Source: Amphiura filiformis
Taxonomy: Eukaryota; Echinodermata; Ophiuroidea; Amphilepidida; Amphiuridae
Assembly: GCF_039555335.1 (NCBI RefSeq)
Contig: NC_092628.1
Location: 102,570,647-102,634,646 of the forward strand
Direction: 5' to 3'
Length of the DNA: 64,000 nucleotides
Part shown: positions 1 to 64,000 of the stretch, piece by piece
Numbering within the stretch: the stretch's first letter is position 1
How the letters are laid out: each line of letters begins with the position of its first letter
Position numbers and translations under genes: made by a program
The notes under the pieces: generated by a model
The model's input: the letters and a program-made list of their open reading frames with translations, nothing else
The model's database searches: none
Told to the model about the DNA's origin: nothing

Positions 1-435
1 TTGATCAAAACCAGTTAAACAGGTGATTGGTATTGTACTCCGTGCATTTGCATGTCCTCTGGAGCGTGTCTTTAGGATGGTTTGAACTTTGTGATCTTCC
101 ATGCAAGCACCCTATAGTAGAAACCTCAAAATGTATCAGTTTACCATAATGACAAAATGGTCCAAAATCGACATTTTATGTTTTTAGGCCGCATCTCACG
201 AAGCGTCACGTTCGTTTACATTTGCTATACCAATTGAAAATGTTTTATTGCAAAAGGAATGAAACATTTGTTTCATATATTAAATTTGTTAACAGTTAAG
301 TTTACCAATTTGAATTGAAATAAATACGCAAAACAACTCATTTCTGAATATTATTTATATTAAAATACGCTTTTGCGATGAGAAAAAAACAAGAAAAGAA
401 AAAGAAAACAACAATTGAATATACTTTTAAAAAAA

Positions 436-517
436 GACCACCAATGAGACTCGAACCACATCGGTCAATAGTCAAAAGGTTATCAGTCTGAGGACTAATC
501 CGCTACGCCACGCTGCC
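436..517 (-). ncRNA. tRNA-like pol III unit, type A, unit 1
   Basis: An 82 nt tRNA-like sequence starting GGCAGCG. It has an A-box match (TGGCGTAGCGG), a B-box match (GGTTCGAGTC) and a T7 run directly after its end (plus strand 429-435). TATAAAAG lies upstream at 550-557. Type A lacks four bases before the B box compared with type C. The acceptor and T stems do not pair properly, so it is tRNA-derived rather than a clear tRNA. Confidence 0.6.
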
Positions 518-539
518 ATTTCGCAATCGAAGTAACAAG

Positions 540-1050
540 TTGTGTTTATCTTTTATAGTAGTCAGGTATGAAAGTTCACATGTTTTAAAGTGTAAACTTG
601 TATAGTAGAAATTGTATCAGTTTACCATAATGACAAAATGGTCCAAAATCGATATTTTATGTTTTTGCATCTCATGAAGCGTCACGTTCGTTTACATTTG
701 CTATACCAATTGAGAATGTTTTAATGCAAAAGGAATGAAACATTGATTTCATTTTGTTAAATTTTAATTTTGAATTGAAAGAAATACGCATATATATATT
801 TATTTCAATTCAAAATGGTAAAGTGTTAACAAATTTCATATAAGAGATCAAGGTGTCATTCCTTTTGCATTAAAACATTCTCAATTGGTATAGCAAATGT
901 AAACGAACGTGACGTTTCATGAGATGCGGCCTCAAAAACATAAAATGTCGATTTTGGACCATTTTGTCATTATGGTAAACTGATACACTTTGCCATTTCT
1001 ACTATACAAGTTTACACTTTCCTGATACCTGACTACTATAAAAGAACAAA
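540..1050. repeat. Palindrome P1 of unit 1
   Basis: Large imperfect inverted repeat centred near 797, seen for example as ATGCAAAAGGAATGA at 724-738 against TCATTCCTTTTGCAT at 856-870. Both arms share the segment that reads GTAAACTGATACAC on the right. A and B lie outside the two arms and are transcribed away from the centre. The right arm is well kept in other units, while the left arm and centre vary. Confidence 0.85.
1037..1044 (+). promoter_or_regulatory. TATA-like element upstream of type B unit
   Basis: TATAAAAG sits 30-37 bases before the tRNA-like start. The same word is present at the equivalent place in all the B copies and in most A and C copies. Upstream TATA boxes support pol III transcription of tRNA genes in several eukaryotes. 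The role here is inferred. Confidence 0.5.
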
Positions 1051-1073
1051 ACTTGTTACTTCGTTTGTGCAAT

Positions 1074-1159
1074 GGCAGCGTGGCGTAGCGGATTAGTCCT
1101 CCGACTGTTAACCTTTTGGCTATTGACTGATGTGCATGGTTCGAGTCCCAATGGTGGTC
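1074..1159 (+). ncRNA. tRNA-like pol III unit, type B, unit 1
   Basis: An 86 nt tRNA-like sequence, the length of a class II tRNA. The A box TGGCGTAGCGG and the B box GGTTCGAGTCC are intact. TATAAAAG lies at 1037-1044, about 30-37 bases upstream, and T6 at 1164-1169 would terminate pol III. The loop CTGTTAA resembles an Asn (GTT) anticodon loop, but the flanking stem does not pair well. The 5' end resembles tRNA-Leu, but the 3' acceptor strand GGTGGTC does not match it. The ORF that starts two bases upstream is an artefact of reading this RNA unit. Confidence 0.65.
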
Positions 1160-1299
1160 TATATTTTTTCTTTAAGTGTATTAAATTGTTGTTTCTTTTT
1201 TCTTTTTTTTTTTTCATCGCAAAAGCGTATTTTGTTATAAATAATATTCAGAAATGAGTTGTTTCAAATTGTTACATCATAATAATCTTTCTGATTCGC

Positions 1300-3060
1300 T
1301 CGGATGTGCCTATACTCAGCAAACACAAGTTTTAGAGAAAACATAAATTTTACACGTTAGGTTATATCATAAAGGGTACATAACGTTTTAATAACATTCA
1401 AAAAAAGATTTTGGAAAACATGCTGCAAAACATTATGATATTGTACGAAAAATGCATTTGTAGTGTCTTTGAGTTATGAGACAAAACGAAAATTGATTCA
1501 GTATCATACAGAAGAGGGCCATAATTACAAAACTTGTGTCATTTAGCATAGGAGGTGTTGTCAGTGACCACTCCCTAAATAACTCAACATTTTTATCAAC
1601 AATTTTATTATGATTCAAAAGGATATTATCTACTCTCTAATCGTGTGCAATATGAAGCTCATACAACATTCTGTTTTTGAGTTATGGACAAAATCGACAT
1701 TTTAGAGCAGTTTAGAGCCATAATTATGAAAAGTGTGTAATTTAGCATATGGGGTGTTTTCAGTGACCACTCCCTAAATAAACCAAATTCTTTATCAACA
1801 ATTTTATTATGATTGCAAAGCATATAATCCCCTCTCAAATCGTGCAATATGAAGCTCATACAACATTCTGTTTTTGAGTTATGGACAAAAACGACATTTT
1901 AGAGCAGTTTAGAGCCATAATTATGAAACGTGTGTAATTTAGCATATGGGGTGCTTTGGGTGACCACTCCCTAAATAAACCAAATTCGTTATCAACAATT
2001 TTATTATGATTGCAAAGTATATAATCCACTCTCAAATCGTGTGAAATTTGAAGCTCATACGACATTCCGTTTTTGAGTTATGAGCAAAAACGAAATTTAG
2101 ATGAAATATTTTGCATTCGGTAGAGACAATCAAGGAAAAAAGTCCTTGGAACGCTTGGCACACTCTGTCGAAATTCCGTGCAGAATTTCTTATGTTCATG
2201 GAAATTACCTATATTGTGTTTGGGAAGAAACATGACATCTACAACAATGATTTACCCTTCCCCTCTCCCCATCAAGCAATGTTGGAACACATTGGGGAAC
2301 CGCTGAAGACATTGGCATTTCTCAACATTGCACGGGGGAGAGGGGGTGACAGTTTTCCGTTATTTACACGCAAGCGTTCCAAGACTTTTTTCCTTGATTG
2401 TCTCTACCGAATGCAAAATAGTTCATCTAAATTGCGTTTTTGTCTCATAACTCAAAAACGGAATGTCGTATGAGCTTCAAATTGCACACGATTTGAGAGT
2501 GGATTATATGCTTTGTAATCATAATAAAATTGTTGATAAAGAATTTGGTTTATTTAGGAGTGGTCATTGAAACACCCCTATGCTAAATTACTCACGTTTC
2601 TTAATCATGGCCATAAAATGCTATAGAATGTCTTTTTGTCCATAACTCAAAAACCGAATGTTGTATTGGTTTCATATTGCACCAGATTTGAGAGTAGATA
2701 ATATCCTTTTGAATCATAATAAAATTGTTGATAAAAATGTTGGGTTATTCAGGAGTGGTCACTGAAAACACCTCATATGCTAAATTACACAAGTTTCGTA
2801 ATAATGCCCTCTACTGTAGTCAAATTTCGTTTTTGTCTCGTAACTCAAAAACACTACAAAATACATTTTTTACAATATCACAATGTTTTGCAGCATGTTT
2901 CCAAAATATTTTCAATGTTATTAAAACTTCAAACATTTTGTACCCTTTATGATATAACCCAACATGTAAATGTTTTGTCTAAAACTTGTGTTTGCTGCGC
3001 ATAGGCAGATATAAATGTTTTCTGGCAAACTTGTGTATGCTGAGTATAGGCATATCCGAG
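1300..3060. repeat. Palindrome P2 of unit 1, made of ~200 bp subrepeats
   Basis: The left arm carries a subrepeat of about 200 bases marked by GAGTTATG at 1471, 1679, 1876 and 2075. The right arm carries the same module inverted, marked by CATAACTC or CGTAACTC near 2447, 2640 and 2835. CTTGGAACGCTT at 2145-2156 pairs with AAGCGTTCCAAG at 2372-2383. The loop holds a further nested inverted repeat (CCCCTCTCCCC near 2258 against GGGGGAGAGGGG near 2333). B and C flank P2 and point inward. Confidence 0.85.
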
Positions 3061-3191
3061 CGAATCACAAAGATTATGATGTAACAATTGGAAACAACTC
3101 ATTTCAGAATATTATTAAAATTAAGACACGCTTTTGTGATGAAAAAAAACACGAAAAAAAAACCCACAATTGAATATACATTTTTTAAAAA

Positions 3192-3277
3192 GACCACCAC
3201 TGGGACTCGAACCATTCACATCGGTCAATAGTCAAAAGGTTATCAGTCTGAGGACTAATCCGCTACGCCACGCTGCC
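3192..3277 (-). ncRNA. tRNA-like pol III unit, type C, unit 1
   Basis: An 86 nt copy with A box and B box intact, T5 directly after the 3' end (plus strand 3187-3191) and TATAAAAG upstream (3307-3314). Unlike type B it reads CTGATAA in the putative anticodon loop and GAATGG before the B box. In types A and C the region GGATTAGTC-CTCA-GACTGATAACC can form a strong non-tRNA hairpin. Confidence 0.65.
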
Positions 3278-3349
3278 ATTTCGCAATCGAAGTAACAAGT
3301 TTTGTTCTTTTATAGTAGTCAGGTATCGGGGAAAGTGTAAGTTAGATAG

Positions 3350-3545
3350 AGTGCTTGCACGAAAGGTCATGAGTTCAAATCATCTTCCAGACACGCTCCA
3401 TAAGATATGCTAATGCATGGAGTACAAAGAATTACTTTGATCAAAACCAGTTAAACAGGTGATTGGTATTGTACTCCGTGCATTTGCATGTCCTCTGGAG
3501 CGTGTCTTTAGGATGGTTTGAACTTTGTGATCTTCCATGCAAGCA
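3350..3545. repeat. Palindrome P3 at the unit 1/2 junction
   Basis: CATGGAGTAC at 3416-3425 mirrors GTACTCCGTG at 3471-3480, and CAGACACGCTCC mirrors GGAGCGTGTCT. The centre is near 3448. The distance from C to the next A across P3 is 590-598 bases at every junction examined, making this the most stable segment of the array. Confidence 0.85.
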
Positions 3546-3871
3546 CCCTATAGTAGAAACCTCAAAATGTATCAGTTTACCATAATGACAAAATGGTCCA
3601 AAATCGACATTTTATGTTTTTAGGCCGCATCTCACGAAGCGTCACGTTCGTTTACATTTGCTATACCAATTGAAAATGTTTTATTGCAAAAGGAATGAAA
3701 CATTTGTTTCATATATTAAATTTGTTAACAGTTAAGTTTACCAATTTGAATTGAAATAAATACGCAAAACAACTCATTTCTGAATATTATTTATATTAAA
3801 ATACGCTTTTGCGATGAGAAAAAACAAGAAAAGAAAAAGAAAACAACAATTGAATATACTTTTAAAAAAAA

Positions 3872-3953
3872 GACCACCAAAGAGACTCGAACCACATCGG
3901 TCAATAGTCAAAAGGTTATCAGTCTGAGGACTAATCCGCTACGCCACGCTGCC
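3872..3953 (-). ncRNA. tRNA-like unit, type A, unit 2
   Basis: 82 nt type A copy with one change near the 3' end (plus strand CCAAAGAGACTCG). A and B boxes kept. The DNA upstream of its 5' end is rearranged. Confidence 0.55.
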
Positions 3954-4347
3954 ATTTCGCAATGTTTGTTCTTTTATAGTAGGCTTTGCAAAAGGAATGA
4001 AACATTGATTTTATAGTAGAAATGTTAGGTTTACCATTGACAACCATTTTGAATTGAAAGAAATACGCATATATATTTATTTCAATTCAAAATGGTAAAG
4101 TGTTAACAAATTTCATATAAGAGATCAAGGTCATTCCTTTTGCATTAAAACATTCTCAATTGGTATAGCAAATGTAAACGAACGTGACGCTTCATGAGAT
4201 GCGGCCTCAAAACATAAAATGTCGATTTTGGACCATTTTGTCATTATGGTAAACTGATACACTTTGCCATTTCTACTATACAAGTTTACACTTTCCTGAT
4301 ACCTGACTACTATAAAAGAACAAAACTTGTTACTTCGTTTGTGCAAT

Positions 4348-4433
4348 GGCAGCGTGGCGTAGCGGATTAGTCCTCCGACTGTTAACCTTTTGGCTATTGA
4401 CTGATGTGCATGGTTCGAGTCCCAATGGTGGTC
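4348..4433 (+). ncRNA. tRNA-like unit, type B, unit 2
   Basis: 86 nt copy identical by eye to the unit 1 type B, with the same upstream TATAAAAG and downstream T-runs. Confidence 0.65.
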
Positions 4434-6458
4434 TATATTTTTCTTTAAGTGTATTAAATTGTTGTTTTTTTTCTTTTATTTTTTTTCTCATCGCAAAAGC
4501 GTATTTTGTTATAAATAATATTCAGAAATGAGTTGTTTCAAATTGTTACATCATAATAATCTTTCTGATTCGCTCGGATGTGCCTATACTCAGCAAACAC
4601 AAGTTTTAGAGAAAACATAAATTTTACACGTTAGGTTATATCATAAAGGGTACATAACGTTTTAATAACATTCAAAAAAGATTTTGGAAAACATGCTGCA
4701 AAACATTATGATATTGTACGAAAAATGCATTTGTAGTGTCTTTGAGTTATGAGACAAAAACGAAAATTGATTCAGTATCATACAGAAGAGGGCCATAATT
4801 ACAAAACTTGTGTCATTTAGCATAGGAGGTGTTGTCAGTGACCACTTTCTAAATAACTCAACATTTTTATCAACAATTTTATTATGATTCAAAAGGATAT
4901 TATCTACTCTCTAATCGTGTGCAATATGAAGCTCATACAACATTCTGTTTTTGAGTTATGGACAAAATCGACATTTTAGAGCAGTTTAGAGACAAAATAA
5001 TGAAAAGTGTGTAATTTAGCATATGTTTTTGAGGGTGTTTTCAGTGACCACTCCCTAAATAACTCAACAATTTTATTATGATTGCAAAGCATATAATCTT
5101 CTCTCAAATCGTGTACAATATTAAGCTCATACAACATTCTGTTTTTGAGTTATGGACAAAAACGACATTTTAGAGCAGTTTAGAGCCATAATTATGAAAC
5201 GTGTGTAATTTAGCATATGGGGTGTTTTCGGTGACCACTCCCTAAATAAACCAAATTCGTTATCAACAATTTTATTATGATTGCAAAGTATATAATCCAC
5301 TCTCAAATCGTGTGAAATTTGAAGTTTATAATGACATTCCGTTTTGAGTTATGAGCCAAAACGAAATTTAGATGAAATATTTTGCATTCGGTAGAGACAA
5401 TCAAGGAAAAAGTCCTTGGAACGCTTAATACACTCTGTCGAAATTCCGTGCAGAATTTCTTATGTTCATGGAAATTACCTATATTGTGTTTGGGAAGAAA
5501 CATGACATCTACAACAATGATTTATTCTTCCTCTCCCCATCAAGCAATGTTGGAACACATTGGGGAACCGCTGAAGACATTGGCATTTCTCAACATTGCA
5601 CGGGGGAGAGGGGGTGACAGTTTTCCGTTATTTACACGCAAGCGTTCCAAGACTTTTTTCCTTGATTGTCTCTACCGAATGCAAAATATTTCATCTAAAT
5701 TGCGTTTTTGTCTCATAACTCAAAAACGGAATGTCGTATGAGCTTCAAATTGCACACGATTTGAGAGTGGATTATATGCTTTGTAATCATAATAAAATTG
5801 TTGATAAAGAATTTGGTTTATTTAGGGGGTGGTCATTGGAAACACCCCCTATGCTAAATTACTCACGTTTCGCAATTATGGCACTCACCCGCTCGCAAAT
5901 GTCGTTTTTGTCCATAACTCAAAAACCGAATGTTGTATTGGTTTCATATTGCACCAGATTTGAGAGTAGATAATATCCTTTTGAATCATAATAAAATTGT
6001 TGATAAAAATGTTGGGTTATTCAGGAGTGGTCACTGAAAACACCTCATATGCTAAATTACACAAGTTTCGTAATAATGCCCTCTACTGTAGTCAAATTTC
6101 GTTTTTGTCTCGTAACTCAAAAACACTACAAATACATTTTTTACAATATCACAATGTTTTGCAGCATGTTTCCAAAATATTTTCAATGTTATTAAAACTT
6201 CAAACATTTTGTACCCTTTATGATATAACCCAACATGTAAATGTTTTGTCTAAAACTTGTGTTTGCTGAGTATAGGCATATATAAATGTTTTCTGGAAAA
6301 CTTGTGTATGCTGAGTATAGGCATATCCGAGCGAATCACAAAGATTATGATGTAACAATTTGAAACAACTCATTTCTGAATATTATTTCTATTAAGACAC
6401 GCTTTTGCGATGAGAAAAACACGAAAAAAACCCCACAATTGAATATACATTTTAAAAA

Positions 6459-6544
6459 GACCACCACTGGGACTCGAACCATTCACATCGGTCAATAGTC
6501 AAAAGGTTATCAGTCTGAGGACTAATCCGCTACGCCACGCTGCC
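6459..6544 (-). ncRNA. tRNA-like unit, type C, unit 2
   Basis: 86 nt type C copy with both internal boxes, an adjacent T5 and upstream TATAAAAG. Confidence 0.65.
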
Positions 6545-7136
6545 ATTTCGCAATCGAAGTAACAAGTTTTGTTCTTTTATAGTAGTCAGGTATCGGGGAA
6601 AGTGTAAGTTAGATAGAGTGCTTGCACGAAAGGTCATGAGTTCAAATCATCTTCAGACACGCTCCATAAGATATGCTAATGCATGGAGTACAAAGAATTA
6701 CTTTGATCAAAACCAGTTAAACAGGTGATTGGTATTGTACTCCGTGCATTTGCATGTCCTCTGGAGCGTGTCTTTAGGATGGTTTGAACTTTGTGATCTT
6801 CCATGCAAGCACCCTATAGTAGAAACCTCAAAATGTATCAGTTTACCATAATGACAAAATGGTCCAAAATCGACATTTTATGTTTTTAGGCCGCATCTCA
6901 CGAAGCGTCACGTTCGTTTACATTTGCTATACCAATTGAAAATGTTTTATTGCAAAAGGAATGAAACATTTGTTTCATATATTAAATTTGTTAACAGTTA
7001 AGTTTACCAATTTGAATTGAAATAAATACGCAAAACAACTCATTTCTGAATATTATTTATATTAAAATACGCTTTTGCGATGAGAAAAAACAAGAAAAGA
7101 AAAAGAAAACAACAATTGAATATACTTTTAAAAAAA

Positions 7137-7218
7137 GACCACCAATGAGACTCGAACCACATCGGTCAATAGTCAAAAGGTTATCAGTCTGAGGACTAAT
7201 CCGCTACGCCACGCTGCC
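7137..7218 (-). ncRNA. tRNA-like unit, type A, unit 3
   Basis: 82 nt type A copy with both boxes. The upstream TATA-like word is altered (TTTTAGTAGTAG on the plus strand near 7250). Confidence 0.55.
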
Positions 7219-7651
7219 ATTTCGCAATCGAAGTAACAAGTTGTGTTCTTTTAGTAGTAGTCAGGTATCGGGGAAAGTGTAAACTTGTATAGTTGGCAAA
7301 GTGTATCAGTTTACCATAATGACAAAATGGTCCAAAATCGATATTTTATGTTTTTGAGGCCGCATCTCATGAAGCGTCACGTTCGTTAACAAATTCCATA
7401 TGTTTGAATTCAAAATAAAGTGTTAACAAATTTCATTCCTTTTGCATTAAAACATTCTCAATTGGTATAGCAAATGTAAACGAACGTGACGCTTTCATGA
7501 GATGCGGCCTCAAAAACATAAAATGTCGATTTTGGACCATTTTGTCATTATGGTAAACTGATACACTTTGCCATTTCTACTATACAAGTTTACACTTTCC
7601 TGATACCTGACTACTATAAAAGAACAAAACTTGTTACTTCGTTTGTGCAAT

Positions 7652-7737
7652 GGCAGCGTGGCGTAGCGGATTAGTCCTCCGACTGTTAACCTTTTGGCTA
7701 TTGACTGATGTGCATGGTTCGAGTCCCAATGGTGGTC
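7652..7737 (+). ncRNA. tRNA-like unit, type B, unit 3
   Basis: 86 nt type B copy with A box, B box, upstream TATAAAAG and downstream T6. Confidence 0.65.
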
Positions 7738-9763
7738 TATATTTTTTCTTTAAGTGTATTAAATTGTTGTTTTTTTTTTCTTTTTTTTTTCTCATCGCAA
7801 AAGCGTATTTTGTTATAAATAATATTCAGAAATGAGTTGTTTCAAATTGTTACATCATAATAATCTTTCTGATTCGCTCGGATGTGCCTATACTCAGCAA
7901 ACACAAGTTTTAGAGAAAACATAAATTTTACACGTTAGGTTATATCATAAAGGGTACATAACGTTTTAATAACATTCAAAAAAGATTTTGGAAAACATGC
8001 TGCAAAACATTATGATATTGTACGAAAATGCATTTGTAGTGTCTTTGAGTTATGAGACAAAAACGAAAATTGATTCAGTATCATACAGAAGAGGGCCATA
8101 ATTACAAAACTTGTGTCATTTAGCATAGGAGGTGTTGTCAGTGACCACTTTCTAAATAACTCAACATTTTTATCAACAATTTTATTATGATTCAAAAGGA
8201 TATTATCTACTCTCTAATCGTGTGCAATATGAAGCTCATACAACATTCTGTTTTTGAGTTATGGACAAAATCGACATTTTAGAGCAGTTTAGAGCCATAA
8301 TTATGAAAAGTGTGTAATTTAGCATATGGGGTGTTTTCAGTGACCACTCCCTAAATAAACCAAATTCTTTATCAACAATTTTATCATGATTGCAAAGCAT
8401 ATAATCCCCTCTCAAATCGTGCAATATGAAGCTCATACAACATTCTGTTTTTGAGTTATGGACAAAAACGACATTTTAGAGCAGTTTAGAGCCATAATTA
8501 TGAAACGTGTGTAATTTAGCATGGAGGTGTTTTCGGTGACCACTCCCTAAATAAACCAAATTCGTTATCAACAATTTTATTATGATTGCAAAGCATATAA
8601 TCCACTCTCAAATCGTGTGAAATTTGAAGCCATGACATTCCGTTTTTGAGTTATGAGCCAAAACGAAATTTAGATGAAATATTTTGCATTCGGTAGAGAC
8701 AATCAAGGAAAAAGTCCTTGGAACGCTTAACACTCTGTCGAAATTCCGTGCAGAATTTCTTATGTTCATGGAAATTACCTATATTGTGTTTGGGAAGAAA
8801 CATGACATCTACAACAATGATTTATTCTTCCTCTCCCCATCAAGCAATGTTGGAACACATTGGGGAACCGCTGAAGACATTGGCATTTCTCAACATTGCA
8901 CGGGGAGAGGGGGTGAAGTTTTCCGTTATTTACACGCAAGCGTTCCAAGACTTTTTTCCTTGATTGTCTCTACCGAATGCAAAATAGTTCATCTAAATTG
9001 CGTTTTTGTCTCATAACTCAAAAACGGAATGTCGTATGAGCTTCAAATTGCACACGATTTGAGAGTGGATTATATGCTTTGTAATCATAATAAAATTGTT
9101 GATAAACAATTTGGTTTATTTAGGGAGTGGTCAATGGAAACACCCCCTATGCTAAATTACTCACGTTTCTTAATCATGGCTCTAAAATGTTTCTAAAATG
9201 TCGTTTTTGTCCATAACTCAAAAACCGAATGTTGTATTGGTTTCATATTGCACCAGATTTGAGAGAGTAGATAATATCTTTTGAATCATAATAAAATTGT
9301 TGATAAAAATGTTGGGTTATTCAGGAGTGGTCACTGAAAACACCTCATATGCTAAATTACACAAGTTTCGTAATAATGCCCTCTACTGTAGTCAAATTTC
9401 GTTTTTGTCTCGTAACTCAAAAACACTACAAATACATTTTTTTACAATATCACAATGTTTTGCAGCATGTTTCCAAAATATTTTCAATGTTATTAAAACT
9501 TCAAACATTTTGTACCCTTTATGATATAACCCAACATGTAAATGTTTTGTCTAAAACTTGTGTTTGCTGAGTATAGGCATATATAAATGTTTTCTGGAAA
9601 ACTTGTGTATGCTGAGTATAGGCATATCCGAGCGAATCACAAAGATTATGATGTAACAATTTGAAACAACTCATTTCTGAATATTATTTCTATTAAGACA
9701 CGCTTAAAAAAAAAAAAAAAACACGAAAAAAAACCCCACAATTGAATATACATTTTTTAAAAA

Positions 9764-9849
9764 GACCACCACTGGGACTCGAACCATTCACATCGGTCAA
9801 TAGTCAAAAGGTTATCAGTCTGAGGACTAATCCGCTACGCCACGCTGCC
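9764..9849 (-). ncRNA. tRNA-like unit, type C, unit 3
   Basis: 86 nt type C copy with both boxes. Its 3' flank has the unusual long A-run (plus strand about 9706-9722). Confidence 0.65.
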
Positions 9850-10444
9850 ATTTCGCAATCGAAGTAACAAGTTTTGTTCTTTTATAGTAGTCAGGTATCG
9901 GGGAAAGTGTAAAGTTGTATAGAGTACTTGCACGAAAGGTCATGAGTTCAAATCATCCCAGACACGCTCCATAAGATATGCTAATGCATGGAGTACAAAG
10001 AATTACTTTGATCAAAACCAGTTAAACAGGTGATTGGTATTGTACTCCGTGCATTTGCATGTCCTCTGGAGCGTGTCTTTAGGATGGTTTGAACTTTGTG
10101 ATCTTCCATGCAAGCACCCTATAGTAGAAACCTCAAAATGTATCAGTTTACCATAATGACAAAATGGTCCAAAATCGACATTTTATGTTTTAGGCCGCAT
10201 CTCACGAAGCGTCACGTTCGTTTACATTTGCTATACCAATTGAAAATGTTTTATTGCAAAAGGAATGAAACATTTGTTTCATATATTAAATTTGTTAACA
10301 GTTAAGTTTACCAATTTGAATTGAAATAAATACGCAAAACAACTCATTTCTGAATATTATTTATATTAAAATACGCTTTTGCGATGAGAAAAAACACCAA
10401 GAAAAGAAAAAAGAAAACAACAATTGAATATACTTTTAAAAAAA

Positions 10445-10526
10445 GACCACCAATGAGACTCGAACCACATCGGTCAATAGTCAAAAGGTTATCAGTCTGA
10501 GGACTAATCCGCTACGCCACGCTGCC
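10445..10526 (-). ncRNA. tRNA-like unit, type A, unit 4
   Basis: 82 nt type A copy, both internal boxes intact, TATAAAAG upstream. Confidence 0.6.
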
Positions 10527-11020
10527 ATTTCGCAATCGAAGTAACAAGTTGTGTTCTTTTATAGTAGTCAGGTATCGGGGAAAGTGTAAACTTGTATAGT
10601 AGAAATGGCAAAGTGTATCAGTTTACCATAATGACAAAATGGTCCAAAATGATATTTTAACATTGATTGAGAATATGCAAAAGGAATGAAACATTGATTT
10701 ACATTTTTTACTCACCATTTTGAATTGAAAGAAATACGCATATATATTTATTTCAATTCAAAATGGTAAAGTGTTAACAAATTTCATATAAGAGATCAAG
10801 GTGTCATTCCTTTTGCATTAAAACATTCTCAATTGGTATAGCAAATGTAAACGAACGTGACGCTTCATGAGATGCGGCCTCAAAACATAAAATGTCGATT
10901 TTGGACCATTTTGTCATTATGGTAAACTGATACACTTTGCCATTTCTACTATACAAGTTTACACTTTCCTGATACCTGACTACTATAAAAGAACAAAACT
11001 TGTTACTTCGTTTGTGCAAT

Positions 11021-11106
11021 GGCAGCGTGGCGTAGCGGATTAGTCCTCCGACTGTTAACCTTTTGGCTATTGACTGATGTGCATGGTTCGAGTCCCAATG
11101 GTGGTC
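11021..11106 (+). ncRNA. tRNA-like unit, type B, unit 4
   Basis: 86 nt type B copy, followed by T6 and then a long T-run near 11141-11158. Confidence 0.65.
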
Positions 11107-13138
11107 TATATTTTTTCTTTAAGTGTATTAAATTGTTGTTTTTTTTTTTTTTTTTTTTCTCATCGCAAAAGCGTATTTTGTTATAAATAATATTCAGAAA
11201 TGAGTTGTTTCAAATTGTTACATCATAATAATCTTTCTGATTCGCTCGGATGTGCCTATACTCAGCAAACACAAGTTTTAGAGAAAACATAAATTTTACA
11301 CGTTAGGTTATATCATAAAGGGTACATAACGTTTTAATAACATTCAAAAAAGATTTTGGAAAACATGCTGCAAAACATTATGATATTGTACGAAAAATGC
11401 ATTTGTAGTGTCTTTGAGTTATGAGACAAAAACGAAAATTGATTCAGTATCATACAGAAGAGGGCCATAATTACAAAACTTGTGTCATTTAGCATAGGAG
11501 GTGTTGTCAGTGACCACTCCCTAAATAACTCAACATTTTTATCAACAATTTTATTATGATTCAAAAGGATATTATCTACTCTCTAATCGTGTGCAATATG
11601 AAGCTCATACAACATTCTGTTTTTGAGTTATGGACAAAATCGACATTTTAGAGCAGTTTAGAGCCATAATTATGAAAAGTGTGTAATTTAGCATATGGGG
11701 TGTTTTCAGTGACCACTCCCTAAATAAACCAAATTCTTTATCAACAATTTTATTATGATTGCAAAGCATATAATCCCCTCTCAAATCGTATGCAATATGA
11801 AGCTCATACAACATTCTGTTTTTGAGTTATGGACAAAAACGACATTTTAGAGCAGTTTAGAGCCATAATTATGAAACGTGTGTAATTTAGCATATGGGGT
11901 GTTTTCGGTGACCACTCCCTAAATAAACCAAATTCGTTATCAACAATTTTATTATGATTGCAAAGTATATAATCCACTCTCAAATCGTGTGAAATTTGAA
12001 GCTCATATGACATTCCGTTTTTGAGTTATGAGCCAAAAACGAAATTTAGATGAAATATTTTGCATTCGGTAGAGACAATCAAGGAAAAAAGTCCTTGGAA
12101 CGCTTGGCACACTCTGTCGAAATTCCGTGCAGAATTTCTTATGTTCATGGAAATTACCTATATTGTGTTTGGGAAGAAACATGACATCTACAACAATGAT
12201 TTACCCTACCCCTCTCCCCATCAAGCAATGTTGGAACACATTGGGGAACCGCTGAAGACATTGGCATTTCTCAACATTGCACGGGGAGAGGGGTGACAGT
12301 TTTCCGTTATTTACACGCAAGCGTTCCAAGACTTTTTTCCTTGATTGTCTCTACCGAATGCAAAATATTTCATCTAAATTTCGTTTTTGTCTCATAACTC
12401 AAAAACGGAATGTCGTATGAGCTTCAAATTGCACACGATTTGAGAGTGGATTATATGCTTTGTAATCATAATAAAATTGTTGATAAAGAATTTGGTTTAT
12501 TTAGGAGTGGTCATTGGAAACACCCCTATGCTAAATTACTCACGTTTCTTAATCATGGCTCTAAAATGCTCTAAAATGTCGTTTTTGTCCATAACTCAAA
12601 AACCGAATGTTGTATTGGTTTCATATTGCACCAGATTTGAGAGTAGATAATATCCTTTTGAATCATAATAAAATTGTTGATAAAAATGTTGGGTTATTCA
12701 GGGAGTGGTCACTGAAAACACCTCATATGCTAAATTACACAAGTTTCGTAATAATGCCCTCTACTGTAGTCAAATTTCGTTTTTGTCTCGTAACTCAAAA
12801 ACACTACAAATACATTTTTTACAATATCACAATGTTTTGCAGCATGTTTCCAAAATATTTTCAATGTTATTAAAACTTCAAACATTTTGTACCCTTTATG
12901 ATATAACCCAACATGTAAATGTTTTGTCTAAAACTTGTGTTTGCTGAGTATAGGCATATATAAATGTTTTCTGAAAACTTGTGTATGCTGAGTATAGGCA
13001 TATCCGAGCGAATCACAAAGATTATGATGTAACAATTTGAAACAACTCATTTCTGAATATTATTTCTATTAAGACACGCTTTTGCGATGAGAAAAAACAC
13101 GAAAAAAAAACCCCACAATTGAATATACATTTTAAAAA

Positions 13139-13224
13139 GACCACCACTGGGACTCGAACCATTCACATCGGTCAATAGTCAAAAGGTTATCAGTCTGAGG
13201 ACTAATCCGCTACGCCACGCTACC
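13139..13224 (-). ncRNA. tRNA-like unit, type C, unit 4
   Basis: 86 nt type C copy carrying a G-to-A change on the plus strand (CGCTACC), which alters the 5' end to GGTAGCG, closer to tRNA-Leu. Confidence 0.65.
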
Positions 13225-13822
13225 ATTTCGCAATCGAAGTAACAAGTTTTGTTCTTTTATAGTAGTCAGGTATCGGGGAAAGTGTAAAGTTGTATAGAGT
13301 GCTTGCACGAAAGGTCATGAGTTCAAACCATCCTCCAGACACGCTCCATAAGATATGCTAATGCATGGAATACAAAGAATTACTTTGATCAAAACCAGTT
13401 AAACAGGTGATTGGTATTGTACTCCGTGCATTTGCATGTCCTCTGGAGCGTGTCTTTAGGATGGTTTGAACTTTGTGATCTTCCATGCAAGCACCCTATA
13501 GTAGAAACCTCAAAATGTATCAGTTTACCATAATGACAAAATGGTCCAAAATCGACATTTTATGTTTTTAGGCCGCATCTCACGAAGCGTCACGTTCGTT
13601 TACATTTGCTATACCAATTGAAAATGTTTTATTGCAAAAGGAATGAAACATTTGTTTCATATATTAAATTTGTTAACAGTTAAGTTTACCAATTTGAATT
13701 GAAATAAATACGCAAAACAACTCATTTCTGCATATTATTTATATTAAAATACGCTTTTGCGATGAGAAAAAAAAAACAAGAAAAGAAAAAAGAAAACAAC
13801 AATTGAATATACTTTAAAAAAA

Positions 13823-13904
13823 GACCACCAACGGGACTCGAACCACATCGGTCAATAGTCAAAAGGTTATCAGTCTGAGGACTAATCCGCTACGCCACGC
13901 TGCC
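13823..13904 (-). ncRNA. tRNA-like unit, type A, unit 5
   Basis: 82 nt type A copy in which the segment near the 3' end reads CCAACGGGACTCG on the plus strand, intermediate between A and C. Confidence 0.55.
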
Positions 13905-14265
13905 ATTTCGCAATCGCAAAAGTAACAAGTTGTGTTCTTTTATATTTAGTCATTTTATTGAAAGAAATACTATATATTTTATTTCAATTCAAAAATGGTA
14001 AAGTGTTAACAAATTTCATATAAAGATCAATCGTGTCATTCCTTTTGCATTAAAAACATTCGTTTCAATATAGCAATGTAAACGAATGTGACGCTTCATG
14101 AGATGCGGCCTCAAAAACATAAAATGTCGATTTTGGACCATTTTGTCATTATGGTAAACTGATACACTTTGCCATTTTGAATTGAAAGAAATACTATACA
14201 AGTTTACACTTTCCTGATACCTGACTACTATAAAAGAACAAAACTTGTTACTTCGTTTGTGCAAT

Positions 14266-14351
14266 GGCAGCGTGGCGTAGCGGATTAGTCCTCCGACTGT
14301 TAACCTTTTGGCTATTGACTGATGTGCATGGTTCGAGTCCCAATGGTGGTC
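14266..14351 (+). ncRNA. tRNA-like unit, type B, unit 5
   Basis: 86 nt type B copy with all promoter and terminator signals. Confidence 0.65.
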
Positions 14352-15863
14352 TATATTTTTCTTTAAGTGTATTAAATTGTTGTTTTTTTTTCTTTATTTT
14401 TTTCTCATCGCAAAAGCGTATTTTGTTATAAATAATATTCAGAAATGAGTTGTTTCAAATTGTTACATCATAATAATCTTTCTGATTCGCTCGGATGTGC
14501 CTATACTCAGCAAACACAAGTTTTAGAGAAAACATAAATTTTACACGTTAGGTTATATCATAAAGGGTACATAACGTTTTAATAACATTCAAAAAAGATT
14601 TTGGAAAACATGCTGCAAAACATTATGATATGGTACGAAAAATGCATTTGTAGTGTCTTTGAGTTATGAGACAAAAACGAAAATTGATTCAGTATCATAC
14701 AGAAGAGGGCCATAATTACAAAACTTGTGTCATTTAGCATAGGAGGTGTTGTCAGTGACCACTCCCTAAATAACTCAACATTTTATCAACAATTTTATTA
14801 TGATTCAAAAGGATATTATCTACTCTCTAATCGTGTGCAATATGAAGCTCATACAACATTCTGTTTTTGAGTTATGGACAAAATCGACATTTTAGAGCAG
14901 TTTAGAGCCATAATTATGAAAAGTGTGTAATTTAGCATATGGGGTGTTTTCAGTGACCACTCCCTAAATAAACCAAATTCTTTTTCAACAATTTTATTAT
15001 GATTGCAAAGCATATAATCCCCTCTCAAATCGTGTGCAATATGAAGCTCATACAACATTCTGTTTTTGAGTTATGGACAAAAACGACATTTTAGAGCAGT
15101 TTAGAGCCATAATTATGAAACGTGTGTAATTTAGCATATGGGGTGTTTTCGGTGACCACTCCCTAAATAAACCAAATTCGTTATCAACAATTTTATTATG
15201 ATTGCAAAGTATATAATCCACTCTCAAATCGTGTGAAATTTGAAGCTCATACGACATTCCGTTTTTGAGTTATGAGCCAAAAACGAAATTTAGATGAAAT
15301 ATTTTGCATTCGGTAGAGACTTGCACGAAAGGTCATGAGTTCAAACCATCCTCCAGACACGCTCCATAAGATATGCTAATGCATGGAATACAAAGAATTA
15401 CTTTGATCAAAACCAGTTAAACAGGTGATTGGTATTGTACTCCGTGCATTTGCATGTCCTCTGGAGCGTGTCTTTAGGATGGTTTGAACTTTGTGATCTT
15501 CCATGCAAGCACCCTATAGTAGAAACCTCAAAATGTATCAGTTTACCATAATGACAAAATGGTCCAAAATCGACATTTTATGTTTTTAGGCCGCATCTCA
15601 CGAAGCGTCACGTTCGTTTACATTTGCTATACCAATTGAAAATGTTTTATTGCAAAAGGAATGAAACATTTGTTTCATATATTAAATTTGTTAACAGTTA
15701 AGTTTACCAATTTGAATTGAAATAAATACGCAAAACAACTCATTTCTGCATATTATTTATATTAAAATACGCTTTTGCGATGAGAAAAAAAAAAAAAACC
15801 AAAAAAGAAAACAAAATTGAAATATTTTTAAAAAACAATTGAATATACATCGGTTTCAAAAAA

Positions 15864-15915
15864 GACCACCAATGAGACTCGAAGAAGTTGTGTTCACATC
15901 GGTCAATAGTCAAGG
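15864..15915 (-). pseudogene. Broken type A tRNA-like copy, unit 6
   Basis: Only the 3' part (GACCACCAATGAGACTCGAA on the plus strand) and a short middle piece (CACATCGGTCAATAGTCAAG) remain, separated by foreign bases. The A box is gone, so no pol III activity is expected. Confidence 0.7.
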
Positions 15916-16265
15916 TTTAGTGACAAAAGGAATGAAACATTGCTATTTGTTTACGCTTTGCCATTTTGAATTGAAAGTAAATACGCATATATTTTATTTC
16001 AATTCAAATGGTAAAGTGTTAACAAATTTCATATAAGAGATCAAAGTGTCATTCAGTTTGCATTAAAACATTCTCAATTGGTATAGCAAATGTAAACGAA
16101 CGTGACGTTTCATGAGATGCGGCCTCAAAACATAAAATGTCGATTTTGGACCATTTTGTCATTATGGTAAACTGATACACTTTGCCATTTCTACTATACA
16201 AGTTTACACTTTCCTGATACCTGACTACTATAAAAGAACAAAACTTGTTACTTCGTTTGTGCAAT

Positions 16266-16351
16266 GGCAGCGTGGCGTAGCGGATTAGTCCTCCGACTGT
16301 TAACCTTTTGGCTATTGACTGATGTGCATGGTTCGAGTCCCAATGGTGGTC
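16266..16351 (+). ncRNA. tRNA-like unit, type B, unit 6
   Basis: 86 nt type B copy with all signals. Confidence 0.65.
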
Positions 16352-18383
16352 TATATTTTTCTTTAAGTGTATTAAATTGTTGTTTTTTTTTCTTTTTTTT
16401 TTCTCATCGCAAAAGCGTATTTTGTTATAAATAATATTCAGAAATGAGTTGTTTCAAATTGTTACATCATAATAATCTTTCTGATTCGCTCGGATGTGCC
16501 TATACTCAGCAAACACAAGTTTTAGAGAAAACATAAATTTTACACGTTAGGTTATATCATAAAGGGTACATAACGTTTTAATAACATTCAAAAAAGATTT
16601 TGGAAAACATGCTGCAAAACATTATGATATTGTACGAAAAATGCATTTGTAGTGTCTTTGAGTTATGAGACAAAAACGAAAATTGATTCAGTATCATACA
16701 GAAGAGGGCCATAATTACAAAACTTGTGTCATTTAGCATAGGAGGTGTTGTCAGTGACCACTCCCTAAATAACTCAACATTTTTATCAACAATTTTATTA
16801 TGATTCAAAAGGATATTATCTACTCTCTAATCGTGTGCAATATGAAGCTCATACAACATTCTGTTTTTGAGTTATGGACAAAATCGACATTTTAGAGCAG
16901 TTTAGAGCCATAATTATGAAAAGTGTGTAATTTAGCATATGGGGTGTTTTCAGTGACCACTCCCTAAATAAACCAAATTCTTTATCAACAATTTTATTAT
17001 GATTGCAAGCATATAATCCCCTCTCAAATCGTGTGCAATATGAAGCTCATACAACATTCTGTTTTTGAGTTATGGACAAAAACGACATTTTAGAGCAGTT
17101 TAGAGCCATAATTATGAAACGTGTGTAATTTAGCATATGGGGTGTTTTCGGTGACCACTCCCTAAATAAACCAAATTCGTTATCAACAATTTTATTATGA
17201 TTGCAAAGTATATAATCCACTCTCAAATCGTGTGAAATTTGAAGCTCATACGACATTCCGTTTTTGAGTTATGAGCCAAAAACGAAATTTAGATGAAATA
17301 TTTTGCATTCGGTAGAGACAATCAAGGAAAAAAGTCCTTGGAACGCTTGGCACACTCTGTCGAAATTCCGTGCAGAATTTCTTATGTTCATGGAAATTAC
17401 CTATATTGTGTTTGGGAAGAAACATGACATCTACAACAATGATTTACCCTTCCCTCTCCCCATCAAGCAATGTTGGAACACATTGGGGAACCGCTGAAGA
17501 CATTGGCATTTCTCAACATTGCACGGGGAGAGGGGTGACAGTTTTCCGTTATTTACACGCAAGCGTTCCAAGACTTTTTTCCTTGATTGTCTCTACCGAA
17601 TGCAAAATATTTCATCTAAATTGCGTTTTTGTCTCATAACTCAAAAACGGAATGTCGTATGAGCTTCAAATTGCACACGATTTGAGAGTGGATTATATGC
17701 TTTGTAATCATAATAAAATTGTTGATAAAGAATTTGGTTTATTTAGGAGTGGTCATTGGAAACACCCCCTATGCTAAATTACTCACGTTTCTTAATCATG
17801 GCTCTAAAATGCTCTAAAATGTCGTTTTTGTCCATAACTCAAAAACCGAATGTTGTATTGGTTTCATATTGCACCAGATTTGAGAGAAGATAATATCCTT
17901 TTGAATCATAATAAAATTGTTGATAAAAATGTTGGGTTATTCAGGGAGTGGTCACTGAAAACACCTCATATGCTAAATTACACAAGTTTCGTAATAATGC
18001 CCTCTACTGTAGTCAAATTTCGTTTTTGTCTCGTAACTCAAAAACACTACAAATACATTTTTTTACAATATCACAATGTTTTGCAGCATGTTTCCAAAAT
18101 ATTTTCAATGTTATTAAAACTTCAAACATTTTGTACCCTTTATGATATAACCCAACATGTAAATGTTTTGTCTAAAACTTGTGTTTGCTGAGTATAGGCA
18201 TATATAAATGTTTTCTGAAAACTTGTGTATGCTGAGTATAGGCATATCCGAGCGAATCACAAAGATTATGATGTAACAATTTGAAACAACTCATTTCTGA
18301 ATATTATTTCTATTAAGACACGCTTTTGCGATGAGAAAAAACACGAAAAAAAAAACCACAATTGAATATACATTTTTTAAAAA

Positions 18384-18469
18384 GACCACCACTGGGACTC
18401 GAACCATTCACATCGGTCAATAGCCAAAAGGTTATCAGTCTGAGGACTAATCCGCTACGCCACGCTACC
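18384..18469 (-). ncRNA. tRNA-like unit, type C, unit 6
   Basis: 86 nt type C copy with the CGCTACC variant and TAGCCAAAAGG in place of TAGTCAAAAGG on the plus strand. The second change makes it more like type B. Confidence 0.65.
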
Positions 18470-19059
18470 ATTTCGCAATCGAAGTAACAAGTTTTGTTCT
18501 TTTATAGTAGTCAGGTATCGGGGAAAGTGTAAAGTTGTATAGAGTGCTTGCACGAAAGGTCATGAGTTCAAACCATCCTCCTGACACGCTCCATAAGATA
18601 TGCTAATGCATGGAATACAAAGAATTACTTTGATCAAAACCAGTTAAACAGGTGATTGGTATTGTACTCCGTGCATTTGCATGTCCTCTGGAGCGTGTCT
18701 TTAGGATGGTTTGAACTTTGTGATCTTCCATGCAAGCACCCTATAGTAGAAACCTCAAAATGTATCAGTTTACCATAATGACAAAATGGTCCAAAATCGA
18801 CATTTTATGTTTTTAGGCCGCATCTCACGAAGCGTCACGTTCGTTTACATTTGCTATACCAATTGAAAATGTTTTATTGCAAAAGGAATGAAACATTTGT
18901 TTCATATATTAAATTTGTTAACAGTTAAGTTTACCAATTTGAATTGAAATAAATACGCAAAACAACTCATTTCTGCATATTATTTATATTAAAATACGCT
19001 TTTGCGATGAGAAAAAAAAAAAAAAAAAAAAAACAACAATTGAATATACTTTAAAAAAA

Positions 19060-19141
19060 GACCACCAATGAGACTCGAACCACATCGGTCAATAGTCAAA
19101 AGGTTATCAGTCTGAGGACTAATCCGCTACGCCACGCTGCC
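19060..19141 (-). ncRNA. tRNA-like unit, type A, unit 7
   Basis: 82 nt type A copy with both internal boxes. The 3' flank has collapsed to a pure A-run on the plus strand (about 19013-19033). Confidence 0.6.
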
Positions 19142-19509
19142 ATTTCGCTATCGAAGTAACAAGTTGTGTTCTTTTATAGTAGTCTTATCAGAAGGAAAGA
19201 GTTGAATTGAAAGAAATGGCAAATATATTCATTTACCAATTCAAAATGGTAAAATCGATTCAATTCAAATTTCATATAAGAGATCAAGGTGTCATTCCTT
19301 TTGCATTAAAACATTCTCAATTGGTATAGCAAATGTAAACGAACGTGACGCTTCATGAGATGCGGCCTCAAAAACATAAAATGTCGATTTTGGACCATTT
19401 TGTCATTATGGTAAACTGATACACTTTGCCATTTCTACTATACAAGTTTACACTTCCCTGATACCTGACTACTATAAAAGAACAAAACTTGTTACTTCGT
19501 TTGTGCAAT

Positions 19510-19595
19510 GGCAGCGTGGCGTAGCGGATTAGTCCTCCGACTGTTAACCTTTTGGCTATTGACTGATGTGCATGGTTCGAGTCCCAATGGTGGTC
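19510..19595 (+). ncRNA. tRNA-like unit, type B, unit 7
   Basis: 86 nt type B copy with all signals. Confidence 0.65.
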
Positions 19596-21183
19596 TATAT
19601 TTTTTCTTTAAGTGTATTAAATTGTTGTTTTTTTTCTTTTATTTTTTCTCATCGCAAAAGCGTATTTTGTTATAAATAATATTCAGAAATGAGTTGTTTC
19701 AAATTGTTACATCATAATAATCTTTCTGATTCGCTCGGATGTGCCTATACTCAGCAAACACAAGTTTTAGAGAAAACATAAATTTTACACGTTAGGTTAT
19801 ATCATAAAGGGTACATAACGTTTTAATAACATTCAAAAAAAGATTTTGGAAAACATGCTGCAAAACATTATGATATGGTACGAAAAATGCATTTGTAGTG
19901 TCTTTGAGTTATGAGACAAAAACGAAAATTGATTCAGTATCATACAGAAGAGGGCCATAATTACAAAACTTGTGTCATTTAGCATAGGAGGTGTTGTCAG
20001 TGACCACTCCCTAAATAACTCAACATTTTTATCAACAATTTTATTATGATTCAAAAGGATATTATCTACTCTCTAATCGTGTGCAATATGAAGCTCATAC
20101 AACATTCTGTTTTTGAGTTATGGACAAAATCGACATTTTAGAGCAGTTTAGAGCCATAATTATGAAAAGTGTGTAATTTAGCATATGGGGTGTTTTCAGT
20201 GACCACTCCCTAAATAAACCAAATTCTTTATCAACAATTTTATTATGATTGCAAAGCATATAATCCCCTCTCAAATCGTGTGCAATATGAAGCTCATACA
20301 ACATTCTGTTTTTGAGTTATGGACAAAAACGACATTTTAGAGCAGTTTAGAGCCATAATTATGAAACGTGTGTAATTTAGCATATGGGGTGTTTTCGGTG
20401 ACCACTCCTAAATAAACCAAATTCGTTATCAACAATTTTATTATGATTGCAAAGTATATAATCCACTCTCAAATCGTGTGAAATATGAAGCTCAAACGAC
20501 ATTCCGTTTTTGAGTTATGAGAATTTGGTTTATTCTAGGAGTGGTCATTGTCATTGAACGAAATTTAGATGCTAAATTACTCACGTTTGCTTAATCATGG
20601 CTCTAAAATGCTCTAAAATGTCGTTTTTGTCCATAACTCAAAAAACCGAATGTTGTATTGGTTTCATATTGCACCAGATTTGAGAGAAGATAATATCCTT
20701 TTGAATCATAATAAAATTGTTGATAAAATGTTGGGTTATTCAGGAGTGGTCACTGAAAACACCTCATATGCTAAATTACACAAGTTTCGTAATAATGCCC
20801 TCTACTGTAGTCAAATTTCGTTTTTGTCTCGTAACTCAAAAACACTACAAATACATTTTTTTACAATATCACAATGTTTTGCAGCATGTTTCCAAAATAT
20901 TTTCAATGTTATTAAAACTTCAAACATTTTGTACCCTTTATGATATAACCCAACATGTAAATGTTTTGTCTAAAACTTGTGTTTGCTGAGTATAGGCATA
21001 TATAAATGTTTTCTGGAAAACTTGTGTATGCTGAGTATAGGCATATCCGAGCGAATCACAAAGATTATGATGTAACAATTTGAAACAACTCATTTCTGAA
21101 TATTATTTCTATTAAGACACGCTTTTGCGATGAGAAAAAACACGAAAAAAAAACCCCACAATTGAATATACATTTTTAAAAAA

Positions 21184-21269
21184 GACCACCACTGGGACTC
21201 GAACCATTCACATCGGTCAATAGCCAAAAGGTTATCAGTCTGAGGACTAATCCGCTACGCCACGCTACC
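21184..21269 (-). ncRNA. tRNA-like unit, type C, unit 7
   Basis: 86 nt type C copy sharing both sequence variants of the unit 6 C copy. Confidence 0.65.
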
Positions 21270-21867
21270 ATTTCGCAATCGAAGTAACAAGTTTTGTTCT
21301 TTTATAGTAGTCAGGTATCGGGGAAAGTGTAAAGTTGTATAGAGTGCTTGCACGAAAGGTCATGAGTTCAAACCATCCTCCAGACACGCTCCATAAGATA
21401 TGCTAATGCATGGAATACAAAGAATTACTTTGATCAAAACCAGTTAAACAGGTGATTGGTATTGTACTCCGTGCATTTGCATGTCCTCTGGAGCGTGTCT
21501 TTAGGATGGTTTGAACTTTGTGATCTTCCATGCAAGCACCCTATAGTAGAAACCTCAAAATGTATCAGTTTACCATAATGACAAAATGGTCCAAAATCGA
21601 CATTTTATGTTTTAGGCCGCATCTCACGAAGCGTCACGTTCGTTTACATTTGCTATACCAATTGAAAATGTTTTATTGCAAAAGGAATGAAACATTTGTT
21701 TCATATATTAAATTTGTTAACAGTTAAGTTTACCAATTTGAATTGAAATAAATACGCATAAACAACTCATTTCTGCATATTATTTATATTAAAATACGCA
21801 TTTGCGATGAGAAAAAAAAAAAAAGAAAAAAAAAAAAAAACAAAAATTGAATATACTTTAAAAAAAA

Positions 21868-21947
21868 GACCACCAATGAGACTCGAATCACATCGGTCAA
21901 TAGTCAAAGGTTATCAGTCTGAGGATAATCCGCTACGCCACGCTGCC
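21868..21947 (-). pseudogene. Eroded type A tRNA-like copy, unit 8
   Basis: 80 nt copy with two single-base deletions (in the AAAGG and GAGGATAATCC segments) and a change in the B box (GATTCGAGTC on the minus strand). Probably inactive. Confidence 0.6.
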
Positions 21948-22276
21948 ATTTCGCAATTGAAAGTAACAAGTATGTGTTCTTTTATAGTATTCAGGTATGG
22001 GAAAGTGTAAAATTGTATAGTAGAAATCAAAGTGTATCAGTTTACCATAATGACAAACATGGTCAAAATCGATATTTTATGTTTTTGAGGCCGCATCAAA
22101 TGTAAACGAACGTGACGTTCGTTTACAGATGCTATACCAAAACATAAAATGTCGATTTTGGACCATTTTGTCATTATGGTAAACTGAAACTTTGCCATTT
22201 CATACTATACAAGTTTACACTTTACCCGATACATGACTACTATAAAAGAACAAAACTTGTTACTTCGTTTTGCAAT

Positions 22277-22362
22277 GGCAGCGTGGCGTAGCGGATTAGT
22301 CCTCCGACTGTTAACCTTTTGGCTATTGACTGATGTGCATGGTTCGAGTCCCAATGGTGGTC
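22277..22362 (+). ncRNA. tRNA-like unit, type B, unit 8
   Basis: 86 nt type B copy, intact, followed by T-runs. One base is missing just upstream (CGTTTTGCAATGG), outside the RNA. Confidence 0.65.
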
Positions 22363-23609
22363 TATATTTTTTTTCTTTAAGTGTATTAAATTGTTGTTTT
22401 TTTTTTTCTTTTATTTTTTCTCATCGCAAAAGCGTATTTTGTTATAAATAATATTCAGAAATGAGTTGTTTCAAATTGTTACATCATAATAATCTTTCTG
22501 ATTCGCTCGGATGTGCCTATACTCAGCAAACACAAGTTTTAGAGAAAACATAAATTTTACACGTTAGGTTATATCATAAAGGGTACATAACGTTTTAATA
22601 ACATTCAAAAAAAGATTTTGGAAAACATGCTGCAAAACATTATGATATGGTACGAAAAATGCATTTGTAGTGTCTTTGAGTTATGAGACAAAAACGAAAA
22701 TTGATTCAGTATCATACAGAAGAGGGCCATAATTACAAAACTTGTGTCATTTAGCATAGGAGGTGTTGTCAGTGACCACTCCTAAATAACTCAACATTTT
22801 TATCAACAATTTTATTATGATTCAAAAGGATATTATCTACTCTCTAATCGTGTGCAATATGAAGCTCATACAACATTCTGTTTTTGAGTTATGGACAAAA
22901 TCGACATTTTAGAGCAGTTTAGAGCCATAATTATGAAAAGTGTGTAATTTAGCATATGGGGTGTTTTCAGTGACCACTCCCTAAATAAACCAAATTCTTT
23001 ATCAACAATTTTATTATGATTGCAAAGCATATAATCCCCTCTCAAATCGTATGCAATATGAAGCTCATACAACATTCTGTTTTTGAGTTATGGACAAAAA
23101 CGACATTTTAGAGCAGTTTAGAGCCATAATTATGAAACGTGTGTAATTTAGCATATGGGGTGTTTTCGGTGACCACTCCTAAATAAACCAAATTCGTTAT
23201 CAACAATTTTATTATGATTGCAAAGTATATAATCCACTCTCAAATCGTGTGAAATTTGAAGCTCATACGACATTCCGTTTTTGAGTTATGAGCCAAAAAC
23301 GAAATTTAGATGAAATATTTTGCATTCGGTAGAGACAATCAAGGAAAAAAGTCCTTGGAACGCTTGGCACACTCTGTCGAAATTCCGTGCAGAATTTCTT
23401 ATGTTCATGGAAATTACCTATATTGTGTTTGGGAAGAAACATGACATCTACAACAATGATTTACCCTTCCCTCTCCCCATCAAGCAATGTTGGAACACAT
23501 TGGGGAACCGCTGAAGACATTGGCATTTCTCAACATTGCACGGGGGAGAGGGGGTGACAGTTTTCCGTTATTTACACGCAAGCGTTCCAAGACTTTTTTC
23601 CTTGATTGT

Positions 23610-24119
23610 AGATGCTTAATATTTCAAGACTAGTTACTATCCAAGCCAAAAACATCGCGCATGTAAAATATAGATAGAGGGTAGTATATAATATGTTTGT
23701 CATGATAAATAAGTTTAGAAATGTTTTTGCGCGCTATAATTACGCGGAAATCGTCTGTGACGTTCGCATTGAAACTATTATTTTCTCTTTCCAAAATCAT
23801 GTTTATTCATATGAAATCTGTTAGTCGGATTACACGTAGGAAAATATGATAATATTCTTTTCATATTTGTAAAATTTACATGATCGTTGATGGAGGCTTA
23901 TAGTTATGTCAGTTCGACAGCGACGGATCATATGAAATCTGTCAGTCGGATTACAAACGTGACATATAGAACCTCATTATGACTCATAATGATCTTATTC
24001 CCAATGACAGAGCTTAATGACCCCATTAAACCAGCAAATCTCAAACTCAAAAGTTGTAGAACATCAGGTTTTCTACAACACATCCAAATGTTATTCTTTG
24101 AGTGTAGAAGTGTATCTGC
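23610..24119. other. AT-rich DNA next to the array, no gene seen
   Basis: The words CATATGAAATCTGT and AGTCGGATTACA occur together near 23813 and again near 23930, showing a short dispersed duplication. Nothing else is recognised. Confidence 0.5.
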
Positions 24120-24248
24120 GATCCTAGCGATCTACAGTATGATGGTTGTATTTTACATGTATTAGAATAGGTTCGGTGACCACGGATCCTAGTGATCTAC
24201 AGTGGATGGTTGTATTTTACATGTATTAGAATAGGTTCGGTGACCACG
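24120..24248. repeat. Two-copy tandem duplication of ~65 bp
   Basis: Two adjacent copies begin GATCCTAG at 24120 and 24185. They differ by a few substitutions and a 1 bp indel, and share TTGTATTTTACATGTATTAG and GTTCGGTGACCACG. Confidence 0.9.
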
Positions 24249-24944
24249 GATCCATTTACTGTTTTTTGCATTAACTATGCGATCATTAATGTCAAATGAA
24301 CATTGATATCTATAGCATTAGAGATAAGAAAGTGCTTTTCGCGCTGCACAGTTACAAATAAGAGAATACTATCCGTGAGACTGTTCCCGCCACTTTGAAA
24401 ATTACACTTGATACAAGCTGGGACTCGATCCCATTACAATGACGACACTCAACCATTTACAAGTGACAACTAAAAAGGCCATACTATCTCTCTCAGAATG
24501 GTTTTTCATTCATTGTGCTTTTAAGTTGAAACGAAAAAGCTTCTATTTTATGTCCACAGACTCACTGGTCAGTTTCTTGCGATTGCAAAAGTAATCTTTT
24601 ATCGATCAAGTAAAAGCAAAAGACCAACCAAGCAACAACAGCATCGAGAAATTAAATATCCTGTAAAGGGTCCGGTTACTAACATTAGCCTACAACAAAA
24701 TGAAAAATTTTATGTTCCCATGTCTAGTGTGTCAACACCGGGTATGCGTTAAATCGTAATTTATAAGCACAGCAGTATTGTTTTTATCACGGCCAATCAT
24801 AACATTGTTGCTAACAAGTAATACTAATTATTTATTTTTTTACTAATTATGGCGTGGGGGATTTGCCAGAGAAGAAATCTTGTGTGCTTGACTTAGCCAG
24901 TTTGAAAAAAAGAAAAAAAGAAAGATTTAAAAATAAAGAAATAC
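24249..24944. other. Unannotated AT-rich stretch
   Basis: No coding or RNA gene recognised. A lone B-box-like word occurs near 24425 (see rejected items). Confidence 0.5.
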
Positions 24945-25915
24945 ATTGTGCCCTCATTTCCCCCTATTTCAAATAAGTTAATCAAATATATTTCAAAGGT
25001 TTTATAAAACCTTCAATCGGTACACCAAGAACAATATTTCAACGGCTCACACCTTTTGAAGATAATGCTCTTTTAAAGAAATTTTTCACTCTGTCCACGG
25101 AGGAGGTTTGGCTACTTAAATACACGCACCATGCATGAATATCAAACATTCCTCGATGAAAACTTTATAAAATAACTTTATTTAGGGAATGGGATTTAAC
25201 GGTGGACTTATGGGCTATGGATTTTGTTAAGTGTCATTATAATTTGTGGGTGTGGGATTGGACTTCTTTTGCTATACTTGCACTGATTAATCGGTTATTT
25301 TGTGCTTTTCTGTTTTATTATAATTTTTACTTTGTTGTTTCTTCCTTTCTTTTTATTTACATATAAGTCACTATTAAGTTTGGGGTAAAAGGTAGCCCTG
25401 AAAAGAGCTGTTTTGTTTGTCTTTTCTTCTTCTAAGTGATTTTACTGTAGTGCTCTGCCCTCTACCTTGTTGTCTCCTTAGTGAATACAGGTGTCAGCCG
25501 TGGTCCTCATTACATCAATTACGTTGCGAACCATCATTGTGCGCGGGATACTTACGAATTTCAGCAGTAATACGTTTGCGAAGATCTGGGAGGCTAGCTG
25601 ATGGTCCTCGCTCATAGACGTCGCTTTGGATTTTGCCCCAAAGGAAAATCAAGTGGTGTGAAGTCTGGTGATCTTGCAGGCCACTCCAAAGCATGACCTA
25701 TCCAACCTCTATGTTTGCTATCCGAAGACAGAGTGAAAGACGTGTAATTTTTCTTTAAAAGGGCAAATCTTCAAAGGTTATCAAACGATTGAAATAATTA
25801 TATTGGTTATATTGGTTTATTAAAGCTAACGATTAAAGGTTTCTTAACATATCAAAATATATTTGAAAAAGAGGGCGCAACGAGGGTTCTGTTTTTTAGG
25901 GGACACCATGTAGTT
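24945..25915 (-). mobile_element. Tc1/mariner-like DNA transposon remnant
   Basis: The two ends form a long imperfect inverted repeat. The left side contains CAAATATATTTCAAAGG and ACCTTCAATCGGT; the right side, read on the minus strand, contains CAAATATATTTTGATATG and ACCTTTAATCG. The right end reads GGGGACACCATGTA, like other GGTGTCCC-type ends in this window. A transposase C-terminal fragment lies inside on the minus strand. A related, further decayed copy is at about 57380-58325. Boundaries are approximate. Confidence 0.7.
25535..25720 (-). pseudogene. Mariner-like transposase C-terminal fragment
   Basis: On the minus strand the sequence reads EWPARSPDFTPLDF, then after a one-base frameshift LWGKIQSDVYERG and LRKRITAEI. 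WPARSPDxTPLDFFLWG is the hallmark around the third catalytic aspartate of IS630/Tc1/mariner-superfamily transposases (the D of SPD). The N-terminal helix-turn-helix and the first two catalytic residues were not found, so the fragment is inactive. It lies inside the inverted-repeat element at 24945-25915. Confidence 0.8.
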
Positions 25916-27584
25916 AAGACAATTCTCTGTGCTATGTGCACAGTGATTTCCATGTTTTCCTGACACTTCTGAATTGACAATTTGTGGCTATCTAACTTTG
26001 TACCTACATTGGTTGTTTGGTTTATCGTGTCTGTTCATGTGCACAGTGCTTTCATCACTTGTTCTAGTTTACTCTTGTTTTCCCATTGATCCATATTGTT
26101 TTTGCAGGTTTATCACTTTTAGATCTGAGGGCCTTGGAACTGGTAATTTGTGGCTATCGAACTTTACCTACTTCTAATGCCTACATTAGCTGTTTTTGTC
26201 CCCCCTCGGCGTACTGTCTAGTTCATGTTCAAGGTATCCTCTTGTAACATTTATTGATCCTTGATGTTTTTTGTGTCCGTTGGATTTACCATTGCCCACT
26301 TTGATTTATATATTCTTCGATACGTAAAGCACTGGTTAATAATACAGTTCTGTCAGTTTTGATTGGGGCAGAGTGGATTAATACTTCCCGAAGAAAAGGA
26401 GTGAGTGATGAAAGTAACATTGTGTTGAGTTTGTTATCCCATTGCCACGAGGATTTCTAGACTTCGCAGGAATATCAATTGGCAACTTGATATTACTTTA
26501 GAGACTCGTCTAAAACTTCCTGGAACTTGTGATTTTGAGCGAAACGGATCAGCAACATGCACAAGACGTAATGTATGCCTTGATTAATGTCAGGAATGGG
26601 GTTATGCAATATATCGTAATAACCATATTATATTTATATATTAACAAAATAGAAAGCTGTTAGTTATAAAGGTATAACTGATTGCTGGATTTGTATAATA
26701 TACACTGCTAATTAAATCGTATTGATTTATAACTCTGAAGAAGACTATGCTTTAAAACATGAAAACTGATAATTAATGATAAAACCTGTATGCCCCTGGG
26801 TATCCACCATGATAGTTGCTATATGACAAGGAATTCTATTTTTAGTGACATTTCAATAATCACTGCAATGTTTGCAAGCAATTAACCTAGATGAGCATAA
26901 TAATTATGATTTATTCAAAATATTGCTTTAAATACCCCAAATATTCACAAAGTGTGTGTTTAATAAATAAAGTGTTTTTAAATTCTGACATTATGTTTCA
27001 TAAAGTACTTCACGCTCAAAAAATGAGTAACGGGTACCCCTTTTGAAATAAATCTATTTAATGGTTTTAAAACCTATTTTCCGTTTTTTAATCAAATAAG
27101 AATAGTTGCTATGGTTACAATTATCATTTCAATATTTGCATTGTAATTGTGTCTTTCAACAAATAAATGTTTTTTTAAATATTGCGAGGGGTGTGTCGAG
27201 CCCGGGATGAAGAGTCGTACTACTACAGTAGTATCTACTACCCCTGCAAAAGCCGATCCCTGTAGAAGCTGTTGAATTTGACAAAAGAATGCAAGAATCA
27301 TTGCATGTTGTTAGCCGGGAAATCAGAAAATGTTGCTAGTCTGTAGCAAGATGCTACAAGATGCTACAGAACATACAGAAGTCAACTATCCGCTATGTAT
27401 ATAGGTTCCTAGAATGCATGAAAATATACCAAGGTGTACTTTTTGATGTTCCTGAATGAAATGATACTTAATTTAATGACAGAAGTCGAATCAATGAAAA
27501 ATTATGAGCAGCTATTTAAATTTAGAAGTTGTATTTGTTAATGTTACCCCTGTCAAAGTTTAATAGCCATGGCGTCAATCCGTG
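25916..27584. other. Intergenic AT-rich DNA
   Basis: A short duplication (AATTTGTGGCTATC near 25979 and 26142) and a weak CTGAAGA motif near 26739 are seen. No gene is recognised in about 1.7 kb. Confidence 0.5.
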
Positions 27585-27611
27585 TGGGGAGGGGGTGGGG
27601 GAGGGGAGGGG
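27585..27611 (+). other. G-rich tract with G-quadruplex potential
   Basis: Five runs of four or five G separated by single A or T bases, an isolated extreme purine tract in otherwise AT-rich DNA. The sequence satisfies the usual pattern for an intramolecular G-quadruplex. Any function is unknown. Confidence 0.7.
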
Positions 27612-27961
27612 CTACTCACATTTTTAGTCGGTTTGGCTCAAATGCTCATAGCCCAAAATGTGGAATGCTAAAAAGGTTACGAATAAAACCCCGGTTTTAA
27701 GGGTGCACGGACTTTCAAATATATTGGTCGGTCGGGCGTTTTATTCATTCATTTAGATAGATAGATTTATTATTATCTTTTCACTCATTACATCATAGGC
27801 CTACAAGAATAATACGATAAGAATAATACACTATAAAGATAATAAAAATACATAATAAACTATAAAAATGCGTAATGCAACGATAAGTGAAGGAATTACA
27901 GTTGAGGCCCAGAGGCCTCTACCTCTTTAACCCTTTGATACATGTATATGGCATTTATGGC

Positions 27962-28141
27962 TCTTTGAATAAGTTCATCAGGATTGTTAGATGTCAATAA
28001 TTGGTAAATTACACCCTCTGGAGATGAGAGTAGGAGTGTTGCTGGTTCATCACATTACTGATGAAGTCTTCCGTAGGAAGATGAAACGTCTAAGTCTACG
28101 TGAGTAATCAAGTGGATTTGTAAAGCATAATTTACCAATTA
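27962..28141 (+). mobile_element. 180 bp hammerhead-bearing insertion with 14 bp target duplication
   Basis: The direct repeat ATGGCATTTATGGC occurs at 27948-27961 and 28142-28155 and brackets a 180 bp insert. Inside, AATTGGTAAATTA (27999-28011) and TAATTTACCAATT (28128-28140) are perfect 13 bp inverted repeats enclosing the hammerhead-like motif at 28050-28103. There is no coding capacity, so it is a non-autonomous element. Small hammerhead elements related to Penelope-like elements or retrozymes are known in animals. The assignment here is inferred. The flanking repeat is itself internally repetitive, which weakens the target-duplication argument a little. Confidence 0.6.
28050..28103 (+). 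ncRNA. Hammerhead ribozyme-like motif
   Basis: CTGATGA at 28058-28064 and GAAAC at 28083-28087 are the conserved core. Between them TCTTCC and GGAAGA form stem II, closed by GTA, with an A-T pair next to the core and one bulged G. After GAAAC a minimal stem III (AC with GT) is followed by GTC at 28094-28096, the usual cleavage triplet. Stem I would be TCAC..TA (28050-28057) with TA.GTGA (28097-28103), including an AT/C internal loop. A very short stem III is typical of hammerheads in Penelope-like elements. The weak stem I makes activity uncertain. Confidence 0.55.
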
Positions 28142-28155
28142 ATGGCATTTATGGC

Positions 28156-28539
28156 ATTTAGGTTGGTAGACGACAAAAGATGCCGAGTCCAACCACCCAA
28201 CTGTCATGACCACCAATGACATAGAAAAACAAAAACAAAATGCACATGTGAAATGCTAATTATTGAAAGGTAAATTAATGAAATTAGTGACCAAAGTATT
28301 TGATACAAGTACACCAAAAGGGAGACACCTTATCCCAGTGTCGAGGAGCTTAAAACTACCTTTTGCCAGCATTTTGGCACTTGTGCCAACTCTTTCCATC
28401 TATGCTGGATTTTCTCCAATTGGGTACTTACACCTTGTCCCATTTTGGATGCTCCTACCTACACTACTCTATATTTCATCCTTTTCTATTTTTTCATCCT
28501 CCTATCTGTCTACCTTCTCTACCTTAAAACTTCCTTTCG
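28156..28539. other. Region before the RTE element, no gene recognised
   Basis: A 103-codon ORF starts at 28263, but I do not recognise its product. It may be untranslated 5' sequence of the downstream retrotransposon or chance. Confidence 0.4.
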
Positions 28540-31500
28540 CAACACAGCTGGTTAGGAAAGGTGAGCCAAGTTAGTTGGCTTGGTAGTTTGTTTTTTGTCT
28601 GGTGTTGTTTTTGGATTGGAGCTTTCGTCCTAAGTATCGTAGAGGATGGGAGTTCTTATTCCACATACTAGGGTAAAGGCGCTGAATTCCAGTACTGATG
28701 GGTACATAAATCATATCACACTGGCGGTACAGGACACAGATCCCCAGTGTGAAGGTGGCAGCGTAACCCCACACGGGCATCAGGAAATGGGCGATACTGT
28801 CAAATTAAATCCGGACTGTGGACTAAAAGGTTGTCCACAGACGGACAACATCATCCATTTCCTTTGTCGGGTAAAAGCTAGTGTGGGTGCCAGCTTGTGT
28901 TGTGACTTTTACTTTTACTTCTTCTCTTCATCTTTCTTTCTTGCTGTCCCAATCATAGTGTTTTGTGTAGGATGTGGATTCTCAGGGGGCGCTGAGACCC
29001 CCTGTCAGTATAACAGCAAGAGCTGACTTCAAGAACTCCTCTCTTCCAACTCGGAGCTCATCCAGCCTCTACCATGTTATCTCGCCAGTGTGGTATGAGT
29101 AGGCAGAAGGAAGGGACACTTTCGTAGGGTGAACCTTCTTTAACCCAGCTATGGGTAAATAGCGAATACTAGCTATGGTTTAAATAGTCGTCAATGGTCA
29201 ACAGCATTGATGTATGTGTTGCGCCGGAGGAATCAACCGTATGGTCAACGACAAAACACAATTACACAAAGCTCACATCTGGCATCCAGGGAGATGGTTT
29301 GTGTCAAGAGGAGGCTAGTACTGTAAGAACTCAGGAATGGCCCTCTACTGTTGGTACGGAAGGACCTGGCCACCCACCGTACTATTTGGCCTTGAATGTA
29401 AGCATGAGAGTACAAAGTCAAAAAAAACGATGGTATCGGAAGGTGCGACCCGCAGGCCGGAAGATACGTCAATGGCTACTGGGGAAGAGAGAGATGCTGC
29501 TCAGAGTACACCTGTTGGTGATGACAGATCAGGATTAAAGCCTGCTACAGGAAGTCCTGTTCTTGACGGTCCCAGGAAGGAAAGGAACAGCACCCCTTTA
29601 AGGAAGCCAATAAATATTGCTACATGGAATGTACGCAGTATGTCAGGAGGAAAGATTGAAGTTGTGGAGAAGGAGATGGTTGCAAACAATATTAAGATCC
29701 TAGGAGTAACAGAGTTGTGGTGGCTTGGACAAGGGAGGTTCACTACAGATGATGGAAGTATGTTTATCTATTCTGGAAAAGATACTGGAAGGAAACGTGG
29801 AGGTGTGGGTTTCATAATAGAAAGAACCACAGCCAAGTGTGTTTTGGGATATAATCCAATAAATGAAAGAGTGATGACTGTAAGACTGCAAGGACATCCT
29901 TTAAATATATCTATCATACAAGTGTATGCACCAACATCAGATGCATCAGAGAGTGAGATGACAGACTTCTATGAGATGGTACAAGGAGTTATGGATAGTA
30001 TACCTAGAAGAGACTTACTCATCGTACTGGGGATTGGAATGCTAAGATTGGCAAAATGAAGGAGAAAACTGGGTGTATAGGCCAATATGGACTTGGGATC
30101 AGAAATGAACGTGGAGACAGACTGGAGGAATTTTGTGAAGCTAATAACCTAGTCATTGGGAACACGTTATTTCAGCATCATCCACTGAGACTGTGGACTT
30201 GGATGAGCCCAGGAGATAGAACAAGAAACCAGATCGATTACATCATGGTCAGGAAGAGGTGGAGAACATCACTCCAAAATGTCAGGACACGACCAGGCGC
30301 TGACTGTGGTAGTGACCATCAGCTACTTGTAGCCAAAGTAAAACTAAAACTGAGAGCTAAGAGAGACAATGCACCACCTACCAGGTATGATGTTGACAAC
30401 ATTCCCACTCAATATTCAGTAGATGTGAAGAACAGGTTTGATGAGTTACTGAAAGTTAATGAAGAGGAGCAGACCCCAAATGAATTGTGGGAAGACATGA
30501 AAGAAGCAGTCCAGAGCACAGCAAAGAAGTACATCCCTAGAAAGATGAAACGGAAACAGCCGTGGATCTCTCAGCAGACCTTAAACCTAGCTGATGACAG
30601 GAAGAGAGCAAAGGCAGATGGAGGAAAGGAAGAATGGGCACGCTTAAACAAAGAGGTCTCCAAAAGTGTTAAGGAGGACAAAAGAAACTACATCGAAAGG
30701 AAGTGTGTGGAAATGGAAAGATGTAAGGGTGACTCAAAAATAGCTTTTGGTATTGCCAAAGAACTTACCAAGAAGTGGACCCCCAGGATGGATGTTATAA
30801 ATGATGAGAAAGGTAACACTCTTACCGAAAGTGTAGACATCAAAAGGCGATGGGTTCAGTATAGTTCCCAGCTGTTTGAGGCACAAGATGACAAGGTGTA
30901 TGTACAGTGTGAAACGAGTGAGGAAGAACCTCCACCATTGAGATCTGAAGTTGAGCTTGCCATGGAACAAATGAAAAATGCTAAGTCACCTGGCATTGAT
31001 AATGTAGCTTCTGAGTTGTGGAAGGCAACTGGGAAAGAAGGGATAGACCTAATGTGGCGTCTATGTGGTATCATCTGGAAAAAGAAGAAATGGCCGAGAG
31101 ACTGGTGCAGGGCAGTATTTATTCCACTGCCAAAGAAGGAAATTTGAAAGAGTGTGCCAATCACCGGACCATCAGCCTGATTTGTCATGCAAGTAAAGTG
31201 CTTCTGAAGATCATCATCAAGAGAATGAAGAACAAAATGGAGCAGGAAATATCTGATGAGCAGGCAGGATTTCGTGAAGGAAGGGGTACTAGGGACCAAA
31301 TTGTCAATATCAGGAATGTGATTGAGAAATGCAAAGAGCATAGACTTCCTCTTTACATGTGCTTCATAGATTACAGTAAAGCTTTTGACTGTGTTAGCCA
31401 CCCTCAGATGTGGGAAACTATGAAAAAGATGGGTTTTCCAAGTCATCTTGTGGATCTGATCAGCTGCTTATATGAAGACCAAGAATCGGCAGTCAGAACA

Positions 31501-32460
31501 AGTAGTGGAGACACAGATTGGTTCAAGATTGAAAGAGGCTTACGACAGGGCTGTGTGCTATCACCAAACCTATTTAACATCTACTCTGAAGACATAATGA
31601 GAACAGCTTTGGAGGGGTTTGAAGGTGGAGTGAAGTTTGGCGGTACAAGAATTACTAACCTGAGGTACGCCGATGATACCACTCTTATTTGTAGCAGCAG
31701 AGTAGAGCTGATTGATCTTTTGAAGCGCATCAAAGAGGCCAGTGAAGAAAAACACCTTCTCCTGAACACAATGAAGACAAAAATAATGGTTGTAGACAGA
31801 GAGAGAAAAAGTGATGAGTTTGTGATAGATGGACAACAGATTGAGGAGGTGAAGCAATTTGAATATCTGGGTTCAATGATTAACAACAGTGGTGACAGCA
31901 CAACTGAAATTAAGAGAAGACTGGCTATTGCAAGGACAACTGTGCAGGGCATGTCAAGCATATGGAAAAGCAGAGGCCTCATCCATTGACCTCAAGGTAC
32001 GCCTACTTCGTGCAACTGTGTTTTCAATTGCCACTTATGCGAGTCTTGGGCTATGACCAAGAATGATAGGAAAAGAGTAGATGCTTTTGAGATGTGGTGT
32101 TACAGGAGGCTTCTACGAGTGACATGGAAAGACAGGAGAACAAATTCCTGGATCCTTGACAAGATTGGTACAAGTCTAACCATCAGAAGCGGCATAATGG
32201 AGAGAAAGCTGAAGTACTTTGGCCATATTGTCAGGAAACATGGAGGTGTAGAAAAACAGATTTTGCAAGGGGCCATGGAAGGCAAACGAGGAAGAGGACT
32301 TCCACCAACATCTTGGACTAATGACGTGAAGCTGGTTTCTAACCAGGGAATGCAAGGTGCAACACACTTGGCATCGGATCGAGTGAGATGGCGTACTCTT
32401 GTGAAGACCACAGCAGCGCTACACAGCGCCACCTGACACAGAGAGAGAGACACATGATAA
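28540..32460 (+). mobile_element. RTE/BovB-like non-LTR retrotransposon, decayed
   Basis: One element with endonuclease and reverse transcriptase in the RTE order and a short 3' tail ending near CACATGATAAAAAG. The 5' boundary is not visible, and about 28540 is a guess from the change in base composition. The coding part (29337-32436) is split over at least three reading frames. Immediately downstream lies the 3' end of an oppositely oriented LINE fragment. Confidence 0.85.
29337..32436 (+). pseudogene. RTE-type endonuclease/reverse transcriptase pseudogene
   Basis: The endonuclease comes first, with INIATWNVRSM (near 29614), GVTELWW with the catalytic glutamate (near 29705), VYAPTSD and, after a frameshift near 30035, the NQIDYIM and GSDHQLLVAK motifs (to about 30345). 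The reverse transcriptase follows with SPGIDNVASELWK and FIPLPKK (to 31146); after a second frameshift come NHRTISLI, EQAGFREGRGTRDQI, FIDYSKAFDCV, GLRQGCVLSP and the catalytic LRYADDTTLI (near 31660). The C-terminal part, AFEMWCYRRLLRVTWKDRRT to KYFGHIVRK, lies in another frame to 32436 after breaks near 31980 and 32040. The C-terminal architecture and absence of RNase H fit the RTE (BovB-like) clade. It is not functional. Confidence 0.9.
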
Positions 32461-32462
32461 AA

Positions 32463-32990
32463 AGACTGTATCATGTATTGGTAAAAACAACAATTAAGAA
32501 TAGCTTTTCATAAGATGTTGTTTGACGTTTTCCGGAATTGCGTCACTGGTGACGAACACTTGATACCAGAATCAATTGCATTCCAAAGCTTTATACCTGC
32601 ATATTTAAGAGAATTCTCACAAAAGATTTTCTTGACTCGAGTTAAGATGAGATTGTTTCTATATCTAGTACTTATAGCATGAATTTCAGAGTGCTTTGCA
32701 GGAAAGGTTTATCAAAAACATTTGGTGATAAGCAATTTGTATGTTTATACATCAATGTCCCAAGATCTAGAGCGTACATATCTTTGATGCTTAAAGTATT
32801 ATATTTAAGTATAAGAGGATTTGTTCTAGATCTGTAATTACTGGAAACTATTAAACTTAGGTCGCCGGTTACTGTTACTAATAATACGCAATGCTCTTTT
32901 TTGAATTGTAAAAAGAATTTGAAAGAGCAGGGACATCTACTTGCTAGAATACCATGAATACTAAGATGCTTCACTGGGTAGAAAATGGTT
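32463..32990 (-). pseudogene. CR1/jockey-like LINE, C-terminal RT fragment
   Basis: On the minus strand the reading includes YRSRTNPLILKYNTLSIKDM, LDLGTLMYKHTNCLSPNVF and, in shifted frames, YRNNLILTRVKK and YAGIKLWNAI. These belong to the region after the RT thumb in CR1/jockey/L2-type LINEs. It probably belongs to the same family as the plus-strand LINE that begins about 40 bases away, so two copies lie head to head. Confidence 0.75.
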
Positions 32991-33029
32991 GACTCTGTTA
33001 ATAACGCCGAGATTACGAGAGCAAGTTTC

Positions 33030-33916
33030 GAGAGCCAGTTTTGAATTTGATGTTATATGAATATCAGAAACTCATCTAAAGAAGAAGCCAAATGATTACT
33101 ATAAGCTTTCAGGGTATAATATTGAATACACAAATAGAATTGAAAGGGAAAATAGGGAGTATGTCTGTATGTGTCGGAAAAACTAAAGTATAAACTAAGG
33201 AAGGATTTGTGTCATGCAAACTTAAATTATGAATCATGCTTTATTGAAATTGAAAGCAAAAATACAAAAAATATTGTGGTTGGAGTTGTATATAGAGTCC
33301 ATACATTGACGATTTTATAAAAGATATTGATCCTATTTTTTATGTTATGTGGGTGACTTTAATATTGACCTCCTCAAAGTCGATAATCATAGGCCTACCC
33401 ATGATTACCTTGAACTGATTTAACAGCTACAATTTATAAACCAACAAGAATTAGAGAATCGACTGCTACAATTATTGACAATATCTTAACAAACGACGAA
33501 AACATTATTAATTCTACCATTTTAATTACTGATATTAAGTGTCCACTTACCAACTATATTAACAACTCATCACAATCTAATATATCCATCTGTCAATAAC
33601 AGTAAACATCAGGTAACTTACAAAAGGATAATGTTTTAAAATTTAAACAGAAACTATCAGATGTTAAATGGCAAGAGGTTCTTGATAACAACAATGCCGA
33701 TGTTGATTATAATTTATCAAGACATTTGATACAGTATATAACGAATCTATTCCACTAAAGAAATGTACTAGTAATAAGAAGAATTATAGGAACCATTATC
33801 GCCATGGATTACAAATGGTTTATTAAAAAGCATCAATAAGAAAAATCAGCTGTACAAACAATATCTTCACTCACCAAGCCAAATGTATTTGCAGAAATTT
33901 AAAACATATAAAAACA
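33030..33916 (+). pseudogene. CR1/jockey-like LINE, endonuclease part (split element, piece 1)
   Basis: Readable pieces in shifting frames include ISETHLKKKPNDYY, YNIEYTNRIE, VGDFNIDLLKVDNH and WITNGLLKSINKKNQLYKQY, followed by KFKTYKN at 33916. These are the C-terminal half of the apurinic-type endonuclease and the linker before the RT of CR1/jockey-like LINEs. The element is interrupted by the Penelope-like insertion, and its reading frame continues at 38000 and again at 38907. Confidence 0.85.
33905..33916. repeat. 12 bp target duplication, left copy
   Basis: ATATAAAAACAA, identical to 38000-38011, brackets the Penelope-like element. Confidence 0.85.
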
Positions 33917-33971
33917 ATAGTACAGTAGTTGATTTAAAACAACAGTCACAAGACTTACTATTTGCAGAGCT

Positions 33972-34013
33972 GTGGTAGCTTGCGACCTGCATCTACAGGT
34001 CTTCTTTAGCCAC
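33972..34013 (-). ncRNA. Degenerate hammerhead-like fold at the Penelope 3' end
   Basis: The minus strand has stem I GTGG/CCAC and stem II GACCTG/CAGGTC with a TAGATG loop. The core reads CTAAAGA where CTGANGA is expected and GCAAG where GAAAC is expected. Penelope-like elements often carry hammerhead ribozymes. This would be a decayed, inactive relic. Confidence 0.35.
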
Positions 34014-34089
34014 TGAAGAGATTATTCCACTTGACTTGCCTCTTGACTACCAGGTATTGATTGGTTTTGGTCAAGTGACAAAATCTTGT

Positions 34090-34330
34090 TGTAAACAACT
34101 GGAAGATCATGGCGCCCGGTCTCTGTTGAGGTCGCTGCCAGTTCTCCTTATTTGGACCGCTTCTCTGACCCCTTTCCTGAACCAGTCTTCTTCACGGTCG
34201 AGAATGCGTACGCCATCCCAGTCGATGCTATGGTGATCCTTAGTGATGTGCATGTTGCAGTCATGGTCCATGGCAAAGGCGATTCGACCTTTGTGGCATT
34301 AAACCCAGTTAACAGGAAATTAATCCAGTA
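34090..34330 (-). pseudogene. Penelope-like GIY-YIG nuclease, C-terminal half
   Basis: The minus strand reads HSIDWDGVRILDREEDWF, RKGVREAVQIRR and DLNRDR; after a one-base frameshift, GRHDLPVVYN. These match the conserved C-terminal half of the Penelope GIY-YIG domain, where the E of REAVQIRR is the usual catalytic glutamate. Its separation from the N-terminal half shows an insertion in between. Confidence 0.85.
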
Positions 34331-34595
34331 AATCGATTCAGTAAAGCAAATAAGCTCATGCATTCGATCACTAACGGCAACAAGCTTCGGTCGATTACCC
34401 CAGCTGCAGCGTGTGTAAACTCTAATTTGCATAGAGGCTGTACGTGAAATTATTGATTGGCTCCAAACAAAGGATTTGAACCGGTGCACGTAATCATGGC
34501 GCAGTGCAGTCCATTCAATCAAATGTTGTCATCAACCTATTTGATCGCAGTGCATTGTTATGTGTGTGAGACGAACTGTCGCGGTTGATTGCAAT

Positions 34596-34965
34596 CAAAC
34601 AAACGATGTCTTATGTATTACTTTGTTCCGTGATGAAAATCGTGATGTTTTATTCAATCACTCTTGAAAAATGTATTTCTTTTGTAGACCTATTACTTTG
34701 TTTTGTGATGAAAATCGTGATGTTTTATTTCATCACGCTTTAAAACAAACGATTTCTCATGTATTACTTTGTTTCGTGATGACAATTTTGATGTTTTATT
34801 TCATCACTCACGAAAAATTGATTTCTTATGTATTACTTTGTTTCGGGATGAAAATCGTGATGTTTTATTTCATCATCACGCTCTAAAACAAACGATTTCT
34901 TATGCATTATATTTGTTTTGTGATGAAAATCGTGATGTTTTATTTCATCACGCTCTAAACAATAA
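34596..34965. repeat. Five imperfect copies of a ~70-80 bp repeat
   Basis: TATTACTTTGTT followed by GTGATGAAAATCGTGATG and TTTATTTCATCAC recurs about five times. Each copy contains a self-complementary GTGATGAAA...TTTCATCAC hairpin. Confidence 0.85.
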
Positions 34966-35041
34966 TTATAGTTACATGCATTTCAAGAAAAAATCTTATT
35001 AAAACGGTAGGCCCTATGTTGTTTAGAAAAAATGTAGAAAG

Positions 35042-35060
35042 TGATGATGATGATGATGTC

Positions 35061-35115
<55 letters not shown>
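35042..35115. repeat. (GAT)n microsatellite
   Basis: About 24 GAT-type repeats with a single GTC interruption near 35058. Confidence 0.95.
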
Positions 35116-35780
35116 TCTCCAAAAGTGTCCCGGTTTGTTTTTCTTGCCCTAAATCGTGCGTATCTATTAATAAGGCACTTCAATAATCAATAATCAGTCT
35201 CGTGACGGCCTCCACTAACTAGCTACTAACTTGGGTTTATGGGCGCTGATATTTCATGTTCACTGTCACTTATTTATCAGAAAAGTGCGACCATTTGTCA
35301 ATCACCTACAGTACCCAATTTCGGCATACTATATAAGAAACTCATCATGATGATTGCCAGAGAATAGTTAAAATGTAGCTTGTACAGTTTTTTGGTGGCA
35401 TCCTTCAGAAGTGAGCGGTCCGATACCAATATTTTCGGTCAAATCTCCATTCAATTAACACGGGGAGTTGGCTAGCTATGCCTTGCCCTCACTCATATTT
35501 TACAAAAGTGCGACTATTTCTGAACATCTAACCTAGCTGTAATTTTAGGTCATGTTAGAGAAATATATTTGCTATAAGTTTGGAGAATAGCTAACATATT
35601 GGCTGGTTATTTTTCACACAGTGATGTTAACTAGGCAAGTGCCCATTCTTCCAACGTAGATCATTTGTAGGGGTCACGCGTCAATGGTGAGAGCACTGTG
35701 TATTGTGTATAGGAAAACGGACAGTAACTGCAGTATGGCTCACCAACTGGGGAAGTGGGGCGTTTGTACGTTCATGTTCG

Positions 35781-36329
35781 CTAATATATACGTGTTCTTA
35801 ATGGTCTGGCACTTTCCCCTACATATGATGAAGAACAGTCTAAACATTTGAGGCCATAGACGGCCCCCGATTTGTCCAGCTTGTCGGTCTTGTCTTTGGG
35901 AGCTACAAGAAGAGAACGTATAGTGTTCCGGGGCTTAACATGGGTTACAATGCCTGAATGCCATGGGATCTTAATACACGCCTCAGACTTTCCAGATGTG
36001 ATGGTAACACAACCTTTGACTTGTTGTTCAGAGTCACTATTGCGAACGTGCCGTTTGGCATTGGTTTTGTTGGTCGCTGTGTCCAATGTCCATTTGTCGT
36101 ACCCACATACGGCTAAAGATTTGTGAATGCTGTTGAGTTCATGGTCAATGTCCTCCTCCTTGGTGACAATTGAGGAAGCTCTATCAACGAGGGTACGTAC
36201 CACATCCAGTTTGTGCTGCAAAGGGTGGTGGGAGGCAAAGTTCAGGTATTGATTGGTGTGAGTGGGCTTGCGATAAATCTGAAAAGACACTGAGCCGTTC
36301 TCTTCGCGTTTGACCATGACGTCAAGCAT
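35781..36329 (-). pseudogene. Penelope-like connector and start of GIY-YIG nuclease
   Basis: In frame with the RT after one stop. The connector reads SFQIYRKPTHTNQYLNF and HHPLQHKLDVVRTLVDRA, followed later by VKPRNTIRSLL and the GIY-YIG core VYGLKC..SSSYVGESARPL. The nuclease breaks off after LRTRIY near 35781. Its C-terminal half lies 1.4 kb away at about 34090-34330. Confidence 0.9.
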
Positions 36330-36338
36330 GGGAAGTTG

Positions 36339-37199
36339 TCAATTAGATTCGCGTTCCATGGTGAAATTAATGGATGGATGGCAGGTGTTTAAGTGATGAG
36401 TGAAACTCTCAATAGCACTCTTCTTGATGATGACCATAGTGTCGTCAACATAACGACCCCAGAACCGTGGGGGTTGGGGGTAAGAAGACAAGGCCTTGAT
36501 TTCAAAGTCCTCCATGAAGATATTTGCAGTTAGTGGGGATACGGGGGAACCCATCGCCGCACCTTCAAGCTGGTTGTAGAATTCACCACCATACTGAAAA
36601 TATCTGGTGGTCAGCTGCAACCGGATCAGTTCAATGATTTGATCAACCGACAAACATGTACGGTTACCCAGAGTAGGATCGTTTTTAAGGCGTGACTCAA
36701 TGATATCAATAGTTTCACTTACGGGTGTCCATGTGAACAGAGCCGTGACATCATAACTGACCAATTCTTCATCCTCACTAATAGTAAAATCCTCAAGTTT
36801 GGTCACAAGGTCCTTACTGTTCTTGATATGATGTTCTGACTGACCCACTAGAGGAGATATTATGTCCGCGATAAATTTAGCCGACCCGTACGTAATGGAG
36901 ACACTACAAGCAACAATCGGACGAAGAGGGTGGTTGGGCTTGTGAATTTTCGGAAGTCCATAGAACTTAGGCACCTCCTCACTGGTGGGATAGAGTTTTC
37001 TGTATTGAACCTCGGTGATCGCACCACTTTGCTTGATTGATTGCAGAGTCTTAACCAACTTCGTCTTGTATTTCTTAGTTGGATTGGATTTGAGCTTAAC
37101 ATAGGTCTTATGGTCACTCAGCAGCAACTTAGCTTTGTTGTTATAGTCTGTAGAGTTCATTACCACTACCGCACGGCCTTTATCAGCCGGAACGACCAT
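36339..37199 (-). pseudogene. Penelope-type reverse transcriptase
   Basis: A 286-codon open frame reads the Penelope RT motifs in order: VPADKGRAVVVMN, FYGLPKIHKPNHPLRPIVAC, SYDVTALFTWTPV (motif A with the first catalytic Asp), EGAAMGSPVSPLTANIFME (motif B) and RYVDDTMVII (motif C, YVDD). It ends at an in-frame TGA (36339-36341), after which the same frame continues at 36329. The KxYGLPKIHK and EGxxMGSPVSP motifs distinguish Penelope-like RTs from other retroelements. Confidence 0.9.
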
Positions 37200-37614
37200 G
37201 ATGTCTTTATTACGCTGAAGTGAGCGAATGGCTTCCCTTTCTTTGCGGGTGATATTACTTTAGGGAGTTTAGCTTGGTGTACTAAATCGCTGGTTTTATT
37301 GCGTATTTCAGCGGCTTCAGAAGAGCCTAAACCAACAAGTCTAACTGCCGACTCAACAGCAGTGACAATATCATCCACAGGGATGTTGGTAGGTGTGACA
37401 GCAAAATCTAAGCCTTCAGCAGGAGTTGTTCATGCTCGTTAAGATCACAGTCCGAAACATTAATAACCCATCTGCTAGTTGCTTCCTCAATGTCATCAGG
37501 TGAAATGTTGATGCCATTAGCCGCTGGTTTAGTTTGCTTAGTTTGCTTCTCCTTGAGGCTAGCGAATTTCTTTTGCTGCCGAGGTTTACAGATGTTGGTT
37601 TCTGCAGTAGCCAC
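37166..37614 (-). pseudogene. Penelope-like linker between N-terminal domain and RT
   Basis: Two overlapping frames (about 37614-37408 and 37378-37166) carry NISPDDIEEATSRWVIN and VDDIVTAVESAVR. Both lie between the N-terminal domain and the RT and are separated from each other and from the RT by single frameshifts. Confidence 0.6.
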
Positions 37615-37626
37615 TTTACGAGTAAA

Positions 37627-37989
37627 CTAAACTATTTTATCATATCTATCACTGGGTAAGTGTGTAAACAGAAAATCCTCAACATCCAATTTTTGATCTT
37701 GAAATTGGGAAATCCTAAAGTTGATTTGTCGGACACGTTCAGATAGAAGAGACTTTTCAGCTTGGCGTAGGATATTGTCCGCCTTATGTCCATGCATAGA
37801 AGATTTAAGTTTCAAGCTCCTTGGTATTATATTACGATGCTTGCAATGCAGAGTAAAATGGAGATGGCATCTAAAGCGAGCGATGCTGCGCTCAAGCTTT
37901 TCCAGTTTGCGGAATTTTCTCAGACAATCACTGCCGAAATCATTGTCGAGACGGGAATGTATGTTTGTTGACAGTCTTGGTATATCCAT
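37627..37989 (-). pseudogene. Penelope-like N-terminal domain
   Basis: From an ATG at 37989 the reading is MDIPRLSTNIHSRLDNDF, then basic segments KLEKLERSIARFRCHLHF and IIPRSLKLKS. This matches the basic N-terminal region that precedes the RT in Penelope-like proteins. The longer ORF start upstream lies in the flanking LINE DNA and is not used. A frameshift follows near 37620. Confidence 0.7.
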
Positions 37990-37999
37990 AGTACAGTAT

Positions 38000-38011
38000 A
38001 TATAAAAACAA
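38000..38011. repeat. 12 bp target duplication, right copy
   Basis: ATATAAAAACAA, identical to 33905-33916. The LINE frame continues through it as YKNKLNTL. Confidence 0.85.
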
Positions 38012-38013
38012 GT

Positions 38014-38024
38014 TAAATACATTA
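38014..38024. repeat. 11 bp target duplication, left copy
   Basis: TAAATACATTA, identical to 38907-38917, flanks the tRNA-bearing insert. Confidence 0.85.
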
Positions 38025-38251
38025 AAACAAGGGAAGAGGCCTACGCATCATACACTGGAACATGGAAACATTCAAACATTACAAACTAGCGCACGAGATC
38101 AAATTAATGATGCTTAATCGTATTCTTAATATATCAATATACAGGGGAAAGAAGAATTACGCATCGCACACTAGCACAATTAAACAAGAATTTACAAATG
38201 GAAACATTACATGCATAGGCAGATACCAGAGTAAAAACTCCGGACATACCT

Positions 38252-38323
38252 GCCTGTGCGGGGACTCGAACCCCAGACCTCTCGCTTGTCGGGCGAGCGC
38301 TCTTACCACTGAGCTACACAGAC
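38252..38323 (-). tRNA. tRNA-like gene, anticodon GAC (Val) by position, copy 1
   Basis: A 72 nt cloverleaf with complete stems: acceptor GTCTGTG/CACAGGC, D stem GCTC/GAGC, anticodon stem CTCGC/GCGAG and T stem TGGGG/CCCCG with loop TTCGAGT. The discriminator base is A. The A box TAGCTCAGTGG and the B box GGTTCGAGTCC are present, with T5 13 bases beyond the 3' end (38233-38237). The loop CCGACAA gives anticodon GAC (Val), rare in eukaryotes, with C instead of the invariant U at position 33. The body resembles tRNA-Ala. A SINE head rather than a decoding tRNA is likely. Confidence 0.75.
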
Positions 38324-38683
38324 TGTCCCTGATAAACAGGTCTCAAGTCTGGTACTTATGGATATGAGCAGTAATGCGGGGTAAACAGTACAAACAACAC
38401 ATTACATACCAGTGTACGAGATCAATTAATGATGCTTACCCGCCGGCCTAATATAATCATGCAAGCAAGGGAAGAGGCCTACGCATCATACACTGGAACA
38501 TGGAAACATTACAAACTAGCGCACGAGATCAAATTAATGATGCTTAATCGTATTCTTAATATATCAATATACAGGGGAAAGAAGAATTACGCATCGCACA
38601 CTAGCACAATTAAACAAGAATTTACAAATGGAAACATTACATGCATAGGCAGATATACCAGAGTAAAAACTCCGGACATACCT

Positions 38684-38755
38684 GCCTGTGCGGGGACTCG
38701 AACCCCAGACCTCTCGCTTGTCGGGCGAGCGCTCTTACCACTGAGCTACACAGAC
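38684..38755 (-). tRNA. tRNA-like gene, anticodon GAC (Val) by position, copy 2
   Basis: Identical to copy 1 over the 72 nt cloverleaf, 432 bases away in the second unit of the dimer, again with T5 downstream (38665-38669). The perfect conservation of both copies points to a recent duplication or to constraint. Confidence 0.75.
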
Positions 38756-38906
38756 TGTCCCTGATAAACAGGTCTCAAGTCTGGTACTTATGGATATGAG
38801 CAGTCATGCGGGGTAAACAGTACAAACAACACATTACATACTAGTGTACGAGATCAATTAATGATGCTTACCCGCCGGCCTAATATAATCATGCAAACAA
38901 GGGAAG

Positions 38907-38917
38907 TAAATACATTA
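38907..38917. repeat. 11 bp target duplication, right copy
   Basis: TAAATACATTA, identical to 38014-38024. The LINE frame resumes here as LNTLLRKAKRKHF. Confidence 0.85.
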
Positions 38918-39090
38918 CTTCGTAAAGCAAAGAGAAAACATTTTTTCTTGAAATTTGAACACAACAAAAATAATATGAAACAAACCTGGAAAACAATAAA
39001 CAATATTATTGGTCGTGGTAAAAAACAAACCTGGCATAATAAATTTAGAGATGAATGTGGAGTCATTTCAAACCAATTCAATGATTTTTT
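38918..39090 (+). pseudogene. CR1/jockey-like LINE, piece 3 of the split element
   Basis: Reads on from LNTLLRKAKRKHF as KQTWKTINNIIGRGKK and FRDECGVISNQFNDFF, the linker between endonuclease and RT in CR1/jockey-like LINEs. The match ends near 39090, where DNA shared with the duplicate at about 46965 begins, so the RT itself is missing. Confidence 0.85.
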
Positions 39091-39127
39091 CAGTACAAAC
39101 CCAAGCCATAGCTATAAAGATTTGTAC

Positions 39128-39520
39128 ATGTACTGTATCGTCGGGAACTGATTTTTTTGGTATTTTATCACTGTTTAACGCATAAACCAAACATAACTAA
39201 ATAACCGATGTGGTTGAGGAATAATATCAGCTATCACATTTTGACAATTGACAGCTCCGGTTTTGAAATAAAAGGATTTTACGACATTATCTCATTTTCA
39301 ATACGTTCCTCGGAGTCAAAATGCGCTGATGATGCGCCGTGATTAGCATTCCGAATAAAGATCATTTCGGAGTTTCGTAAAATTCTTATATTTCAAGAAC
39401 GGTGTGGTCAATTGTCTAAATTTAAAAAGTATGTGATAGCTGATTTATTCTTCAACCACACCAGTTAAAATACCCAAACAATTAAGTTTCCTACGATACA
39501 GTTCTTTCAGGGACACCATG
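39128..39520. mobile_element. MITE with long imperfect terminal inverted repeats
   Basis: CTGTATCGTCGGGAAC at the left mirrors CTGTATCGTAGGAAAC at the right, and GATGTGGTTGAGGAATAAT with CAGCTATCACAT mirrors the segment near 39430-39475. The right end reads GGGACACCATGTAC, the same GGTGTCCC-type end seen in the mariner-like remnants. The block is absent from the paralogous segment at about 46985-47005, which supports insertion after the duplication. Confidence 0.75.
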
Positions 39521-41143
39521 TACAAACAATTTGCTTTATACTGTTTATTCAAAACAAAACAAGTTGTGTGTAGGCAATAGGCTGGGCTTGCTAGCAGAAT
39601 ATTTGTCAAAATATTCAGTTTGTAATTGTGTCATCATCTTGGTGTTACAAGAATCATTACTACTAAACCTGCATAATAAGGGCTGCACATAATTATTTTG
39701 TTAAAATACGAAAACTAGCGTTGTGTGACGTGAGGATTCTAGTCAGCATGATCCTTTATATAAGCCTTTCGGCATACAACAAAATATTCTGAAGCATGAG
39801 CTAACACTAAAGAAAAAACCTGCTTGATACTATTTATTGACAAATCAAATCTGTGTTTATGTTAATATGGACTGGGCTTTCGATCCTACGTTGAGCAGTT
39901 GTAATTGTGTTAAGTGTTCTTTTCCCTCATCGTAACGTATTCTGTAGCTATAAATAAATGACGCACCTTTTTGTAGTTGTCATATTGTAAGTAGCATATG
40001 TTAGGGTAACTCTGCATAAAATATTTATACATTTCGGATTTGTGTAGGTATCTGAATATTCAGCTTTATACCATGAAATAATTATTTAACTAGAATCGTA
40101 ACTATTGTATATTATCACGCAATTATTTAACTAGAATCGTAACTATTGTATATTATCACGCAATTATTTAACTAGAATCGTAACTATTGTATATTATCAC
40201 GCAATTATTTAACTAGAATCGTAACTATTGTATATTATCACGCAATTATTTAACTAGAATCGTAACTATTGTATATTATCACGCAATTATTTAACTAGAA
40301 TCGTAACTATTGTATATTATCACGCAATTATTTAACTAGAATCGTAACTATTGTATATTATCACGCAATTATTTAACTAGAATCGTAACTATTGTATATT
40401 ATCACGCAATTATTTAACTAGAATCGTAACTATTGTATATTATCACGCAATTATTTAACTAGAATCGTAACTATTGTATATTATCACGCAATTATTTAAC
40501 TAGAATCGTAACTATTGTATATTATCACGCAATTATTTAACTAGAATCGTAACTATTGTATATTATCACGCAATTATTTAACTAGAATCGTAACTATTGT
40601 ATATTATCACGCAATTATTTAACTAGAATCGTAACTATTGTATATTATCACGCAATTATTTAACTGGAATCGTAACTATTGTATATTATCACGCAATTGG
40701 AAAACGAACATACCGGGAACGTACACTATTGCCACATTGCGATTGGGTACACCTAATCTTATGACATCTGCCACTTAATGACTAGTTGTACACAGCTCCA
40801 GAGGCAGCTGTATCACTCACAGTCAATTTAATCATGAAGGTATTATCTTCTTACAGAAAATGTTACAAGTCATGTGACTATAATAAGAAAGACATTAAAA
40901 TATCATTTTAGAAACGTTTCTTTTAATGGAATATATTTCCTTAACCCAATGTGTCTAACGTCGAGCAAATTATTCTGTCACTTCCAAGGAAACAATATAA
41001 ATCGTTGTTGGGTTTTTAACCAATAATTGACTTAAACGTGAATCAAAATGTGAAAAATGTGCATATCTGGTTATTAACACGCCTGCTCTGTGAAGTGCTA
41101 CATGTGGCAGAAATATGATCCTTTATTTTGTTAAATAATCTGT
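39521..41143. repeat. Segmental duplicate, copy 1
   Basis: Matches 47004-48178 in the same orientation over most of its length. For example, GTAATTGTGTCATC and GGTACACCTAATCTTATGAC regions are shared, and both end near TTTTGTTAAATAATCTG. Differences are the minisatellite at 40081-40695 and the lack of a block of about 108 bp present in copy 2 (47818-47925). Confidence 0.85.
40081..40695. repeat. 41 bp minisatellite, 15 copies
   Basis: A 41 bp unit starting ATTATTTAACTAGAATCG repeats exactly 15 times. The first 14 copies look identical by eye, and the last differs by one base (ACTGGAATCG). The paralogous segment has a single, shorter version starting ATTATTTAACTGGAGTCG near 47598, so the array arose by local expansion after the duplication. 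Confidence 0.97.
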
Positions 41144-41290
41144 ATGATACAGATCTGTTGAATACAAGACGTTCAAGAATCTTTGATAGAATGGGTTTCA
41201 CAGAGACAGGACGATAGTTTGAAAACAAACCACTTTCATCCTTCTTATACAGAGGAATGACATTTGCTATTTTAAGATTGTCTGATACTC
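41043..41290 (-). pseudogene. LINE RT N-terminal fragment
   Basis: The minus strand reads FSNYRPVSVKPILSKILERL, the YRPxS motif at the start of the reverse transcriptase of CR1/jockey/L2-like LINEs. It stops downstream without the catalytic YADD. It shares strand with the endonuclease-linker fragment at 41990-42310, so both likely come from one element. Confidence 0.75.
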
Positions 41291-41344
41291 ATACATTTAT
41301 TGTATCCACAGTTGTATCATAATATTGTAAGTTGTACTGCAAGT

Positions 41345-41985
41345 TAATATACATACAAGGTGTCCCATAAAGAGGTTACATGTGGAAAATGAACTGCATT
41401 TTGTGATGGTATAACAAAACAATATAATTTTTTTCAGATATTTTTTATTCATCCTTCTTGTAATTGTTTTTTAAGTTTTAATTCTGTACAGTAAAAGCAA
41501 CGTAACTTATGAGCGCAAGATGTCAGGGGTGTCAAGAGTGGCTAACCATCAAAATATCGCGCAACGAAAGTTGAACACAAGCACAAATTTGTTTTCAGAT
41601 TTTTTCTTCATTACGTTTTATGTTTCTCTTTTTTTCATTGTTGAACATATTGCACAAAAGACACATATTGAAAAATTAAATATTGTACACTGAAAATAAA
41701 TCAGTTTTAGAGTTTGGTAACAAATAAAGGAAGATGGTCATTGGCGAAGAACACGTTTTGGTGAGAGCAATTCTGCTCGCCGTATAATTATCCTGTAATC
41801 AACATAGTGAAATGATGAAATGATAACAATCTTTTGCGATTGGCCTTGCTTGGATTTTATTGACCTGAAATCGCTGCTGTTTTTACATTTCTGGCTGAAC
41901 TCTTGAAATAAAACTGAACTGAGTTTATATCGATCTTATATCGGCCGTTCGGTGTTTCAGAAACGATTTGTATAATTTTGTTTAT
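41345..41985. other. Sequence separating two LINE fragments
   Basis: Begins with AAGGTGTCCCATAAAGAGG, like the ends of mariner-type MITEs in this window, but the opposite end was not identified. No coding potential is recognised. Possibly an insertion into the LINE. Confidence 0.4.
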
Positions 41986-41989
41986 GATT

Positions 41990-42310
41990 AATTGATTTCA
42001 GAATACCTTTAGTTATCCATGGCGAAACCAGCACATTGTTCCTACCATTTATTTTCTTAGTGGGAATACACTCTTCATATAAAACACTAAAATTATACAT
42101 GAATTATAATACATTGTGTTAGCATCATTTGGTGATTGACAATTGAAGATATCATCCCAGTTCACTAAAGTAAGTCTGTTGTTTAGTAAGTTTATAATAT
42201 TATCATCTGTAAGTTTCCTTTTATAGTTGATTATTATTTATTTTATTACTCTTTAAATCAGTATTAGTCCTGGCAAAGATTCGAAGATGATCACTGATAT
42301 CTGCTACAAA
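41990..42310 (-). pseudogene. LINE endonuclease C-terminus and linker
   Basis: The minus strand reads VADISDHLRIFARTNTDL (the SDH motif that ends the endonuclease), later LYEECIPTKKI and SPWITKGILKS. It is the same domain junction as in the plus-strand LINE near 33790, so the two probably belong to one family. Frameshifts are present. Confidence 0.8.
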
Positions 42311-42479
42311 TAATTATACCAGAATGATGCTGGGTGTTGTTTAGGTGATTCTGGTTGGCTTATTAATTATTTGTTACGAGCCGTAATGACTCAAGGCCAA
42401 AATCACCTTTTACCCGAATTCACACGATTTTACCCAAAGTAACATATAGGGTGATCTATTTGATCTTCACCCTCTTTCA

Positions 42480-42800
42480 TCACAACACCCTTCACTGACA
42501 TCAACAGTCAACATGAACTGCTTCTGAAAATCAGGTGCAGTGAGTACTGGTGAACTCATGAGTATTGATTTGACTTTGTGAAAAGCATTTTCACACTGTT
42601 CTGAACAAATGAATTTTGCATCCTTCTTCAAGAAATCAGTTAAAGGACTTGCTAGGAAAGGTTTGGACAGAACTTTCTGTAATAACTAACCATCCCTAGA
42701 AATCTCATGATTGCCTTCTTGTTTACAGGTGTGGGGTATTACTCAATTGCTTCAACTTTGGCTTGACCTTGACCTACCACATATCCCTAGTATGTGACTG
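42480..42800 (-). pseudogene. Ty3/gypsy RT end and RNase H start
   Basis: The minus strand reads YVVGQGQAKVEAIE, PVNKKAIMRFLGMVSYYRK, LTDFLKKDAKFICSEQCENA and FHKVKSILMSSPVLTAPDF, the classical thumb/connection of gypsy RT and the beginning of RNase H. Stops and frameshifts interrupt it. Confidence 0.85.
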
Positions 42801-42829
42801 TAACTTCTGTTATGACTAAATTTACTTGC

Positions 42830-43735
42830 ATTCAACTTGTGCTTAAGCCATAGTCATCGGCCATCATTGCCGCCTCATTCAGTGTTATAATTTTGGTAGT
42901 GCTTTCATTCAAGAGGGTTTTAATATCAGCGTGGACACATTTTTGGAACTCTTATATAAGAACCAATTGACCGAAATCATATTTGACTTCTTGTGAACCA
43001 AGCCACCTATCAAACACTTGTTTTTATAAGCTAGCAAAATCTACATGGGTTTGATCTGCTTGTTTTTTAATCTCTGAACTTTTGTCTGTATGCTTCAGGC
43101 ACTAGTTAATAGGCCTTTAGGACTGACTGTTTAACCTCTTCATCATTATTATTTCACTTCTCTATTGGTATAGCTGTGGGGAAGAGCTGGCCTTCCTCAC
43201 TAACTACTTTGTAAAAGTAGGGTTCAATCCTCTTAAGCCAGTTCAAATTTGTAGCTACCATATCAAAATGTTGAAAATACCCGTCAACTTCCTTTTCTAT
43301 GAATTAAGACACCAGTTCTTCATACTTTATAACATCAAACCCGAGTATTTGTCACCTAGCTTTGCTAACTTCTCTTGCTTAAACTTGTATTTTTCCTCAA
43401 TTTCTTTCTCTTTCAAATATGCTTCTATTTGTAGCTTTGTTTCTTTTTGTCTTCCAATTCCAACTTTTGTTTTTCAAGTTCCAATTTTGCTACTTTTTCC
43501 TTTTCTACCGTTTCTAATTTTTGCTCCTCAAGCGCCATCTTTTCTCCAATCTCCAAAAATGGTGTTTCTTTCACCAATCACTCTCTTTCTCCAGGGAACA
43601 GGCTTCTTTCTGCACTACTCCACTTTACTGACAGATGTGTTGTTTTATAAACCAGACTCCAGCAAGTCTCTCAAAATCATATTCAATGTGATTCACAATC
43701 TATCTGTATTAAAATAACACTTTATTGGCTATGCA
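42830..43735 (-). pseudogene. Ty3/gypsy gag-like remnant
   Basis: The minus strand reads a charged coiled-coil start (MILRDLLESGL, EKEIEEKYKFKQEKLAKL), then WLKRIEPYFYKVVSEEG and, near 42850-43000, EFQKCVHADIKTLLNE and LNEAAMMADDYGLS. The last matches the end of the capsid in many invertebrate gypsy gag proteins. Frames shift several times. Confidence 0.7.
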
Positions 43736-43740
43736 AACTG

Positions 43741-44109
43741 GTTCAAATGTATCTCCTTTTGTATCCCCTTCTGTATGCGACCAACACGCATACAGAGATT
43801 CTACAATCTCTCTTCAGATTCTATCAAGAGCAAACTCCATTGCTTTCACTTTTTATACTCCCGACAACCCACTATCTATTAACAGACCATTCTGTCACAT
43901 TCAGATTGGCCAAATATGAGGTCAGAAACCCACATACAGGCGTCAACATTGGTGTGGGGGGGGGCGATTGTATGGACCACCCCCTGGCAAAATATCCCCC
44001 ACATCTCCTGGGATCTACGCCTATGTAATCAGGACTGAATTACCAAGACTAGGTTTGGTGTGACAATCAACTCCCCGCAGTCTGTGATTGTGATTGGTGC
44101 GTAAAAAGG
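43741..44109. other. AT-rich flank of the gypsy remnant
   Basis: No gene recognised. It may hold LTR-derived DNA of the adjacent gypsy remnant. A G-run occurs near 43954-43966. Confidence 0.35.
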
Positions 44110-44149
44110 TTGATTCTTCTGGTGCCTTCAGCAGAGAAAAGGAAATACG

Positions 44150-44314
44150 GTACTTTTGCAAATCAAGACAGGACAATGGTGGAAACTAGTATATCGTGTG
44201 GAGGTAACCGAGAAACCACATCATGTACGAATTATAAATGGTGGCGTTACAAGGCAAATCAAGACAGGACAATCATGGTGGAAACTGCTCGTATATCATG
44301 TAGTCTAGAGGTAA
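44150..44314. repeat. ~95 bp tandem duplication, second copy interrupted by MITE
   Basis: GCAAATCAAGACAGGACAAT occurs at 44157 and about 44253, with shared GGTGGAAACT downstream. The first copy continues GAGGTAACCGAGAAACCACA. The second continues GAGGTAA, then the MITE, then TAAAGGAGTAACGACATCAT, so copy 1 serves as the empty site for the MITE. Confidence 0.85.
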
Positions 44315-44799
44315 GGGTGGTGCAATAATTATGTGTACCCCGGGGGTGAATTCTAAAATGGTCTGCCAAAATCGCTTGCCCCCCCTTTGGCCGTGCCAAA
44401 AAATCTTTGCCCCCCCCCTTTCGACGTGCCAAAAAACCTTTGCCCCCCTTTTGACGTGCCAAAAAATCTTTGCCCCCCCCTTACACATGCAAGATTTTGG
44501 GGAGCCCGAATTTAAAACCTTAAATTGTCTTAACATATGATGCGAGCGCAGCGAGCAGGAAATTTTGCATATTTGAACGTGTTCGTAGCGTTTTCCTACA
44601 CCTTTTTAGGGCATAATATAGAAACGGTGCCCAAAATATCTGTGCCAAAAATTGCTTGCCCCCCCCTTTCGACCTGCCAAAAATCGCTTGACCCCCCCTT
44701 TCGACCTGCCAAAAATGCTTGCCCCCCCTTTGGCCTGCCAAAAATCTTTGCCCCCCTATAATTCACCCCCGGGGGTACACATAATTATTGCACCACCCC
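44315..44799. mobile_element. MITE with TAA target duplication and ~36 bp inverted ends
   Basis: GGGTGGTGCAATAATTATGT at the left mirrors ACATAATTATTGCACCACCC at the right, continuing through GTACCCCGGGGGTGAATT. The trinucleotide TAA lies directly outside both ends (44312-44314 and 44800-44802). A 3 bp TWA target duplication is typical of PIF/Harbinger-type elements. The interior holds about seven copies of a C-rich repeat of about 33 bp and no transposase. Confidence 0.85.
44370..44758. repeat. C-rich ~33 bp repeats inside the MITE
   Basis: Copies of the pattern GCCAAAAATC-CTTGCCCCCCCTTT-GACCTGCC flank a central unrelated block (44495-44640). Runs of six to nine C make this stretch strongly strand-asymmetric. 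ORFs reading through it are artefacts. Confidence 0.85.
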
Positions 44800-44802
44800 T
44801 AA

Positions 44803-46046
44803 AGGAGTAACGACATCATGTACGACCGAAAGTGTGTCACGGCATGGTCGTTTTCAGGTTTATCTATACCCTTGAACATATCCCGGTTTTCTATCATTGC
44901 AAATTTGTCGCATTTCTGTTTTACTTAAACCACTAAAAACAAAAACCACGATGCAAAGAAAACACTAGGGAGCAAAGCGTAAATAAAAACCAGGCTGAGA
45001 TTAATCAAATGAGACAAAAGAAACATTGTGATTACTTTTGCAACACACTTGACCGAACGTATTATTCTATGCAATTTATGTAATGTAATATCTACAATTT
45101 CAATACCTTTGTAAATGCCACAATTAAGAAATATTATATTTAAAAACATTACTTACAAACAATAATTGGACTATATTCAAACAAAATGTACTTTCAGAGT
45201 ACCGGACAACGTGCCTTAAACAATTCAAAATATAGAAAGGAATTTGCACTCTTTAAAAGCGATAATATTACTGTTGATTATTTTTGGGATCATAGCGGTT
45301 GTCAGATACGTCCTCTTTCCACCAAATAGGGTTATTTTATGCAGTTTGCCGTTCTAAAAATAGAATTAGTGTATGAGCTACTTACAAGCTTTTGCCGCAT
45401 TTCAAACTATTGTGGCCTGGCAGTGCAGTGAATGGCCTTGTGATTCCGGTATGCACTTGGAGTTATAAATTAAAGCATCCGGTAATAATTGGAACATACA
45501 GTCATGATACAATATAGAGTGTTGTGGCTGTGTACGTTAGCTTTTGAATCACCCCAGTGCTCAATGTTGCAATGATCCCACGCGCCGTTTAATATTTCAG
45601 GGTTCAGGTACTCATAATGTTTAAGACGTATAACACTGCATGTGTAAGCATGGTAAGCATCCCTGGCAATGATTTTGCCTGCTCTCTGGTTAAGGCAGTG
45701 TAATGTGCAATGGGCATTTAGGTGTAACAAAAAATCATCGCATCGATGAATTTAAATTTAAGTTCACCTCATACATGTCATACGAAGCATGCCAAACACC
45801 TGCACAACCTGAACCGACGATATTCTCACGAAAGACGAAAACTAGCATTATATGTCATGTGGCGTATGTGAAAGTTGATCATACCAACGAATTCAGGTAA
45901 ACAAGCACCCGCAGACTATAAACTGATCAGTTGCTTTAAAATGCACTTACAACATCTAAATTTATTATCTATTTGTTATTATGAACTTTATTTGCAGGAA
46001 ATATAATATAGAAATACTCTCTAAATATTCCAATAAGACATCTTTG
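44803..46046. other. No feature recognised
   Basis: About 1.2 kb of AT-rich DNA with only short unrecognised ORFs. Confidence 0.5.
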
Positions 46047-46335
46047 TTAAAGGGCAGGTCTATTGCAAAAACAGGTTTATCTCTATTCAAAGAGAATAAT
46101 TATTACATTGCAAGTTGATACTCGTTGCAATTTTTATGCGTATTTCTCTTGAAAAAAGAGAAATTGTGTGGGTTAAGTTCGGGCTCGTACGTGTTCTTCC
46201 CTCGTTTGAAGCGAAATTAATTTTCAAGGCAGCGGCCTATGACGTACGTAAATGAAACGGACACTATTATCATGCTCTCATTTACTTGTGTGACACAATC
46301 ACAATCACTTTGACAAGTTTGACATTAGCAACAAT
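46047..46335 (+). repeat. Dispersed repeat, copy 1 (inverted partner at 51185)
   Basis: AAGGGCAGGTCTATTGCAAA through TTTGACATTAGCAACAA matches the reverse complement of 51185-51470, with small gaps. It includes a short hairpin (TTTCTCTTG...AGAGAAA). Two oppositely oriented copies about 5 kb apart suggest a mobile repeat family. No coding capacity. Confidence 0.85.
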
Positions 46336-46964
46336 GTGTTGTACTATTATTTGCCATAACAATGCTGCATAACAATATGCAGAATATTGTTCTCATTTGG
46401 GGAACAAAGCCTCACCCAGTATTGTTACTATGCGTTTGCTTTGTAATATTTCATCCAACTGAAACTATAATAACTATAGCATTGCAATATCGCACAGGGA
46501 AATCAGATACATGAGTTTGTGGACTTTATATGCTAGTCTCAGATTGATCACGCTGAAACTCTAAGCTCAAATTATTATTTTATTTTTTAGCCCAAATATT
46601 TTTCATGATATTGATATACATATGAATTGTAATATCACAATTTACTAATATATAAATAGTTCTGTGAACAACAACAGTATACGTTCTGTGCATTGAGAAT
46701 GTTTATAGTCCCTTTTCGCAAAGCAGGCACATCTCATTTCATGACGTCAACTTTTTTCTAGGTCAAATCTGTCTCGTTCGAAGGAACTCATCGCTTAAAT
46801 TGGTTTTCGCGGAATATCAATTTTAAACGTCTTATTTTCTCAAAAAAAGAGTCATTTTCATTGTTCTCATAATATTAGCTTGCCAATGATATGATGTTGT
46901 CCGAGCAATATATATGACCTTTAATAAACGGTTTCATAGAATAGAAAAATGCGGCTGCTCAGTA
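46336..46964. other. No feature recognised
   Basis: AT-rich DNA without recognisable genes. Confidence 0.5.
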
Positions 46965-48178
46965 CAAAACCAACTATGAAGCCTTAGCTATATAGATCTG
47001 TACATGAACATACAAGTTGCTTTATTTAAATAAAAACATATGTTTAGAAAGTAGGCTGGGCTTTCGATGCTAGCAGAATCTTTGTCAAAGGCAAAATATT
47101 CAGTTTGTAATTGTGTCATTCATCAACTTGGTGTAACAAGAATCATCACAACGAAAACTAGTCGAATGTCACAGAGTTGTGTTCAATGATAAGGGCTACA
47201 TTATATTTTGTTAAAATACGAACACCAGCGTTACGTGATGTGAGGATTGTAGTCAGCGTGATCGTTTACCCAAATTTATATAAGCCTTCCGGTACACAAT
47301 AAAATAATCTTAAGCATGAGCTAACACTAAAGAATAAATGATAAATGATAAAATCTGTGTTTATGTTAATATGGGATGTTAACTGGGCTTTCGATCCTAC
47401 GCTGAACAGTTGAACAGTTGTACTTTTGTTAAGTGTTCTTTTCACTCATCGTAACGTATTCTGTAGCTATAAATAAATGACGCACCTTTTTGTAGTTGTC
47501 ATATTGAAAGAAGCATATGTTAGAGTAACTCTGCATACATATTTATACATTTCGGATTTGTGTAGGTATCTGAATATTCAGCTTTATACCATGAAATAAT
47601 TATTTAACTGGAGTCGTATTGTATATTATCACACAATTGGAAAACGAGCATCCCGGGATAGGGAAACGTACACTATTACCACATTGCGATTGGGTACACC
47701 TAATCTTATGACATCTGCCACTTAATGACTAGTTGTACACATCTCCAGAGGCAGCTGTATCACTCACAGTCAATTTAATCATGAAGGTATTATCTTCTTA
47801 CAGAAAATGTTACAAGTATACCGCGATAGCTACCTGGAGGCTTGATATTTAAAGACTACTTACCATCTACTCCATGATACCATCTCACATATATAGAGTG
47901 CACTATAATATTTTTGTCATGTGACATTAAAATATCATTTTAGAAACGTTTCCTTTAATGGAATGTATTTCCTTAACCCAATGTGTCTAACGTCGAGCAA
48001 ATTCTTCTTTCATTTCCAAAGCAACAATAAAGGGAATAAATAATAATATTTTTAAACCAATAATTTATCGACACTTGGTTAAACGTGAATCAAAATGTGC
48101 ATTTCTGGTTATTAACACGCCTGATCTGTGAAGCGCTACATGGCAGGAGTATGATCATTTATTTTGTTAAATAATCTG
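46965..48178. repeat. Segmental duplicate, copy 2
   Basis: Matches 39090-39127 and 39521-41143 in the same orientation. It lacks the MITE at 39128-39520 and the 41 bp minisatellite expansion, and has an extra block at 47818-47925. Because it lacks both the MITE and the expansion, it is likely closer to the ancestral state. Confidence 0.85.
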
Positions 48179-48270
48179 AAAGTTCAACGCTTTCAACAAG
48201 TGGCTATATACAGAAGCAGAAGCATTATTGTGACCTTGAAGCAGTGATGGTGGCACTACTGAATTTCCCC

Positions 48271-48305
48271 TGTCTTGAGCCCTGTTTATCAGGAACAGTC
48301 AGAAT
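48271..48305 (+). repeat. Fragment of the tRNA-bearing element
   Basis: TGTCTTGAGCCCTGTTTATC followed by AGGAACAGTCAGA resembles the sequence just upstream of the tRNA in the dimer at 38025-38906, read on the minus strand. The tRNA itself is absent. Confidence 0.45.
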
Positions 48306-48552
48306 TTGTCTCATATAATTGTTCGTCATGCAATAGTCAAATAAGGAATAGTTTGCACTGTCTAGATAGTACCTAGGTAAAGAAACATCTTCCTAGGTGG
48401 TAAGAACTATAGGAAATTTACTTATCATGAAGAATGGTGTTATTGGTTATTTTCTACTTGTATTTTATTCGACTTGAATATTAATCAAGAGTAAAACAAA
48501 TTGAAGTGATAAATAAAAGTTGAAAATAGATCATTTAACATGTGTGCAAAAT
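48306..48552. other. No feature recognised
   Basis: AT-rich DNA, no gene seen. Confidence 0.5.
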
Positions 48553-48958
48553 GGGATAGGCGATTTCGGCCCTGGGGGAATAGTTCAAATTTTAATTTCA
48601 TCCACAGGAATTATAAGTTTATGTCTTGAATTAAAGCTGTAATAATTGGGCCCGTTGGGAAAGCGGAATTGGCCATTGCAGTTTGCTGGGCTATCCCATG
48701 ATAATAGTTGATCTAGATTAAAACGCGTCGAAATAAAACCGGGCGTTCCAATCCGCTATTGGATAGGCGATTTCGGCCCTGGGGAGTAGTTCAAATTTTA
48801 ATTTCATCCACAGGAATTATAAGTTTATGTCTTGAATGAAAGCTGTAATAATTGGGCCCGCTGGGAAAGCGGAATTGGTCATTGCAGTTTGCTGGGCATG
48901 ACAGCGTCGAAATATCAATACGCGTCGAAATAAAACCGGGCGTTCCAATCCGTTATTG
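48553..48958. repeat. Two-copy tandem duplication of ~208 bp
   Basis: GATAGGCGATTTCGGCCCTG occurs near 48554 and 48762, followed in both copies by AATTTCATCCACAGGAATTA and AAATAAAACCGGGCGTTCCA. The second copy lacks a short block near its end. Confidence 0.9.
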
Positions 48959-49607
48959 CACATTGAATAATTTTTGCTATTTTTATAACAAGATTTGTTG
49001 AAAAATACAAGCAAATATAAATGCATCATCCGGCAAGAAGATAAATGAACGCATCCGAAAACACTGCGAGTAATACGCGGAGTGCGCGCCCGTGCATTAT
49101 ACACAGTCAATCACTGTCAATGCATGATTTGGATTTTTCTAACGCTTGCTCTGATTGGTCCTCGTTATCTTGTATGAAATCTGATTAGTCCACGCTGCTT
49201 CATGAAGAAACGTGTCCTGTTTGTATATTGACAGTATTCCTTGCAAAGATGCGCGGTGCATTGATTCAGAATGCATATGTCTGGAGTATGGTAGTTAACA
49301 AAATTACATACATTACATATTGAAACAATCTGATTATTAAAATTAATCTTTAAGCAGGTATTCAAACTAATCACGTATTTTGCATGTTTCTAGGAATATA
49401 TGATATACTATGTTGACTAACTTCAATCTTCTAAAATAATTATCTTTAAGAACATAAGTCACTTGTTACAATAAAGGTTTGATATTTTACAGAAAATAGA
49501 CAAGTTAAGCCACAGACAGACGCACGTAAGGCACACATATTGAGTGATCCACAGTGCGTGTGCAATCAATCAGTACAATACGAAGAGACGTTGACAGAAA
49601 ATTTATC
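48959..49607. other. No gene recognised
   Basis: AT-rich DNA with short unrecognised ORFs on the minus strand. Confidence 0.5.
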
Positions 49608-49611
49608 ATGT

Positions 49612-49852
49612 ATTTGCCGTAGAAGTGGTGATGTAACAAGATTCACTACCATAGCAATAGGTTAAAGCAATTTACGTTCATGTGGTACTTCTGTATGGAT
49701 AAAATGCCATAGAATATTCATATCATTCTGATCCCTCACATTTGTAAGATTTGTATCTTTGAAAAGAACATGAACAGCATTGTATTCAACGTATGATTGC
49801 TATTGCTATGGTAGTTAATTCTGTTGCATCATCACTTCTATGGCGAATATTG
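49612..49852. mobile_element. Hairpin MITE with ~45 bp terminal inverted repeats
   Basis: GTAGAAGTGGTGATG-AACA and CACTACCATAGCAATAG at the left mirror CTATTGCTATGGTAGTTAAT and TGCATCATCACTTCTATGGC at the right. The element is about 240 bp with no coding capacity. The exact ends and target duplication could not be fixed by eye. Confidence 0.75.
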
Positions 49853-51184
49853 TCCAATATTTTAGCATTGAATGTTACCAACAAAACAATACCAGCTGAT
49901 AATATAAACGTGCGTCTTGCGTCATACACCTGGTAGACGAGTTAACACTCTGTTCGCAATGAAATGAAATGAAATGAAATGAATCAAACTGAGTCGTTTA
50001 AAGCATACTGCAACCTGATAACACAAGTTGTCTCTTTAATATAAAATCTTTCTATACACCATTTAATAATTCGTTCCCATCATGATATGTTTCCACATTA
50101 GCCATGAGGTAAGTTCTTGTCCCTGTTAGACGACTTTAAATATATATGTCAGATTTATGAAGCTATGAAAATATTAATTCAAGAAAAACGGCGGCAGCTG
50201 ATTTTCATATTTTTTGGGTCTGTCGAATGAGGCCAAACATACAATTATTTTGACCTAATGTTGGTTACTTCGGGAATGAAACCAACACATTGAGATTACC
50301 TTGCTTGTGGGTTGTTATTTTGTTGGCTTGGCTTATTATTATGCGTTTGCTCTTGAACAGCCAAAAGTTTTGACGGTGAGACGACATTATGTTTTTTTAT
50401 CCTATACCAATGCTATATACTGATGAGAAATAAATAAGCAACACGCACACAAAAATACTGACGGATAAATAACCAGATAATATTTCAAAGCTTTAATTGA
50501 TACATAGCGTGCAGAACCATTCGAAGATATTGGTTACCTGCTACTAATCAATTATACTTATTTTTCATTGCGTCTTCTCTTCATATATTAAATTAATGCT
50601 GAGTACGTAAAATCGTTGTGCTGTTCTCAACAAAATGTACTAAGGCTAGCGATAGTAGATGTTATTTGGCAGATGATGTATTAGACAGTATCATTCATTC
50701 GATCTCATTTGCTAGTAATTCAGTCGTCTATCGCTGGTACAACCCCCATAACAATTTCTAGTTACTCAGTTAGAAATATGTTACATTTATTTTACATCAT
50801 CATTTTGTTGAGTGAGTCAAATGTGTAATTGAGTGCAAATGTAGTTTTGATACGACAGGGTAACAAAGCGAGAGCAATATCATTTGTGACTTACTTTGAT
50901 TACAATGTAATATTTGTGTGCATTATAACATTAAGGGATGTATAATGGGCAGAAACCTGGTTTGAATTCCAGAGGAAGTGTGCCTGCAAGAGACACAGCC
51001 ATCAGAAAAGGAATAGCTCAGATCGCGCGCCAAATAAGTTAGCAGTTCAGAAATTGATATTTTTCCCAGCCTTGAAAAAAATTACTAAATAGAATAAATC
51101 AATACTGATATTTATCTAATGTACGATGTTATTAACGAATTTGGAGAAAACCTTCTGTTAATAAAATACTATGCTGAGCCACCA
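49853..51184. other. No gene recognised; (ATGAA)n microsatellite at 49958-49984
   Basis: AT-rich DNA. The only clear structure is a five-copy AATGA-type repeat. Confidence 0.6.
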
Positions 51185-51470
51185 GCCTGGGTTTTGTTGC
51201 TAATGTCAAACTTATCAAAGTGATTGTGATTGTATGATGAGAGCATGATATAGTCAGCCGTCATCAGCCGAACTGGGGCAGAACACGTACGCACGCTTCA
51301 AACGGGGGAATAACACGTACGAGGCTGAACTTTACCCACACAATTTCTCCTTTTTCAGGAGAAATACGCATAAAAAATTGCAACAAGTGTCAACTTGTAA
51401 TGTAATAATTATTCTCTTCGAATAGAGATAGACTTGATTTTGCAATAGACCTGCCCTTTAAAGACAGGGT
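51185..51470 (-). repeat. Dispersed repeat, copy 2 (inverted partner at 46047)
   Basis: Reverse complement matches 46047-46335, including GGGCAGGTCTATTGCAAAA and ACACAATTTCTCC. A block around 51255-51300 diverges from the partner. Confidence 0.85.
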
Positions 51471-51893
51471 AAGCTTAAAACGCATTGAAAACACCACATT
51501 ACAGTCACGAAATATATAATATTAGTATATCACCAAAGCGAATGGTAACGTAGGTATGTGGAAAAGAACGGCATTAACAATAACAAAGTATGTGCCCAAA
51601 AACACCAAAAATATCAAATTTTGGTAAAACGTCCCAAAATTTAAAACAAACACAAACCTTCCAAACTAAATACATATTCGCAATGGGCGGCCCATCACTA
51701 CCTGCCGCTGTGACTTGGGGTAACTCGTAGCTTCCCCTCTCCAGATACCTGTACTTCAAGTACGCCCATACCCCATGCCTTAAGGTACAACAGAAAAAAA
51801 TCATTATATCATAGATAAAATAAATCCCTTAAAAGGGCATTTCGTGATCCACAGCCTCATCCCCCCACTTTTCTCAAAAAAAGTTAAGATTTT
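51471..51893. other. No gene recognised
   Basis: AT-rich DNA upstream of the 20 bp minisatellite. Confidence 0.5.
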
Positions 51894-52045
51894 GCGGACT
51901 ACTGGCATGGTATGCGGACTGCTGGTATGGTATGCGGACTACTGGTATGGCATGCGGACTACAGGTATTGTATGCGGACTACGGGTATGGTATGCGGATT
52001 ACTGGTATGGTATGCGGACTACGGGTATGGCATGCGGACTACTGG
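51894..52045. repeat. 20 bp minisatellite, left part
   Basis: About seven copies of GGTATGGTATGCGGACTACT with small variants (ACTGCT, ACAGGT, ACGGGT). It stops at the 3' end of the LINE and resumes at 53047. Confidence 0.95.
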
Positions 52046-53040
52046 TGTGGTATTATTATTAGACAGCATTTATGAAGCGCCTTATCAAAGAGATCAAGGC
52101 GCTGTAAAAACAGACTTTAAAAACTACATCTTAAATTACAACTTACATTACACATGCTAAAAATTGCATACACTGTTAAACTACAAATTAAATATACACA
52201 GCGGAGCAGCTGCCGTGAAGGCTTTGTCACCAAGTGTTTGTTTTGTGCGTGGTATGGCAAGACGTAACTTGTCGTCACCAAATCTCAAATTCTCTCTTGA
52301 TGGAACATAAGGAACAAATACATCAGCATCATTGTCTACTATGTTGTCGAAAATTTGAATAGTTTTGTTGCATGCAGATCTTGCATTCCATAAGCGAAGA
52401 TTAAGAAGTTTTTCATTGTGTTTGGGAAAACCGCGTAAGTTGTTCACGTTCAAACCAGTCTGGCCAGTGATGTTGGGTTCGACTCGCACGTTCTGAACAA
52501 CAGGGATTGAATAAATATGTTGTTTCTGACTTTTTCTTCCCTTTCCTCTCTTTTCCAGCGTTTAGTCTTAACTTTACGGCTGGGTGGTTTGGGTCGTTCA
52601 TGAAAAGGGCATGATCGCTTGAGTATATTCAAATCAGCAAGATGCAAACATAGGTTCTCAGTCATACCACAATTAATGTATAATTCAGTACCGGGTGGAG
52701 ATCTTCTAAATGAAAGCAAATAATCACGGCTGTAACTAAATGTAATACGATCAATATTGCTCTTTGTGTTATTCTCATGATGATTGTCGATCGAACCAGT
52801 AAAGTTACTATTTGTTCTGTGTGTACGTACCCATTCAACGCTAACATCCAGTAAATATAGTACAGAAATCGTCCACAAAATATGGAAAATTGAAGAACGA
52901 TATCTCGGTAATACAAACATTTTGACGTTCCATGCACATAAAACAGTCCACGATTAAAATAATGTACACTTAAAATGCAGTAAATTCGGTTAAAATCAGA
53001 CCGACGATGCAGGAGCGGCCTGACGGTGCTGGCATCAATC
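52046..53040 (-). mobile_element. Internally deleted LINE inserted in the minisatellite
   Basis: The minus strand reads a start of endonuclease (LLNLRLWNARSACNKT, DNIVDNDADVF) and passes directly into the C-terminal end of an RT protein (LRLAIPRTKQTLGDKAFTAA). The whole RT is missing. The 3' end has AAGGCGC stems and ends ATAAATGCTGTCTAATAATA, the tail style of L2/CR1-like LINEs. Upstream ORFs (52413-52920) are unrecognised and may be 5' sequence of the element. The 20 bp minisatellite lies on both sides. Confidence 0.75.
52181..52489 (-). CDS. 102-codon ORF of the deletion LINE (endonuclease start fused to RT end)
   Basis: An open frame of 102 codons that joins the N-terminal strand of the endonuclease (NARSACNKT) to the C-terminal module IPRTKQTLGDKAFTAAAP in a single frame, without a stop at the junction. 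Neither part is a functional enzyme. The fused frame probably arose by an internal deletion and is unlikely to be selected, although the clean join is notable. Confidence 0.5.
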   Translation of the reverse strand: MRVEPNITGQTGLNVNNLRGFPKHNEKLLNLRLWNARSACNKTIQIFDNIVDNDADVFVPYVPSRENLRFGDDKLRLAIPRTKQTLGDKAFTAAAPLCIFNL

Positions 53041-53046
53041 GATCGT

Positions 53047-53316
53047 GCAGACTACTGGTATGGTATGCGGACTACGGGTATGGTATGCGGACTGCTGGTA
53101 TGGTATGCGGACTACTGGTATGGTATGCGGACTACGGGTAAGATATGTGGTCAACGGGTATGGTATGCGGACTAAGGGTATGGTATGCGGACTACGGGGT
53201 ATGGTATGCGGACTACGAGTTTGATATGCCGACTACGGGTATGGCATGCGGACTAAAGGGTATGGTATGCGGACCAAGGGTATGCTATACGGACTACGGG
53301 TATGGTATGCGGACTA
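53047..53316. repeat. 20 bp minisatellite, right part
   Basis: About thirteen more variable copies of the 20 bp unit (for example GACTACGGGTATGGTATGCG). Copies become more divergent toward the right end. Confidence 0.95.
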
Positions 53317-53690
53317 CTTTACGGTTCTCTAATCTTTATATTTTTTGTGGACAATATAGTATACAATTGAAATTATTTAGTGAGTTTTTATAATATGAAA
53401 ATATTGACATCATTAACCTGTCGTATAGTATAGTAAGTAAATGGTTCAGTGGTGATAAGCTGACGCACTTTAGCTAGGTAATCCAGGAGTCGTAAGTTGT
53501 GCCACTTTATACATTTGGTTTTGAGAAGTTATAGGATCAAAAAAGCAGCTGCACCTCTTTCAAGTCCTCTTAGTGTCATCCACACTAATCTTGACATTTG
53601 CCTCATTAAATCACGGATATAGGTAAATTGGAAAGCAGCGGTTCTGGATTTCGAATAATAATAAAAAGAAACGGCAAAGGGTGATTATCA
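53317..53690. other. No gene recognised
   Basis: AT-rich DNA. Confidence 0.5.
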
Positions 53691-53694
53691 TTGG

Positions 53695-53745
53695 TGATGC
53701 TGGTGGTGGTGGTGGTAGTGGTGGTGGAGGGGGGGAGGTAGCAGG
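53695..53745. repeat. GGT-rich simple repeat
   Basis: GGTGGTGGTGGTGGTAGTGG followed by GAGGGGGGGAGG, a purine-rich microsatellite. An ORF reading TTTTTT on the other strand is an artefact. Confidence 0.9.
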
Positions 53746-54049
53746 TCAGGTTTTCCCAAGGAATGATCTGTATTAAAAAATCTGCGTTAAAGTACAACAT
53801 GATTAGTGCCAAAAACAAGTTCAGTGCAGATTAGGGCAATATTTTAAAAACAATTTCGTCATTATTATAATAATAGGCCACATGGTAATGAGCTGTCGCT
53901 GCATACATAGTTATCTTCCTAATTGACGCAACTGAACTATTAGATTATAACGCGAAACGCGAAGTTATTCATTCTAGTAATGGGACAAAAGTTATTTTAA
54001 TTTTGAAAACAATACATTTTATCGGCAAAATATAAAATAACGATAATAT

Positions 54050-54235
54050 GTTACATTTACATTGCTTCCAAAAGCTTTAAAATATCAGCAGAGTAATAAA
54101 GTGTAAAAAAAAGTCATATTACACATAACTCAACAACTCTATCCAGGTGCAGTTCAGATGACAAGATACGATACGATATACCCAAAGGCTGTCTTGCGTA
54201 TAGAATTATAGTTAATTAGAGTAGATGTATTGAGA
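54050..54235. repeat. Short segmental duplicate, copy 1
   Basis: TTACATTGCTTCCAA, AAAATATCAGC, CATAACTC, GATATACCCAAAG and TATAGTTAATTAGAGTA occur in the same order and orientation as at 55741-55930, with diverged spacers. Confidence 0.8.
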
Positions 54236-55740
54236 TACTAAATCATGGTGAATATGGTCTCAAAAGCTTACGTCCATACTAAAAATATTAATCTACAGAC
54301 TCCATAAACTCCTTGAGGGACATCCATAACATTTTGTTGAGAAGAATTTCTGAAAACCTTAACAGATGTGCTGGCCAGTGGTAACATCACACTTTCAAAT
54401 AACAATAACAGATATATAATTGTGCGCTTTACTCGCCAAATTATCATGTTAAATATAGTCACTAAAACAGACGCAATAAACATGATAAACGAAAATGTTA
54501 ATGAAGTAATCTAGTGTCTGCTATGTGTAACATGTGACACAAAGCGTAAATAATTACCCGAAGAAACAGGTATTTCATCAATCATCCTGAGCTGTCAGAT
54601 GTATACCGATAAAGAGAATGATACCACATGTTCAAAATGTTGCCCCAAATATAAATGCCTTACAAACAGCTACTTTGTCAATATTTGTTCTGATGCAATT
54701 TCCATAAAATAAAGATATGTAAAGAAAATAATCGTTTGTGATATTGTACAAATGTTATATATATATAAGTCTATACTAGTTGTGCGCATTGGGAATTAGC
54801 ATGCAGATGGCTAGTCTAGTGGTGAAATAAAGTCATCAGAAAATAAACATTGCGAACTAGAGCGTTAATTCTCAAAGGCGAGACAAACTGCTAAATCCAA
54901 TCCTCAGTTGCATAGTTATCCACTATCTATTGCAGTTAACTATGAACAATTTGACAGAAGACTATTAAAATGTCACCAAATCACATATCAATATGACCAA
55001 ATGATTAAACATCTACTGCCCACACATTATTTAATAAATTAATGTGATTTATTTGATTTGCATGAAAAAACGACATAAGCATGCTGCTGGGTTCGCCGAA
55101 TTCTGCAGATAATCAAGTTACTTTCAAATCTTATCTTTAAATGTCTTAAATCTATTTCTATACATGCACAACTGAATAAACCCTTCTGACTTTCTGCCAC
55201 GAATAACCTTATCCTGGGTCGACTAGGGACTATGCCATGTTTTTGGAATTCACATAGTCTTACATATTGAAAGTCAATGAGTTAAAAAATAGGTCCAAGT
55301 ATAAGCAAACCGCGACTCGATTTGAAATTACTTGGTACTCTAGGTCGGTTAGCATGAGTAAGATTTAATCTTTCCCTAGAGGAGTCCTTTTCACAGGGCT
55401 GAGCTTTCTTTCGGAACCTGATCTTCAGAGCAACTAAACAAACATGATGATGCCTGTTACATTGTTGCTTTATTGATTGCCCCACGGTGCTTTTGTACAA
55501 TACAACGATGCATTCCTATTGAAAAAATTTGAAATTACAACTTTTGATTTTGGGGTTTGATGGTTTGGAGGCGCATATCTTGGTTAATTCTTGTTCGATT
55601 TTCACGAACAGGGTGTCAAATGAGTCGGTCCAATTAACAAAATGTATATTTCAGAATAATCCAAAATTATTAGGTTGTTGAACATCAGGGATGACTGTAA
55701 CTGACGAATTCTTTTCGTGCCCGGTGTAATATGTATTGAA
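54236..55740. other. No gene recognised
   Basis: About 1.5 kb AT-rich. Short ORFs on the minus strand (for example 54268-54483) are not recognised. Confidence 0.5.
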
Positions 55741-55930
55741 TTACATTGCTTCCAACATTCTTAAAATATCAGCGTAGTAAGAGAGTGTAAAAGTCATATT
55801 AATAAATGGCCATTGTACATAACTCAGCAACTCAATCCAGATGCAGTTTATATGAAAAGACTCGATATACCCAAAGTCTGTCCTGCGTGTCTCAAATGTT
55901 ATAGTTAATTAGAGTAAAATGTATTTACAT
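55741..55930. repeat. Short segmental duplicate, copy 2
   Basis: Same-orientation diverged partner of 54050-54235. Confidence 0.8.
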
Positions 55931-55944
55931 TCCATGGTGTCAAC

Positions 55945-56370
55945 AGCCAAACTATTCCAGAGTTGGCCGGTACTATCATAGATAGTCAGAGAGTGCTCAA
56001 GTGCATAACAGGAGCATGGCAACTCTAGCTGTCATGGCTAGATGCATTTCAGAGGCGTATTATAGATCTCCCCGGGGAAGAACCTTTCCTCGCTTCAAAT
56101 TCAGCCTTTGGCTCATGGTTTTGTTCCATCGAATGTACTACGGGAATGCTCTTTTGTTACTTTGCCAACTACTTCCTGACCATCTCCAGACTGACCCTCG
56201 TCTTCGCCGCTCAGTTAGATCTAACGACCTCGCAGTTCCAAAATCTAACCTTGTTAGTCATGAGCGGTCCTTCATTCCATCTATAACCCACACATTTCAG
56301 GAATCGGACTAGCTTCACAATGGGGGTTAACAGTTATCTAGGCGCCAACCCTTCAGCTTTATCTGATGTC
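55945..56370 (+). pseudogene. LINE RT C-terminal fragment
   Basis: Reads LFHRMYYGNALLLLCQLLPD, LQTDPRLRRSVRSNDLAVPK and SNLVSHERSFIPSITHTF, the extreme C-terminus of CR1/L2-like LINE proteins, where the strand is normally followed by the WN(R/S)LP motif. The frame is disturbed before LFHRMYY. No RT core is present. Confidence 0.75.
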
Positions 56371-56819
56371 CCGACATAAAAAGTGTCCCACAGTGTATCC
56401 CAACCATACAACAATAACGCCAAGAGTTAGGTTATAGAAGTCTGCCTGTCACAGAGAAAAAAACCCCAACATACATACACTGAAAATCAATGCCCTGACA
56501 ATCAACGGCAACAGTATCGACATAAACCCCGATGCCAAGTTAATTGGTTAAATCTAACGCTACTAGAACATACAAAACCATACAGCACAAAGCATCTGCA
56601 AGACCGTCCGATTGCGCAATCATGCCAAACCATATACAGGCGCGGAAACGTTCGCCTGGCAGCCTCCCGGGAGTGTTCTTCTAAAAATTTTGTTCGGGAC
56701 TATGCCACGCAGATTTTTGAATGCTGACTTTCTCTATACCGACCTTTTGCTGTTTTTGCTACCCAATAAGTACACCACGTATCACCTGATAAATGTAAAT
56801 TGCCTGACATCTACTACGG
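56371..56819. other. No gene recognised
   Basis: Contains CGCGGAAACGTTCGCCTGGC near 56640. No confident feature. Confidence 0.4.
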
Positions 56820-57310
56820 TATACTAATATAATGAACAAAGCGTGTCGGGGTGTGTGTGTTTGTGTTTGTCCGGCTATGCGTTTCGTCGCACTTCGACGC
56901 ATCAATGTCATATTTCGGATATGGATAGGTATCGGGAAAAGCATGTTGACCGGGTGATTTTATAGGTCACCGGAGGTCAAGGTCTAAGGTCATGGATTTC
57001 AAACTTCGTCCGATCGGACCCAAGCTTGGTGGGTGCAATCCATGATACGAGGGGAAGATATATGTGAAGTAAAATAGGTCAACGGAGGTCCAAGTTCATT
57101 GCGGAGGGTTCAAATTTCAAACGTAAAAAATATAATCGAGATCATCCGAGGTCAAAGGTCGTCCAGAGGCTAAATTTAAAATTTCACTCGGGGCAAAAGG
57201 TCGACATGGGGTCAAATGTTAAAGTATGCACAATTGGGCTTAAAAGTGCTAAAAAGAATCCTCAATATGACGAGAACATGTCAAAAATTGTGAACTAGTT
57301 ATTCAAAAAT
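56820..57310. repeat. Probable dispersed repeat rich in GGTCAAAGGTC-like words
   Basis: The block begins GTGTCGGGGTGTGTGTGTTTG and contains repeated GGTCA/AGGTC motifs (GGTCACCGGAGGTCAAGG, GAGGTCAAAGGTCG). Its composition is unlike the flanks and it resembles dispersed repeats of invertebrate genomes, but no ends were found. Confidence 0.4.
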
Positions 57311-57379
57311 ATTGTGTGTTATAGACCCCTTCCGTTTCCTCTGCAGCATGGCTGGTACTGGGTAGAAAATGTATTTTGG

Positions 57380-58325
57380 TATTTAATCAAACCTTTATTC
57401 TTTAACTTTGATAAACCGAAAGAAATATTTCAATCGGCTCACAACTTTTGAAGATATGCTCTTTTAAGGAAATGTACTCGTTTTCCTCTCTGTCCACGGA
57501 GGAGCTTTGGCTTCTTCAAAGATTGAAAAGGAGTACACGTACCGTGCATGAATATCAAGCATTCCTCAATGATAGCTTTATAAAATAACGTACTTAATTT
57601 AGGGAATGGGCTTTACCGATTGGCCGATGTGCTATGGATTGTGTTAAGTGTCATTAACTTGTCGGCAAAAATGTGGGATGGGACTTACATCTTGCTATAC
57701 TTGCAATTAAACTTATTTTTTCTTGGTTATGCCATTTTTTTAAATTATGTTTCTTACTTTGTTGTTTCTTGCTTTCATTGTTTTTTTTTTTTTTATTTAC
57801 AACATGTCATTTTCTCTTTTTGGGATAAAAGGTAGTCTGAAACGGGATGTGTGGTATGTCCTTGGTTCTTCTGAAGTGAGTTTACTATGCTGCTTTACCC
57901 TCTACCTGGTTGCCTCCTTGACGAAAAGAGGTTTGAGTCTTGGTCCTCATTGCATCAATTGCATTGCGTACCCTCCGTTTACGTCATGTACATGCGAATG
58001 CAGCAGTAATACGGTTGCGAAGATGTTGGAGGCTAGCTGGTGATCCTCGCTCATAGTGAATGCGTTCCAAAGCCTAATGCTATTATCATGGTTATCTATC
58101 CATGTCATTAACCGCGTGTTTCGTTTTAATCTTTGATGTAGCCAAACCTAATCCGAAAAGTGAAAAAACGAGTACATTTCTTAAAGAGAGCGTATCTAAA
58201 TTATGAGCCAATTGAAATAGCTGTTTTGGTTTATTAAACCTAACGATTTAAGGTTTCTTTACAACATTTCAGAAACTTTAAAAAAAGGGTTTAACGAGGG
58301 TTCTGTTTTTATTGGGACACCATAT
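57380..58325 (-). mobile_element. Second mariner-like remnant, related to 24945-25915
   Basis: Shares with the first copy TTTCAA(T/C)(C/G)GGCTCACA, TCTGTCCACGGAGGAG, GTGCATGAATATCAA and TTTAGGGAATGGG; near the right end TGGTTTATTAAA and ACGAGGGTTCTGTTTTT followed by GGGACACCATAT. The transposase part around 57890-58050 is more decayed (GGTCCTCATTGCATCAATTG, GATGTTGGAGGCTAGCTG). The two ends are complementary (CAATTGAAATA near 58210 against TTTCAATCGG). Confidence 0.75.
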
Positions 58326-59644
58326 ATATAATATGCAAAAATCAGTTTAGCTGGTTTAGCTCGATCTGGCAGGTACAGGTGGGTGGATGGGATCAGACGC
58401 TGATTCTCATTTAGATGATTCGGACCCTAAAATGATTAGTTGAGAACACTTTTGAATCTGAAAGTTGGCAATGTGGATGTATGTCACGTTAAATCACACA
58501 AGGAGTCACGTTTGTGGAGGACATACATACAATTTGAAACCACTCCGTAGCCAAAGAGTACGATGCCCTACACAAATTCTTCTTGTTAAACTAGGCTGAA
58601 TTATGTACATCATTTGAGAAAAAAAAATTATCATGGAGTAAATTTCTGACCATCTATTTTGCATGTTTAGTTAATGACGACAACTCAGCCGTGTTTGACT
58701 CAAAAATATTATAAACATTTTCAATATGACATCCGACGGCCATTTAGATTACATGCTGAAGATGAATAACTAACCACTGGGATAATAAAATGAATGAAAT
58801 AGCCCATCAGTCACGTCTCCCGGTTGTAATATTCAAAACTAATAATTTCAAGATGGCCATCGGCGGCCATTTTGGATTTTACCGTCTCTTAGAGATAGCA
58901 CACGCTTTTGGAGGGACATATGAGCTATTTTTTCTAAATGCCCTGAAGTACTCCAACTTTCTTCTGCTCTCCGTGGTCACGAAAAACTTAAATATGGCCC
59001 TACTGTAATGTGTGCTGTATTTCTTTTGTATTTTACTGTTTTTCAAGGTGCGATATTGAAAAAAAGGACCATTATTTATTAATGCCGGAAGGGATTGAGC
59101 GGGAGAATATTGAGCTTTAAAGGGGAAATACAACCTCTCTATTGCGATGAATCAATTTTACATCCCCTATTGAATAAAAAAAGTCACATTATGCCCCCTC
59201 TCCAAGCAAACTTCAATATAATTAATTCAATCACAAAGATGTGGACGCAGCGATTGTGTTCCAATACATTGACCAGAGTATGCAAAGTTTAGTCATTTTG
59301 CCAAAACCTTATTAACAATTATTAACAATTGAATTCTACGCACTTCTCTGGAATTATTTTTCTCATTGCTGTCTTTTTTTGAACTTTTGTGCAACGATAT
59401 TCTACATGTTTGATAGTATACAAGTTTTGTCAATGATTGGTTACGATCAATATACCATGTATACCATGAAACACACTTAAAAGTGGAAGATTATAAATTA
59501 CATAACAAAACCTGAGCATTGTATTTATAAAGAGACAAAACGCACAAAGATAAACCATAATTATTTAAAAGTATAAATCTAATACTCTCTAATACACACA
59601 ATGAATTAATAAGCTCTCACTCATGCACACAACTTTACATTTAG
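58326..59644. other. No gene recognised
   Basis: GATGGCCATCGGCGGCCATT near 58853 and CGACGGCCATTTAGATTACA near 58736 suggest a dispersed repeat. No coding gene is recognised. Confidence 0.45.
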
Positions 59645-60135
59645 CTCTGTGAAGAAGTTCACCCTGGATGTTGTATTCATAAAGACTGGGTTTCTTCTTC
59701 AAGGTGATGGACATAGCAGCTCATTTACCTACATTGAAGCTCATAAGCCAGGTTTCAGCCCAGGTAGCGAGGGTGTTGAGATCTTCTTTAAGGCTTTTAT
59801 GGGCAGATGAGCTGGAGATCTCCCTGTAGATAATACTATCATCAGCGAAAAGACGAATTTGTGATTTGAGCTGGTCAATAATATCGTTGATGTAAAGCAG
59901 AAAGAGCGCTGGTCCAAGGACCGAACCCTGCGGCACTCCTGATGTAACCTCCTTCCAAGTAGAGTGGCTCCCGTTCACAGCCTGTTTTTTGTCGTTGAGG
60001 AATGCTTGAACCCATATCAGTGTTGGACCAGAAATGCCACAGTGTTCTAATTTCACTGCCAATCTACGGTGGGCACTTTATGAAGTGCTTTACTGAAATC
60101 AAGCAATATTAAATCAGTCTGTCCACGATGGTTTA
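59645..60135 (-). pseudogene. LINE reverse transcriptase fragment (palm)
   Basis: The minus strand reads QTDLILLDFSKALHKV (motif A), then after a frameshift LEHCGISGPTLIWVQAFL, SGVPQGSVLGPALFLLYIND (motif B) and IRLFADDSIIY (catalytic FADD, motif C), with WLMSFNVGK and, after a TGA, ITLKKKPSLYEY. Motif spacing fits CR1/jockey/L2-type LINEs. Both ends are truncated. Confidence 0.9.
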
Positions 60136-60193
60136 AAGTGTTGGGGTCAAGTGTCCAAAAGGTCATTGATCCCAAACTTGGGTTGCCAGTCTC

Positions 60194-60221
60194 CCGATGA
60201 AGGTCGAAGTTATGACCGAAA
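60194..60221 (+). ncRNA. Decayed hammerhead-like core
   Basis: CCGATGA (one base off CTGATGA), a GGTC/GACC stem II and GAAAA follow in the order of a hammerhead core. Stem III and a cleavage site are not convincing. It lies just right of the LINE RT fragment and left of a TTA microsatellite. Confidence 0.3.
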
Positions 60222-60285
60222 ATTTGAGGTATGTCTAATCTTGTGTTGAAATCAAAAGTTTAAAATCATTAATTATTTATGTCTT

Positions 60286-60287
<2 letters not shown>

Positions 60288-60333
<46 letters not shown>
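60288..60333. repeat. (TTA)n microsatellite
   Basis: About 15 uninterrupted ATT/TTA repeats. Confidence 0.95.
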
Positions 60334-60334
<1 letters not shown>

Positions 60335-61369
60335 GCTTCATAGAATTTTAAAACAAAAAATTATGTAAGATGACCATTGAGAAAGCACTTAAAATCATCA
60401 ACGATGACCTATAAATATCCAATACCTCCAATTAAAACGTGCCTGGATAAGCTGGATGTCAAATGGCATACCAGATAAGTAGTCTGAGCATTTGCGAGAC
60501 TTAAAACACCATCTTTCTTCATTACGGCATGAATGTTAATAAGAAGATAAATAAAAATGCATTAATCGACGTTTTGTTTTGATATAATGGAAAGCATTAT
60601 TTTCTCTCCATTGAGCAATATTTGACACTTTTATTTATGTATTGGATCGACCTTTTCAGACTATAACTGGGTTTCTTTTACAACCATAAGTATAATTTGA
60701 GAAAAATAATTATTTCCTGTCAACCACATTGATTCCACATTGGAGCAGCTAGCATTCCAGTCAGTACCACTGACCTTCAGCTCTATCCTTGGGCAAAATA
60801 ACCCATGTTTTGTTCATCCATTTTTTGACAATTCCCCTACATTTCAAGAGGGATTGACGGTAATGGCTGGGTTGTGATGTTAAACGTAACACCTTGATTC
60901 CTCGTAGCTTGTGACATCATGTGGTGAGGTGCAGCACACTAAGGGTCTTTTTATCTTTTCAGTTTCCGTAAGTCTTTTGTTCAGATACGAAAACGCAAGG
61001 GATTCAGTAAGTTACTGTAATCTGATTTCATTGTTAACTCTGAAGTACCAATCAGCTTATTTCAATAGAGGTGATTGCTTATGTCAATAAAATCGGGAGA
61101 GAAAAAATTATGTTAACACCAGTGTTTTAATGGCCTAGCGCCCTCTTGGTAAATTGATCTACATTGATTTGACAAAATGCATGCCAATCCGAATGACAAA
61201 GTCCACTTTTTTCTGTAAAAACGTTGCAAATAAGCCCTAAAATCACAAAAGGCCCGCTTATGAGCATATCGCACCCTAATGCACTTGTGCAGGGCCACAG
61301 TGTCGCCCTTCCCTCGTATCAATGTCTATCTCCCTATTTTGCTTCCTCCTGCCCCCCCCCCATGATCAG
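60334..61369. other. No gene recognised
   Basis: AT-rich DNA. Confidence 0.5.
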
Positions 61370-61540
61370 TCTCCCCACTCCCTCCCGTCCCCGGTCCCTA
61401 CTCTCTCCTCTCGAGTTCTTCTCTTTCTAGTATTTCCGTCTCTCCCTCTCCTCTCTTTCTTCCTCACCCCTCCCACTCTCGCTTGTTCAGTCTCAACTTA
61501 AGTATCTCCTCCTCCCTCCCTCCCTCCCCTCATGAAATTT
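61340..61540. repeat. Pyrimidine-rich tract
   Basis: About 200 bases of almost pure C/T on the plus strand, ending in CTCCCTCCCTCCC. Confidence 0.9.
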
Positions 61541-63611
61541 ATCAGTATGATCCATGACTGAAAATAAGCTCTGCAAAAATAAACATTTAAAATAAACCCG
61601 AGTCTTGCATATAGGCCCAACCAATTATCAGATTAGCTTGCCATGAATAGAATACATTATCTTTGCTCCAATGCAAATTCTTTTTGTATTGCATTTCAAT
61701 ATAAAACATGATTACCAAATCACCACTTGTACGCGCCTCATTGGGATATTTTAGACGCTCGTTTCATCGCCAATATGAAAGACTTTTGCTTATAACTTGG
61801 CAACATGGTTAGTATATATTTCAATGCAAGACTTTTTTTACGAGTCACTTACGGCTAGGCGTAAGTGCATATACACCAAACACAAGTCAATTGAAGCCGT
61901 ACAATTTACCGCGAATTTAGGACCGTAAAATTTAGACTCTTCTTTTGTCTAGATTGGCACCCAACCGCACATCTCAAGGTTTTATGTAAAAAATCAATAT
62001 AACTTACCAAAACGAAAACTGAAATTCACGAGCTTCAAATTTTCAGTAACTAACAAAAGGCTAGAATAAAAGATTGGTCATACCTGGGAGACTACCACTT
62101 CAGAATAACAATGACTTACAAAAACTATTACGGATACGGAAACAGAAACTGAAAAGATAAAACGACGGTAAATGTCACCAAGGAATCTGAATAAAAAAAA
62201 CCGAACATTTATCTGCGTAATGAAACGATAATAAAGAGCCCAACAAACAATCCAACAATATATCGAGGTCTTAGAGCAAGAAGTAGCTATGTTCACTTTG
62301 GCCAAAATGAGTTAAGTCCACTGTGAGGCATGTTTATTGATACTCTTTCTCTACTACAGGAGTGACTAAGCCCAAAAGTAAACAAAAGAGGGCGCCCTAG
62401 CAATGTCAATAGTGTTTATGTCCAAAAGCTGTTTTATATTTATGCCAGAACTGGCTATGTCCAGTTTATGTCCATAAAGTTGGGGGTTTTTTTGAGCAAA
62501 AAGTGGCCATCTTTCTTTATATTGAGTTACATTGCAACTGGTTGATGGGTCCTGGTACTGCCCAGGTTTGTTTGTAAAATAAATTTTGAAACTTGAAAAA
62601 AAATTACCGATCCCTGTTATGTCCAGTTTTTCACTAGAAGTCTTAGCTCTCAAAAGCCGTTTGTTCTGTTCAATTTGCTTGTTTTAATCTCGAGATATCT
62701 TTAGTTAAATAGGGTAGAGGGCTTTACATCTAAATCAGTGATAGCATCAAGTTTATCAAGAGTTACTTCATTGACCATGAGAACAATTATTTTATGAGCA
62801 CAAAGGAGTGCGTCGGGACTCGAGCGCGCATCACCACACACCAATGCATCCGAGTCTATCGCATATTATACTAGTAATCGCAGCGTGCGATTCCTAAATA
62901 GCTAGCGAACAAACGTTAGTAGCGTACGCCGCGACCAAGTTGCCTTCAAGGCTGTGATGTGACTCTAGAGTATGCTAATTGACAAGCGATTGTCTTGTGA
63001 TATGCCCGATTGAGTTGACTATGTGAAATTTATTTCAAATAAGTGTTGTACTCTCATGGTATATATTGATTCCTATGTCTGGGACTATCATTAAGCCTAC
63101 GACGTCATCATTGATAGGAGCTAATATTTCATGTCATAAGCCATATCATTTACCTAAAACTACTTAGTGTATAATATCACGTTATATGGGTGATTTTAAT
63201 GGATATTTTTTAAGCCGGTTCGCTCTCTTTTATCATTAAAATTATATATGAGTATATCTTATTTCTAATGAGAGATATCAAAATATTTCCAATCTTGTAC
63301 CCTTTCAATTAAATCTGATCATGATTGTCCATGTGATGAAGTAGGTTGAAGGTTGAAGGTATTTACCTTTGCTTTGGGTGGATTGAAATAAATGCTAAAA
63401 CATTCATCATTTCCAGAAGTAACGAATTACGCACACCATGTATAATCAAGTCAAGTATTTTGTTACATTCTAGATTACTCTGTGTAAACTATAGCGACCT
63501 GATTCAAAATTATGCGTCTGTTAGTAAAAAAGTAATGTGCAATGTACATGCAGGTAGGTAATAAATACTAACAGCGCTGCTTAAAAATTGTTTGATATAA
63601 AATTGGATCGA
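61541..63611. other. No gene recognised
   Basis: About 2 kb AT-rich without credible genes. A short ORF at 62366-62653 (minus) is unrecognised. Confidence 0.5.
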
Positions 63612-63770
63612 TTGAGCCCATATTTATTGGTCTAGCAATGAGTAGTAGTCGAGTCCAATATTTTAAAACTCATAGCGAGACCAATAAATATTGGGCGTAA
63701 AGCATTTTATCATTATTATGTTTTGGATCCAATATTTTCACACACTTGGATTCATCAAAACATAATAATG
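63612..63770. repeat. Two nested hairpins
   Basis: CCCATATTTATTGGTCT (about 63618) pairs with AGACCAATAAATATTGGG (about 63678), and CATTATTATGTTTTGGATCC (about 63711) pairs with GGATTCATCAAAACATAATAATG (about 63749). This adjacent-hairpin layout suggests a MITE or foldback remnant. Confidence 0.75.
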
Positions 63771-64000
63771 GGTAAAATTGTACCCGCCCAACAAATGGAA
63801 ACTATTTGACCAACATTTTGGTTTTTTAAACAGGTACTTACAATGTTTTGCTGTTCCATGTGCTGCATATGTGCAGATTGCTTAAACGTGTACGCTTTGG
63901 TTCAGTTAGGGAGATAAAATTACATACATTGCAGCTATGTCACTATTGGTGTCAACTTTGCACAGATATAAAATATTTTAAGACTTTAGTAATCTCATTA
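63771..64000. other. No feature recognised
   Basis: AT-rich end of the window. Confidence 0.5.

Follow-up and report, generated by a model that had tools for sequence, protein, structure and literature searches.

In short interspersed elements (SINEs) derived from tRNAs, the head is a degenerate tRNA that contains A and B boxes and whose cloverleaf has decayed; together with a TATA motif and a run of T residues, such boxes are elements of RNA polymerase III (Pol III) promoters. Outside SINEs, a comparable tRNA-derived segment with A and B boxes has been described for Helenus/TRIMp3. This system combines a pair of LTRs with a primer-binding site, a polypurine tract and target-site duplications of 4-5 bp, and in its LTRs the boxes are kept while for the majority of families no tRNA is predicted (PMC10886601, section 3.5). 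Cassandra, a plant LTR element with a 5S-derived promoter, is reported to form long tandem arrays of promoter-bearing repeats (PMC7215508, PMC10886601). A different architecture is that of Tetris of Drosophila virilis, which is reported to have long inverted arms that contain tandem repeats of ~220 bp, a non-coding middle, target-site duplications of 8-10 bp and a link to satellite formation by amplification of the internal repeat (PMC4079207). Here we describe an array of the ophiuroid Amphiura filiformis that combines traits of these systems, and which we read, with a probability of about 0.7, as a satellite that arose from a foldback-like composite element with a SINE-like Pol III promoter module, derived from a tRNA-Arg, embedded in its arms.

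Organization of the array

The window, i.e. the whole stretch of 64,000 nucleotides that was analysed (contig NC_092628.1, positions 102,570,647 to 102,634,646), starts with a tandem array of inverted-repeat units of roughly 3.3 kb, some of them shorter, which is open at the left window edge (Table 1). Within a unit, tRNA-like modules of the types A, B and C are accompanied by a block X of at least 160 bases, repeated around A and B, a set R of internal repeats of about 199 bases, a middle part I and a 214-base hairpin, M1. A first-pass annotation had counted eight tandem units. The tandem arrangement is evident; however, eight is only a minimum since unit 1 is truncated by the window edge, and units 5, 6 and the last one are likewise incomplete, lacking C, retaining only a remnant of A, and ending at 23609 without C, respectively. 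Whole units differ by 0.4-1.4% in all ten pairs among units 1, 2, 3, 4 and 6, and are thus arranged as satellite DNA is, in a head-to-tail array of near-identical units.

B and C lie in the arms of a long palindrome that is closed by the middle part I, each arm containing internal tandem repeats of about 199 bases in the example of Table 1. A and B belong to a second, short-spaced palindrome, with 27 of 412 aligned sites different and 117 gap letters in the example listed. The spacers between C and A measure 583-591 bases (6/6) and those between B and C 2025-2032 bases in five of six cases, the sixth being 1588, while the A-B spacer has a distinct length in each of the eight units (316-542, one measured from the remnant), so that the array represents a natural series of one palindrome with different spacers. 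The A and C cores are direct repeats (88%), the shared core measuring about 265 bases. Further copies of M1 were folded, with the motif at 6620, 13301, 18546 and 21346. A single open reading frame of at least 120 amino acids is present in the array (2111-2473), and a Pfam search up to an E value of 0.01 left it unmatched. When the array was compared to the remaining 40 kb of the window, matches were limited to two AT-rich stretches, 55-59 bases long and 76% identical.

Table 1. Positions of the array, its modules and its palindromic features in the window.
Feature	Position	Strand	Basis or remark
Tandem array of composite units	1..23609	.	layout X'-A'-X'|X-B-R-I-R'-C'-M1 (prime = minus strand)
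Module A1	436..524	-	type query match and alignment
Module B1	1067..1159	+	TATAAAAG at 1037, A box 1081, B box 1138
Module C1	3192..3284	-	type query match and alignment
M1 long hairpin	3341..3554		214 bases; predicted fold, most bases paired; -113 kcal/mol folded as RNA
Module A2	3872..3960	-	type query match and alignment
Module B2	4341..4433	+	type query match and alignment
Module C2	6459..6551	-	type query match and alignment
A-B palindrome, example	6967..7907		A3, B3 and the 170 bases flanking each on the outside
Module A3	7137..7225	-	TATAAAAG lost
B-C palindrome, example	7580..9922		arms 7580-8480 and 8992-9922; 82% over 958 columns
Module B3	7645..7737	+	type query match and alignment
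Module C3	9764..9856	-	type query match and alignment
Module A4	10445..10533	-	type query match and alignment
Module B4	11014..11106	+	type query match and alignment
Module C4	13139..13231	-	type query match and alignment
Module A5	13823..13911	-	type query match and alignment
Module B5	14259..14351	+	its unit 5 without C
Remnant, in place of an A copy	15864..15913	-	50 bases, 80%; A box region unmatched
Module B6	16259..16351	+	type query match and alignment
Module C5	18384..18476	-	type query match and alignment
Module A6	19060..19148	-	type query match and alignment
Module B7	19503..19595	+	type query match and alignment
Module C6	21184..21276	-	type query match and alignment
Module A7	21868..21954	-	two single-base deletions, B box changed
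Module B8	22271..22362	+	type query match and alignment

The tRNA-like modules

The earlier count of 22 tRNA-like copies of three types was borne out, with 21 complete modules (seven A and six C copies on the minus strand, eight B copies on the plus strand) and one remnant. Complete modules are 96.6-100% identical to the type queries, and all eight B copies are identical across the 86-base tRNA-like part. Beyond the array, in the remaining 40 kb, matches to the module queries were confined to stretches of 12-20 bases.

The alignment of the modules also confirmed the Pol III promoter-like anatomy. The A box core TGGCGTAGCGG is found in all 21 complete modules, and GGTTCGAGTC in 20 of them, module A7 carrying GATTCGAGTC instead. 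A run of five to eight T residues begins at most 10 bases from GGTGGTC in 21/21 modules. The upstream motif TATAAAAG, which had been noted 30-40 bases ahead of most copies, is kept in 20/21 (20 occurrences in the array, two in the other 40 kb), and in B1 38 bases separate this TATA motif (1037) from the first tRNA-like base (1075). The whole set of TATAAAAG, A box core, GGTTCGAGTC and T-run is thus present in 19/21 modules, since A3 lacks TATAAAAG and A7 lacks GGTTCGAGTC. The full B box GGTTCGAGTCC occurs in 15/21 modules (eight B, six C, one A), six of the seven type A copies deviating from it. A combined pattern of A box, B box and T4 matched at 22 places in the window; 20 of these lie in the array, and two belong to tRNA genes at 38 kb. 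The same pattern did not occur in any of 100 mononucleotide-shuffled versions of the window.

The modules are not recognised as tRNA genes, in agreement with the earlier view that a decoding tRNA is not what they would produce. With default thresholds, ARAGORN did not call a single tRNA within the array, nor did it when introns of up to 300 bases were allowed at the default threshold; a functional tRNA with an intron or a long variable arm was rejected on these grounds. Lowered thresholds were uninformative, yielding 176 and 203 calls scattered across the array. In mitochondrial mode, ten places, all at modules, were labelled mtRNA-Asn, a label we do not trust. No Rfam family reached its gathering score in the array; the tRNA family RF00005 likewise had no match at that score, and none at E up to 10 in positions 1-4000 and in modules B1 and C1. 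At the latter threshold nothing was listed for C1, and the only family listed for B1 was Vault RNA (RF00006). Vault RNA is likewise short, is made by Pol III and has both boxes, as a product of the modules would, but with 12.5 bits (E 2.5) versus a gathering score of 34 it was rejected as the identity of B1. Matches to microRNA, snoRNA and lncRNA families in positions 1-4000 lay outside the modules and far below the gathering scores.

When the three type sequences were laid onto the tRNA cloverleaf, they formed 13-14 of its 21 stem pairs. The acceptor stem, previously called not tRNA-like, is rather a decayed one, with five of its seven pairs formed, including two G-T pairs. Among 28 tRNA references, tRNA-Arg(TCG) fitted best, and we take the modules to originate presumably from a tRNA-Arg.

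Divergence of modules and arms, and alternative explanations

B and C arms were compared pairwise in units 1, 2, 3, 4 and 6, leaving out unit 7, which has B and C with a shortened spacer. In this order, the tRNA-like part differs at 6, 6, 6, 7 and 6 of 86 sites and the rest of the arm at 57/818, 64/828, 57/825, 55/831 and 54/831, corresponding to 7.0-8.1% versus 6.5-7.7%. Window-by-window pairwise figures for three units gave an equal level of divergence inside and outside the module. Between arms B and C, the tRNA-like part has thus diverged at the same pace as its surroundings in the arm, and the identity of the copies therefore fits a recent amplification of the units. A better conservation of the tRNA-like part, as obtained from a multiple alignment (module 6/86, arm 197/999, p 0.002; boxes 0/22, p 0.02), was rejected because unequal numbers of the 199-base repeat had forced the arms out of register, and the effect was gone in pairwise alignment. 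A point against this reading is that the stretch just downstream of the module differs more between types (8-18%) than the module itself (2-7%), though it is T-rich; the stretch just upstream is as little changed as the module (2-7%). Consensus A and B boxes in near-identical copies are no proof that an RNA is functional if conservation is equal across the whole unit.

The two boxes were unchanged between B and C (0/22 in each of the five units) where about 1.5 changes are expected at 7% divergence, and although this is not significant, the boxes may be under weak constraint. Such unchanged boxes, and the presence of up to three modules per unit, would suit an explanation by which the modules are TFIIIC-binding sites in boundary formation, clustering or recombination without an RNA, the array being a chromatin element. 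We consider this unlikely, since the box count is within the range of chance, and TATAAAAG (20/21) and the T-run (21/21) would be superfluous for a pure TFIIIC site.

The array might also be a cluster of genes for an undescribed short Pol III RNA, with A, B and C as paralogues, amplified for dosage similar to 5S or tRNA arrays. The promoter set of the 19 modules, the terminators directly after the module and the invariance of the B copies would all be expected of such genes. However, the tRNA-like part lacks any excess of conservation over the arm, the B box is altered in most A copies, and the Rfam matches at E up to 10 are at chance level. Moreover, A1, B1 and C1 share no stable or common RNA fold; their folds are no more stable than those of mononucleotide shuffles (z -0.4, 1.0 and 0.4, respectively), and that of B1 is unlike the other two. 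This explanation therefore appears very unlikely, and so does its more specific form, a dedicated Pol III gene array whose short RNAs would make up a new family derived from tRNA-Arg, the transcription units being divergent (A/B) and convergent (B/C) in nested palindromes and kept by their promoters and not by RNA fold. The proposal of the first-pass annotation that the array may be a source of an undescribed short RNA is partly supported, in that the promoter-like anatomy is real; a functional new RNA has weak support from a sequence whose modules drift like their arms and, in the three folded, are no more stable than shuffles, and selection has most likely not acted on an RNA of the module.

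Inverted duplications are a known type of artefact, and varying unit lengths would fit an origin from foldback reads or chimeras during assembly or amplification, but such copies are expected to be nearly identical, and arms that differ by substitutions of ~7% between B and C (5/5 units) and of 5.8-7.5% between A and B (4/4 tested) render this highly improbable.

Discussion

We favour a satellite derived from a foldback-like composite element. The founder would have been non-coding, with long inverted arms that contain internal 199-base repeats and a SINE-like, tRNA-Arg-derived promoter module consisting of TATA motif, A box, B box and T-run. A and B have the upstream flank X in common and B and C share downstream sequence, indicating that the types arose by duplication of one module with its surroundings; a single ancestral module would thus have given rise to A, B and C by inverted duplication including the flanks. 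As units are only 0.4-1.4% apart but arms about 7%, the palindromes are probably older than the tandem array, and amplification of the whole roughly 3.3-kb unit would have followed later. The short-spaced A-B palindrome seems to have kept varying in length thereafter, most likely through DNA loss, recurrent loss at the palindrome centre being the simplest cause of the variable spacer. Since the boxes have outlived the cloverleaf, the module probably drove transcription of a mobile ancestor. Present-day Pol III transcription is possible, and the modules may still bind TFIIIC and give sporadic transcripts of ~90-100 nt, similar to decayed SINE heads.

Among the systems found, Tetris is nearest in architecture (PMC4079207). 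The array likewise has long inverted arms, with tandem repeats of ~199 bases inside them, and a non-coding middle. In contrast to Tetris, the whole composite unit was amplified, no target-site duplications were found, and the arms carry a tRNA-like module, the word 'tRNA' being absent from the main text of the Tetris paper. By reading, the arm ends fall in TA-rich palindromic sequence, and all copies in the window lie inside the array. No outer element end could be settled, and a search around A3, B1 and C1 revealed no target-site duplication (the longest match was 6 bases or none, and shuffles reach 11), so that the term 'element' derives from the structure of the arms alone.

With respect to a tRNA-derived promoter outside SINEs, Helenus/TRIMp3 is the nearest system found (PMC10886601). 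The array lacks recognisable LTRs in pairs with a tRNA-like part, primer-binding site, polypurine tract and target-site duplications of that kind; in the one unit inspected by eye, where the core ends are uncertain by some bases, the A and C cores do not end in TG..CA, and neither a TGG-type primer site nor a purine tract lies beside them. The modules further resemble tRNA-derived SINEs, as described in the same paper (PMC10886601), in their degenerate tRNA head with both boxes and a decayed cloverleaf. Unlike SINEs, in which a body and a LINE-like or A-rich tail follow the head, they have their T-run immediately after it (within 10 bases, 21/21), no body or tail being seen, and their copies spread by duplication, none being seen dispersed in the remaining 40 kb. 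With Cassandra, the array shares the tandem arrangement of promoter-bearing repeats.

Altogether, the array resembles a satellite of transposon origin more than it does a new RNA gene. If this holds true, small-RNA-derived Pol III promoters outside SINEs, as in Cassandra and Helenus, would extend from LTRs to foldback-like inverted arms. Among the matches listed in the literature, as far as titles and abstract openings outside subscription papers and Repbase go, none concerned a foldback element or a palindromic satellite with a promoter derived from a tRNA. Exact-pattern scans for relatives, with four patterns against viral contigs and one against prokaryote contigs, gave no matches, which says little about eukaryotes given the collections covered. 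In the literature searched, the 12-mer GTGGCGTAGCGG occurs in one paper, which by its title deals with hydroxyapatite.

Spacer variation and additional repeats

The palindromic spacer between the minus-strand A and plus-strand B tRNA-like modules differs in length in each of the eight array units (eight lengths; spacers located within positions 524-22271), whereas the C-A and B-C spacers are of nearly constant length. Within the array unit, the left arm of the hairpin M1 carries, by reading, the B-box-like motif GTTCAAAYC preceded by AAGGTC, possibly a piece of a further tRNA-derived repeat.

Repeats and reverse-transcriptase features in the window
Feature	Position	Strand	Remarks
M1, 214-base hairpin	3341-3554 and copies		bases mostly paired in predicted fold
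LINE-like remnant	29337-32436	plus	RVT_1
Separate ORFs	35781-38022	minus	
Tandem repeat, period roughly 432 bases	38025-38906		copies 97% identical
tRNA-Val(GAC) genes (two)	38251-38323, 38683-38755	minus	inside the roughly 432-base repeat
Satellite, 41-base period	40080-40698		15 copies, 99% matches
Two arrays of 20-base repeat TGCGGACTACNGGTATGGTA	51893-52053, 53046-53317		nearly same repeat in both

The two tRNA-Val(GAC) copies are identical to each other and fold fully (65 bits), and the tandem repeat that bears them is located directly upstream of the minus-strand reverse-transcriptase ORFs. Nuclear tRNA-Val with a GAC anticodon is uncommon in animals; thus, this region may be a tRNA-bearing repeat or an element promoter. 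The adjoining ORFs are probably a Penelope-like element: one has an RVT_1 match of 28.3 bits, slightly below the Pfam cut-off of 29.6, and the end of another resembles GIY-YIG on inspection by eye, a Pfam search of the latter ORF being without match. In the LINE-like remnant, RVT_1 scored 137 bits (31018-31989). The surroundings of the 41-base satellite share blocks at 79-92% with 47021-48178.
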